64,000 bases of DNA from Ehretia macrophylla (taxonomy: Eukaryota; Streptophyta; Magnoliopsida; Boraginales; Ehretiaceae), in the NCBI GenBank assembly GCA_037974665.1, contig CM075777.1, positions 15,585,001 to 15,649,000 on the forward strand, in the 5' to 3' direction. Under the pieces are notes generated by a model. It made no database searches. It was not told the DNA's origin and worked only from the letters and a program-made list of their open reading frames with translations. Both the position numbers and the translations under genes were made by a program. Below are positions 1 to 64,000 of the stretch, piece by piece (the stretch's first letter is position 1; every line of letters begins with the position of its first letter).

Positions 1-2642
1 TTTGAATTTTGCTATTATTGAGCTATAACATGTTTGTTTCTTGTTTTATATAGTATGTATACATGCTAGAGAACATCCATATGCAATATTATAGCTTGGT
101 GTTGAGTTTTTAGCAAGGTGTCATTTGAAGAAGATGATGAATAGTATAATTTATAGGGTTCTGAAAATTTGTGCATTTTAATTTGATTCAATGCTTCTAA
201 TAGTTGCTAATTAGGTCCTTGAGCACAGGAAAAATGTTAGTTGTGCTTGCCATGTACAAAATTTGAATAATTTGATCAAATTAGGTTACTTTAATAAGGG
301 GTTTCGGGATTAACTCAAAACCGGGCACATTTCGAGGTTATGGCAAGTCTTTATTAATTATTGAAGCCTTAAAAGTGTCTTCGTTTCGCTTGTTTGGATT
401 TCGGAATTGTTACTTGTAGTGTAAACCCACAAATAGGCATTTTCGGTGTTTCCGTGTACTTGTGCTCTAGGTTATGATTTGGATGCTCTAAATGAGGTAT
501 TTAGGTATTCTTAGATTGGTAGGATGGTTAGCTAGCTTAACTTGATCCTTGAATTCTGGTGGGAAGCTAATTAGCCTAGTTGAACAAAGGGAGAAATGAA
601 TGAATTAAGTGTTTTGGTACTTGTATTGCCTTGTAATTGCTTATAATGTGTTTAAATGCATTTCTATAGTATATTTGAGTTATTGGTGAAATTTCGTGAA
701 AGTATGTTGTTGATCCCCTTTGTGCACCGATGGTTATTTTCATGTTTATAACTTATAGTCTTGTATTTCTTGTTTCTTATGCTAATCATATAATGTTATA
801 CTTGTGTGAGAGCAACCTACCTTGTTGTCCCTCATTTATATGCTTAACTTGGTACACTATTGTTGTTAGTTGAATTGGTTGGATAAATGTTTAATTGTAC
901 TTGTATGACAAGTTCATCTACTTGGAGAAGTTGTGAATTGAATCATATAGTTACTAGTTAAAGATTGAGTAAACATGTTTATATTGCTTGTTAATTGTAT
1001 TGCATATGTGAAGCTATGATTATATAACTTATTGGTTAGATGTTATATAGTGTTTCTTCTTATATGAATTATCATTGCTATGTATATGTTAGTTATTATA
1101 CTATTGTCTTTGAGTAATACTTAGAACATTAAAGAATGTTGCGCATGTGATCACTTGAGTTATCTGTTGTGTCAATAATGATTAGAATGCATGTTGACTA
1201 ATAAAATATATTGTTAGTTATGTGAATTAAAGAGAATCAAATAGAGTTGGATAAATTAATGGCTTTATGAACTAGTTTTAGTTGAGAATAAGGAATCACT
1301 TCTTATGCATATAGTTGATTGTATTAGGTAGTGATAATTGAAGGGAATTGATGCTTTTGGAGAATCTTGAGGGAATCTTGGCTTAAATCGTACAGGTTTG
1401 ACTTCCTAAAAGGTGAGGGATTGTCATCCTTTTGTGTATTTTGGTTCATTTTCTCTTTAATAAATTGTATGACTTAGGATAATTGCTTGAGTTATATTCT
1501 TTTTCTATCTTAATTGCTTTTGAGGGCAACCTACTTTGTTGTCCCTCCTATGTGTTATTGACTTATATTATTGTTATATTGTCATTGGATTAAGTGCATT
1601 GCATAGTGGTTGCGCAACCATAGTGTCAGGGGCAGATGTATTGGATATCAGCTGGGCGGCAGCGAGCTTGCCAATGGATATTCGATCTTCGTGCTCTAGT
1701 CCCTCACTCGCTTGGTCCAGAGATTGCCAGGGGGTGTTGGGTCGTAGGATTTTTGGGGTACATCCAGAGTACACCCACTAGAGTGATTGGGGTTTATGCC
1801 TACACAGCGATCGAGGTTCGTGGATCGAGGATCGTGGTTCGTGATTGAAGCCCAAGAGAATTCTGGAGTGTTGGGATTAAAGTGAATCGTATCCTTTTAA
1901 TGCATGATAACTTGTTATTTAAATTGCTCGTAGGTTGTTTAAATGCTTTACTTGTGTTAACTATTGCATTGCACGTCCTATTAGACTATATCCCTCACTG
2001 AGCAATTGTGTTGCTCATATCTCGCTAAACATGTTTCAGGTGGTGTAGCTGGAGGAGTTGCCTTGATTGCTGTGTGTTATTGCTTGAGATTAGAGTGTTT
2101 GTCTGCTAAACTGTGGAAGGCTTTGTTCGTATTATATTATGTTCTATTTTGTCTATGGGTTGTATATATGTTTGGAGTTGTTGGAATTGTAATAGTTAGG
2201 TTGATGTTTGGCTGGAATGGTAGTGGTTTGTAATAGTTTAACCTTACGTACTTTCTATGTTGCTTGCTTGTGTGTTAATGAAAGCTAGTAGTTGTTTGAC
2301 TTTAGATTATAAGAAATTCTTATTAATAATATAGAGTGGTATGATAAGTGGACAACATATAAAAATTTCAGGATTGTTAACTGCATGCTTGTATGTGTTT
2401 ACCATGTCTTGTTTTGCTTAAGGCTCGGATAACCTTAAAGCTGGGAAATGGTGGTGTCGGAGATGGAGAATGTTGTGGTTTGTATTTGTGGCTTTATTTT
2501 TCTACTTACAGGTATCTAGATAGTCCTATAAACAGGGAAAACTCCGTCCATTTTTCTTAAATTTTCTAACCGGGTTTGGTAATTGGTTGAGAATAGCATG
2601 ATTAATAGGAGTATTGGTTCCGTGAGGGATTGAGGCGTTACA
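1..2642 (+). mobile_element. Long Ty3-type LTR, 3' part, running off the window start
   Basis: This is a non-coding stretch that ends in a short CA-terminated sequence (2631-2642). It matches, in opposite orientation and diverged form, the complete solo LTR at 15591-19150. Shared landmarks include the block around 1600-1790 (matching the reverse complement of about 16610-16800) and the short phrase at 1521-1549 (matching 16830-16857). Its right end sits directly against PPR coding sequence at 2643, so it inserted into a PPR gene. The left end is outside the window, so it cannot be told whether this is a solo LTR or the 3' LTR of a longer element. The small open frames inside it resemble nothing. 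Treated as a fossil; Ty3/chromovirus (Tekay-like) assignment is inference from LTR length and termini. Confidence 0.7.
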
Positions 2643-4187
2643 GTAGCTGTTAATGAATATACGATGAATATTGTGATAAACTGTTATTGCTATATAAATT
2701 GTGTCATTTTTGGTTTTGCAATCTTAACCTTCTTTTTCAAGCTTGGCCATGTACCTGATGTCACTACCTACAACACTCTAATTAAGGGGCTGTTTTTTAA
2801 AGATAAGGCTCTTGAGGCCATAGAGTTATACGAAAAGTTGATCAGAGAGGATCTTTGTGAGCCAGATGAAGTTACTTTCTCGATTGTGCTGGACGTGTTG
2901 TGCAAATCAGGGCATACAAACAAGGCAGTTGAGCTTCTTAGGGTATTGGAGAAAAGAGATTGTAAACTCAACGCTTATGCATATAACGTTATCATTGATT
3001 GTTTATGTAAGGACAGAATGGTAAATGATGTTATGAACCTCTTATCTGAAATGATTGATAAGGGCATTCCATCAAATGTTGTCACCTACACTTCGTTAAT
3101 TCAAGGATTGTGTAATTTTAGACCGTGGACTGACGTTAAACTGTTATTGAATGAGATGGCTGATTACAAAATCTCTCCAAATTTACATACTTCTACTATT
3201 TTGGTGGACGCATTACAACTACTATTTTGGTGGACGCATTTTGTAAGGAAGGATTAATAGAAGATGCAGAACATGCATTCCAATTATTGATCCAGAGGGG
3301 TTTGCATCCTAACATATTTGCATATGGTGCACCGATGGATGGATATTGTTTGCAAGGAAAACTAAGCGAAGCACAAAGAGTTTTTGAACATATGATGGCC
3401 GAAGGCTTGAGATGACACATTATAACATTTTACTAGATGGATTTTGTAAAAATAAGAAAATAGACGATGCGATGTGCTTGTTTCAACAGCTGTCTTGCCA
3501 AGGGTTGGTTCCTAATGTAGTGAGTTATAATATCATGATACAGGAATTGTTCTGCGTAGGTAAATGTTATACTGCACAAAAACTTTTTGAGGATATGCAC
3601 TTGGCAGATATCGTTCCAAGCATTTATACTTATTGTATTATGTTGGACGGGCTTTGCAAAAACAGGCACATTGAAGATGCTTTGTCATTTTTTCATGACA
3701 TTAAGGGCAAGGGATTAGTTGGTTATATTTGTCTCTACAACATCATGATCGATGGATTTCTCGCAATATGTTCAATAATCTTGCCTTCAAAGGGTTACAT
3801 ACAGATGTTAAGACATACAATATAATGATAAAGGGTCTTTGTCAAGAAGGGTTGGTAGAGGATGCCAAGACGATTTTTGTGAAAATGGAAGAAAACGATT
3901 GTTTGCCAGATGAATTCACTTACAATGTTATTGTCCAAGGATTCCTAAAGCAGGGACTCTTTCATGAGGCGATGACGTATGTGAAACAAATGGTCAAATG
4001 AGGTTTCTCACCTGATTCGTCTATATTTTCCATCTTGATAGGTCTACTACCAGAAGAAGGCCAGGATCCTTCGATTCAAAATATGATTCAGAAATTAGTT
4101 CCAAATGATAAAAGAAATCTCCAAGTTTTAGTCGCTGCTTTATCTTCCTCACTTCAACGTGTGATGTTGACAGTTCCACAAACATGA
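2643..4187 (+). pseudogene. RFL-type PPR pseudogene A (5' part missing)
   Basis: Sequence homologous to the intact PPR genes at 32.5 and 40.9 kb begins abruptly at codons reading VAVNEYT, equivalent to the end of the first full PPR motif, and continues to a tail ending VPQT at 4187. The 5' third is absent because a Ty3-type LTR abuts it. Inside, a 26-bp tandem duplication (3195-3240) shifts the frame, about 7 bp are missing near 3412, about 25 bp are missing near 3757, and a TGA replaces an Arg codon at 3999. The central motifs (VPNVVSYNIMIQ) and the EDAKTIFVKMEEN motif resemble the copy at 40.9 kb more than the one at 32.5 kb. It cannot make a full protein. Confidence is high that this is a dead RFL-PPR copy. 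Confidence 0.93.
3195..3240 (+). repeat. 26-bp tandem duplication inside PPR pseudogene A
   Basis: The 20-bp string starting ACTATTTTGG at 3195 recurs at 3221 with a 6-bp spacer. Intact paralogs have it once. The net gain of 26 bp is not a multiple of three, so it alone shifts the reading frame. Confidence 0.9.
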
Positions 4188-4598
4188 TTTGTAGGACTAG
4201 TGAAGCTTTATATTACTATAACTTAGCATTTGATTATATCTTGAAAGGAATTTTTATCCTATATAAGTTTCTTAGCTCTTTTTTTTTCTTTTTTCATGTT
4301 GAACCAGCAAAACTGTATCTCTCTACCCTTTCTCGATGTGGAATTCATAAGTAGTCGTGATATTTGATATAACGGTTGCCTACAGAGTTATGCTATTTTG
4401 TCCTAAAAACAATTTTACTGATAAGATTTGATCCATTTTGCCTTTCAGTTATAAGGCACTTGTATCCCTTGATGTAGCCATGGAGATGTTTCATTAGAAA
4501 GATTATGCGAGACACAAAAGCATCTTTTCCATGTTTGAGATATTTGTGGTTGTTGACCTGATTAATATAACAGAAGAATATAGGCAGATTCTTTATTT
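4188..4598. other. 3' flank of PPR pseudogene A, no gene
   Basis: AT-rich sequence clearly related to the flank after the intact PPR gene at 42809-43200 (same order of short phrases, including the region reading ATCCCTTGATG). It represents a duplicated untranslated 3' region; no coding potential seen. Confidence 0.6.
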
Positions 4599-4603
4599 CT
4601 CCT

Positions 4604-4798
4604 AGTAGAAACTAAGAGTTTAAGAAATACATGCTTACAATCTCACTTCTTCAGAAGATGATACAATCAGTTTAAATACTACAAACAAGTTACATAAAAA
4701 AATGTATTACAATGCTCTAGGCAACACACTGCCCTAGATTCACATGGCTCAAGACTGACAAGCACATTGCTCAAGAAATATATTTAGATATTTCAACA
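4604..4798 (-). repeat. 3' LTR of the copia element at 4.6-10.3 kb
   Basis: A 195-bp terminal repeat matching 10075-10269 at about 97%. On the minus strand it begins TGTTGAAATATC and is preceded by a purine-rich tract. Flanked on its outer side by CTCCT. Confidence 0.93.
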
Positions 4799-7700
4799 CT
4801 CCCCCTCAAGCTGGGGCGAAGATATTGACGAGCCCGAGTTTGCTAAGACCTGATTGGAGAGGTGATGGTCCAAGTGACTTGGTAAACATGTTTGCCGTCT
4901 GCTCAGATGATGTAACAAAGCAAGGTATGATAACCCCTGACCGAACTTTCTCCCGAATAAAATGGATATCAACCTCAATGTGTTTTGTCCTCTCATGAAA
5001 GACTGAGTCAGAGGACAATATAATAGCAGATTTATTATCACAGAATAGGGTGGATGAGTCGGTTATTGGAAACCCTAACTCAGATAGAAGAGAGCATAAC
5101 CAAAGTAGTTCACACGTTCCTTGGGCCATAGCACGGTACTCAGCTTCCGCAGAAGATCGTGAGACAACTGCTTGCTTCTTACTTTTTCATGAGATAAGGT
5201 GATTGCCACGGAAGGTGCACATCCTTGAGGTAGAATGCCTATCGCTCTTTGACCCTACATAATCCGTATCAGTGTAACATGACAATCATTTTTGTACACC
5301 CATTGCATAAAAAATTCCAAGTCCAGGAGAAAATTTAAGATACCGAATGATATGATAGACAACATCCAGATGAGAGGTACGAGGTGCATGCATGAATTGG
5401 CTTACAATACTTACAGCATATGTAAGGTCTAGCCTTGTGTTAGTCAAATAGATAAGTCGTCCTACAAGTCTTTGATATACTAATGGCTCAGCTAACAATT
5501 CTTTTGATTCCCCTGTTAACTTAAGATTGGGGTCCATAGGTGTCGTGGCAGGTCGACAACCTAGCATGCCTATATCTTGGAGAAGATCCAATGCATATTT
5601 TCTCTGGGATAAAGATATACCATGGCGATTTTGAGCCACCTCAATACCCAAAAAATATCGAAGCTTGCCCAAATCTTTAATGTCAAACATCATCCTAAGG
5701 TCACGTTTTACCTGAACAATTCCATGAGTGTCATATCTAGTAATGATAATATCATCCACATAAACTGATATAACAATGCACCGACCTTGAGGATGACATC
5801 AAACAAAGCATGTATGATCAGAGTTGCACCTAATAAACCCCATAGTAAGAACCACCTCACTGAAGTGGTTGAACCAAGCACGAGGGGATTGTTTAAGCCC
5901 ATAAAGGGATTTACGAAGGCGGCACACTTTCCCTGAATACTTTCCCTGAGCCCGAAAACCTGGTGGAGGATCCATGTAGATCGTCTCAGAGATCACCATT
6001 AAGAAATGCATTTTTTACATCTAACTGGTGGAGAGGCCAAGAATATGAGGCAGCCAAAGAGACAATAAGCCTGACTGTAGTTAATTTGGCGACAGGAGAA
6101 AATGTGGCACCAAAGTCCTTGCCTGGTACCTGAGTAAACCTTTTAGCGACAAGACAGGCCTTATATCGATCAATGGTGCCATCTGCAAGATTCTTTACAT
6201 TAAACACCCACTTACAACCAACAGTCTTTTCATCAACCGGAAGATCAACAAGTTCCCACGTATGATTTTGCTGGAGGGCATCCATTTCCACTTTTATAGC
6301 AGCCACCCATAAAGGATTCTGTAAGGTCTCCGGAACTGAGCGAGGGATAGAGACCGAATCAACCTGACCAACAAAAGATTTATACTGATCGGAGAGACCT
6401 TAAAATGACACAAACTGGGCAATAGGATGATGAGTACTACTTGAAAATAAGTAACGGGAAGGGGGGCGTCGGTCACGAGTGGGATAATGGGAAGGTGCAG
6501 GAACCAAGGAAGAATGAGGGTTACCTGAATTCGGAGAAGAATCGGGCAGGAGAGCGGGATCACTGGACGCCGGGAGTACACCTGCAAGGGAGCTGGAGAA
6601 GAGACAAGGGGAAAAATATCAATGGGGCTCGGCAAGGGTGCAGGAGACTGTGGAGATGCATCAAGAAGAGGAACAGGGCAAAAAAAACAGGGGGGTTCCT
6701 CCGTAGATAATACTATTGGAGGATGCTCTAAGGGCAGGGAAGAAATAGAGAAGAAAGGCACAGTTTCAAGGAATGTAACATCCATCGAGTAGTGGAAGTG
6801 ATGAGTCACCGGATCATAGCACCGATAGCCTTTCGACAGGGAAGAGTACCCAAGAAATATACAATGGATAGCTTTATCGTCTAACTTAGTATGAGTAGGG
6901 CTGCGATTTTGAACAAATCATGTACAACCAAAGACTCGTGGGAGAATAGGAAAGAAGACAATATTTGGCTTGAGAATGTGCAGGGGTGGTTGACCTTTGA
7001 GGACACGACTAGGGGTACGATTGATAATGTATGCAGCGGTGAGGACAGCGAGGTGCCAGAAATATCTAGGTAAAAGACATCGAACTGTAGACATAATGTG
7101 GCAATTTTTTTGTTCTGCCATACCATTCTGTTCAAGTGTGTAAGGACAAGTAAGCTGCTGAAGAATGCCTCTTTTATTAAGTTCAGCCCAAAAATCATTG
7201 GTTAGATATTCTCTACCATTATCAGACCGAATATTGCAGACAACAGTGTGGAATTGGGTTTTGACCATTTGAAGAAAGTGAGTGAAATGAGTGAAGACTT
7301 CAGATTTTTTCTTCATCAGGTAGATCCAAGTACAACGACTATAATCATCTATAAATGTAACATAGTAACGATGATGAGAAAGGGCCGTGATAGGAGATGA
7401 ACCCCAAATATCATAGTGAACAAGGTCAAAGGCACATGGAGTTCGATCCATGCGAGGAATATATGTAGTGCGAGTATGCTTTGACAATTCACAAGTCACA
7501 CAATTGAATTTAAAATCCTTGCATGCTTTATTAAAAGCTGAAGAGGAGATCTCTCTTGATCTCGAATTGAGACAGGGGAGGCTCGGGGGAACCTGTCCCC
7601 CGATCTCTTGCGGAAAACGAGGCGGCTCATCCCACTCAACCGCTGACCACTCGAGAGCGGGAGAGCGCTTCTTGCTCTAATTCTCAGGTGGCAGCCCCGT

Positions 7701-9639
7701 CTGCAGCGGTATTACACCATAACCAACATAAATATTGAAAGTTTGCATGTCCTAAACGGGCATGCCACAAATCTAAGTTTTGAATAGAGAGAACAGGAGT
7801 ATAAAAAATTGGAGACACAGAGGCTTGTAGACCGGACAAGGGTACAATAGAGGTTAAAGATTTGCCGAAGTAGTAAAGTCCATTGTGCTCATACCCACTA
7901 CCAAAAATATTCTTCGAAGTCAGGTCCTGCAAGAAACAACTGTTAGGTAAGAAGACAACGGCACAGTGAAGACTATTGACAAGACGATTAACTGACAATA
8001 GATTATAAGCAAAGTTGGGGACATAGTAAACAGAGCGAAGAATGATATCTGTGGATAAACAGGTATCTCCTTGACAATGGATAGGAATAGACGTTCCATC
8101 AACAATTTGAATTGATTGATTTACAGAATTGACAGGAGAAGAAAAAATGGAAAGCTCACCAGTCATATGATTATTGGCGCCGGAATCCAGAATCCAAGAT
8201 GGTTGACCTGACTTACCATGAAGGGCGGTAGGAGTACCCGTAGCAAAGGCAACCGTGGGACCAGATGATGAAGTGAGCCCCAAGTGAAGTTGAAGTTGAG
8301 CAATCTGAGCTTGAAGTTGACTATAATAGGGAGAAACAAGTTCTATTGAGGCTGAAGGGGACGCCAATTCAGTCACAGCTCCAATACGAGGACCTCCTTT
8401 CTTTTGTTCACCACCACGGTTTCTAGGATATTGTTGCTTTAATTCAGGATGAAGAGTGAAACATCGGTCAATGAGGTGACCAGGTTTCTGACAATGTTGA
8501 CAATACGGACGAGTACTTGTTTGCCGAAAATCGAAAGGAGCAGCAAATGCCATCTGATCTGGAACAGACTGAGTGGGTTCAGGTGCAAGAAGAAGGCGCC
8601 TTCGATCATCACCATCCACAATTACGAATGCCTCAAATAGAGAAGGTAGATGAGATGTATTTAAAATATGAGTCCAAAGATTCTCAAACTCAAGCTTTAG
8701 ACCCATCAAGAACTGATAAGTTCGACGATGATCTAGACGTTTATTCTCAACCACAACATCATTTGGGAAGTCACTCAAAGGTTCATATTGAGCTAGTTCT
8801 TCCCATATAGTTTGGAGATACCCAAAATAGTCCGCAACAGAGAATCCTAAAGTCGTCTGAGAAGCATGAGAAATTTCACGATAAAGCTCGAAGATTCGAG
8901 AATCATGACGTGCATGGGCATACATCTTTGTCAGAGAACTCCATAGACCATGAACTATCTAGTGATACATAAACATATTATAGATTCGGTCCTCCATAGA
9001 ATTGAACATCCAACCCAAGATAACACAATTATTCGCATGCCATTGAGCAAAAAAAGAATATGTTTCTTTCGGCTTAGGCTCCGAACCTAAAATCCATTCA
9101 ATTTTACGTTTTCCACCAAGATAAAGCCGGAACGAACGAGACCAAGCATGAAATTTTTTTCCATTTAATAACACGCTTGTGACTCGCTGTGCGGGTGTAT
9201 TAGGCTCACGAGATAGGTCCATACGTGAGGTAATAGTTGATTGACTGGTTTCTCCTATACCTTTAGATTGAGTGAGTTGTTCTTTTTCTAAGTCCATAGC
9301 TAACAAATCTGATGTTTTAAAATAATAACAGCAAACCTAACTGGCTGATGAGGACGCTAGACACTCGGCTTAGAAGGCTACAATTTGATCAAAGTTTGTA
9401 GACTGCAACACCTGGTAAACGCTTTAGCGCAACAGACAAGAAATTACCATAGATCTGTGCTGTAGTTAGGAATCTCTGTTAGCATCATGACTTTTATCTG
9501 CATATGTTCAATACAACTTCAAAACACAAAAAAAAAAAAAAATCCCTCAAGTGACAATTTTCAGAGAAGGAAAGATATGAAAGCTTCACTTATCGACGAA
9601 AGCACAGGAGGCTCGCCAGCGACGAGGAGATCCGATGAC

Positions 9640-10010
9640 TGGATCTGAAGCTTTGGTGGCTATGGTAGCCGATGATGATGACGAGGGCGAGGACAATGGA
9701 AGCACATGAGGCTTGCCGGCGACGAGGAGATCCGACAACCAAGAACTGTAGCAGCTTCGATGTCAACAAGATCTGGCGACCAAGATCTGAAGCTATGGCA
9801 GCTCGACGGCTCTCAGCGATGACGACGACGTCGATGAGATCCGGTGAGCACGACGGCTATGGCCGCTCGTTGGCGATGGCAGCACGACGGTTCACGACGA
9901 CGACGACATCAATGAGAGCCTGCAGCTCGACGATACTGTAGTTGCTCACGACGACGACGACGACGTCGATGAAAGCCTGCAGCTCGACGGTACTGTAGCT
10001 AAGTTTTTTA
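9640..10010 (-). repeat. GAC/GTC-rich tandem region in the copia 5' leader
   Basis: Between the gag region and the 5' LTR lies a stretch rich in GACGAC triplets, with two to three imperfect copies of a roughly 50-60-bp unit containing CTGCAGCTCGACG. Its base composition is unlike the AT-rich surroundings. It is probably an expanded leader repeat of the element and not a gene. Confidence 0.6.
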
Positions 10011-10074
10011 TTTATTTATTTATTTATGTGTTCTGTTTGTATATGTTGAAACGTAGTTGTGGCTCTAGATATCA

Positions 10075-10269
10075 AGTAGAAACTAAGAGTTTAAGAAATA
10101 CATACTTACAATCTCACTTCTTCAGAAGATGATACAATCAGTTTAAATACTACAAACAAGTCACATAAAAAAATGTATTACAATGTTCTAGACAACACAC
10201 TGCCCTAGATTCACATGTCTCAAGACTGACAAGCACATTGTTCAAGAAATATATTTAGATATTTCAACA
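10075..10269 (-). repeat. 5' LTR of the copia element at 4.6-10.3 kb
   Basis: A 195-bp repeat matching 4604-4798. The adjoining sequence (about 10062-10074, read on the minus strand) resembles the initiator-Met tRNA primer binding site used by copia elements. Outer flank carries the CTCCT target duplication at 10270-10274. Confidence 0.93.
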
Positions 10270-10274
10270 CTCCT

Positions 10275-11469
10275 TACTTTTGACGAAGTATTCATTAACT
10301 TGGATAACTCGTATTGAATTGTCTAATTACCTTTTATGAGACAATTATGTTCATCAGACTGTAATCATACTTGTGCAATGTGAACAGTGCTGCCTACAAT
10401 TGAAGGCTGCAACACAAAAAAATAGTTTTCAATTATTGATTCAAAAAGGAAGCCGTGTAATCATGTAAGTGGCTACAAGTGTAAATTGTTGGATTTTCTT
10501 TTAATCTATTAAAGAAAAATGTAAATTGTCGAATCTTTTAATATTTTCACTAACTGATGTAGTAAATAGTTCCACAAAAATTCTAGCATTAAATTTCCAT
10601 GTATTTCTTCAAAGATCTGTTGAGGTTCCTGGCTTTAGATTTGTAATCATTGGAGCCGTTTATTACATATTTCAAGTCTGGAAGATGGCACTGACTATCA
10701 GCTCTAGCCCCTGCTTTACCTAATGGCCTCAGCCTCATGTTCAAGCACGGCATCATACTTTAATTTCAAAATCTGGAACTGCACCCTGCTCTTGATCCCT
10801 TGCAGCCTCGAGGTCCTATCCAGCCTACAGATTTATTGTAAATGATCATCTTTTGGCCCACCAGTAAACTTAGACTCTTTTGCAACATAAGAGGTCGAAG
10901 TCTCAAGTCAAGGGCCTATTCTATCTCTGAATCTTTTTGCTTACCTCCAGGCCCAGGTTCGCCCTTTTTGTCCTCTTGCATAGTGGAACTGATATTCTCA
11001 GGCTCAACCCCATGCTCAACCTCTTGATCTGGTATCGAGTCCCGAATTTTCAGACAGATGTCCAACTCTTCAGCTTCACAGGATAATAATGGAGCAGAAT
11101 ATGGAGAAGACAGATTTCTGAATGCTGCTAACAGTCAAGCACAGTCACAAGTTATGGTGCAAGCACAACAAGTTCATCAGGATCTACACCTACACAGTTG
11201 CTGCTGGTGATCACCTCTTGGATCGGCCACAAACTCTGGAACATGACAGCATATTGCTTCAACTCAGTTTCAGACTCAGGTGCAGCCTTGTAGTCAGCTC
11301 AGGCCAACAGTTGCTGATGCTATCCCTTTGCATCTTGCAGTTGCTCAACATTAGGTTTCAGCCCTAGGTTCAACCCCCTAATCATTTTCAGATGAGTGAG
11401 TAGCTCAGAACTCCATCCCCTATTGCAGGTTGAGTTCCACCTACCCCTGGTTATCTTAAATGCAACTTA
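10275..11469 (+). other. Duplicated PPR 3' flank with Gln/Pro-rich coding remnant
   Basis: This stretch is the continuation of the PPR pseudogene A flank and is homologous to about 43540-44970, downstream of the intact PPR gene at 40.9 kb (both contain TTTTCACTAACTGATGTAG). From about 10700 to 11460 broken frames read Gln-rich segments such as SQAQSQVMVQAQQVHQD, suggesting an old coding region now interrupted in every frame. The parent protein is not recognised. Not a functional gene. Confidence 0.5.
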
Positions 11470-11745
11470 AGATGCTTCTTTTTGTCCAAGCAATTTGGAA
11501 TTTAGATTGGTTGTGCTGCTTAGAGAGCACCATGGATTCCTTATTCATGGTTCAGCCCGAAAATGCAGGGCTCTGAATGCCTTGCAACCTAAGCTGTGGC
11601 CCTGCATGAAGCTTGCCTTTATGTCGAGTCCTTAGGTGTGCGCATTTCCCATTAGAGTGGATTTGTAATATCCCACCCCTTTAGCCTTCGATTTACAATG
11701 TTCTTCCCCCTCTTGAGGGTTGGTTAACTTTGTGACTGAACAATA
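11470..11745 (+). pseudogene. RNase H-like (RVT_3 type) fragment, copy 1
   Basis: One frame reads REHHGFLIHGSARKCRALNA followed by LQPK. This resembles the plant RNase H-like domain that descends from non-LTR retrotransposons (typical form: RDHHG...ALQAEAL). The downstream phrase VCAFPIRVDL near 11637-11668 corresponds to the end of the same domain. Matching fragments occur at 34980-35300 and 44970-45130, always on the 3' side of a PPR unit. Frames are interrupted. Could be a LINE scrap or a decayed host RVT_3 gene; the family assignment is by pattern only. Confidence 0.5.
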
Positions 11746-12590
11746 TACTGAATTACAGACTATATGTATAGTTTCCTTCAAAATCTAGCCGTTGCGAATT
11801 AGTGACATCTAGTTAAAATTCTTCAGTTCAATGCTCAATGCTTCTTCCATACCCTACCCCATCTCTTGCTAGTTCTCTTCCCCAATATTTTCATTATCTG
11901 ATGTTAAGCTTCTCTCTCTCTATGTATACACGCATCTGTACATACATATACAAAATCTATAGGTAATCAAGATGTACATCTAGTCTTAAGTTCACAAATA
12001 ATTCTATTTCAACTGTGTCAAATATAAAAAAGGTCGTGTCATCAACCAAGGCGAAATACAAAGACATCCCAACACATATGCTATAAGAAAACTAAAATAT
12101 TGTGACATGATAATTTGATATAAATCAAAAAAAAAAGATTCCATTCTGTTATGTGTCCATATATATGTACATAGACAAACAAATGTAGTTTTTCTATATT
12201 TATCTTGAAAAACATTGTTTTACAAGATTTTGACAAAGGACATAACGTACTTTTTCTAATCAGCGTCAGCATCTTCATCAGACTGATAAAAGATACACGA
12301 TTGAATTACCTTGTATGTTACAAACGTAAAATCTCTAGAAATTTTGCATTTGCATATCCAACACCACCCCTTATGTATGATAAATGAAGCATAGTCGAGT
12401 CTTTGATTATGAAGATCTCGTTACGTAAAAATTTCTTAGTCTTATTCAATAATTATGGTCTTGTCCTTCTGCAGAAAGTGTATCGAGTAATGGAAAATTT
12501 AACCAGTACTATCAAATGTTTAATATAAGTGTCCAAAGTAACCTCTACCGTTTATCTTTTTGTCCAATTGTGATGTTGCCTTAATTTTTT
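11746..12590. other. Non-coding PPR 3' flank
   Basis: AT-rich, with short poly-A and (CT)n runs. The phrase around 12270-12350 (reading GATTGAATTACCTTG) matches 28586-29036, but here without the TRIM that interrupts the 28-29 kb copy, so it preserves the empty site. No gene seen. Confidence 0.45.
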
Positions 12591-12900
12591 TCTGCAGCAG
12601 ACAACTGTGCTTCATACAAAACATGGTACAGTTGTAGAGATTGCATTGGAGAATCTGCGTATATGTCCAATTCTTTCAATGGTTTCAAGCCTTCTGACTT
12701 TATTGTGTGAAAATACTTGAAATGCATGACAAAAGCAAAGTGGTGAAGTTTTCAGCATATGACAAGCCGGGGAGTGGATTTCTGCAAGGTATCACAGTGA
12801 GCACTTTGTTTTCATGTGGTTTGCTATATGAGGTGTTGGCAACTGATATGCTTTTTGTGATGTTTTCACAAATGTGTAATCAAGAACAAAATTAAGTTTG
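12591..12900 (+). other. Unidentified conserved block, copy 1
   Basis: Closely related to 46670-46960 (+) and, inverted, to 55010-55270 (-). One frame reads TTVLHTKHGTVVEIALENL, then phase is lost; further on AYDKPGSGF is readable. Three copies retain similar spacing, which suggests a former coding exon or a regulatory segment carried along with the PPR units. I do not recognise the protein; no full open frame survives. Confidence 0.45.
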
Positions 12901-13780
12901 CTTAGGCATCACAGTCACCAACACCTTATATAACAAACACCTTACATATTTTTCTGAGCCTGCAAAATGTCTCTACACTTTCTAGACATGGCATTCATAT
13001 ATAGATATGGTACCAAAGAGTGAATCTCTTTGAGCAACACTATGGTAGGGACTTTGTGTTGCTACCCATATTGTGCTTCACGTAACTTTTACAAATATAA
13101 CCAATATATGGAAATTATTTGATTTAAATGACTGCAAAACTAATAGGAAAACATCAATGGTGGACTGGGTAGGAGATTTTCAACTATGCGTAAGATACAA
13201 AGTTGTACCTTGTCCGAGAAACCATTAGAATAATACCCAATAATTTGATGATCCTCATATAACCTCTCTCTCCTTTTCTTTTCAACTGAGTTTTCGACTG
13301 TCGAGTCTACTCTAAATGATATCCATCAAGATTCTTTCTCTGAGGGTATTGTGCACCAGCCCGAACTAATTCAATGATTGTAGCAAAACTGACTGCAATG
13401 AGCAGAAATATCATTCGTGGGTTAGACCTCAACTTCATTCGTGGGTTATAAGAGCCTGTAATTATCATTTGGGTACAACCATGATCTTTCAAATGGTACG
13501 GATTGAAACTCGACTCTCCATGATCTTGGCTCTTATAATGTGAATTCTTTTCGCCTAATCTTCATATTTCTGGTTTGGCAGCTAATCTGCAGAGATCACA
13601 GATGTAAAATTATCACTACTTTAGCTTAACACTTCAAGGTGAGACATTGGCCCCGAAAGAAGTTTGTCAATCTGTATCAATTCACTATTGAATCCAACTG
13701 CTTGGGACTAGTTAATAGTTAATAGATATTACTCTCGAACCAAACCAACCATTTTCCCACAAGGTGAGGACAGTTATATG
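12901..13780. other. Non-coding PPR 3' flank
   Basis: Contains phrases shared with 27230-27460 and 45560-45800 (for example GTGTTGCTAC followed by TGTGCTTCAC). These are duplicated flanks of the PPR units. No coding potential seen. Confidence 0.4.
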
Positions 13781-14060
13781 GATATTTTAATGCTACTTAT
13801 TTCTGTTAAGAATTATCTCCTTTATTAGTTCCATATAAGTGAGGTCTCGTCTAAGTGTTTTTATCCAACTCATTTTAGGTCTTTCTCTACCCCTCCTATG
13901 GGGTGCTATTTTCATACCTTTGCACCTTATAACATCGTCTCCACGAGTCGTCTTCTAATACATCCATTTCGTCTCAGATGATTCTCTCACATTTTATCCT
14001 AAATTGGGGTCACCCTCATGTTTTCTCATATTACTTGTTCTTAATCTTGTCTTTCGTAGT
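13780..14060 (-). mobile_element. RTE-type LINE, C-terminal coding fragment
   Basis: Read on the minus strand one frame gives PKMSWIKTLRRDL then TYMELIKEIILNRNK, the typical extreme C-terminus of plant RTE-clade reverse transcriptase proteins. Further upstream the remnants ENHLR and RRRLVET match the HRLRWFGHV/RRP segment of the same region. Several stops and shifts show it is an old fragment. Only the 3' end is present, as expected for a 5'-truncated LINE. Confidence 0.6.
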
Positions 14061-15215
14061 TAATAAATACTATTCTCCTCCTGCAGCTAGTTGGACAATT
14101 AACGCCTTCTAAGATTAGGGGAAATATCTTCTAAGATTAGTTGGCTAGAAAATCGAACACCACCCAATCTGTCGCATAATGAAGCATGTCGAGTATTCGA
14201 TTATGATTTATGAATAACCAAGGCCTTGTAGTTTTGTACAACACATATAATAATGACAAATTTCATTACTAGTATTTAATGTTTACTCTCTCATAGAAAG
14301 TCAACAATTTTTTATAATGCCCATCTATCTATACTAAAAAAGCTCCTCCAACACATTATTGTAAGTAATAATATTGGGCTCCAATCCTCTTATGAGAATA
14401 ATAATATTCACTCCTCCACGTCCATGAGGCATCTCTAAGTGTTCATTTTCTTACACTTATAATATGATTAATCAATGTCATTGCTAATAAAATATGTTGT
14501 TTTTTTTTTTTTGTGCTAAGCAAGTAAGTAATTCTATTAAGCTCAACAAATCTCTTTACAATAAATTTTTTTTAAAAAAAATCAATCTCACTCACATTTG
14601 AGATGGTACCTCAAACCTCTCAATTAAAAAGCATTGATAGGGTGTCTAGACACTTTCGACCAAGAAAGAACTCCAACCCAAATTCAAATTGAGAAACTAC
14701 AACTGAAATACAAATGCTCTCTTGTTTCCAAAACCATTCCACAACACACACATAGACCATTAATTTGCATACCTCAGGATGTATCATGTGCTCTTACAAC
14801 ATTATTAAGAGTTATAATTCAAAAATATATATTTTGGGTACTAATTTAATGATCATTATACGAAAAAGTACTAAAGCGATATAAGAGTATGACATAGTCT
14901 TGGTAACTGTAATAGTGATGTTAAGGGTTGAAATTTATTACATTCGACCCGAGATGCTTTCTGTAAAACAAAAAAAAGGACAACAGGTGTTATTTGTCGT
15001 GAACTCCCTCCAGTATGAGAGCTAGTATTCGGCTGGGGAATAACATAAGTGACAAATTTAACAATAGATAATATTAGTTATTTTTGAGTCACATTCCATG
15101 TTCTATTTATAGTAATGGATAAGAAATCTTTTTGGGATATGGTTGTGGGCTTCAATAGTCCTTGGTTCTTATTATTATACCAAGTGGCTAGTAGGAAATG
15201 CTCCTTTTACTTTGG
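14061..15215. other. AT-rich intergenic DNA, nothing recognised
   Basis: Contains short A and T runs (for example about 14500-14585) and related flank phrases (14330-14480 resembles 30750-30810). No gene, RNA gene or clear repeat end could be supported. Confidence 0.4.
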
Positions 15216-15590
15216 GTCTGTTTGGATTGAAGGGAAAAAGGGGAAGAGGAAGTAAGGGGAGATATTAGAAAGTTCTCTTTCTTGTTTGTTTTGGAAGTTT
15301 TCAAGGGAAAAAAAAGTGGAGAGATCAAAGCAACCCCTCCCAAGCTCATTTTTTCTTTACCCCAATTTGAGGTAAAATAGAGGGATGGGAGAGTAAGTCT
15401 TCGTTATGAAAGTTATTATTGGCCTAAAAAGCTTATAATCTTTATTTTGATAATAACAAAACATCTAAATTGTGCTTTAGTATTCTTTTTGTATTTTGGG
15501 TAAGACATTCAATCCAACAAAGCAAGTCCACATCAACATGGATCAACTAAATTCAGTCAAAGGCTAGAAAGCTATTGGGTCAAGTCAAAG

Positions 15591-18500
15591 TGTCACGCCC
15601 CAACCCGACCTATGAAGGCTAGACTAGGGTATGACCTAATTCATTTATGCTATTTTGCCTACTTAATCATTTGTTATGATTTAACACTTAACGTTGGTCT
15701 AGAACTCCAAAAGTTTTTTCGAAAAATCGGCAGCATAACGGTTGTATTTAAGACCTTTGGTTTGACCTGATTTTCTAGAATGCCTCAAAATTTTCAATTG
15801 TTAATCCGACTCCGATAAAGATTCCTATTTTGTCATCAATAGATATGCCTACTAATTTATCTCGATAGTCTCGTTTGATTAACAAGGCTAACATGATAAC
15901 TATGTCCTGTTTGTTTGCCAGTTCCTGTCTTGGCAAGTACTTATTATCCCTTAGCTTACGCATAAGCACCTAAGTGAGATTAGACAGAGTTTCATTATAT
16001 GCTTCTTCACCTAATGGTTTAAACACCTATGATAACTACTAATCAAGATAATGAAAGCAATAACCAAATAAAGAGTTCATCTGGTTATAGATAGTACAAT
16101 CCAAAATTAGACCCAAATTACAACAGGGGTCATTTACAACGAAATAAAGAGTCCGCAAACAAACACAACATCCTTAATAGCATCCATGTTCATGAACAGC
16201 ATGCAATGCATATAGTTATTCCAAAGGTTCATCAACTAGCACATTTTCTTCGGGTACCTGTTCCAAATCTGCTTCACATGTGACAAAAAAAATGGTGAAT
16301 CCTTATGAACTCAGCGACGGGGGGGGGGGGGGGGAACAACTGACAAGGGTTTGGAATCCTTTTCCAGTTAATCTTATGAAAACTTATTTAGAAACATGTC
16401 ATATAAAATAAGTAAGTTCATAACATAATATAAATATAAATGAACACATTTACCCGTTTTTTCTCCCCGAGGTCCTCTAGGAACCAAGCGAGAGTACTTA
16501 AACACATAGTGAAAATGATACGGTGAGCTTTCGCTCTTAAGATCAATCGGTGAGCATTTGCTCTCAAGATCATTTTCAATAACCATTGTTGTAGCCGACA
16601 TCAATCATCTACTTATCACTCCAAATGGGTGTACTCCAGATGTACACCAAACCTACGACCCAACTCTCCGAAGGTGGAATGCCAAACGAGAGAGGGAATT
16701 GGACCATGGTAGTCATGGGAGCACTGGCAAGCCCTATGCCGCCCGGCATTCGTGAAACGCTACCATACCACAATAAAAGGTTGTAACCTTGTATGCAATG
16801 CACAATTGTACCATTTAACATTTTACATTAGGAGGTCAACAAAGTAGGTTGCCTTCGAGTAATTATAAGATCACATTTTGACAAGTAAATATACGAGGCA
16901 TGCTTTGACATGTAAATTCACGTTGTAAAACACTTAGGAGCATGTGAACATTTAACAGACAGCCAAGTAATATCATATAAAATAAGTCATATAGCTCATT
17001 TTAGTTCACATATCAAGTGTTGAGATCATACAAGCATGCTACGACACTTACACAAAACCGGGTACAAGAATAGTCCACTTATCAATATGCAATCATTAAG
17101 AATCATGCTTAGAGCTATAAAGATAATTCCGGGCAGCCTATTAACATTCCTCAAAATCAATTATAAGTCACACAAAAGTGGTTTATGACTTAGGAGTCTA
17201 CGTGGCTATTAGGGTTTACAAGGCCGTGCTCGGGTATTGATTTTGTTTGCTAAGGACCACAAGTGACACTTAAACCTTTTCAAGCATACTTAGCAATTAT
17301 TGGGCAGCCTACTAACCAATCAATTGAACACACTTAACCATAAGATCATCACTTAGCAAGTATTCATAAGTAATAAAGCCTCAATTTTGTGCTTACACAT
17401 GCGATTAAGCAACAATTCGTCAAGTAATTAAACCCAAGCCATACATCAATTAATTAAGCATCCTCAAGCACCCAAAACAGCCCACACAACTTCTAATTTC
17501 CACAATTCCAAGCATTCAACACCTCAAGTAAAGTTACAACATGATTCAAAGCATATTACCAAGCAAAATTTCGACTACAATGGTCTGTTTTTTCTCATTC
17601 GTTTAGCCAAGTAAATAACCTCAAAATTTCAGTGAACCAAATTTCAAATTTAATCGTAATGAGTGTTTTAAATCTAGGAACAAACCTCGCTGCATTTAGA
17701 GTTCGGACTTAGGAGTTATGGCCAAAACCATGAGACTACGCAAAACTGCCCAGATTCATACACATCTCGATATTTGCCATTTGTGAGGCCTTTAAACTCA
17801 AAATTAGCCTTAGCCTATTTCTGAAACATATATTCATAACTGAAGAATCTAGTGACCTACCAAATTTCATGCATTTTTATCAATTTTTATGAGACCAAAA
17901 ACACTTCGTTCTACAAGGTCAGTAATCTGCCAGAAAAACGTGTTTATATATCTCTAAGTTTCTAGCCATTATCAAGCCATGCATGACTAGATAAGCTCAT
18001 ATAAACACATATACATGAACTTCAAGAGTAAATACAGCCATATGAGAGCATGCATGTGAGTTTTGAAAGCATTTAAAAGGTTTTAACCCTCACCTTAGCA
18101 AGTTGATGGATGAAAATGCAAGAACGCCCTTGAATCGCACGAATAGCCTATTTTCCTTGCTTTGGCCGAGTGGTAGCTTGTTTTTCTTTAAATCCTAGCT
18201 TAGTTAGCATATACTTAGTGTGTGCATGTGATTAGAACAAAAAGAAATGGAAGAAAACTCTTAAAGTTACCTATGGCCGAAAATTATGAGTTTTGTGAGC
18301 TTGTGCGAATTTCTTGCTATGTTGCTTGCTTGTTGCTTGCTTTGGCCGAAGCTTGAGTGGTCTAGAGAGAAAAATTTCAGTCTTGGGAGCTCAAGGGAGC
18401 CATGGCCGAAATGAGAGGAGAAGAGAAAGAGTTTGAGAGGAAAATTGATGTTGAAGAGTTGTGTGTGCGTGTGTGTCGGCCGTAGGCCTTGCAATAGTTG

Positions 18501-19150
18501 GATTTTGTTTGTTATTTGAGCATTTTTTTTTTGAATTTTAAGCATGCTTGGGTGAGTAGGCCGAGAAAGGAAGCTTGGGGTAGGGTGTATGGGAATTTTT
18601 TATGCATTGTGTTTTGTGTGTGTCATAGATTGTCTAGGATTATTTGAAATTATGCAAAGCTTGACCAAATGCTAGGCATGGCCGGCCATGGCATGCTAGA
18701 TTTCTTGGCTTTTGAGTTATATTTATGCTTAATCTATTGTAGGCTAAGAGTATTTTATGTTTAGGAGTTTGTGTTGTAAGAGAATGTTGGAAATTTAGGG
18801 AACCTAGGTAGAATAGAATATAAGAATGTTTGAGATAGTTTAATATTATTTTAGTGTTAATGGAATTTGTAGGATTTTTTTATTGTCTAGTTCTTTGTGT
18901 AGGAATCTTTATTGATTAACGTGTAGGCAGGCTTTCTTAGGTCTAGGGAACGCACTATGAGATAAGGCACGAACTTTAAGACAATGCACATACTCCAAAG
19001 TAAATGCAAGCAACCCTAGGTGAATGCACGTAAATCAATGCAATGCACATAATTTCAAGGTACGACTCTTAAACCAAGGTTAGGGCATGTAGTTCAAGGT
19101 TAGGGCGCATGAATCGAGGTAAGACAAGTTATTCGGGGTCGAGCCTCACA
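15591..19150 (-). mobile_element. Ty3-type solo LTR with 5-bp target duplication
   Basis: A non-coding unit of about 3.56 kb starting TGTCACGCCCCAACCCGACC and ending GGTCGAGCCTCACA, flanked on both sides by CAAAG (15586-15590 and 19151-19155). The host LTR sequence continues across the gap. There is no internal repeat of the ends, no primer site and no coding region, so it is a solo LTR. It is the same family as 1-2642, in the opposite orientation. Length and TGTGAG...GTGACA ends (minus strand) suggest a chromovirus of the Tekay/Del kind. A 14-base poly-G run lies near 16321. Confidence 0.8.
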
Positions 19151-19349
19151 CAAAGCCCAATCAGAAAATGTATCAAAGCCCAAAAAGGTAATCTTTTGTC
19201 TTGTCTCATTCAAATGAAGACTCTTAGGGGAATCAAGTTATGAAGACCCGAAGAAAAAGGCATGTTAACTCAAAGAATTTGAGTTAAAGATTCGACGATA
19301 AAGAGGGAGTCACAAGGAAGGAGACATGGCGACAAACTGATATGCTGCC

Positions 19350-22345
19350 TTGATCTTTCTTTGTCTCGAACCCCATACCCCTATAATAATGGTAGAGTAA
19401 GGGGTGGCCCTAAAGCTGAATTGATCGGTGGTGGTTGGTCGAAGCTCCAGTAGGTAGCCACTCCCTTCTCAGAGAACCGTACGTGAGACTTCCGCCTCAT
19501 ACGGCTCCATCCCGAGCTTCCGTCATCAGCCTTAGCATTAGACCACTATCTATGCATGTATTTTCAGCCTGGACTCTCGAATTTTTTGTTTCTCAAGTGG
19601 TGGCGAACAATGGTGCTTGCCTTACGAGAGATGCCCGCCCGTTGGGCCTGGCTTGCTTCCTGCCCGAAAGAACTGCTCACTAGCTAGCCGGACTAGTAGG
19701 GGCCCTATCTGGAGAAATACTGAAAACCATGCCTTTCGAACCGAATGCAAGGCCCGTCTTTTAAATCAAAAGAAAAATGGGCTCGTTGGGAAGAAAGATG
19801 GAGTGCGGCCTGTAGAGCACATGTAAGGCACAGTCGGGTTGCTCAAATCGACTCTTCCCACTCTCTTGTGAGTTCAAATCTTTTATGTGGTGAGGTTGAC
19901 CGGTTCGCTTTCCCTTCACCCCTTAAATCTATCTATAACAACTACAAAGCATGAATGACTCTTGCTCTCGGTAAAATCCATTAGATTAATAGAAGACAGT
20001 TCTAGTAGAATCCTAAGAGGACTTGAACCTAGTACTCATTCCTAAAGCAAGCATTTCCATTGCGCCTGCTATTCCCTTTTGAAGAAGTTAATCCGGATCC
20101 TCATCCTCATCTCTTGAACTCTCGGCTGATTCAGCAGGACGGTTTATACTTTGTAGGTTCTTGGGGGAAACTCGTAAATATGCGAAAAAATAGCCCTTTC
20201 TTTTGGTGGTGTACAGTTGTGGTTTTGGAATCAATTTTTCTAGAGCCCGCCCGAAATCGACAATTTAAAAAGGGCTATTCGATAGAATAATAGATCCGAA
20301 GGGGTAAGGCATCGGTCGGTCCTAGAAACGGCGGCAGCGGCGCGAGGAGTTAACGACCGGACGTGCTGCAACCTAGGGATCACCAGGCAGCTCTTTCGCT
20401 CTATAGGGATCGGGGGGGCATAACACAATTCTTCTTGGAGGAGGGTTGTTTGCCCGGGTGACTGATCCTGCCCGAGACGCGTTCGTTGACAAAACCGCCA
20501 TAGGAATTCCGACTTTCCCGGTTTCTGAAAGAGTAGTGGCTTGTGTCTCCGGCTCTGGGAGAACTTTACCTATAGCTAACCGTTAGAGCTTTAGGCATGA
20601 TCTTTGTAATGTAGTTCAGCGCCTCTACTACCAGTCTGCAGTAATTCAAATTGCTTCTTCGGATCAGTAAGGAAAATATTAACTCACACATACCGCAGTG
20701 TATTGTTGTCAACTCATATAGTCGTACCTACCAGCAACAAGACGACTACTCCCTGCACGCCACTAAACAGCGCTATTTAACGCTTTGGTTCGCCCAATAC
20801 AAGAACTATAGCCCAACCTAGCTTAAGGCTAAAGCCGTGGACTACGCCCCCGTGAGAGCCCAATCTAAGGTAAAGAAAGAAAGATAGAGTGGAAGCACTT
20901 TTGCTCTGCTTGGATTGGCATGGCTGTCCCCCTTTGCTGGTTAAGGCTCGGCCTTTGACTCTACTTGCCTCTACTTTTCTCATGTCAAGCGTACAAGTGT
21001 AGTTTAGTAGGATTAACTTCTAAAGACAGAAATCCTTTTTCATCTCCCTTGTATAATTCGACGTCTTAACCTGACTTCCTGAACTTAGTTGATTGTTAAA
21101 GTAGTAGCTCTGGATCGAGAGTTGGATGCTTACCTTATTAGAAAAGGAGAAAAGGCTCTACTAGTTGGAAAGGAAAGGACAAGACCACCTTTCGTACATT
21201 TCTACTGGTCTAAGATGTTTGGATTTTTCAAAACTCCATGGACATGCAGAAGAGAAATGCTATCCCCACTCGGACCAAGACATAACTTTTACTTGTTCAA
21301 ATAACAATTAAGGTGAAGCAGGGTCAGGAACGGCAAATCTCTTTATGATAAAAAGATCCATTTTGCAAATTTGTTATTACGGGTAGTTCCTACAAAGAAT
21401 CGGACTAATGACGTATACAATACTGGAATTCTCGATGTAGATGCTACATAGTTGGTTCTCATCCTTCAGAGACTACGAGCAACCCCAAAACAAGCAACTA
21501 GGCTTTCTGTCCAAGTTGAGGCAAAGCCTCAAAAACCCTAGCGACTTTGCCTAGTGTCTTTTCAAAGAAGAAATTAGAAGATGGCGACCTGGTGACGACT
21601 AATGGGTCAAGTTGGTCAGAGCAAGTTGTGTTGGGGTATAGAGCCGTAAGCACGGTAGGGGGTGACAGAAGATGTGCTCGGCATTTTTGGTAGTGAGCGG
21701 GTACGAAATCATCAAAGTTATGTTTTACCGCTATATGGGTAGCGAAAAAGGAAAAGATCAATGTCTTCATGTGAAGCAAGCACCGAGTGAAAAAATCAGT
21801 CACTTCATTGCCTGGCGACTCCAACTTGACCAATCTACATCTTCTTCCTAATCGATCAGAAAGAGAGTTGGTTAAGAAGCACGAGTCGAAGGCCTTAACA
21901 GAATATCCCTGTTCGAACGTATGAGTAGCTGTCACAAATCGAAGGGGAAAGAAAGAGTTAATCTACGAGGAAGGGGGGAAGAAGATGGCTCAGCTCTTAG
22001 CCGATCTTTTTCTTTTCTTTGTTGATTCCTCTCAATGAAATTTTCCATGTTGCACTAAGTTACTTACGGATGTATGCATGCAGTCCGAGAACACTTTGGG
22101 GTGAACACCCATCCGAACAAGTAGGGTCAATAGTTCAGCATTTAGGCCATAACAGTTAGCAACAAAAAAATATTTAACCCAACAAGTGCTCTCCGAACCA
22201 AGCTAGATAGTTTCCTATCACTAAGCACTTCCATAGTTACAGGCATAGCTATGAGGTACTGCCCGATATCCATGAATCCTCTCTTTCAAGACCTATTCCG
22301 CGAGATCCAAAACATCGCCATTGCTACTAACTATAGTATAGCCAT
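19350..22345. other. Mitochondrial-type DNA insertion (NUMT), about 3 kb
   Basis: Base composition changes sharply to balanced GC with the word usage typical of plant mitochondrial non-coding DNA, and a group II intron domain V lies at 19474-19507 on the minus strand. None of the short open frames inside (for example 20060-20290 or 21498-21935) is a recognised mitochondrial gene, and none should be taken as a nuclear gene. The block sits inside a SIRE-like LTR; both junctions show TGCCT (about 19345 and 22345), which fits end-joining at microhomology. Which mitochondrial region it came from is not known to me. Confidence 0.65.
19474..19507 (-). ncRNA. Group II intron domain V (relic in mitochondrial-type insert)
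   Basis: The 34-nt minus-strand sequence starts GAGCCGTATGAGGCG and ends CACGTACGGTTC. It folds as the short hairpin with the AGC-bulge-type layout of domain V in class IIA plant organelle introns. A domain VI-like stretch follows on the minus strand toward 19440. Without the rest of the intron it is a relic; the parent intron was not identified. Confidence 0.7.
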
Positions 22346-23585
22346 TGCCTAAGTATGATTTGTATAACTCATAATTTCTCCAAAAAGGTTTTTCATAAAA
22401 GATTTTTCGTATTTACAAAATATCTTTCGAACAAATATCAATTTGAAATCATCTTTGAAAAATAGTTTTTTGGTTTTCAAACTCTTATGTTATTAAAATC
22501 GTTTTAAATCTTTTCAAGAGTTTTGAAAATGTTTTGAGATGTTAAAAAATGCTATAAACACTTTTTGAACAAGTGTCCTTAAAAAGTGCCCAAATGACTT
22601 ACTATTAAACAAATTGTTTTGGGGCTCAAAATATCACTTTTCAGCATTTTTCAGCATCCGGGCATTACTGCCCTTATCCGGTCGCCTGGATAGGAGCCAC
22701 AACGACCGGCAGAGAAAGCTAATCCGGGCGATACATGCCTTTTTCAGGCGCCTGGAAAAAGGCCTCAGCGACCGGATAGCTTAACGGGAAAATTCAGGAT
22801 TTATGCATTATATCCGTTTTGTGTCTAACTTTTCCCTCTTTTTAAGCCATGCTCTCTCACCATCTCAAACATCTCTCCAAGCCTTAATCTTCAGATTTCT
22901 AAGCTATTTCAAAGAGCTTTTCATATCTTTTTCATTGAGAAATCTTAAGCTATCACTTTCATATCTTTGAGCATTCAAAGTGTTATTCAATTGTAATATC
23001 AAACTAATTAGGAGTTGTTATTCTTATTCATATTTTCACACAATCATTGTATTACACTCTTACACATAGATTGAGATAATCATTGTGAGAAGAAGTGTTG
23101 TAATCTTTTGTGGACTCAAAAGAAGAGAGATTAGTAGGTTGAGCTTCACCTACACTTGAAGAAGCTTGTGTAACTCTTGTGGATTCAAGAGTATTGTAGT
23201 TGGTTCTTTGCTTCATCAACATTTGAAGAAGCATCTTAGTGAAGACTGTTTAAATCCTAAGGGAAGGGAAGACCTTAGGTGGTGGACTAGGCCTCCGGGA
23301 GTGCGAACCACTTGAAAATCATTGTGTTTGATTTCTCTTACCCTCTCTCTTTATTTGTCATTTAACTTCCTTTGGATATTGCTTACATTGATTGTTTAAT
23401 TGTTGTTGATTTATCCACTTGAAGTTCAATCCTTGAAGTGCTAAATATTTATCTAGTGCTATAAACCTATATGCTTACTAAGTGCTTGATAAATTGCCTA
23501 TAAGAACTTCTAGAGTATAATTATCTCTTACTAGATAGTATTTCCGCATTAAGATTTTTAAATTTAGTAATCTTGCCAAACAACC

Positions 23586-23613
23586 TAATTCATCTCCCCC
23601 CCCCCCCCCCCCC
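23586..23613 (+). repeat. Poly-C tract
   Basis: A run of about 18 C inside the 3' part of the SIRE-like LTR. Such a tract is a normal feature near that LTR end, but its exact length is prone to sequencing error. Confidence 0.8.
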
Positions 23614-23846
23614 TTTCTCCCCTCTTAGGTTATATAGGACCAACATTTATTTTACACATAAAAATTTATTCATCCCTTCTATTTTTTTTCAATCCAAACA
23701 AAAGATACAAATACTCTTTTATAATACTCTCATTTTCTCAAATTATTCAATCCAAACATAATTTAATCATCTCTTCTCCTGTCCTTTATAATTCTCTCAT
23801 TTTCTCTCATTTATTAAATTTTCCCCCCTCAATCCAAACACTCTGA

Positions 23847-25007
23847 GGACTATTGTGGGTACTCACGTAATTTCTCCATTATCAGTGAATGAGATCATTT
23901 GGGATTTACCCATAAACTTTTGGGGGCTATATGGCTTTTACCTCTGATTAGCCACTATTTTATTTGGGTATTACAATTTAATGTACATGGGTGCTTTTAT
24001 AGGAGATACAATAATATGATTTATAAGAACTCATAGAGAATATAAGCAGAAGCATTTTCGGTCAACAATACCTTGCTACTCTCAAACCTAGGCTTATAAT
24101 TTGGTCAACGCATGCGAAGTTCACGAGGCTTATAATTGCTCATCTTAGAGATCAAAATTGCATCCTTTATGATATTAGGTTATTAAAAGCTTCCTTTTGA
24201 TTTTGTTTATTTTAACGTGATTAATAGATTGGGGGTAATAGTGTTATTGACTAGGTAGCACGGAAATTTTTGTGTTTTTTGGTTAAGAGTTGCACACAAC
24301 TTAAGAAATATGTTTTGCCATTAGATTAGTTAATATTCTAAATGCTTTGATTGAATCTTACCAACAAAACCATTGCTTCCGAAATAGGATAATTGCTCAT
24401 GTATCTATTAGTAAGGTCTTTACAATTTTATAGTGAAATGTGCATCAAGTTTTGCTTCTGTAACATTTGTTCGAATAGTCTTATCTAAGTCAATTTCACT
24501 CCTTTGTGGGTACAAATTAGTTGTGGAAACATAAAACTATTCGCATTTAATACAGAATTTTAAATTCATTTTAGAATTATAAATCACATAATACGACTGC
24601 ACATTCAATACATATCAATATTATATTACTTGATGAAATCAATTAATTTTTTAAATTTATATTTAAGGTATCACTAACACATTTGAAGTATATGTTATTA
24701 ATAGCGGATGCATATTGCATCACCCATTGAACTCATTTTTCTTTTAAAAATGTATATTTGTAAAGTATTTTTAAATAAAAAATTTATCTAGAGCCGACCA
24801 AACAAAAAGTATTTATATATTTGTAGTAAACTAGTTTTTATCCCATTGAACAAATATGCTTTATTCGGCCCGACATACTATTATATATTCGATTCATATC
24901 CATCTTATATTCGGGGCCCCAAATAATAAAATAAAACCGTGGAGCCTCCATTTTTAAGGAATCGGATTCGCGCGGCAGGTCTTATTGGCTCACTCACTTC
25001 ATATTAT
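23847..25007 (+). other. 5' flank of PPR pseudogene B, mosaic of two flank types
   Basis: From 23880 to about 24450 it matches the upstream flanks of the intact PPR genes (31560-32260 and 40200-40720). From about 24550 to 25005 it matches instead the upstream flank of the inverted PPR gene (reverse complement of about 58200-58950), including the phrase AAAACCGTGGAG. It thus contains an old promoter and leader region, but the start codon that followed has been deleted. Confidence 0.6.
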
Positions 25008-26558
25008 GTTGATGAATATACGATGAGTATTGTGATAAACTATTATTGTTGTATGAAACGAGTCGATTTGGGTTTTGCAATCTTTGCCTGCTTTTTCAAG
25101 ATTGGCCATGTACCTAATGCCACAACCTACAACACCCTAATTAAGGGGTTGTTTTTGAAAGATAAGGTTGTTGAGGCTGTAGAGTTATTCAAAAAGTTGA
25201 TCAGAGAGGATCTTTGTGAGCCAAATGAAGTTACTTTCTCGACTGTCCTAGACGTGTTGTGCAAATCGGGACATACGACCAAGGCCGTTGAGCTGCTTAG
25301 TGCTTAGGGTATTGGAGAAAAGAGACTGTAAACCCAACGCTTATGCATATAACATTATCATTGATTGTTTATTAAGGATAGAATGGTAGATGATTATATG
25401 AACCTCTTATCCGAAATGATTGATAAGGGTATTCCACCGGATGTTGTCACCTACAACTCTTTAATTCAAGGATTGTGTAATTTTGGCCGGTGGAGTGAGT
25501 TTGAACAAGTATTGAGTGAGATGGTTCGTTACAAAATATCTCCAGATTTATATACATTTAATATTATTATTTAAGCACTATGTAAGGAAGAGTTAGTAAA
25601 AGATGCAGATAATATATTTCAAATCATGATCCAGAGGGGCATGCGTCCGGACTTAATTACATATGGTGCACTGATGGATGGATATTGTTTGCAAGGCCGG
25701 CTAAATGAAGCAGAAAGAGTTCTTGAATGTATGATGATGGAAGGCTTGATGCCTAAAATTATTCATTATAACATTTTACTGAATGGATATTGTAAAAATA
25801 AGAAACTAGATGATGCTATGTGCCTGTTTCAATTGATGGCACGTCAAGGGTTGGTACCTAGCACAGAGAGTTATAACATCATGATACAAGGATTGTTCCG
25901 CATAGGTAGATGTACTATTGCGCAAAAACTTTATGAGGATATGCAGTTGGCAGGTGTAGTTTCAGACATTTTTACTTACGGTATTATGTTGGATGGACTT
26001 TGTAAGAACAAACACATTGAAGAAGCTTTGGCCTTTTTTTGTGATGTCGAGTGCAAGGGACTAGTTCACCATATTCCTATTTACAATATCATAATTGATG
26101 GACTGTGCAAGAGTGGGACACTTGATGCTGCTAACGATATGTTCAATAATCTTGCTTCCAAAGGATTGCATCCAAATGTTACGACATACAATATAATGAT
26201 AAAAGGGCTTTGTCAACATATGTTCCTGGATGATGCGAAGAAGCTTTTTGAGAAAATGGAAAATTACGGTTGCTTGCCAGATGAAGTTACGTATAATGTT
26301 ATTGTCCGAGGATTTCTAAAGTAGGGTATCTCTCATGATGCGATAATGTATCTTGAGCAAATGGTCAAAAGAGGTTTCTCAGTTGACGCATCCACATTTG
26401 CCACTTTGATACATCTACTTCCAGCAAAAGGTCAGGATCCTTTGTTTCAAAATATGATTCAAAAATTGGATCCGAATGATAAAAGAAGTATCCGAGTTTC
26501 AGGCACTGGTTTATCTTCCTTACTTCAACAAGAGATATTGACAGTTCCAAAGACATGA
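25008..26558 (+). pseudogene. RFL-type PPR pseudogene B (start deleted)
   Basis: PPR homology starts at codons reading VDEYTMSIVINYYC, directly after sequence matching the leader of the inverted PPR gene, so a deletion removed the start codon and about the first hundred-odd codons. A 7-bp TGCTTAG duplication near 25300 and a lost base near 25373 shift the frame; TAA at 25572 and TAG at 26322 replace sense codons. The motif MMMEGLMPKIIHYNILLNGY is shared with the inverted gene at 56.4-58.1 kb, and GLCQHMFLDDAKKLFEKMEN resembles the copy at 32.5 kb. A long frame of 232 codons survives (25626-26324), but a functional protein is unlikely. Confidence 0.92.
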
Positions 26559-28600
26559 TCTCCAGGTTTCTACAGCTTTGTTGTATTTCTCCTGTTCTTA
26601 TGTTTCTATAATTAATAATCCGATTATATCTAAAGAAATTCTTATCCTGTATAAGTTTCTTGGCACATTCTTTTATGTTGAACCTTAGAAAGTATCTTTT
26701 TCTATTTTCTCGAGATGTGTCATTTGTAATTAGTCATGGTATTTGATATAATAAATATCTAGAGAGAGATGCTATTTTGTCATGAAAACAATTTTACTCA
26801 TAACAATGAGAATAGTTGACGATAGCCTTGAAGAAATTTCAATAGAAAGATTAAGCAAGACAGACAAGCATCATCCATGTTTGAGATATTTGTGATTGCT
26901 GATCAGATTACTAACTAGAGAAGAATATTCTATGGTAGAAGTTTTAGATGCAAATTTAGGTAAGTTTAACTAATATATATGCGAAATTGGTTCCAAATAA
27001 TACTAGTAGTCTCTCAGATTCAGGCGCTGCTTTATCTACCTACCTTCCACACGAGATATTGGAAGTTGCAAAGGCTGATTTCCAGACTTTCTTTGTCTTT
27101 ATTGTGGAAGAATGATTTAAGCAGCCATGATTCCCACTCTCTCCATTTTTTATATTACTATGATGTATAATCTGATTATATTTCGGAAGATATTCCTATT
27201 CTATAGAAGTTTCTGGCCACATCTTTTCTTGAACCTGCAAAAATCCCTCTCTACACTCTCTAGACGTGGTAACAAAGAATGCATCTGTTTGAGCCAAACT
27301 AATCTAGTTAAATAGTGCTTGTATGGTGGGGAACTTTGTGTTGCTACTCATAATGTGCTTCACATCGCTTTTAGAAATATAACCAGAATGTGGGAAAGAT
27401 TTGATTTAGAGGACTGCAAAACGAATAGGAAAACATCAATGGTGGACTGGTAACTGTATATTTTCATTGTGCTTGCAGTAATTTCAGAACAGCTTTTTCT
27501 CGTGTTGAGTAAAAAACTTATCCTTTACTCAAATCTTTCCCCATCTGATTAGAAAAGTTTTCCGTTTTGAGCATAATGTACACTTTAATGTACACAAAGT
27601 ATACCTTTTGACAAGAGTACAAAGTTCACATATGACAAGTGTCAACTCTTCTCTCATAAAGCAGGTAAATGACTTATTGTATTCATTTATTTATTTTACA
27701 TTGTGTTTTAAGAAGCCAATGTGTGCAGTGAATTTTGTGTTGAAGGTAGTTAATCTCAAAAGCTGTCTTGGCAAGTTTATTAATTATCTAATGCCAGTCC
27801 TTTAATTAGAGTGTTGAAGGTTTTTCCATTATCTAGATAACCATGCTTTAAGAAAAATAGTGGCAACATGATAGTAGTATAGTTTTAGTATGATGAACTT
27901 AAATAATAATCAGGGTTATATATTTTTGCATCTAATTGATTATTTGACTCGAGGTAATTATTCTCAAATTGTTTTTACGAATCTTGCTTATAGGTTTTGG
28001 TATTTGCACTTTTACCAACAATTGAAGAGTGTAAAAAGATAATTTTAGGGTTTTAGAGTTTTAAATTTTTTCTATCAATCTTGTGTGCAAAGAGGCCAAC
28101 AAATGTGTCGACTTAATTGCTAATTTTTCTATCATTACTTGTTGGTTTGAGCCATGTGGGATTCGCTATGGCAACTTGTATCTTGATTTTTGCAATTTAT
28201 ATGATATTTTTTTTAATATTTGAATTTAAAGGAAAACGAGTCCAAGTTAAGTAATCTAGACCTGGGTCAGTGGGCTAGAGCACGTTCAAGAAAATATTTT
28301 TCCTCAAACCAAATGGTTATTTGTCTGTGAAATAAAAAAGTGAGTCTTACATAAAGAGAGTGAGTCGAACGGCCGCTGAACTAATAAACGACCAATCCCA
28401 TGCCTAATCTCTTGATCAGGTATAGGGTAAAAAAATTTCAGACAAATGCCCAAATCAAACTTTTAGCTACAAACACAATCACAGTGCATAAATGTGTCCA
28501 TTTACGTACATGCAAACAAATGTAGTTTCTTTAGTTTATTTTTACAAGATTATAATATTTTTTCTAATTGGCACGAACGTCCTCACCAGACTGATAGACA
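26559..28600. other. 3' flank of PPR pseudogene B
   Basis: Duplicated 3' flank sequence related to 4188-4600, 34430-34700, 42809-43200 and 45430-45800, together with a detached PPR tail at 26975-27085. The stretch 27480-28600 is AT-rich with no coding potential recognised. Confidence 0.45.
26975..27085 (+). pseudogene. Detached PPR gene 3' end
   Basis: A frame reads KLVPNNTSSLSDSGAALST then HEILEVAKA, matching the C-terminal tail of the intact PPR genes (KLVPNDKSSLQISGAAL). It lies about 0.4 kb past the end of pseudogene B, which already has its own tail, so two 3' ends follow each other. This marks a breakpoint of unequal exchange or deletion between PPR copies. Confidence 0.75.
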
Positions 28601-28603
28601 AAG

Positions 28604-28933
28604 TGTTGGATAATTTAATTATTTTACATGATAAATAATGACATTTAAGACTAGTATATATGATCTTGAGTTACTCCACCTAACTAATATTAATTAGTTT
28701 TATGATGGAAGTCTAGACTAATTATATATATCATTATCATATCAGAGCTCGCTTTGGTCTTCCCTGCTCTTGTGCCACGTCATTCGCCTTCAACAATTAA
28801 CTTTAATCATGAGTCACACATGAGGGTATTAGAGAATTTAATTGTTCCACATGGATAAATTAAGACATTCAGACTGGTATACAAGATCTTAGATTACTCT
28901 ACTTTATACCAATTGACTCAGGCTAATCTATCA
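28604..28933 (+). mobile_element. TRIM-like element (short LTR pair)
   Basis: Two related repeats of about 110-130 bp (28604-28736 and 28827-28933; both contain AATTTAATT and GATCTT followed by TTACTC) flank a short middle with a primer-site-like TATCAGAGC at 28740-28748. This is the structure of a terminal-repeat retrotransposon in miniature. The paralogous flank near 12280-12300 lacks it and reads straight through, giving an empty site. LTRs are considerably diverged, so it is old. Confidence 0.6.
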
Positions 28934-29036
28934 CATATGTGATTGAATTACCTTGTATCTTACAAACGTAAGCATTTTTCTAATCTATCACATGCGTGAT
29001 TGAATTACCATGTATCTTACAAACGTAAGCATTTTT
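28923..29036 (+). repeat. 57-bp tandem duplication
   Basis: Two adjacent units (28923-28979 and 28980-29036) starting CTAATCTATCAC and ending AGCATTTTT differ at only a few positions. The first unit overlaps the right end of the TRIM. Confidence 0.85.
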
Positions 29037-29194
29037 CATAAGGATGATTCCATCATGTTGTTGAAAAAATCTCTAGAAATTATGTATTTGCAAATCTAAC
29101 ACCACCCCTTCATATTACACTATCGTATCTAATCTTTACCATCTCATAGAAAGTCAACAACGTTTTATAAATGCACATCTACCTACGCTAGAAA

Positions 29195-29660
29195 AATCCC
29201 AGGTAAATGACACGAAACCTCCTTGTGGTTTACGTGAAGTGCACGTTTGCCCCAGGTAGTTCATAAAGTAGACTTCTTTTTTTTGTAGTTCGATAAAAGA
29301 ATGAGCAATACCCCTTTCCGTTAGAAAATATGTCCAACTTAAAGGCATTTGTGTTCCACCCTTGCTATTTGCAAATTTGCAAGTGATTCACTTAAAAAAT
29401 AATAATAATAATTTATTTTACTGGACCAAAATACCCTTATTTGGGTATAATAGTCATTTTTTTTTCTTTTATTCTCACTAGCTTTACCAAAAAAAAATGA
29501 TGTCCATCGTCCCTAACCTTCCAACACCCCATTCACCACCAGCTTTACAAAAATAAAAAGCTTGATGCCACATCATCCTCAAAAACCGCCTTTACCCACC
29601 GAACCCGGCCAGCCCCCCAACCCCAACCCACCCCGTCAGCCCCTGACCCCCTATAACCCA
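29195..29660 (+). mobile_element. Left part of a Mutator-like MITE family member
   Basis: Begins with the phrase GTAAATGACACGAAACCTCC and contains GTGCACGTTTG, matching the start of the elements at 36347 and 59825. It continues into a C-rich stretch like the one at 36620-36740. A hAT-type MITE (29672) interrupts it, and its right end was not located. Confidence 0.45.
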
Positions 29661-29671
29661 CCTTACCCCAA

Positions 29672-30271
29672 CAGGGGCGGATCCAGGAAATAAAAATTGG
29701 GGGGCTGAGATTTTTTTTTTTTTTTTTTGTACAGTGTTTTTTCTGTATAATATTTTTAGACCAGTACAAAAAGTCTCCAAAATAAAACAAAATTGGAAGA
29801 AGAAGATTTGATGAAAGATGGTGAAGGAAGAAGAAAATAATCCATACATATCCAAGTATTACTTACATACATAGTTTTGTTTTTAAGAAAAAAAAAAAGA
29901 AAAAAGGAAGATGTAGTTTTGTTTTAAAAAAATGTATAGTTATCTAAGAATTAAGTGATAGTTAGTGGTAAGAGCTATCATTCTGGACTTGAAAGAGGGA
30001 GCAGGGGAGCATGGGGAAAAGAAAAAAGATCTTTTTTGAAAATTAAGCTAAATCATATTTTGTGTACCTTAACAACTTTCACAATATATAGAACTCACGC
30101 ATCTCTAGTGAATAATACACTTGTTATCAACTAAGTTAAATCATATCTTGTGTACCTTAACAGCTTTCACAATATATATTGGAGGGGCAAACCTATTTTC
30201 AAAAAATAAATATACATTAAATTTATTTTTTTGTTAGAGGTTGGCCCCGACACTCCCTAGATCCGCCCCTG
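29672..30271. mobile_element. hAT-type MITE
   Basis: A 600-bp non-coding element with inverted ends: CAGGGGCGGATCCAGG at 29672 and CCTAGATCCGCCCCTG ending at 30271. Flanks read TACCCCAA before and CACCCCAA after, a 7-of-8 target duplication as expected for hAT. These termini are typical of a common plant hAT MITE family. Confidence 0.75.
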
Positions 30272-30400
30272 CACCCCAACCCTATCAGCCCCCTATTCCC
30301 CCACAACCCATCCCACCCTACCCTACCCTACCCTACCTTACCCTACCCCAAACCCTTCAACCCCATACTTCCCCCCCCCCCCCCACCATCTACAATTTTT
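30272..30400 (+). repeat. C-rich low-complexity tract
   Basis: Contains pentamer repeats CCCTA (about 30310-30345) and a poly-C run near 30370. The plant telomere unit is CCCTAAA, so this is not telomeric. Probably part of the interrupted Mutator-like MITE. Confidence 0.6.
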
Positions 30401-32429
30401 TTTTTTTTTGTTATGTTGTGTGTATGTGTGTGGCATATATATCTTTTTCTTTTGTTATTTTCTTGTGGTATATGTGTGTTCGTCATTGCCGCGTGGTGGA
30501 GGTGTTTGGTGGGATGTTCGTAGGGGTGAGGGTTGTGGTAATTTTTTTATTTTTTATTTTTTGCTGAAAATATGATTTTTTTTTGTTTCTCAAAGACCCT
30601 TTTTGATTTTTTTAAAGGGCATAGTTTTATCTAATTTTGATTCCTTCTGTTCACCGTTTTATCTGTGGGTATTTATTACGGGTGTGCAATCCTCTATGAC
30701 AATAATAATGTTTAATCCTCTACGAGCCATGCGTTGGAACAATCGAGAGCATTATTCATTTTCTTACACTTATAATATGATTAATCAATGTCTTTGCTAA
30801 TAAAATATGTTATATATAAAAAAGTGATATATCATGTGCTCGTACAATGCTATTGAGAGCTACAATTATATTTTGGGAATAAATTAAACGATCATTGTAG
30901 AAAAAAGTATTAATGGAATGTTTGGGATTTTTATTTGATCTAACTGTGAAATTTCAAGTTTTGAATTGTAGAGTTTTAGTAAATTTTGTAAAAAATATTC
31001 TTGAACAAAAGTCACTGATTGTTTGACCACGTTTAGTTTTTAAAAATTTTGAGGGTAATATCAGACTTTAAAAATACGGAGGGATATATTTGAGAAAAAA
31101 AAAAAACAGTTTCCTGTATTATGTAAAACAGCTTTGCAAAAGTCTTTTTAAAAAAGTTTCAATTTGGAGCTTCTCAGTTTTTAGTTTTTTTTAGCTTTAA
31201 CTTTTACCTAAAAGCAATTTTAAAAATAGACTAGACAGGTTAGTTCAGGTTCTAAAGTCACAAAAAATACTTTTGAGTGTTTAAAAATTATGCCAAGCAG
31301 AGTCTTATTTATAAAATTCTTAAGGCTATTTAGCATTTTATCACATTTCCTATTACAATGGTGGATGCACATTGAGGACAGTGGGGGTTGCACACCTTGT
31401 TGGTCCCAATTTTTTTTTAAAAAAAATATAATGATATTGTGAAGTTATTTTTAGTCGTAAATATTAATCAACCCCCATTAGAAAAAAATAAAAAATTATA
31501 TATCAACAGTGATTATATAGTACAATTCTATTGAAAAGATATTCTGGATGTGGTACTATCGTATTAGCCACTATTTTATTTAGATATTACATTTTAGTGT
31601 ACGTGCTAGATTTATAGGTGATACAATGTAGGATTTATAGGAACTCATAGAGAATACAAGTAGAAGCATTAATAGTCTATATTTCATTACTCCATACAAA
31701 CCTAACAAACTATAAAAGCCTAATTGAGGAGACTAGTGCAAGTAAAGTTCATGAGACTTATAGTTACTCACCCGTCCGCCGTTTGTCCAGATCTCTTGCG
31801 GGAATAATTTGGAAGATCCAAAACTCCTTTTATTTTTCATTTTTGTCCATAGATTACAAAAATGCGCAAAAGCTCTAGTAATTGTGGTTACACAACATAA
31901 AATGGGAGCCAGAAAGAGAAATTATTTAATTTAGCAAATGATTCAATCTCCGTCTAGTCCGAGGAAAACTTTGCACGCCTCCAAATAAACCTAAAACAGT
32001 TGAAGACCCAAAATTAAACAAAAACAAAAGAGATCTATCGTAAAGTATCTTTCATGTTATCAAGTTATCACAAGCTTTCTTTGATTTTGTTTAGTTTACC
32101 TTGACTAATAGAATGGGTGATAGTATTACTATTGGCTTGTAAATAATTTTTTTGTTTTCCTCTTTCTTTTTTTTTTTTTTTAAGAGTTATAAACGGCATA
32201 AGAAATGGTATATTTCCAAATGTTAGTAAGGTCTTTATAATTCTTCTCATTTTATTAATTTTACGAAAGTTTTAATTTAAAGACCAAAAACGAATAAATA
32301 ATCTAAAAAACATCTAGGCCAATATTTGTCTTTCTGTCATAGGTTATCCGGCAAACTTGTCATTTCAAATGCTTATGTGTCTTTAGCCCAAAATTTTGAA
32401 GAGTTAGCCAACATCACGAGGGCTTAATT
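30401..32429 (+). other. Upstream region of the first intact PPR gene
   Basis: AT-rich with many poly-A/T runs. From 31560 to about 32260 it is homologous to 23880-24450 and 40200-40720, the shared 5' flank of PPR units. No gene or RNA gene recognised between 30401 and 31560. Confidence 0.45.
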
Positions 32430-32536
32430 AAGAATTTTGTAACTTTAGGGGCTTAAATAGAAATGTGGACTTCAGAATTGTATCTTGTTTCTTTTGCATC
32501 TTCTCGTTTCTATTTTCCCCAAATTGGAGGGGAAAG
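32430..32536 (+). promoter_or_regulatory. Conserved proximal promoter and leader of PPR gene C
   Basis: This segment is almost the same as 40815-40927 before PPR gene D (shared phrases GCAACTTTAGGGG or a near variant, AAATAGAAATGTGG and TTTCTATTT...CCCCAAATTGGAGG). TTAAATAG at 32453-32460 could be the TATA box, about 80 bases before the chosen ATG. The role is inferred from position and conservation only. Confidence 0.4.
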
Positions 32537-34429
32537 ATGAAGAAGAGCAACACAGCAGCTGCTTTTATTGCTTTTGGCAGCTCAAGATTTTTCTCTTCAC
32601 CTATACCAGGTACATCTATTCTTTCCTTTATGCACCCACCACTAATTTTCTCATCACCTCTTCAATGTTTTACAACTCACCGCTCCTTTTCACTAAAATC
32701 AAGATATGGGTTTGAATCCATTAAGGATGTTGATGATGCTATTTCTATTTTCCATCGAATGGTTCGAATGAGACCTATGCCTTCCGTTGTAGAATACTGT
32801 AAACTACTGACTGTTATTGTGAAGATGAAACATTATTCTACTGCTGTGTTTTTGTTCAAGAAAATGTGCATTTTGGGGATTCCCGTTAATGAGTATACAA
32901 TGAATATTGTGATAAACTGTTATTGCCGTATGAAACGTGTCGATTTGGGTTTTGCAATCCTAGGCTGCTGTTTCAAGCTTGGCCATGTACCTAATGTCAC
33001 TACTTACAGCACTCTAATTAAGGGTCTGTTCTTGAAAGATAATGTTTTTGAAGCTGTGGGTTTATTCAAAAAGTTGATCAGAGAGAAACTTTGTGTGCCT
33101 GATGGAGTTACTTTTGCCACTGTATTAGACGGATTGTGCAAATCAGGATATACAAAGAAGGCGGTTGAGCTGCTCAGGGTATTGGAAAGAGGAGAATGTA
33201 AGCCAATCGTTGAGGCGTATACCACTGTTATTGATAGTCTATGTAAGGATAGAATGGTAGATGATGCTATGAACCTCTTATCTGAAATGAGTGATAAGGG
33301 CATTCCACCAGATGTTATCACCTACACCTCCTTAATTCATGGCTTATGTAATTTCGGTCGGTGGAATGACGTTAAGCAATTAATGAACGTGATGAAAGAG
33401 TACAAAATCTCTCCAAATTTACGTACTTTTACTGTTTTGGTGGATGCGTTTTGTAAGGAAGGGTTAATAAAAGATGCAGAGAATGTATTACAAATTATGA
33501 TCCAGAGCGGTGTGCATCCTGACATAGTTACATATGGCGCACTAATGGATGGGTATTGTTTGCAAGGCCAGTTAAATGAAGCAGAAAGAGTTTTTGAACG
33601 TTTGATGGCTGAAGGCTTGAAGCCTGACGTTACTCAATATGACATATTATTGAATGGATATTGTAAAAATAAGAAAATAGATGATGCAATGTGCCTGTTT
33701 CGACAGATGCCTTGTCAAGGGTTGGTACCTGGCACACAGAGTTATAGCATTATGATACAGGGATTGTTCTATGTAGGTAAATGCGCTACTGCAGAAAAAC
33801 TTTTTGAGGATATGCAATTGGCGGGCGTAGTTCCAGACATTTACACTTACGGTATTATGCTAGATGGGCTTTGCAAGCACAGGCCCATTGAAGAAGCTTT
33901 GTCATTTTTCCATGATGTCGAGGGCAAAGGATTAGTTCGTTATATTTCTTTCTACAACATCATAATCAATGGACTATGCGAGAGAGGGAAACTTGATGTT
34001 GCTCGCAATATGTTCAATAATCTTTCTTCCAAAGGGTTGCATCCAAATGTTATGACATACAATATCATGATCAAGGGGCTTTGTCAACATATGTTCCTGG
34101 AGGATGCGAAGAAGCTTTTTGAGGAAATGGAAAATAACGGTTGCTTGCCAAATGAATTTACTTATAATGTTATTGTCAAAGGATTCCTAAAGCAAGGTAT
34201 CTCTCAAGATGCAATGATGTATCTTGAGCAAATGATCAAAAGAGGTTTATCACCTGATTCGTCTACATTATCCATATTGATACATCTACTCCCTGCAGAA
34301 GGTCAGGATCTTTTGTTTCAGAATATGATTCAGAAATTGGTTCCAAATGATAAAAGCAGTCTCCAAATTTCAGGTGCTGCATTATGTTCCTCACTTCAAC
34401 AGGAGACATTGAAAGTTGCTAAGACGTGA
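32537..34429 (+). CDS. RFL-type P-class PPR protein (gene C), intact
   Basis: A single-exon protein of 630 residues. I chose the ATG opening MKKSNTAAAF because this start is shared by all three open copies; an ATG 24 codons upstream is in frame but not conserved. Residues 1 to about 55 are rich in Ser, Phe and basic residues, as in a mitochondrial targeting peptide. Fourteen full PPR motifs of 35-36 residues cover about 84-574, preceded by a half motif (DVDDAISIFHRM) and followed by a partial one and a Ser-rich tail. There is no E, DYW or SMR domain, so it is P-class. Residues at motif positions 5 and 35 are CN, NN, SD, AI, TD, TN, TD, GD, DG, SD, GY, NN, NN, ND. Known members of this family bind mitochondrial transcripts and some restore male fertility; its own target is unknown. 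Confidence 0.93.
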   Translation: MKKSNTAAAFIAFGSSRFFSSPIPGTSILSFMHPPLIFSSPLQCFTTHRSFSLKSRYGFESIKDVDDAISIFHRMVRMRPMPSVVEYCKLLTVIVKMKHYSTAVFLFKKMCILGIPVNEYTMNIVINCYCRMKRVDLGFAILGCCFKLGHVPNVTTYSTLIKGLFLKDNVFEAVGLFKKLIREKLCVPDGVTFATVLDGLCKSGYTKKAVELLRVLERGECKPIVEAYTTVIDSLCKDRMVDDAMNLLSEMSDKGIPPDVITYTSLIHGLCNFGRWNDVKQLMNVMKEYKISPNLRTFTVLVDAFCKEGLIKDAENVLQIMIQSGVHPDIVTYGALMDGYCLQGQLNEAERVFERLMAEGLKPDVTQYDILLNGYCKNKKIDDAMCLFRQMPCQGLVPGTQSYSIMIQGLFYVGKCATAEKLFEDMQLAGVVPDIYTYGIMLDGLCKHRPIEEALSFFHDVEGKGLVRYISFYNIIINGLCERGKLDVARNMFNNLSSKGLHPNVMTYNIMIKGLCQHMFLEDAKKLFEEMENNGCLPNEFTYNVIVKGFLKQGISQDAMMYLEQMIKRGLSPDSSTLSILIHLLPAEGQDLLFQNMIQKLVPNDKSSLQISGAALCSSLQQETLKVAKT

Positions 34430-34979
34430 TCTCTAGGTTTTTGCAGCTTTGTTATATTTCTATAATTTATAGTTTGATTATCTGGAAAGAAATTCTTATC
34501 TTGTAAAGTTTCTTGGCAAATTTTTTTGTGTTGAACCTAAGAAAATGTCTCTAATCTCTATCAGTCTTTTCTGCATGTGGCATTCGTAAATAGTCATGGT
34601 ATTTGATATAATAGATGTCTAGAGGGAGATGCTCATAACAATAAGTTTGTTATCCCTTGACACAGCCTTGAAGAAGTTTGAAAAGAAAGTTTGTTTCTGT
34701 AAGCTGAATAGTTAGCTTTGAAGAAAAAACTTGCATATATATCTGTAGCAACGGGCTAGTGAACATGATATCAGAAACATTAGCGTAGAAGATCATTTTT
34801 ATTGTGGCAGAAAATCAGGTGCTCTTGTGAATCCTTCCATTGTTAAATGTGGCATATCGTTTTTCATAATTGTTTAGCCCCAAGTTCAATTCCCTGATCC
34901 TTTTAAGACACGTGAGCTGCTCAGGCTTGTATCGAAGTCAGTACCTCAAAGCCCAAATTTTGCACAGATTCTATTCAGA
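34430..34979. other. 3' flank of PPR gene C
   Basis: Homologous to the other PPR 3' flanks (for example 26559-26800, 42809-43100). The stretch 34860-34980 matches the Gln/Pro-rich remnant at 11300-11400 and 44770-44850. No coding potential of its own. Confidence 0.5.
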
Positions 34980-35310
34980 TCCAAGATGAGCAGCTCAGAG
35001 CTCGATCCCCTCCTGCAGGTTGATTTCCACCTCTTCTTGGTTATTTTTGAAACTGAAAGTGATGAAGTTTCTTTGACATTTATATAATCATTTTTAACTA
35101 GGATATTTGGAAGATCGCTTCTGTAATTTGTGTTCGGTTTAATTTGTTACTTTGTGCAGTTTGTGCAAAGAGCTGCAAACGCGGCAGTGAATTTTGTTGC
35201 TAGATCAATTAGGTGTGTGTTTCCCATTAGATTGGATTTGTAATGCCCTACCCTCTTTAGCCCCTGTTTTGTACAGTGATCTTCCCCCTTTAAGGGTTTA
35301 ACTTTGTGAT
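34980..35310 (+). pseudogene. RNase H-like fragment, copy 2 (C-terminal part)
   Basis: A frame at about 35157-35235 reads FVQRAANAAVNFVARSI followed by CVFPIRLDL, matching the C-terminal end of RVT_3-type RNase H-like domains (usual form VRR.AN..A..LAR). The segment 35205-35300 is close to 11635-11740. The N-terminal half seen in copies 1 and 3 is missing here. Probably a decayed remnant duplicated with the PPR unit. Confidence 0.5.
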
Positions 35311-36249
35311 TAATCAATACATTGATTTCAGACTGTGTAGATAGTTTCTTCAAAATCTAGCTGTTGGGAATTAATAATATCTAACTGAAATTCTTCAATG
35401 AGCTATTTTGAAGTGTGTGTTAAACATCCTCCCCTCATTTCTCATTGCTTAATTCTTCTTCCATCACCCCATCCCATCTCTTGCTAGTGCTCTTCTCCAA
35501 TCTGCTAGTTATCTGATGTTAAGTTTCTCTCCCTCTCTCTCTTTATACATATATATATCCTCGTGCACATGTACAACATCTATAGACAATAAAGATGAAT
35601 ATCCGGTTTAGTTAAACTAAAGTTCACAAAAATTCCTATTCAAAAATCAAAACTATGTGTGATTCAACATTTTGGGAAAAAGACAATGTAGTACTTTTGC
35701 TAAATTATTTCTATAAATTATTTCCACAACTTGGGAAAGTTAAATTCCCACCTCCCTTGCATAAGATTAATAATTGAGAGATTGATGGTAAATTTTCATT
35801 TTTAATAATGTTTTTTTGATTCTGTGAAGAGAATATCACATTTTTTATTACTTTTATGAGAATTTTATAATATTTTGTAAATTAAACACTTCTTAAGAAC
35901 CAATTTTAAAATCTAAGTAAATTTTAGAGACGACTAGAGAAATTAAAGGAGTAGATATATCAAATGAGAATTCACTCCTAACGCTTGAAATGAATATGGC
36001 TCATGATATGCTCTCTACTTTGGAAATCCTTCAAACATTTGTAAAGGATGCCATTTGGCAAAAAACCATTACGTCTCATCCTAAAAAGGAAATTGTTTTG
36101 CCTCTTCCAACAACACTACTTTGACGAAATCCATCTATCATTGTAGCTTATGTCCTAACATTATGATGCATAGATCGTTGAATATCCCTCCTTGCCCTAA
36201 TCCATGAATTATGTTGTACGGATTTGGATTATCTCATTTGTTAATTCTC
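35311..36249. other. AT-rich flank, nothing recognised
   Basis: Part (35330-35600) matches 11750-11960, including a (CT)n run and short TA-rich phrases. The remainder shows no gene or repeat ends that I can support. Confidence 0.4.
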
Positions 36250-36346
36250 TCATTTATTAAATCATGTGTTTTAAATATTCTTTTATAACATTTTTTTCAT
36301 AGATGATTAGTTTATTATTCTAAATTTGATGACTGAAATTTAAAAA

Positions 36347-36815
36347 AGGGTAAATGGCACGGGACTCCCTTATGGTTTTATTCATGTGCACGTTTGTCAC
36401 ATGTGGTTTATAAATAAGCTATTTGTCCCTTATGGTTTATGAAAAGGTGAACGCGTCCCCCTCCGTTAGAAAAACCATCCAATTTAACAACGAGGGTAGT
36501 GCGTGCGTGAATTTTGAGATGGTGCAAGTTTTTTTATTGTTGTCAGCTTAAAATAAGAATTTTATGGACAAAATTACTCTTACCCTAAATTCACAATTTT
36601 AAAAAATAAAAAGTAACAAAACAGCCCAGCCCCAACAGTTCCCAACCCCTCGCTCCCGCAACCCACTCCATCGTTGAAAACCCCCACCCCCACCCCCACC
36701 CCCACCCCCACCCCCACCCCCATACCCAAAACATCTACCCCAAATTCCAACCCCGATCCCGCAACCCTTTTGCCAAATAGCTAGCTTATAAACTATAGGA
36801 GGCACACATGCACAT
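36347..36815 (+). mobile_element. Mutator-like MITE, right end degraded
   Basis: Starts AAGGGTAAATGGCACGGGAC, the reverse complement of the right end of the element at 59825-60221. The right side still reads GTGCACATGAGT-like sequence near 36805 but lacks the terminal CCATTTACCC, so that end is eroded. No coding sequence. Confidence 0.6.
36680..36724 (-). repeat. (CCCCCA)n tract, G-quadruplex-prone on the minus strand
   Basis: Seven or eight consecutive CCCCCA units within the MITE core. The minus strand offers many runs of five G separated by one T, ideal for a G-quadruplex. Repeat number may vary between individuals. Confidence 0.85.
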
Positions 36816-36925
36816 GAGTAAAACTTCATTTACTAAATGAGGTGTTTTAAATATTCTTTTATGACATTTTTTTCACAAATGATTAGTTTATTATTCTAAA
36901 TTTGATGACTGAAATTAAAAAAAAA

Positions 36926-38800
36926 AAAAAAAAAACAAATGTGATGATTCATAATATACCTAGTCTAATAAATAAAAAAAAATTAATATAGGAGAGGATC
37001 CTTACATCTATAAATTACACCTTTTTGAAACAAGTTGTACGTATTTGAAACAGGTAGAACGAAAAAAAATTTGCGCATATATTATCACATCTACCTACAG
37101 TACAAATAAATAAAAATAAAAAAATTCCCTCCCAGATTCTATATTAGTCTAATATTTGGGATGAATCTCTACGACAATACTAAATTCAATCCTTTACAAG
37201 ACATTTATGGGAATAACTTCAAAGCATTTTTTATTTCCTACACTTAGAATATGCATTTATCAGTATGTCATTGCTAATAAAATATGTAAAGTATAACAAC
37301 AGTGATGTATCAAGTGCTCTTATGACACAGATAAGAGTTATCATTTGGGAAAAAAAACTTATTTGGGCATAGATATAAAAATCATTATACAAAAAATTAC
37401 TAATGGAATGTAACAGAATGAAAGGATTTTGGAAATTCTAAAAGTGAATGAAGTTATTAAGGATTTACCCATAAACTCTTGGGACTACTTTATTTTTATC
37501 GCATTTTATTAGTCTTTTTTCTACAATAAAACTTCTTAAATTAATAATTCTAGGACCACCTAACTCTATTAATTAGCGAGATATCAATTTATCGATACTA
37601 TTAATTTATAAAGATTTACACACCATTAATGAATTGGGATCATAATCAATAAGTTAAAGTATCGTCAAAAAATAAATGTCAATCACCTTTGAAATTTTCT
37701 CGGTAACACTTCTGTTGGTAATATGAATGGAAAGTAATGGAAAAATGTAGCTTAATTGTCAAATATGATGTGCATGTGAATGATATGACTAACGGCTTGG
37801 CTGCTTAATTTCCCTTTAAGTGAAATTCAATAAGTTTATTATACATTGTCCTATTTGTTGAAATAAGGAAAAAAAACTGGAAAAGTGATAAGGCTTGGTC
37901 TAAAGTTGTGGCTTATCTGCTAAAGGATATTAGAAGAGAGCTTATTGTTTTGTTCTTCAATCTCTTTTTGGTTTCATATTGAGATTCGCTAGTTCTTGTA
38001 ATTTGGAGTATTCTAATTATAAGAAGTTAAGATTGTTGTATTATAGGAGACTTGCTCCAGAGACCGTAAGCACTATAGCGGAGCGATAAAAGTCTTAAGA
38101 AAACTGAGTCCAACTTAGGCCTCGATCTCATTTTATCTCTAGTTTGTCCTTTCTATTATAATGTTAAATTATAGTTATATACTCTGTTTATGTAATTTAC
38201 TTTATTGAAGGAAATTATCATTTTTTAAGTTGTATACTCATTTTGAATATATCTTAAATGTCTTATTACATTAATTTTCGGCTTCTAACAGGCAATTCCT
38301 ATTTTTCAATTATATTAGCACTCTAAGATTTCCAACATTATAGAGGTTTTGAGCATATAGATCAGTCATTGACACCATGATATGACATTTTTAATATGAA
38401 ACTGAAGCTGAAATTGATGATGATAAACAACTTTTGAAATCAGTGCCACATAATGAAGCACTCAAAGTATCAATGAACTCCAAAACTTCTTGTTGCAATA
38501 TGAGAAAGCAACCCCACGACTGATTGCGCACAATTAAAGATGAGATTTAGTTAGATTTGAATGTCAATAAAAAAAAAAAAAGCTATTGTAATTCATATCT
38601 TGAGAAAACCTTATACTCAATTTCTATGTAGTTTTTAGCTCATAATTACTTTATAAAATATTTGGGTCTATCAATACAAAGAAAATATGCCAAACGTATT
38701 ATCTTATAATTTTACGGAAATTATTAATTTTTTGTAAGTTTCAAATCAGGAACGGACAATTTTATTATTGAATGAAGATTAATAATTTATCAAATATTAA
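36926..38800. other. AT-rich intergenic DNA, no gene
   Basis: 37200-37300 and 37430-37500 resemble 30720-30820 and 23880-23930, so parts belong to the duplicated PPR 5' flank. 37530-37700 and 37990-38110 look like old repeat scraps (the latter with LTR-like wording) but no ends could be defined. Confidence 0.4.
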
Positions 38801-39300
38801 TTTAGATAGGATTTACTGTAAATGGAGTTTGGTCACAGGCAAGGAACTTTTGACTGAAAAATAATTTGGTCCTCTGTAAGTTGTTAAGTCTATTGATATT
38901 TGACATGATCCATGGCAACTGAGGTATAAAGTTGTTCTTTAGAAGTCTCCTCTGTATATTATTGATGGTGAAAGACTTGATGAAAGAAGAGGGTAGAAGC
39001 TGGAATGCTAAGTAGCTTAACATAACTTTCCTGAGAAAATCTGGAGATAGAACTCACATAATCAAGAGTGGGTATAAAAGTGTTAAAAAACACAAGCTTG
39101 TAGAAGCTCATTTTACCAAGCATCAAAGGGAACTCTGGCAAGTGATTTGGAAAATTATGGTACCTCTACCAATTATCCATTTAATTTGGAAAGCATGTAA
39201 AAATGTTATCACAATTGAGGCGAATCAACAGAGAAAGTACCGTGTAGAGTTTACTTTATCCAAAATTTGTAATTAGGAGATAAAGACATTAAAGCATGTT
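38801..39300 (+). mobile_element. L1-type LINE fragment with zf-RVT region
   Basis: A frame at about 39049-39250 reads HIIKSGYKSVKKHKLV, then LWQVIWKIMVPLPIIHLIWK and ACKNVITIEANQQRK. This is the region after the reverse transcriptase in plant L1 elements (common form: WK..VP.KIKHFLWRA...LPT..N). Upstream, the broken phrase VKDLMKEEGRSWNAK matches the preceding segment. It is interrupted and lacks both ends. Confidence 0.7.
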
Positions 39301-39878
39301 GTCACACGCTAACAAAACCCCAGAACTTGGGCGCCTAATTGGGTACCCTCTAGCCGCATGAGGTGTAGTTATGCCTATTGTTTTCTAACACGTGATATTC
39401 ATAATTTAGGTATTGCTCTGTTGCTGACTTTTCTAGACTAGTCATTTTTTTTTTCTTATTTATGCTTGCTGACTTGATGTGGTTGGCTAGCCTATCCTTA
39501 ACCAAATTTGCACTCAGCCTGTGAAAATGTTCTATTATTGCCCTTGGACTCGTACCCCAGGAGGAGTCCATTACTATCCTAAACAAATGGATTCTTAATC
39601 TGGTGCAAGATTGTTCCAAGACAGGCTTTCAGTAGGGTAGACAAGCAATCATCTTTTCCTTTTTGTTAGAAAGCAAACAATAACCTTTCTTTTTTCTTTT
39701 TCTTTATTTCAAAAAACAAACAATCATCTTTAAAATGTTAGTTCATTTAAAAGAAATGAATACTTTTATGTTTTAAGGACAAATACTAGACCTTGTCAAA
39801 ATAACTCAAGATGCAATCCATATGTAGATGGCCTACAAAGCTAATTTCCCCACACCAAATGGTTGCAACTTAGAAGAG
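39301..39878. other. Probable LINE tail and AT-rich spacer
   Basis: The first part may continue the LINE fragment (a frame reads TKTLKHVVTR, like ETLEHV in L1 proteins). Beyond about 39400 nothing is recognised. Confidence 0.35.
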
Positions 39879-39888
39879 AAAGGACCTT

Positions 39889-40149
39889 TTTTTTTTTTTT
39901 TTTTTTTTTGCTAAATAAGCAAAATATTTCATTGAAATCAAAACTCAAATCTCATGTACAAAGTCCTATCCAAAAACTACCAAAGTGAAAAAATTACAAA
40001 CAAATATCCCCAAGGTCCCAATTGAGTACATTGTATCCTCAATCTAACCACGTGCACAATATCTTTCTTAATCTGTTCTTCATAACCGAATTACTGCATA
40101 TGCAACCTGTGATTACGTTCTCTCCAAATAGTATACACAATAACACAGA
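39889..40149 (-). mobile_element. 5'-truncated L1 LINE with poly-A tail and target duplication
   Basis: On the minus strand a frame reads YTIWRERNHRLHMQ, the C-terminal signature of plant L1 proteins, followed by a 3' untranslated part and a poly-A tail (the T run at about 39887-39909 on the plus strand). AAAGGACCTT occurs at 39879-39888 and 40150-40159 as target duplication. Only the last 260 bp were inserted, which is usual for L1. Confidence 0.8.
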
Positions 40150-40159
40150 AAAGGACCTT

Positions 40160-40814
40160 AGGTGTGGTTGAATAATTTTTTTTTTTTTTGGATTGGGGTT
40201 AATCTTAAGGAGCTAGATGGAATCCACCAACACAGGGCATCACTAAGATTAACACTGGTGATAGGTAAAATACAACTATAAGTAAGGATTATCAAAGTGA
40301 TGTTAATGGTAGTACAAGGAAGACTCTTGTGAGTTCCTATTATAAGTAGAAGTGTTAGACATCAATAATTTCTTACAATTTGTGAACGTAGCACGTCTTG
40401 ATCATAGAGATTAATACAAGTAAAATTTTGAAGGCTTATAGTTGCTCCTTTACAATAATTTTAGAGAATCATTCAAGATATCAGGTTATAATTAGCTTCC
40501 TTGTCAGTTTAGCGTAATTGATGGAATGGATAATAATATTGCGGCCATGGTTTCACTCAACTTGAAAAAAAGGTGTTTTGTCATTAAATTGATTAATTAA
40601 CATTCCAAATACCTTAAATTGTATTTTTCCGGCTAGAATTACCAAAATAGACTAATTGCTTCTATACCTATTAATAGGGTCTTTGTAATTCTCCTTTCAT
40701 TAACTAAGTCTCAATATGGTAAACTTTTTGACCCAATTTTTTTTTTTTTTTTTTTTTGTAAACTTGACATATTTCACCCAAAATTTAGACAAGTTAGCTG
40801 TGGGGGCTCAATTA
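40160..40814 (+). other. Upstream flank of PPR gene D
   Basis: Homologous to 31560-32430 and 23880-24450 (for example the wording around TAGTTGCTC and the TTATTAGCTTCC-like phrase). It was interrupted on its left by the L1 insertion. No coding sequence. Confidence 0.5.
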
Positions 40815-40927
40815 AGAAAATTTGCAACTTTAGGGGCCTAAATAGAAATGTGGTATCAGTATTTGTTTAGTCTCCCACTTTTCTTTTGCATCTTCTCCTT
40901 TCTATTTCCCCAAATTGGAGGCGAAAG
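40815..40927 (+). promoter_or_regulatory. Conserved proximal promoter and leader of PPR gene D
   Basis: Nearly identical to 32430-32536. CCTAAATAG at 40837-40845 lies about 85 bases before the ATG and may act as TATA box. Conservation between paralogs includes the leader up to GGAGGCGAAAG just before the start codon. Confidence 0.4.
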
Positions 40928-42808
40928 ATGAAGAAGAGCAACACAGCAGCTGCTTTTATTGCTTTTGGCAGCTCAAGATTTTTCTCTTCACCTAAACTAG
41001 GTACATCTATTCTTTTCTCTATGCACCCACTAATTTTCTCATCACCTCTTCAAAGTATTACTACCCACCGCTCCTTTTCACTAAAATCAAGATATGGGTT
41101 TGAATCCATTAAGGATGTTGATGATGCTATTTCTCTTTTCCATCGAATGGTTCGAATGAGTCCTAAGCCTTCTGTTGTAGAATACTGCAAGCTGCTTACT
41201 GTTATTGTGAAGATGAAACATTATTCGGATGCTGTTTCTTTGTTCAAGAATATGCGCATTTTGGGCATTCCTGTTAATGAATATACGATGAATATTGTGA
41301 TAAACTGTTATTGCCGTATGAAACGTGTCGATTTAGGTTTTGCAATCCTAGGCTGCTTTTTCAAGCTTGGCCATGTACCTGATGTCACTACCTACAACAC
41401 TCTAATTAAGAGTCTGTTATTAAAAGATAAAATTTTTGAGGCCGTAGAGTTATTCAAAAAGTTGATCAGAGAGGATCTTTGTGAGCCAAATGAAGTTACT
41501 TTCGCGACTGTATTGGACTGCTTGTGCAAATCAGGACATACAAAAAAGGCCGTTGAGCTTCTCAGGGTATTTGAGAAAGGAAATCTTAAACCCAACACCA
41601 TCGCGTATAGCTCTGTTATCGATAGCTTATGTAAAGATAGAATGGTAGATGATGCTATGAATCTCTTATCTGAAATGATTGATAAGGGTATTCCACCAGA
41701 TGTTGTCACCTATAATTCATTAATTCAAGGATTGTGTAACTTTGGCAGGTGGGATGAGGTTAAGCAATTAATGAACATGATGGAGGAGTACAAAATCTCT
41801 CCAACTTTATATACATTTAATATCTTAGTGGATGCATTTTGTAAGGAAGGGTTAATAATAGATGCTGAGAATGTGTTTCAAATCATGGTCCGGAGGGGTT
41901 TGCGCGCTGACAAAGTTACATTTGGTGCACTTATGGATGGATATTGTTTGCAAGGCAAACTGAACAAAGCACAAAGAGTTTTTGAATGTATGATGGCTGA
42001 AGGCTTGAAGCCCGAAATCACTCAGTATAACATTTTACTCAATGGATTTTGTAAAAATAAGGAAATAGGCGATGCGATGTGCCTGTTTCGACAGATGCCT
42101 CATCAAGGGGTGGTTCCTAACGTAGTGAGTTATAACATCATGATACAGGGATTGTTTCGCGTAGGTAAATGTAATACTGCACAAAAACTTTTTGAGGATA
42201 TGCAGTTGGTAGGTATCTTTCCAAACACTTACACTTACGGTATTATGTTAGACGGGCTTTGCAAGAACAGGCACATTGAAGAAGCTTTGTCATTTTTTAA
42301 TGACATTGAGGGCAAGGGATTAGTTAGTTATATTTCGCTCTACAACATCATGATCGATGGATTATGCAAGACAGGGAAACTCGATTTTGCTCGCAATATG
42401 TTCAATAATCTTGCTTCCAAAGGCTTGCATCCAAATGTTAGAACATACAATATAATGATAAATGGGCTTTGTCGAGAAGAGCTATTGGAGGACGCAAAGA
42501 TGATTTTTGTGAAAATGGAAGAAAACGGTTGCTTACCAAATGAACTCACTTACAATGTTATTGTTCGAGGATTTCTAAAGCAAGGACTCTCTCAGGAGGC
42601 AATGAAGTATCTTGAACAAATGGTCACAAGAGGTTTTCCACCGGATTTATCTACGATTTCCATCTTGATTGATCTATTTCCGGCGGATCCTATGTTTCAG
42701 GATATGATTCAGAAATTGGTTGTCAATGATAAACGAAGTCGTGGAGTTTTAGTTACTAGCTTATCTTCCTCACTTCAACACGAGATGTTGACCGTTTCAA
42801 AGACATGA
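40928..42808 (+). CDS. RFL-type P-class PPR protein (gene D), intact
   Basis: A single-exon protein of 626 residues starting MKKSNTAAAF; an earlier in-frame ATG 14 codons upstream is not conserved. Residues 1 to about 54 look like a mitochondrial presequence (Ser/Arg/Phe-rich, few acidic residues). Fourteen full PPR motifs run from about 83 to 573, with a half motif before and a partial one after. Position 5/35 pairs are CN, ND, NN, AN, SD, NT, ND, GE, NN, NN, GY, NN, NN, ND. This differs from gene C in motifs 2-7, 8, 9 and 10 but not in motifs 11-14. No C-terminal editing domains. By family it should bind a specific mitochondrial RNA; target unknown. Its 3' end reads VSKT, as in the other members. 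Confidence 0.93.
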   Translation: MKKSNTAAAFIAFGSSRFFSSPKLGTSILFSMHPLIFSSPLQSITTHRSFSLKSRYGFESIKDVDDAISLFHRMVRMSPKPSVVEYCKLLTVIVKMKHYSDAVSLFKNMRILGIPVNEYTMNIVINCYCRMKRVDLGFAILGCFFKLGHVPDVTTYNTLIKSLLLKDKIFEAVELFKKLIREDLCEPNEVTFATVLDCLCKSGHTKKAVELLRVFEKGNLKPNTIAYSSVIDSLCKDRMVDDAMNLLSEMIDKGIPPDVVTYNSLIQGLCNFGRWDEVKQLMNMMEEYKISPTLYTFNILVDAFCKEGLIIDAENVFQIMVRRGLRADKVTFGALMDGYCLQGKLNKAQRVFECMMAEGLKPEITQYNILLNGFCKNKEIGDAMCLFRQMPHQGVVPNVVSYNIMIQGLFRVGKCNTAQKLFEDMQLVGIFPNTYTYGIMLDGLCKNRHIEEALSFFNDIEGKGLVSYISLYNIMIDGLCKTGKLDFARNMFNNLASKGLHPNVRTYNIMINGLCREELLEDAKMIFVKMEENGCLPNELTYNVIVRGFLKQGLSQEAMKYLEQMVTRGFPPDLSTISILIDLFPADPMFQDMIQKLVVNDKRSRGVLVTSLSSSLQHEMLTVSKT

Positions 42809-44969
42809 TTTCTAGGTTTTATGAAGATTTATGTTACTACAACTTAGAATCTGATTATATCTTGAAGGAATTGATATCCTGTATAAGTTTTTTTTTTTTT
42901 CTTTCTTTTTTCATGTTGAACGTGCAAAACTATACCTCTCTACCCTTTGTAGTGTGGAATTCATAAGTACTTTTGAGATTTGATATAATGGTTGTCTAGA
43001 GAGAGATGCTAATTTGTCCTAAAAACAATTTAACTGATAAAACAAGGAGAATATTTGATCCATTTCACCTCTTTGTTATGAGGCACTTGTTATCCCTTGA
43101 TGCAGCCATGAAGAAGATTCAATAGAAAGATTATGTGAGACGCACTAGCATCTTCCGTGTTTTAGATATTTGTAGTTACTGATTTGATTAATAACTGAAG
43201 GAGAATATTGTATGGTAGAAGTTTTAAATGTAGATTTGGTGAGTTATCTAAATTCACAATTTTCTCTTCTGATAGTGTCCTTGAATCCTGAGCAGTATCC
43301 TGTCGTAGCTGATAGCAGCGAGAGGATTGGAAGTGATTTGATCCTATTGCAAATGCTTAAAGAAGATTATCTCAACTTTGATGATGCTGATAGCATCTTT
43401 TGTTGTTATTTTTATCTTGCTTTTTCAACTTAAAAGCCACTTGAGAACAACGGAAAAGGAAATACTTCGATCTGAAAAGGCACCAAAGTATGTGCAGATT
43501 TCATATGTCCCAGGAAAAGAGCTATTTAAAATACTTCGATCTGAAAAATGTAAATTGTTGAATCTTTTAATGTTTTCACTAACTGATGTAGGACATAGTT
43601 CCCTAGAAATTCAAGCATTCAAGTTTTCCTGTATTTCTTCAAAGATCTGTTGTGATACCTGGCTTTAAATGATGTTTATACTTTGGCTTATGATAATTTT
43701 ATGGTAAAGCACGTCTCTGATGCTGTTTTCATGTATTATAACCACATAGATCTGTGGTGTTGATGTGGAAGCAATTAAGCCTGCAAAGGACTCAGTGAAA
43801 AACTTTTTGTTACTTGTTGGTTTGACACTTCTGGGATATGCTATTACAACTTGTCAAAGTTAAAAGGCAGTGTCCAAGACAAGTAGTTCGAACCCTGTAT
43901 AGTAACATGGGTGACCTGCGAAAAACAAAGAAATATGGTATAAAAAGAGAAATAGTAGTCCAAGCTGTTCAAGTTACATATTTCAGGTGTGGAAGATGGC
44001 TCTGGTGATCAGCTCTAGCCAGTGCTTTACCCAAGGCCTCATCCTCAGGTTCAAGCACAACATCATACTTGGTTTCGGAATTGCACCCGGTTCTTGATCA
44101 CCTGCAGCCTCCAGGTCCTACACGGCCTTTGCGTTAGATTCATTATGAGCCTTTGCCTAGTTTTTGCAGTTTGTGTTGTGATCTGCATAGCCCACCCTTT
44201 TTCCCTTGCATCATCCATCCCACAGATTAACTGTAAATGATCACCTTTTGCCCAACAAGAAACTCAGACTCTAGTCCAACATAAGACTTAAAGTCCCGAG
44301 TCAAGGGTTTACTTGTCTCTGAATCTTTCAGCTTAGCTCTTGGCCCAGGTTCAGCCTTTCTGTCCTCTTGCATAGTGCAATTGATAATCTCAGGCTCAAC
44401 CCATGCTCAACCTCTTGATCAGGTATAGAGTTAGGAATTTTTAGATAGATATCCAACTCAGGCTTTCAGTTGCACAGGACAATCGTGGTGAAGAATATGG
44501 ACAAGGCACAGGTTTTTGACAGCTGCTAACAATAGAGCACAGCCACAATTGTTAAGGTGCAAGTACAACAAGATCATCAGGATCTAGCCTACATAGTTGT
44601 TGCTGATGATCACCTCTTGGATCAGCCACACACTCAGGTACATAAAAGCATATTGCTTCACCTCAGTTTTAGACTGAGGTGCAGCCTTGTAGTATGCTTA
44701 GGCCAACATTGCTTGATGCTAACCCTTTCCAGATTGTAGCTGCTTAGCATCAGCTTCAGCTCTAGGCTCAACCCTTTGATCATTTCCAGACGAGTGAGTA
44801 GCTCAGGCCTGCATCTAAGTCAGATCCTTCAAGCCCAACTTCATGCACAAGTTCTGTGTCAGAAGCAGGATGAACTTTAATACTATAATGCTCAGTTGAA
44901 TGAGCAGCTTAAACCTCCATCACCTCCTGCAGGTTGTCTTCCACCTCGCCCTAGTTATCTTAATACTTC
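42809..44969 (+). other. 3' flank of PPR gene D with Gln/Pro-rich coding remnant
   Basis: 42809-43200 matches the 3' flank of pseudogene A. 43540-44960 is the fuller copy of 10500-11460. Broken frames give Gln-rich pieces such as VQVQQDHQDL (about 44557) and QAQLHAQVLCQKQDEL (about 44840), suggesting an old exon-rich gene whose identity I do not recognise. Stops occur in all frames. Confidence 0.5.
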
Positions 44970-45130
44970 TTTTTGTCCAGGGAGTTTGGAAGTTGGTTTG
45001 GTTGCTGCTTGAAGACCACCATGGCTTCATTATTCATGGTTCAGCTAGAAAATGCAGGGCTCTTGATGCCTTGCAAGTTGAGGCTATGACTGTGCATGAT
45101 GCTCATCTTCATGCCAATTGTCCTTGGTCC
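44970..45130 (+). pseudogene. RNase H-like fragment, copy 3 (N-terminal part)
   Basis: One frame reads LEDHHGFIIHGSARKCRALD, then ALQVEAMTVHDAHLHAN. The Asp and Glu expected of an RNase H-like fold (RDHHG, ALQxEAM) are visible in this better-preserved copy. It stops at PWSL, where sequence changes directly into a PPR 3' end. The C-terminal half of the domain (present at 35150-35240) is absent. Confidence 0.55.
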
Positions 45131-45435
45131 TTGAATGAAGTTACTTTTGAAACTATCAGCAAGGAAGTTTCTTACAATGTCATTATCCAAGGATTCTAAA
45201 AGCAAGGTCTCTGTCGTGAGGCAATGATGTATTTGGACCAAATGGTGAAAAGAGGTTTCTCACTCGATCCATCCTCGTTTTCCATCTTGATAGATCTATT
45301 CCCGACAGAAGTTCTAGATCCTATCTATCGGAATATGATAAAGAAATTGGTTCCAAATGATAATAGAAGTCTCCTAGTTTCAGGTACTGATTTATTTCCT
45401 ACTTCAAGAAAAGATTATGACAGTTGTGAGGTCTC
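45131..45435 (+). pseudogene. Detached PPR gene 3' end fused behind the RNase H-like fragment
   Basis: The reading continues from the RNase H-like fragment as NEVTFE, then SYNVIIQGF, a stop, and KQGLCREAMMYLDQMVKRGF, SILIDLFPTE, MIKKLVPNDNRSLLVSG. These match the last full PPR motif, the partial motif and the tail of genes C and D. The join lies at about 45130. It is a remnant of a further PPR copy. Confidence 0.8.
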
Positions 45436-46669
45436 CTGGTTTTCTGTAGCTTTCTCGCAGAAGCATGACTTAGTGAATATAACGTATAATCCGATTATAT
45501 CTGGAGAAAATTCTGTTCTGAAGTCTCTTGGGACATGGTTTTTCATGTTGAGCCTGCAAAAATGTTTCTCTCTATTCTTTCTAGATTTGTCATTCCTAAG
45601 TAGTCATGGCAATAAAGAACTGGAGATTCTGTTTAAGCAAAATTAATCAAGTGAACGAGTGTTTGTATGGCGAGGAATCCTGAATTGCTACTTATAGTGC
45701 TTACTACGTAGCTTTTACAAATATAACTAGAAGGTGGGAAAGATTCGATTTAGAGGAGTGCAAAATAAATAGGAAAACATCAAGGGTGGATTAGGAATTG
45801 TATATGGTACTATGTTCTGTTTCTTCTAGAATACCAAAGCTCTGTTGTCATGGTGATGGCTTTTGATATCTTTTCTTAGGATGATTATAAAGTGTGTGTG
45901 TCTGGATGCTGTTCTAATGAGACTCCTCCATGTAGCTTATGCAGTCTAGATTTAGTTTTTCAATTTTTTGCTAAAGAACAGTTAACATATGTTTGCTGCA
46001 GGCAATTGATGAAGCTGAAGATGAGTGGTGTCAAGACAATGTGAAGAAGCTTGTAGATACAAGTCAGAAGGGATTGAGGGATTCAATTTTCAAAATTTCC
46101 CTTATTTCTATGTGGAATTTGATCTTGATTAGGGGTTTGTCATGTGATGCCATGCATTGCACGATATGTGGATAAGCAGAAGCAATCTGTTGCAAGCTTT
46201 GCTCAAGATTAGGAACCTTTCAATGGAACCAAACAACTAAACTGATTTACCTTGAAGACTCCAACAGAGCGGCTAGCCAGCAATCATACTCTTCGGTAAT
46301 TTGGTGTTGAAAATCCTACTTCCTGCATCACTTCTTGTAATGAAGTTCCTCATATTTGAAACAGGGTGAAGGATATCATCAACTGTGCGCAAAATATAAA
46401 ATCCTAATCCCTTTGAACTGTTCACCTGGACAATTTTTCAGGTTGGGCAATGTCTTCTAGGGGAGAAATCTTCAGATACTGAAGATACAGTGTCAAATGA
46501 TATATATGGAGGCAATGCATTCTACATCATAAAAGAGAATAGAGATTCACTCCTACGCATTATCTCTGCGTTTGCTTCTTGTGATTCACGCATTAAAAAT
46601 ATTATTGTGACTCCTTCAATTGTTAAGCAGATTGCTTTTCGTTCAACAATTGCATAATTTTGATATTTT
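45436..46669. other. Duplicated PPR 3' flank
   Basis: 45430-45800 matches 26590-27460 and 12940-13170. A short frame at 45993-46090 (AIDEAEDEWCQDNVKKLVD) looks coding-like but is isolated and unrecognised. The rest is non-coding. Confidence 0.4.
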
Positions 46670-46960
46670 TGCTGCAGCTGACAACTGCACTTCCTACTAA
46701 ACATGTTATAGTTGTAGAGATTCTATTGGAGATTATGTATATCTCTCTTTTTCTTTGAAGCCTTCCTGTCTAATTGTGTCAAGAGACTTGAAGTACATGA
46801 CAAGAACCAAGTGTGAAGTTTTTAGCTTATGACAAGCGGCATAGTGGATTTGATCAGGTATCAGAGTGAGCACTTTGATGTCATGTGGTTTGCTATTTTT
46901 AGGTGTTGGCGACTTATATGCTTCTATGATGTCTATGAAAACGTGTAAGTAGAACTAAGT
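46670..46960 (+). other. Unidentified conserved block, copy 2
   Basis: Matches 12591-12900 (+) and 55010-55270 (-). Readable pieces include TTALPTKHVIVVEILLE. The three copies share a CTGCAG(C) start, a KHxxVVEI phrase and a downstream GTGAGCACTTTG. Origin unknown. Confidence 0.45.
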
Positions 46961-47239
46961 CAAGTCTTGAGTTTTGCAAACTACTTCCACTCATAATTGT
47001 TTTATTTTGCTCATGGACTATAGTATCTAAACATGACAAGTTATGAAATGTCACAGTGCAAAAGATTACATTTTTTCGTTGGTGGTTTAATTTGAGCTGT
47101 TACACATTTACATGATTATCTAACAAATGGTACAAACGTTGTTGATTTTCATGGTCCCTTGTTGCTTATGTAACAAATGATACTAGCACTGTTGATTTTT
47201 GTTGTTGCTTGCAATAATGTTAGAGCCCGTTTTCTCGTC
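46961..47239. other. Spacer before syntaxin remnant
   Basis: AT-rich, non-coding, with a GTTGTTG-containing phrase repeated at about 47150 and 47200. It may hold an intron or the lost first exon of the syntaxin pseudogene. Confidence 0.3.
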
Positions 47240-48490
47240 TGAGTGCAACAAATAGAAAAGGAGATAAACTCAATCAGAGACATTCTGGGTCGTTTACAAG
47301 AAGGCCATGAAGAGAGCAAGGCAATGCAAAAGGCTGTGGCCTTTAAATCAATGCAAAACCACTTAAATGGGGATGTTTTTAGCAGTGTTGAAGAAGACAA
47401 AGTCCATCAGGTCTCAGCTAAAAGATATGAACAGGTGTACTGAAATGAGCAGGAGCCTCTCGGGTTGCAAACAAGGCACCCCAGTTGATCGTACCAGGGC
47501 TGTGGCCGCGAATGGACTAAGGAAGAAGCTCAAGGAGCTTATGATGGATTTCCAGGGGCTGAGCCAGAGGATGTCAACATAAGCAAACTGTTGGCAGAAG
47601 GTACTATACTGCTACTGGAGAGTACCCTGATGAGGAAGTGATAGACAAGATTATTTCCAGTAATGATGGCCATGGAGGTGAAGAGTTTCACTCCAATGCC
47701 ATTCAGGTATAAGAATTGTGCAAGATTTTTCAGAATTTATTTGCCGTTACATTAGTTAATCTTGCTGCGTACAATAAAACTCAGAATGGACCTAACTTTT
47801 CTGGACCCCGCATATAATAGATGCCTCATGCACTGGGCTACCTTTTTGTTGGAATATCTAATTTTGGTACAACGGGCAGTAGCTTAGACAGTGCTGCCTT
47901 TATACTTTGGATTGATCTAGAAATTGATGTGTCTTATGAAAAATCTAAATTTTCAGGTTGAACCAAATCTTTCAAGATGAAATTCTTGATTATTTGGTGA
48001 TGTTTGTTCATATATCTTCCCTAAAGTTCATTGCTAGCACTTTTAGTCTTGTAAGATCTACTATATAATGGTTTGGAGCTCTAATCTATTACGATAAATT
48101 GGACTGGGTTTTGTTAATTAATTTTTTTGTTAAAATTTGCTAGTGTAATAGTAGCATGGGAGAGGGAAGGTGTTGGAAACAGTGGTGTCGATACAAGACA
48201 GGCGTGATGCAGCCAAAGAGATAAGAGACAAAGTCTGCTAGAGCTGCACCAAATATTTCTGGACATGGCAAGTGATGGTGGAGGCACAAGGGGGAGCAAA
48301 TGGATGACATTGAGCATCAAGTGATGAATGCTGCACAATTTGTTAGTTAGAAGAAAATCTCAAATACTGCAAAGGAGTATCTAAAGAGCAGCAGGAGATG
48401 CATGTGCATTGGAATTATACTTGTCCTTGTGCTCATTCTCAAGACTGCACAGCCGATCGTTCCTTGGAAGATCAGACCAATCGTGGAAGA
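47240..48490 (+). pseudogene. SYP1-type syntaxin (Qa-SNARE) pseudogene, KNOLLE-like
   Basis: Order of recognisable pieces: IRDILGRLQEGHEESKAMQK (N-terminal helical region, 47243 on), RSQLKDMNR and SRSLSGCKQGTPVDRTRAVA with GLRKKLKELMMDFQGLSQRM (47380-47580, other frame), then TATGEYPDEEVIDKIISSND in a third frame to an intron donor at 47707. An acceptor near 48151 leads to HGRGKVLETVVSIQDRRDAA, the SNARE motif piece VEAQGEQMDDIEHQVMNAAQ and a membrane segment CMCIGIILVLVLIL. Frame changes and stops (after DKVC; after the first helix part) make it a pseudogene, and the N-terminal start is not found. In life such proteins drive vesicle fusion at the plasma membrane or cell plate. The SNARE wording is closest to SYP111/112 from memory. 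Confidence 0.85.
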
Positions 48491-49388
48491 TATTATGTTG
48501 ATTGTAGCTGATATCACTCATGTTCGATTTCAAATACATCAAACGAATAGCTAACTCAATAGTGGATTATGTGGGCAAAACTTACTGCTAATAATAAGTT
48601 AGCAATTGACTAGATTCATCTATATCCCACGCCTTTGAAATATTCTCTGTTCGGAAGTTTACCCAACTAGTGTCAGTTAAAAATATTTTTGTAATCATTG
48701 ACTTCATTTTTTAACGTAATTTCAGCAATTTTTTATTTTTTATTTTTAAAAAAGATGTTAAGATACAACTAGACGAATAAATATTGCCATTGATCCTACG
48801 AAAATTCTTAAAACTAAATAAATTTTGGAGATCCTCACAACCAAATTGAACAATATAGCCAAATACTTAAATGAAATAGATACCATGCGATCATTTCACT
48901 ATGGACTATGTTTCACTTGGACAAGAATGTACTTCGTAACCCAAATTAAAGGTCAAAGTTATCATGGCATGTTTTATTAGAATGTACTCATACAACATCA
49001 ATAATGTTTACCAAGCTTACTCATTTGTCAATGCTAAAAGGTCCCTAAGAAATTTAGGCACTAACCACCTAAAAAGGAAAAATAAGATGGTCAACAAATT
49101 TTTACGAACTATCTTACTAGAAAAATGAAAGAAATATCATATGTAAAATCTAGAAAGCTGAGGTGCAAACGCAATGGAAATTGTGACAATATTCCATATT
49201 TATAAGTTTTTGGTTTTCAAAAGTATGTAGAGAATTAATGTGTAAACTTTATTGAACAAGTATGGGGCAAGAAACGCCTCTCCCGAGCCCCAACCACATC
49301 TCCACTCCGGGACGGAAAATCTATTCGCTCACACTGCCAACCTTGACCATTCCCCACTCCAGTAACCTCCTCATCTAGATGGTGGTGA
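48491..49388. other. Intergenic DNA and possible coding remnant
   Basis: 48491-49230 is AT-rich without recognised features. 49250-49388 is less AT-rich; its minus strand, continued past the copia insertion at 54738-54790, gives an open stretch (EDDLVDRFYGETSHHHLDEE...VGARERR). This might be an old exon split by the element, but I do not recognise it. Confidence 0.3.
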
Positions 49389-49393
49389 GATGT

Positions 49394-49995
49394 TGTTGAT
49401 ATATGTCAATATCCACCTCTTCATAATAAGTATCGTTAATTATATGGTCGCATAAATTAATGATTCCGACTTAAACGTCGATGAGGTCAAAAGAGATCGC
49501 GATGGCTACAAGAAAGAAGTTCGGGAATTTGGAATTACCTAAGATGACGTCGGGATGATGCAATGCTAAAGTTAGCCAATTTGACCAAAGGAAACTTCCT
49601 AGAAGTTGATTTGAATGCTAGCCACCCATGTGGTCAATTGTAGCCACCCATGTGATAAATATGGATGGCTAATACTTTGAACATGGTTGGTAAAGCCAAC
49701 CAAGATTGAAATGTTTGATAGGAAAGTCTGCTATGGCGGGCTAGTTGAATTCTATAAATAAGCATGCATTAGTTCATCATTTTCATCCACAACACAACTC
49801 CAAACACAATCCTAAGTTAGTCTTTCTTTCTTGTATTCTTCTTGTAAGTCCAGAAGCCATTGAAGCTCTAATCTTGAGAGCGCACAGTGGGACAATTATC
49901 TTGTAAGTGTTATATTGAATTGTTATAACAAGTAGTGTTGTCTTTCTACTTGATTGTTGTTAAGACATTTCTGGGAAATTGGTTATATTCTTACA
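49394..49995 (+). repeat. 5' LTR of the copia element at 49.4-54.7 kb
   Basis: Starts TGTTGATATATGTC and ends ATATTCTTACA; about 602 bp. TATAAATA at about 49752 could be its promoter box. About 97% identical to 54133-54732. Confidence 0.95.
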
Positions 49996-52900
49996 TGGTA
50001 TCAGAGCTTAAGGGGCTCTTAACAACAATCTTGTCTAGTAAAGCTCAACAACTATGACTACTCAAGGTACTAGTTCTTCTTCTACCAGTTCTAGTTCCGG
50101 TTTAGTACCGACAATTCGTATCCGTCCCCCTACCTTCACAGAAGGAAAGCTTGATGGCACGAACTATCTTTTGTGGAAGTTCAAAATCACTACAGTTCTG
50201 GACTCCTACGAACTCCTTGATACAGTGTTAGGCACAGATGCAGAACCAGTTGCAGTCCGTGCTGAAGATGACACAAAAAAGGTCACACCTCCAGATCTTT
50301 AGCTTGTCAAAGAATGGAGGAGACGAAATGCTGATGCACTTTGTGCAATTGTAACAAGTGTTCAGGATTCTGTCCTTACTCTAATTCAACACACAACCAA
50401 GGCAACTGAAGCTTGGAACATACTGAGAAATCAGTATGAAACAAGGAACCAGACTCGCATTCAGAACTTGGAGAATCAGTTAGCTGCTGAGAGATTAAGT
50501 GAAGATGAAGCAGCTGAGTCATTTATCAGTAGGATGAAAAACTTACGTGATCAAATGGCTGCAGTTGGTATTGCCAAATCAACTGAGGAACTAGCTCGAA
50601 GGTGCATTAGAGTGTTGCCTCCAAAATTTGACGGCCTTGTGACAGCACTCAATACACAAGTTCGCATTCCTCCTTTGACGTTTGAAGAATTCACTGCCAT
50701 GTTGATGGAGGAGGAGATGAGGCTGAGGAGCAGAGAAAATCAACTTGACTCTGCCTTTACAGCCAAGGCGAGGAGTAACCAAGAAGAAAAGAAGAAAGCA
50801 AAGAAGAAGACGTTCTCTGGATCGTGCTACTACTGCAATAAGAAAGGTCATGCTGTCAAAGATTGCAGGAAACGAATCCATGACGAGAAGAACGGAACTT
50901 TAAAGCCAAATTGGAGAAATAAAGAATCTGCCAATACGGCTGAAACGGAAGTGCATCTGTTTACTGTAACAGATGTATCGGAGGAAACGTGTACTAGCGC
51001 ACATGTACATCAAACAAGTGCATGGGTGTTAGACAGTGGAGCTTCCCGACACATGACCAGCAAGAAGGAGTTATATGACTCTATAAAACCTCTACAAGAA
51101 CCAATGAATGTTGTCGTCGGGAATAATGCGAGGTGTCCCGTTGAGGGCACTGGAACCATCTCGCTCGTGTCTAAAGATGGAGGAAGCAAGAAGCTGTCCA
51201 ACGTACTCTTTGTACCCCAGATCACCAGAAATTTGCTATCTGTAGCTGCTATTACAGATAATGATCTAGAAGTGCGGTTCAAGAAGACGGAAGCTTTGAT
51301 TCTTGACAAGGATCAAAATATCGTAAGTAAAGGTATTCGCAAAAATAATCTTTACGAAATCAGCTCTCTTTCTGCTGTCGTGGATGCCAAAACAAGTCAA
51401 CTTTGGCATGAAAGGTTCGGGCACATTTCCTATCCTGTGTTAAAGGAAATGCAAAAGAAGAAGATGGTGGCCGACTTGCCTTCAATTGAAGAAATTGAAG
51501 GACCATGTGAAGCTTGTATGCTGGGCAAGCAACATAGACAGTCATTTCCCAAAGAGAGTCATAACCGATCAAAGGCTCCTCTAGAGTTGGTACATGCTGA
51601 CCTCTGCGGAAAAATGACTACGACGGCGTTGGGAGGATCTTCCTACTTTATGCTGTTAGTCGACGATTATAGTAGGAAGATGTGGGTGTACTTCCTTCGA
51701 GACAAGGCTGATGCTCTTGAAAAATTTAAAGTGTGGCACAAACTTATGACAAATGAGAACACAACTCAGTTGAAGAAACTTCGTACGTATCGTGGGGGGG
51801 AATTCTGTTTTACAAAGTTCACCAACTACTGCAACTAGTTTGGGATTAAGCGCCAATTGACTGCTCCATACACACCACAACAAAATGGAGTTGTCGAACG
51901 AAGAAATCGAACAATTGTAGAAATGGCTCGATGTATGTTGAAAGGTGCTGGCCTACCTGACACATTCTGGGCTGAAGCAGTCAACACAGCAGTATACATC
52001 CTCAATCGGTGCTCAACCAGGGCACTCAACGATAAGACTCCTAATGAGGCTTATTATGGTACGAAACCTTCTGTGTCTCATTTAAGAAAATTTGGGTGTG
52101 AGTGTTTTGTACACGTCCTAAATGAAAATAGAAAGAAATTGGATGACAAGAGGAAGAAGGGCATTTTCTTGGGATATAGTAAAGAGTCTAAAGCATAAAA
52201 ACTCTATGATGTAGAGGCCAAGAAGGTGATCATAAGCCGAGATTTGGTGTTTAATGAGTGACTACACTCAATGGAGGATAGCTGTCCTGCCATTTCGTCA
52301 TCAACCGATGAAGTAATCCACCAAGTGCCTGAACAACGACCGTTGAACAATGAAGAAGTCTCTAATGATGAAGAGACTGAAGACCAACCTGTTGTACCCA
52401 CAAGGAAGCCACAACCGAAGTGGTTCCAACATCTCTTTGATGGAAGAAATCCAGGAGTTACTGATGATAGTCCACATCCTGATGGACTCAGACGATCAAA
52501 GAGAATCGAGGAGCAGAACAGATCAGGACAACAACTAGTAAACATGGCTTTAATGACCCAAATCATCAAGAGGGTAAAAGAACCGATAACTGTGGAGGAA
52601 GCCATGTCAGATCCAAATTGGAGAGCAGCTATGCAAGCCGAGTATGATAGTATCATGAAAAATGATACTTGGGAGATCGTTGAAAAGCCACCGAACAGAA
52701 AAATTATCGGCACCAAATGGATCTGGAAAGTGAAGTACAAGGCAGATGGAAGTCTTGAAAAATACAAGACACGCCTTGTAGCACAAGGATTTTCTCAAGT
52801 CGAAGGTTTCGATGTATATGAAACCTTTGCTCTAATAGCAAAAATGTCAACAATCAGGCTAGTTGTTGCAGCTGCCGCGCATTATGAATGGATTGTACAT

Positions 52901-54132
52901 CAAATGGATGTCAAGTCAGCTTTTCTTAATGGGCAACTTGAAGAAGAAGTTTACGTTGCACAACCCCCTGGCTTCCAAATACCAGGTGAAGAAGAAAAAG
53001 TCTGCAAATTGAAAAAAGCTTTATATGGGTTAAAGCAAGCACCACGAGCTTGGTACAAACGTATAGACTCTTTCTTCTTGCAACATGGTTTCTGTAGAAG
53101 CAAAACAGAGGCCAATTTGTATGTTCTAAGTGAACAAGGAAAGAAGGTAATTGTAGTCCTATATGTGGATGATCTTGTAATCACTGGTGACCATGAAGAT
53201 AATATTCGGAAGACGCAAGAATGGTTGAGCCAAGAATTTGAAATGACAAATCTTGGTCTTCTTCATTATTGCTTGGGAATCGAGGTATGGCAAAAACCTC
53301 ATACTATCTTCATCTCACAGCAACGATATGTTCGTGAGCTCCTGACTGCATTTGGTATGTCCGAGTGCAAACCAGTTGTCACCCCGATGGAAGTGAATAC
53401 AAAGTTATCAATTGACGATCCTTCAGAACAAGTTGATAACAAGCTCTACAGAAGGTTGGTGGGAAGTTTAATCTTCCTTTGTAACACAAGACCTGATATT
53501 AGTTATGCTGTGGGAGTTCTCAGTCGGTTTTCAAATAAACCGAAACAAAGTCACTGGCAAGCAGGGATGCGGATCCTCAAATATCTCAAAGGCACGTTGG
53601 AGTATGGGATATCATACAAGTCTGGAGATACTTTATCTGGGTACTGTGACTCAGACTGGGCTGGTGATATTGACTCAAGAAAATCTGTTACATGTTACGT
53701 ATTCACATTCGGTGGTGGAGTCATCTCATGGGCTAGTAAGAAGCAACCCACCGTTGCACTTTCATCAACGGAGGCAGAATACAAGGCTGCTTGTGTAGCA
53801 TCCTGTGAAGCTGTTTGGCTACGACGCATCATGACTGATATTGGCATTCCAATAGAGGAAGCAACAATGTTGAAATGTGACAGTCAGAGTTGTATAGCCA
53901 TGTCAAAGAATCCGGTATTTCATGCTAGAACAAAACACATAGAGATTCAGTATCACTATGTGAGGGAACTGATCGAGGAAGGTAAAATCTACATGGAGTA
54001 CTGCCCTACAGAAGATAATTGTGCAGATATCTTCACTAAAGCGTTAGGGAGCATCCAATTGAGCAAGCATCTTCAAACATTGGGTGTTGGCCCAATAGCT
54101 TAGTCAACATGAGGTGAACATTGAGGGGGGGG

Positions 54133-54732
54133 TGTTGATATATGTCAATATCCACCTCTTCATAATAAGTATCGTTAATTATATGGTAGCATAAATTAAT
54201 GATTCCGACTTAAACGTCGATGATGTCAAAAAAGATCGCGATGGCTACAAGAAAGAAGTTCGGGAATTTGAAATTACCTAAGATGACGTCGGGATAATGC
54301 AATGCTAAAGTTAGCCAATTTGACCAAAGGAAACTTCCTAGAAGTTGACTTGAATGCTAGCCACCCATGTGGTCAATTGTAGCCACCCATGTGAAATATG
54401 GGTGGCTAATACTTTGAACATGGTTGGTAAAGCCAACCAAGATTGAAATGTTTGATAGGAATGTCTACTATGGCGAGCTAGCTGATTTCTATAAATAGGC
54501 ATGCATTAGTTCATCATTTTCATCCACAACACAACTCCAAACACAATCCTAAGTTAGTCTTTCTTTCTTGTATTCTTCTTGTAAGTCCAGAAGCCATTGA
54601 AGCTCTAATTTTGAGAGCGCACGGTGGGACAATTATCTTGTAAGTGTTATATTGAATTGTTATAACGAGTAGTGTTGTCTTTCTACTTGATTGTTGTTAA
54701 GACGTTTATGGGAAATTGGTTATATTCTTACA
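54133..54732 (+). repeat. 3' LTR of the copia element at 49.4-54.7 kb
   Basis: Same ends as the 5' LTR and preceded by a G-rich polypurine tract. Followed by the GATGT target duplication. Confidence 0.95.
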
Positions 54733-54737
54733 GATGT

Positions 54738-55009
54738 CTCTCCGTAAAACCTATCCACAAGATCATCCTCAACTCCACGTTAGAGGAACCGAAAAGTCTC
54801 AATCAAAAACTTGTCTTGCTTACTGTTCTTCCAAAGCTTTAGATGACAGAGCTACCGCACTGGTTTGATTGGTGAGTATTGGACAACCGGCAGGAACATA
54901 GCTCTCTAATCGCTTTGAGCAGCATCATTGACTCCTTCAAGCTGTTAGAACCATTGGCAATATATTTGAAATCCATGCTAGCCCCACAAGAATGTGAAAT
55001 ACGTTATTG
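54738..55009 (-). other. Unidentified remnant next to the copia element
   Basis: On the minus strand, short open pieces (ALSSKALEEQ; GSNSLKESMMLLKAIRELCS) alternate with stops. Their wording looks protein-like and would continue past the copia insertion into 49250-49388. No family recognised. Confidence 0.25.
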
Positions 55010-55270
55010 ATTACAAGTTCGCGTGCATCACAGAAGCATTCCTATCTGCAACACCTTATATAGCAAAACACATGACAACTTGCCCAGATCCACTCCTCCG
55101 CTTGTCATAAGCTAAAAACTTCACATTTTGCTTTTGTCATGCATTTCAAGTCTTTTGACACAACAACTCAAAGAGCTTGAAACTATTGGAAGGAAAAGAA
55201 GAAATATACAGATTCTCCAAAACAATCTCTACATTTGTACCATGTAAAACAAGGAAGCACAGTTGAGCTG
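55010..55270 (-). other. Unidentified conserved block, copy 3 (inverted)
   Basis: The reverse complement matches 12591-12900 and 46670-46960 closely, including ACTTGAAATGCATGACAAAA. Its inversion agrees with the inverted orientation of the adjacent PPR gene, so it belongs to that unit's 3' flank. Confidence 0.5.
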
Positions 55271-56357
55271 CAACACAAAATCAAGCCAACATTACCATTT
55301 AAGCAATTATGGAACGAAAACAATAACCCACATATAACAATGGAAGGAGCACAAGTTCTTTGAGTAGGGGTGAATCTCAAATATCTGTTAAATATGAAGA
55401 GTAAATCAATACATGGCCTCACATATCTTATTTGATACTGTATCTTTTGTATCTAAATATTTCCCATAAAGAATATAGCACATGGCCTGAGATTTATTTA
55501 GGTCTAGTTCAAATCGAGCACAACCTTAAATCTTGCTCACAGCAGACAATATCCTTCTCATAAAAGGCAATTAGACAATTTATTACACTCATTTCACAAT
55601 TATTCAAGTTGATTTATACTTGGTCAAAAGTAAAGCAAACTAAAGAATCTATCTACATTTGCAGTTTGAACATACTTTGGCCCCTTTCAGATAAAGTTTT
55701 CCTTCTCCATCTTTTACATGTATCTTTAAAACTGAAACAAGTATCATAAATGTAAGAATAAAAAGTGCTATCATTATTGTCAATGTTCAGATAAACTACT
55801 TTGAGTATTTGCCATATGATCAAGCCACTTCCAACTTTGACTCCATTCAGCAAGGATTGGACGGTACTCAAGATTAAAATACACTTCTACAAGAGGAAAT
55901 CTTTGAATCAAGTGAATAGGTAGAATAGTAAGATTGGTTATATATTAATGAAGCTTACTTAAATCTGCATCTAAAAGTTCTATCATCATATATTCCTCTT
56001 TTAGTAAGTGATTAAATCCGCAATCACAAATTTCTCAAACATGGTGTCTTGCATAATCTTTCTATTGAAACTTCTTCGTGGCTGCACCAAGGTACAACAA
56101 ATGCCTTTCCAGACAAGGCCAGACAGACATTTCCATATGTTCAACGCGTAAAAAATGTGCCAATAAAAGAATTTATTTCCAGATATAATGTAATTATATA
56201 CTTTTTAGTAATCCAAGAAATTGAGATATAGTGAATCAGGGTACCCAAAATCATGCTTCCACAAGAGAGTTGCAGATACTGGAGATCACGTCTTTGAAAC
56301 TGTCAACATCTCATGTTGAAGTGAGGAAGATAAAACAGCACCTGAAACTTGGAGACT
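55271..56357 (-). other. 3' flank of the inverted PPR gene
   Basis: Between about 55900 and 56357 it reads as the reverse complement of the usual PPR 3' flank (compare 26559-26960). The first 27 codons or so beyond the stop at 56358 are the former C-terminal tail of the gene. The rest is non-coding. Confidence 0.5.
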
Positions 56358-58142
56358 TCATTTATCATTTGGAACTAATTTCTGAATTATATTCTTAAAC
56401 AAAGTATCGTGATCGTTTGCTGGGAGTAGATCTATCAAGATGGAAAATGTGGATGCATCAAATGGGAAACCTCTTTTGACCATTTGCTCGAGATACGTCA
56501 TCGCATCCTCAAAGATAACCTGCTTTAGGAATCCTCGGATGATAACATTGTAAGTAACTCCATTTGGCAAGCAACCGTTATTTTCCATTTTCTCAAAAAG
56601 CTTCTTTGCATCCTCTAGCAACCCATGCTGACAAAGTCCTTGTATAATTATATTGTATGTCCTAACATTTGGATGCACCCCTTTGGAAGCAAGATTATTG
56701 AAGATATTGCGAGCAACATCAAGTTTCCCTCTCTTACATAATCCATCGATCATGATGTTGTAGAGGGAAATATAACTAACTAATCCCTTGCCCTCAATGT
56801 CATAAAAAAATGACAAAGCTTCTTCAATGTGCCTGTTCTTGCCAATCCCATCTAACATAATACAGTAAGTGTAAATGTCAGGAAAGATACCTGCCAACTG
56901 CATATCCTTAAAAAGTTTTTGTGCAATATTACATTTAACTACGCAGAACAATTCCTGTATCATGATGTTATAAGTGTCAGTTCTAGCTACAAACCCTTGA
57001 CGAGACATTTGTCGAAACAGGGACATCGCATCATCTATTTTCTTATGTTTACAATATCCATTCAGTAAAATGTTATAATGAATAATTTTAGGCATCAAGC
57101 CTTCCATCATCATACATTCAAGAACTCTTTCTGCTTCATTTAGCCGGCCTTGCAAACAATACCCATCCAACAGTGCGCCATATGTAACTATGTCAGGATG
57201 CACACCCCTCTGGATCATGATTTTTAATACATTCTCTGCATCTTTTATTAACCCTTCCTTACAAAACGCATCCACCAAAACAGTAAAAGTACGTAAATTT
57301 GGAGAGATTTTGTACTCTTCCATCAGGTTCATTAATTGTTTAACGTCATTCCACCGACCGAAATTACACAAGCCATGAATTAAGGAGGTGTAGGTGACAA
57401 CATCTAGTGGAATGCCCTTATCAATCATTTCAGATAAGAGGTTCATAGCATCATCTACCATTCTATCTTTACATAAACTATCAATAACAATGTTATACGA
57501 CACGATGGTTGGTTTGCAATTCCCTTTTTCCAATACCCTGAGCAGATCTACGGCCTTGTTTGTATGTCCTGATTTGCACAAACCGTCCAATACAATCCCG
57601 AAAGTAACTTCATCAGGCTCACAAAGTTTCTCTCTGATTAACTTTCTGAATAAACCCACAGCTTCAACCGCATTATCTTTCAAGAACAGACCCTTAATTA
57701 GAGTGCTGTAGGTAGTGACATTAGGTACATGGCCAAACTTGAAAAAGCAGGCTAAGATTGCAAAACCCAAATCGACATGTTTCATACGGCAATAACAGTT
57801 CATCACAATACCCATCCTATATTCATCAACAGGAATACCCAAAATTCTCATATTCTTGAACAAAGAAACAGCGGCCGAATAATGTTTCATCTTTACCATA
57901 ACAGTCAGTAGTTTACAGTATTTTTCAACGGGAGGCTTAGGTCTCATGCGAACCATTCGATGGAAGAGAGAAAAAGCATCATCAACATCCTTAATGGATT
58001 CAAACCCATATCTTGATTTCAGTGAAAAGGGGCGGTGATTTGTAAAAATATAGGGAAGAACACATGTACCTTGTTTGGCGGAACACAAAAATGTTGAGCT
58101 ACCAAATGAAAAAGCAATCGCTGCTGCATTAGTTTTCTTCAT
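56358..58142 (-). CDS. RFL-type P-class PPR protein (gene E), tail shortened
   Basis: A single-exon protein of 594 residues starting MKKTNAAAIAF; an in-frame ATG 10 codons earlier is not conserved. The targeting-type N-terminus is about 12 residues shorter than in genes C and D. Fourteen full PPR motifs span about 72-562. Position 5/35 pairs are CD, GN, SD, GT, ND, TN, TD, GK, NR, ND, CY, NN, NN, ND. It ends at VPNDK where a TGA stands for an Arg-type codon; the following bases still encode the common tail ending VSKT, so about 27 residues outside the PPR array were lost recently. Motifs 6-7 resemble gene C, while MMMEGLMPKIIHYN in motif 8 is shared only with pseudogene B. The PPR array is complete, so function is possible. 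Confidence 0.88.
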   Translation of the reverse strand: MKKTNAAAIAFSFGSSTFLCSAKQGTCVLPYIFTNHRPFSLKSRYGFESIKDVDDAFSLFHRMVRMRPKPPVEKYCKLLTVMVKMKHYSAAVSLFKNMRILGIPVDEYRMGIVMNCYCRMKHVDLGFAILACFFKFGHVPNVTTYSTLIKGLFLKDNAVEAVGLFRKLIREKLCEPDEVTFGIVLDGLCKSGHTNKAVDLLRVLEKGNCKPTIVSYNIVIDSLCKDRMVDDAMNLLSEMIDKGIPLDVVTYTSLIHGLCNFGRWNDVKQLMNLMEEYKISPNLRTFTVLVDAFCKEGLIKDAENVLKIMIQRGVHPDIVTYGALLDGYCLQGRLNEAERVLECMMMEGLMPKIIHYNILLNGYCKHKKIDDAMSLFRQMSRQGFVARTDTYNIMIQELFCVVKCNIAQKLFKDMQLAGIFPDIYTYCIMLDGIGKNRHIEEALSFFYDIEGKGLVSYISLYNIMIDGLCKRGKLDVARNIFNNLASKGVHPNVRTYNIIIQGLCQHGLLEDAKKLFEKMENNGCLPNGVTYNVIIRGFLKQVIFEDAMTYLEQMVKRGFPFDASTFSILIDLLPANDHDTLFKNIIQKLVPNDK

Positions 58143-58740
58143 TTTCAGCTCCAATTGGGGAAATCGAAACAAGAAAGATGCAAAATAACGATATTATGAA
58201 GTTGGTGAAGTTAATAAGACCTGGACCATGGACCCGATTCCTTGAAAATGGAGCTCCACGGTTTTACTCATTTTATAATTTTAGGACCCGTACAAGGGGA
58301 GCTCTAATAGCCCTCCAAATATCCAAAATCATCAAATTTGGGGAGTTGTTGGTGCTATATAGCTTCAACAGCTCCCCAAATAATCTCTTATATTTTAAGA
58401 GATAAATAATTTAAAGTTTGGATCCTTTATTGTTGGGATCAAATCTCTTCCTCATCCCATCTTCTATAGTTTTTAATGTTATAGATCTATGAATTTTTTA
58501 TATAGGGAAGTTGTTAGAGTAAAATTAAAATAGTAATTCTATAAAATAAGGGATTGGTTAAAAATAGGGGAGCTGTTGGAGTGAAACTAAAATAGGGGAT
58601 CTGTAAAAATAGAAAAAATATTTCAAATTCCCTAAATATAAAAAAAAAATAAGGGTGCTGTTGGAATTGACCTTAGTGGATATGAATCGATATTGGGGTG
58701 AATCCAAGATATTTGTATATTAAGTTAAAAAAAAATTCTC

Positions 58741-58778
<38 letters not shown>

Positions 58779-59337
58779 TAGGAATTAAATTGATTTTTTG
58801 GTCTAAAAATATCTTGAAAGTATTTTCTAAATGTGTTAGTGAAATTTTAAATATAAATTTAAAAAATTAATCGCTTCTATCAAGTAAATAAGTGTTGGTG
58901 TATAGTTGTATTATCTAATTTATAATTTTATAATGGAATTAATGTGATTTTAACTTTTCTAAGTTGAGTCCTCGTTATATATGTTGTTATGTAATTTTTT
59001 TTTTTTTTTTTACTTTCTCGGCAAAAGCCCTTGTATCTAACTCTGTCAATTTGATTAAAAAAGTAAAAAAAAAAAAAAAAAAACCTCTGTCAATTTTTTT
59101 TTGATATTTGGGGACCCGAATAGAAGATGGATAGAATCAAATGTATGATAGAAGACATACTCAGATTTTTTTTTTTCGACCAAAAAATAAAAATAAAAAT
59201 ATCTGAGTATATCTTAGATATAAATTTAAGTAAATAGATAAATATTAATATATTAATAGTATGATAGATGAGTTACAAATATCATTTTGGACAAAGACTT
59301 ACCACTTTCATATTCTTTTAGATAATAAAAAAGAAAT
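58143..59337 (-). other. Leader and upstream flank of PPR gene E
   Basis: 58143-58300 (minus strand) holds the leader, with TTTCCCCAATTGGAG just before the start as in genes C and D. 58200-58950 matches 24550-25005 upstream of pseudogene B. Between 58280 and 58680 a MITE-like insert with GGGGAGCTGTTGGAGTG-type repeats (58561 on) is likely, but its ends are unclear. No gene. Confidence 0.45.
58743..58774. repeat. (TA)n microsatellite
   Basis: About 16 TA units in a row. Likely variable in length between individuals. Confidence 0.9.
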
Positions 59338-59606
59338 TATTAAATATGATAAATAATAAAACAAATTCCTCTATAATATTTTAAGTTTTTAGATGAAGTG
59401 ATAATATGATATCAGAGTTTAAGTACTAAAATGTCTTAATTTCAAAACTCACCGCTACTCATTTGAAAAATATTAAAATTGTCTAAATCTAAAGCTCAAA
59501 AACTAACTTCACTTGTACTTGCGAGAGCATATTGAATATAATAAATAATAAATAATAAAATAAATCATTCTCTAATAACTTTAAATTTTTAGATGAGGTG
59601 GTTACT
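59338..59606 (+). mobile_element. TRIM-like element (very short LTR pair)
   Basis: Two repeats of about 70-77 bp (59338-59406 and about 59530-59606), both containing AATAATAAAA and TTTTTAGATGA, flank a middle of about 120 bp. Directly after the first repeat is TGATATCAGAGTTT (59407), close to the initiator-Met primer site. No coding capacity. The repeats are well diverged, so it is an old insertion. Confidence 0.6.
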
Positions 59607-59824
59607 TAATAGAAATAAGTAGAGAAATATGTTGTTTTCCTTCAATTGGTTTAATTGTTGGATGAAAAGTGTTTGAAAGAACAAATTACTTGGATGGTAA
59701 TGGATATGTTAAAACAAAAGGGAAATGCACGTGTGAGCTGCTATGAATTGGAAGAACATGAATAACTTTTACTTCATTTGGATAGTTTCTTATTGATTGT
59801 GCCAATTTTTCATTGACATTTTTT

Positions 59825-60221
59825 GGGTTAATGACACGGGATTTTCCTGTGCTTTTATTTATGTGCACATTTTCTCTCTATACTTTATAAAGTGTAAATT
59901 ACCTTCCTGTACTTTTACTTATGTGCACGTTTTTCTTCTATACTTTATAAAGTGCAAATTACTCCTTATAGTTTGTAAATGCGTACACACGTCCCCCTCT
60001 ATGTGAAATGTTTCAATTTTTAAAATAATACATTAAATTATACAAGGAGGAGGACGTGTGCACGCATTTATTAACTATAAGGGGGTTATTTGCACTTTAT
60101 AAAATATAGGAGGAAAACGTGCATATAAGTAAAAGTACAAGGGGTTATTTACACTTTATAAAGTATAAGAGAAAAACGTACACATAAGTAAAAGTACAAG
60201 GGGGTCCCGTGCCATTTACCC
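59825..60221. mobile_element. Mutator-like foldback MITE with 9-bp target duplication
   Basis: A 397-bp element whose halves are inverted repeats of each other (left GGGTTAATGACACGGGA, right TCCCGTGCCATTTACCC), with internal phrases CTTTATAAAGTG repeated in both arms. ACATTTTTT stands on both sides (59816-59824 and 60222-60230), a perfect 9-bp duplication, as expected for Mutator-type transposition. Non-coding. Relatives at 29195 and 36347. Confidence 0.88.
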
Positions 60222-60230
60222 ACATTTTTT

Positions 60231-62325
60231 AAACTAACCATTATCACAAAATTTCATATTTTGCTAGCTCTAGATCTCTTGCTTCAATTTAAAGCAATAC
60301 TATTAAGAAAAAATGACGTTGCTTTATTATTATTTTTTTAAAAAAAATATTACATATTTTGAGAATCGATTTTAAAATCTCTCACTATCGAAATGAAAAT
60401 CATGCCACTAGACTAAATGGCTATTGGCTTTATACAAAGCAATATTTTATTTTTTTCAAATTTTATACAAATCTTGTTTTTCTTTTCAAAAAAATATTTC
60501 ACATTTTGATAATCGATTTCAAAATCTCTAATTTTTGTTTTGAACTTTGAAGTGAGTGATATGTAGTAGGATAAATTTCTTAATGGAGAAAAATTTACAT
60601 AAGCTTAGCATAACCTTACAATTTCTCTTATTAATTATTGTTGCCTACCCTAGTCAGAGGTAATCCCTGAAAAAAAAAACGAAAAAAATTACTCAATAGA
60701 AGCCTAAATAGACTAAAATACTAGTAACATCATGTTTCATATTCTAAACAATACCACTTCAAGTTGGGACCAAAAAATATACACTTCAAAGGGGAAGGGT
60801 CGGTGAGAAGGATCTTCTCATAACATTAAGATATTGAGTGAGATATAATGATTATAAGTTATCGATACAATTATAATAAAGTTATATAGGTAGTTTACAA
60901 TCTTTCGTCCCTGCTCAAAACATATTGACATTATAAGAGGATCTAATGATAGTGAATTCTAATACCCGAGATTAGCTTGGGCAGGAAAAATTGAATCTGC
61001 ATTCATTTTTTTTTTTTAAATGATAATTCATCTTAAATAAGATTACATTAAATCACATTACGTGATTATAAATTTTGTAGTATAACAACGCATTATACGA
61101 AATGCTCCAATTCAATTAAGGTACTAACAGTATTTGCATTGTTTGCAATTTCTTTTGTCCATGTGCGATGAGCAAAACGAAACATGGGCCCTTAATACTG
61201 ACACATGTTGCGAGGACGATGATGACCCCATTCACTGAGCTTGGAGCACGCGTTGTGGAAAATTACAGCAATCATCATGCAGATATACATGTGTATCATG
61301 TAGGTAATTTTCGTCGTAGTATTCTATGTGTTATCATATTGCATCAATTGATGGCAACATGTAGACACACATATGTCACTCTTTTGTGAAAGAGAGAGGA
61401 ACCATCCAAGAAGAGAGGCAAAATTAGTAGTGAACAAATTGGCGTTTTAGATGTGAAAGTTTTAAGATTTATTTTTTTGTATAACATATTAAGTGATGTA
61501 AAAATATTTTAAATTCTCTTGAATAAAAAAAAAAATTGTAAGTCAACAAATAATAGAACTCTTTTATGTTATGTGATAGTTTTAGCCTTAAAATATGTGG
61601 AACTTTGTGCCGGTGATACTGAAATTCAATCTTGGTTCTTTGGGTTTCAAGGAAGGAAAAATTGGTGGACAAAACAATGAGTGCATACAAGAATAGAGCA
61701 TCCATTAGCTAGTAGGATTACAGTTCTCATTAACCTCAAAAGTAAAGTTTTTAAGAAGTGAATTAGTATCGCCTTTCCTTAAAGTGCTAATATTTTTTTT
61801 AAAAGTATTTTTAGATTAATAAATCAATTTATCCCCCAATAAAAAAAATTATTTATACACGGAATTAAATTATGTGTCAATAGCTTCCACTGACCAATAA
61901 TAAAAGGAGTGCGATTAACATATTGTCACGGTATAACTCAAAATAAAAAAAAATTCAACTCTTGATTTTGATTTTAAAAGGATTAAATGAAACAAGAAAG
62001 ATACAAGTGCGTTGATATTCTAACAACTCAAAAAAGGAACACTACTTCCATCCCTATCACATACATGACCAAACTACAACGTTATGAAGATGGCAAGCTA
62101 TTTTTAAATAAAATATGAAAGAGAATGTGAGATAAAGATTCCAAATTCATGTGACCATTGTGACTTTTTTTCATTTAAGAGTAATTGTAGATCCTCAAAA
62201 TCTATAATTAAGATTGGAGAGAATCTTTAATCCATTTGTTGCTAATAGGATCCTGATAGGCGAGATGCACCAAGAATGTAGGATAGTGTTAGGAATGATA
62301 TGGTGATGGATAGGCAGTGTTTGGT
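60231..62325. other. AT-rich intergenic DNA, no recognised gene
   Basis: An imperfect direct repeat of about 36 bp occurs at about 60348 and 60493 (both near ATCGATTT). An open stretch at 61168-61389 (73 codons) has somewhat higher GC but matches nothing I know and has no partner exon. Nothing else can be supported. Confidence 0.4.
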
Positions 62326-62454
62326 TCTCTTTTTCTGTGTCTCTTAGGAGAAGCTTGCCTCCCCTCTCTTTTTCTGTGTCTCTAAGGAGAAGCTTTTTTT
62401 GCTAAGATTTAAATTTTTTTTGCTAAGACTCTTAGGAGAAGCTTGCCTCCCCTC
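62326..62454 (+). repeat. Imperfect 39-bp tandem repeat
   Basis: Units at 62326-62364 and 62365-62399 share TCTCTTTTTCTGTGTCTC and AGGAGAAGCTT; a partial third copy with CTTAGGAGAAGCTTGCCTCC lies at about 62429-62453 after a small duplication of TTTTTTTGCTAAGA. Confidence 0.8.
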
Positions 62455-62605
62455 TTGTAGTTTCTTTCCCATAATTTTGCCATAATTGCTCAATCACATC
62501 AAATCCCGTTAAATCGGGTCTGCTCACAATTATTCATGGTAGCTGGGATAGACACCGTGATATAATTGCTGTACACTTGTGGAGTTTCTATATGGAATAT
62601 GTAGG

Positions 62606-62975
62606 GTAAATATCACACTTAATCCTTATTATTTATAATTCTTTTTAAGTTGGTTTTTATTATTTCAAAAAAATTATATTAATTTTTAATATTTATAAAG
62701 TGATTTAAAATAATTTTTATTGTTCAAAATTAGTTAATTTAGTCCTTATTATTTCCCATAAAATTTAATTTAGTCCCCAAATAGGGGTTGTGTGTATGAA
62801 TTGAATTGAATTCGTTTAGAAAACAATAGAGAATAAATTGAATTTTTTTTTTAAATAATAAAGACTAAATTGGTTAAGTTTGAACAGTAAGGACCATTTT
62901 GAATAACTTTTATAAATATTAAAAATTACTATGAATATTTTAAAATATTAAAAATTACATTAAAAAAACATGTAA
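62606..62975. mobile_element. Foldback MITE, Mutator-like, eroded right end
   Basis: The left arm begins AGGGTAAATATCACACTTAA and runs in AT-rich sequence (with TTAGTCC phrases); the right arm carries their complements (GACTAAATTGG, AAGGACCATTTTGAATAA, ATATTAAAAATTA). The extreme right end, expected to mirror AGGGTAAAT, is not present. Non-coding. Confidence 0.5.
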
Positions 62976-63196
62976 ACAACAGAGCGTAGTCTTACACTTT
63001 TAATATATCTTTCAAAAGTCATCACATCGAAACAGGAGAGAAAGTGCATTAATTGAATTCTGGTTGATTACAAGGAGTGAACAATTTAATGTTGACAAAA
63101 GGCAAGACCTATTTGGTGAACGTACACTTCGACATGTGTGGTTTTTTTGAATGACGATAATATTTTGAGAAGTGTTAAAGCTCACATTAAGGTTAA

Positions 63197-63634
63197 AATT
63201 TTAGGATTTGGATAATCTCCTAACTAAGAGTTATTCTAACATTTTAATATTGCACCATAACCATTTATTTAAAGTTTAAACTAAAAATATTAGAGGGTAG
63301 TACAAATTTTTTTTTTGTAAGTTAATTATGACTCGACTTTCACCTTCGAAGAGAGGAGTGATCTTCCAGTTCCCTTCGATCAATGGTCGAATGTCAGCTG
63401 TTACTAGTAAGTGAAACAATCAAGTTAGTCTTCTTTTCCAAGGTAAGAATTAGTCGTTGATCCAATGACAAACGAACCTACGTTCAAGACATTTTTGGAA
63501 AAATTATCCCTCTTAAAAAGATTATTCCAGAATAAAAGAAAAATGCTTTTGTTATGTGAATTAGTGACTAAGATACAATGTTAAGAAGTAAGAACAAACT
63601 CTTAGTTATGAGATAATCCAAATCCCAAATTTTA
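63197..63634. mobile_element. Possible foldback element with 37-bp inverted ends
   Basis: AATTTTAGGATTTGGATAAT with CTCCTAACTAAGAGTT at about 63198-63232 is the near reverse complement of 63597-63634. The 360 bp between are non-coding. The arms look like ends of a MITE, though no target duplication was found. Confidence 0.45.
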
Positions 63635-64000
63635 AGCACATATTTTGTTTAAAAAAGAGATTGCCCGAATTAGTTAGACACAAGATCTACTAAATCTGAC
63701 TTCAACAATTGAAAACAAGACACAGTTGTCAAAGTTTTAGACTATTTTAAGTAATTCTTTTCTTTGTTATTGCTCTTTGTTTTTTTCTGGCTCTTTGCTA
63801 AGGAAAAGCTTCTGTTAATTTAATTCTAAGTCATTAGTATAGTGTTGGAGTACTTGGAAGATGTTCAAGAGATTCATTCACGTTTAAATTCAAATTAATC
63901 AAAAAGTTAATTTTTTGTAGGTCTTGTGTTTAATTAATTTGACCATTCCTTATTGAGACGTGATCATGTACCCCAAAGTTTAACACCTTTAGTGTGAATT
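63635..64000. other. Window end, nothing recognised
   Basis: AT-rich DNA with no open frame of note, repeat end or RNA gene that I can support. Confidence 0.4.

Follow-up and report, generated by a model that had tools for sequence, protein, structure and literature searches.

In the conflict over male fertility between nucleus and mitochondria, RFL genes act for the nucleus, and they supply the raw material of hybrid breeding. Clusters of these genes have been described in several plants. Arabidopsis chromosome 1 and Brassica A9/C8 carry dense tandem P-class RFL genes, mostly intronless, with 26 AtRFLs in one cluster and 18 and 10 of the 53 BnRFLs in two clusters (PMC7641866). The Rf cluster of rice chromosome 10 has mosaic genes and unequal exchange, with up to 8 genes of at least 10 motifs across ~500 kb (PMC5075784). 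In the barley 1H RFL sub-clusters the RNA-contact residues change fast, most strongly in clusters, residue 5 being the main target (PMC7380019). Known PPR restorers, those of petunia, radish and rice, belong to the RFL clade and come from clusters of this sort (PMC5138203).

The locus described here is a large example of this already known kind. It shares its dense tandem arrangement with the Arabidopsis and Brassica clusters and differs from them in having at least 62 places in ~1 Mb with one strand per arm, although their counts are of genes while ours includes broken copies. It resembles the rice cluster in its clustered genes and apparent exchange and is much larger, with twin pairs that isolate single tracts of putative exchange. 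As in barley the contact residues change fast, but here positions 2 and 35 equal or exceed position 5.

Organization of the array

The window (the whole 64,000-nt stretch that was analysed) holds seven PPR pieces, recovered by tblastn with the three open copies. Their number, places and kinds agree with the original prediction of three open copies (A, B and C), two pseudogenes and two orphan 3' ends:

2643-4184, + strand: psi1, a 5'-truncated, frame-shifted RFL-type PPR pseudogene, residues 115-630 in A's numbering, in three frames (tblastn)
25006-26555, + strand: psi2, a PPR pseudogene, residues 117-630 (tblastn match 25008-26555), with six in-frame stops
26972-27073, + strand: orphan 1, the remains of a PPR 3' end (34 codons); a weak match (59% identity, 37 bits, E 7e-5)
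32537-34429, + strand: copy A, open, 630 aa, 14 PPR motifs
40928-42808, + strand: copy B, an open frame of 626 aa with 14 PPR motifs; the + strand arm ends with it
45155-45394, + strand: orphan 2, a PPR 3' end, 93 bits
45395-56357: strand-switch zone, + copies to the left and - copies to the right, 3' ends facing (genome searches and recount)
58142-56358, - strand: copy C, open, 594 aa, 14 PPR motifs; first - copy of the right arm

Protein identity is 74-78% among the full-length copies and 64-76% for the pseudogene pieces, and chance is excluded because E-values reach 0, with orphan 1 a marginal exception. The TGA at codon 595 of copy C removes just the tail beyond motif 14. Both pseudogenes break at their 5' side at the same codon (~115-116). 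An intron at codon 115 was considered as the source of this common break and is unsupported, since the frame of the open copies continues without a break across that point.

The 56 kb first given as the extent of the cluster turned out to be too small by more than tenfold. Searches of the whole genome (1.58 Gb in 20 contigs) and a recount place at least 62 PPR copies, a lower bound in which broken copies are counted, in ~1 Mb of contig C14 (C14:15.15-16.15 Mb), so that close paralogs are clustered there and the 56 kb make up ~6% of the actual array. A single genome search lists at least 76 matches, the majority in C14:15.18-16.15 Mb, and a second PPR cluster lies on the same contig at C14:9.5-10.0 Mb. 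The + strand arm comprises 30 of the 62 copies and ends with copy B; the - strand arm comprises the other 32 and starts with copy C, with no exception to this order seen among the at least 62 copies of the array. Both orientations are therefore present, as predicted, but a scattered mixture of them is rejected in favour of one ordered switch, + up to B and - from C onwards.

RFL identity

The assignment of A, B and C to the RFL-type P-class PPR proteins is well supported by their predicted sequences. Pfam (E 1e-3) finds PPR-type repeats and weak repeat-like families in the three, and at this threshold no E or DYW domain. Each has 14 motifs on a 35-residue grid, where at least 10 are expected of the RFL clade. 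The predicted structure of A has helix pairs at the same places as the 14 grid motifs, and among solved structures RNA-binding PPR proteins, both designed and natural, come closest. In a tree, the array proteins join an Arabidopsis RFL and the restorer rice Rf1A, both of them uncurated reference sequences, at 98%, apart from six other PPR proteins of the same genome that lack E or DYW domains by Pfam. This split, together with the fastest replacement at motif positions 2, 5 and 35 described below, supports the RFL-type identity originally proposed; the placement outside the clade that was to count against it did not appear with these two uncurated references.

With an uncurated Arabidopsis RFL sequence as query, and among the 70 of 1126 candidates scored, all matches above 315 bits are in the C14 arrays, at C14:8.49 Mb or at four other loci (C13:50.74, C1:104.11, C18:38.44 and C19:47.69), and the next PPR below that group scores 314.6 bits. 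RFL motifs are reported to be nearer the PPR consensus than those of other P-class proteins; the Pfam PPR_2 totals here run the other way, at 429-470 bits in A, B and C versus 490-780 in six other PPRs of the genome, although these six are a biased sample, picked as best-scoring. The code usage expected of RFL proteins has SD and SN above TD and TN, with NS and NT rare. The code pairs of 19 of the 27 copies (8 near-twins were left out) include 33 SD versus 12 TD and 11 SN versus 15 TN, with NS and NT together in 9 of 266 motifs. With regard to putative mitochondrial targeting, A and B contain zero acidic, 5-7 basic and 16-17 Ser/Thr residues among their first 55, and the first 55 of C include 4 acidic ones.

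Selection on the copies

When dN is compared by motif position in 27 copies, positions 2, 35 and 5 are the top three of 35. Their dN is 2.67 times that of the rest at equal dS (1.72 vs 1.69; permutation p 5e-5). The same positions are on top, at 2.81 times, in the 17 copies without broken motifs, and the seven sister pairs also show an excess at contact positions (Fisher p 3.3e-5). Pooled omega at these positions is 1.12 in the 17 copies. The single-position bootstrap ranges (0.75-1.99, 0.65-2.08 and 0.64-3.45) all include 1, omega above 1 is significant at no position, and motif positions 22 and 1 are also near or above 1. These comparisons support the RNA-contact residues (2, 5 and 35) as the fastest to change, with an omega above 1 there not proven.

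Omega is 0.50 for the PPR region and 0.02 at motif position 4 against global dS. Branch values of 0.47 for A (p 1.6e-4), 0.39 for B (p 2.2e-7) and 0.72 for C (p 0.05) point to significant constraint on A and B and marginal constraint on C. The cluster had been called live, and in the sense of constrained open copies the word is justified by omega below 1 on the A and B branches. At least 19 array copies are open across all 14 motifs.

Could most of the array be a by-product of repeat-driven duplication that is now decaying, and the window be without selected function? The numerous broken copies, with psi1, psi2 and the orphans as relics, and the marginal p value of C would fit, but the low omega of the PPR region, of position 4 and of A and B, along with frames of ~600 codons that are still open, make this very unlikely.

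Proposed function

We consider it highly probable that the locus is a block-copied, tract-trading array encoding P-class 14-motif RFL proteins, with a scaffold that is kept and contact residues that are free to change. A and B, and probably C, would encode 14-motif P-class PPR proteins that are imported into mitochondria and there bind transcripts in single-stranded form, each motif reading one base via its residues 5 and 35. The bound transcript would then be marked for cleavage or kept from use through partner nucleases, which are proposed because the A, B and C proteins have no nuclease domain. Selection would hold the scaffold and leave the contact residues free to change fastest, as the dN comparisons support.

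Such proteins might be housekeeping mitochondrial RNA-processing factors (RPF type) or might remove spurious transcripts, without being restorers at all, a view to which we give slightly less than an even chance. It agrees with the constraint on A and B, and in Arabidopsis the setting of 5' ends or the cleavage of non-functional ORFs is the work of several RFL proteins (PMC5138203, PMC8270843). Taken alone, however, it leaves the fastest change at the contact residues unaccounted for.

Family membership makes the array a candidate restorer locus, as was originally suggested, and it matters as a large ordered set of genes from a family that yields restorers. That A, B or C is itself an active fertility restorer, silencing a sterility-causing mitochondrial ORF of this species, is a narrower claim, to which the clade and clustering of the known PPR restorers and the fast change at contact residues lend some weight. 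It is nonetheless very improbable indeed: most Arabidopsis RFL knockouts have no overt phenotype (PMC5138203), and with at least 19 copies open through 14 motifs a random copy has low odds of being a restorer.

Block duplication

The array has grown by duplication of blocks that are 97-99.5% identical, in keeping with the fast birth and death first ascribed to the family. The blocks, flanks and mobile elements in the window are as follows:

5-25010, + strand: window copy of a triplicated block, with other copies at C14:15327577-15352602 and around C14:15466676
4185-12008, + strand: psi1 3' flank, which runs to ~4582, is interrupted by an insertion and resumes at 10514-12008
4604-10273: LTR-element-like insertion that splits the psi1 3' flank; 4604-4802 matches 10075-10273 at 97% (self-blastn)
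7684-8925, - strand: gag/pol-like ORF of that insertion (Pol_BBD)
43250-45165, + strand: B 3' flank, parts of which recur next to many array copies
45155-47050, + strand: orphan 2 with its downstream flank, which aligns at 69-78% with sequence on the 3' side of PPR copies in the second cluster (C14:9.5-10.0 Mb)
49394-54732, + strand: LTR retrotransposon in the strand-switch zone, with LTRs of 602 bp (96.7%), a 5-nt flanking repeat GATGT and Pol_BBD, gag_pre-integrs, rve and RVT_2 domains

The window block is 97.08% identical to C14:15327577-15352602 over 25,086 columns, which makes psi1 one of three near-copies; the third block copy, seen across 4.8 kb, is at 97%. One block edge coincides with the 5' junction of psi2, where 5' flank abuts codon ~116 with a 4-nt TGTT between them. 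In the proposed mechanism, large blocks copied in tandem would multiply the array, as the near-copies document, and block edges would give off truncated and broken copies, as at psi2.

Retroposed copies as the source of the main array are rejected, since 5' flank (in A back to -1232) and 3' flank travel with the gene. A homology edge at -48 had hinted at loss of the promoter in A, an idea dropped because of the same reach of flank similarity. The resumption of the psi1 flank at 10514-12008 and its splitting were absent from the original prediction; within it, 10514-11633 matches 43543-45125 at 75-88% (self-blastn).

Probable tract exchange and possible rearrangement

Twin copies at 97-99.5% identity lie ~226 kb apart. 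The sole difference between the twins at C14:15757570 and C14:15983945, both outside the window, is a tract of 335 nt in which four neighbouring RNA-code motifs are changed (motifs 3-6, NN AN SD SN vs TS AK TN TN). This supports a trade of tracts between array copies that would alter several adjacent RNA-code motifs at once, and the twin tract is a clean case of exchange if the assembly is right. A search of the assembly for the donor of this tract (L047) found no place above 87% identity among the 40 of 107 candidates scored.

The strand order, block copies and twin tract might instead be assembly artefacts, that is, uncollapsed haplotypes or mis-joins. Twins so similar and so spaced could be haplotype copies set in tandem, and the donor search can be read the same way, but neither the gene content nor the spacing is the same in the block copies, the window block and its partner are at 97.08% and not 99.9%, and the tract is more than 87% identical to no assembled place among the candidates scored. 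An artefact is unlikely on these grounds.

If copies do trade tracts, the trade may extend across the array. It is a tentative suggestion, somewhat on the doubtful side, that + and - arm copies hundreds of kb apart swap short tracts, so that a run of adjacent motifs in a duplicated gene would change in a single step and the remainder would be left as it was. Were this true, the pair C14:15757570 and C14:15983945 would show a natural re-coding of this kind, with its states before and after. An array with recent twins offers a way to ask whether new RNA specificities come from point change or from exchange of motif blocks. Recombination is reported for rice RFLs (PMC5075784), and an earlier study of Brassica RFLs reported that domain exchange was not clearly evident (PMC5080715).

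Other candidate exchanges carry less weight. The tract at nt 720-1080 shared by A and C is striking at 95-97% identity and is not claimed as proven, because it is missing from the top-ranked runs listed. For L006/L008 the exchange p is invalid (two mismatches, no simulation), and that for L002/L004 is discounted, being driven by a locus edge. At the axis of the array, C groups with left-arm copies in the codon tree, which suggests an inversion that swapped B and C, but the protein tree points the other way and groups C with right-arm copies at 90%.

Probable RFL identity of the open copies

A tblastn search of the window with its three open copies, A (32537-34429, + strand), B (40928-42808, + strand) and C (58142-56358, - strand), recovers both pseudogenes of the original prediction along with its two short 3' ends. 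The predicted coordinates of the PPR pieces are right; the match to one 3' end, orphan 1, is weak (37 bits). Pseudogene psi1 (2643-4184, + strand) carries three frame changes and psi2 (25006-26555, + strand) six stops. A, B and C, open over 630, 626 and 594 codons, encode PPR proteins that are P-class by Pfam and have 14 PPR motifs. For A, a structure modelled from the single sequence (mean pLDDT 74.9) sets helix pairs on the same grid as the motifs, and RNA-binding PPR proteins are its top PDB hits.

An Arabidopsis RFL query, an uncurated sequence, ranks the arrays of contig 14 (C14) and a few other loci first among the best 70 of 1126 candidates, the top PPR outside these scoring 314.6 bits. 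IQ-TREE, run on 25 proteins, gives a split with 98% support that sets the window and array copies, the proteins L044, L045 and L055-L057, and uncurated Arabidopsis RFL and rice Rf1A sequences apart from six other PPR proteins (L049-L054), in which Pfam finds no E/DYW domain; the Arabidopsis RFL falls on the dicot side (93%). This grouping, in line with the RFL affiliation first proposed, strongly suggests that the array copies are RFL genes, although the placement, resting on uncurated reference sequences, is not a curated test. The RFL code-usage rule, as described in PMC5075784, expects SD over TD and SN over TN at motif residues 5/35: in the array codes SD exceeds TD, but SN does not exceed TN. 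The latter counts against RFL identity, as do the PPR_2 scores of A-C, which are lower than those of the six other PPRs, themselves picked as high scorers.

Array size and strand order

The host assembly comprises 1,579,978,469 bases in 20 contigs, and the window lies at C14:15585001-15649000. Several searches, pooled with start coordinates recounted, give at least 62 PPR places at C14 15,150,946-16,146,884. The + strand carries at least 30 of these, running from 15150946 up to B (15625928), two of them known over a 350-nt match only; the - strand carries at least 32, which begin with C (15641289). Short fragments are left out, and neither arm holds an opposite-strand copy among the places listed. 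Counts are lower bounds because only the best-ranked candidates were scored in the genome searches (best 70 of 1151 and best 75 of 1157). Among the matches listed, at least 14 copies are full length without a stop (residue 1-2 to 628-630), and five further copies (C, L006, L008, L030 and L037) have a single stop, located after motif 14. Other copies, of whatever state, lie outside the array on C14 (8.5, 9.5-10.0, 10.9, 11.6 and 47.8-47.9 Mb) and on C13, C16, C18, C1 and C19. The clusters we found reported are smaller: 26 in Arabidopsis, and at most 18 in B. napus and 8 in rice. We claim no size record, because our literature search for larger clusters was limited.

Block duplication

Window 5-25010 is matched at 97.08% over 25,086 columns by C14:15327577-15352602, and a third copy near 15466676 is seen over 4.8 kb at 97%. 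The 25-kb match ends at most 4 nt from the junction of the psi2 5' flank with codon ~116; past it, psi2 resembles the first block's gene at only 87%, bar one 435-nt stretch at 93.6%. Both psi1 (from 2643) and psi2 (from 25006) lack the part 5' of codon ~115/116, and their upstream sequences differ. Right-arm twins lie ~226 kb apart (L006/L008, 99.39% identical over 4.9 kb; L007/L029, 99.52%; L046/L047, 97.1%), the right-arm pair L038/L042 lies 206 kb apart (98.89%), and a left-arm trio is 99.1-99.4% identical. The A 5' flank is homologous to other copies' flanks back to -1232, and parts of the B 3' flank recur beside many array copies, so copying has been of DNA blocks.

Probable tract exchange

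The nearest neighbour of A, B and C switches along the gene: nt 1200-1560 of B are 97.5-98% like L033, on the opposite strand 215 kb away, and nt 1320-1560 of C match L007 and L036 at 94%. Nineteen copies, forming 171 pairs, entered a run test with 300 permutations (floor 0.0033). When every variable site is used, 15 pairs reach the floor, including C/L036 (nt 1355-1486), B/l15308 (nt 1210-1314) and L005/L007 (nt 147-351), the last in opposite arms 737 kb apart. Third positions alone leave two pairs at the floor, L002/L036 and L046/L047, with L005/L007 at 0.0066, B/l15308 at 0.0465 and no C pair among those listed. Mismatches also cluster in L036/L037, L006/L030 and L035/L048 (three more of 13 pairs). 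The cleanest case is a pair of twins:

C14:15757570-15759327, L047, twin of L046
C14:15983945-15985702, L046, twin of L047

All 54 mismatches in 1755 sites (51 by gapped alignment) fall in a 335-nt tract, nt 487-821, the twins being identical elsewhere, and the tract alters the codes of four adjacent motifs, 3-6, from NN AN SD SN to TS AK TN TN. L047 is the likely recipient, because the L046 tract is closer to L033/L038/L042 (96-98% in its second half, about 92% in its first) than the L047 tract is to L033 (at best 88%). Among the best 40 of 107 candidate places in the assembly, none matches the L047 tract above 87%; the donor may be lost, on the other haplotype or unassembled, or the tract may be an error. 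Each twin carries a stop close to the 5' end of the sequence examined, so both may lack the normal protein product.

Branch omegas and fast change at RNA-contact positions

On its terminal branch A has an omega of 0.47 (p 1.6e-4), B one of 0.39 (p 2.2e-7) and C one of 0.72 (p 0.05); these values are approximate because exchange between copies blurs branches. The 5/35 code strings differ among all 19 copies compared, a set leaving out 8 near-twins of 27, several of which share their twin's code; of 14 motifs, 9 differ between A and B, 8 between A and C and 11 between B and C.

Parsimony counts over 27 copies give the highest dN at the RNA-contact positions 2 (2.01), 35 (2.00) and 5 (1.82), followed by 22 (1.54) and 1 (1.46). 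We take positions 35, 2 and 5 to be 1, 3 and 6 in the numbering of PMC5138203 and PMC7380019. The contact positions have 2.67 times the dN of the rest at similar dS (1.72 vs 1.69; permutation p 5e-5, the floor for 20,000). A set of 17 copies gives a ratio of 2.81 and a pooled omega of 1.12 vs 0.43, but 1 lies inside the bootstrap range of each single position. Seven recent sister pairs have replacements at 27 of 674 contact sites vs 102.5 of 6720 others (p 3.3e-5), the L046/L047 tract giving 6 of the 27. Fastest change at contact residues is described as a mark of RFL genes (PMC5138203, PMC7380019); this change, like the clustering of RFL genes and the occurrence of mosaic genes, has been described before.

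RFL-family proteins are described as binding mitochondrial transcripts and, with partner proteins, causing cleavage or loss of function (PMC5138203, PMC5075784). From the family, array copies would be imported into mitochondria and bind RNA, and may restore fertility; that a window copy does the last is very improbable.

Other sequences in the window

Further features of the window are:

15587-18000, dispersed repeat, on many contigs (81-92%)
49394-54732, LTR retrotransposon within the strand-switch zone, LTRs 96.7%, GATGT flanking repeat
58295-58680, short dispersed repeat, on many contigs (84-87%)
59815-60229, short dispersed repeat that is its own inverted repeat, on many contigs (84-87%)

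Two stretches in 47247-48439 match C1:104110491-104111779 at 82-85%, ~2 kb upstream of the distant PPR gene L056 (40% identical to L044), with no long ORF in the matching stretches. The second short 3' end, orphan 2, and its flank (45155-47050) resemble not their own array but a second cluster, which lies 5.6 Mb away at C14:9.5-10.0 Mb.
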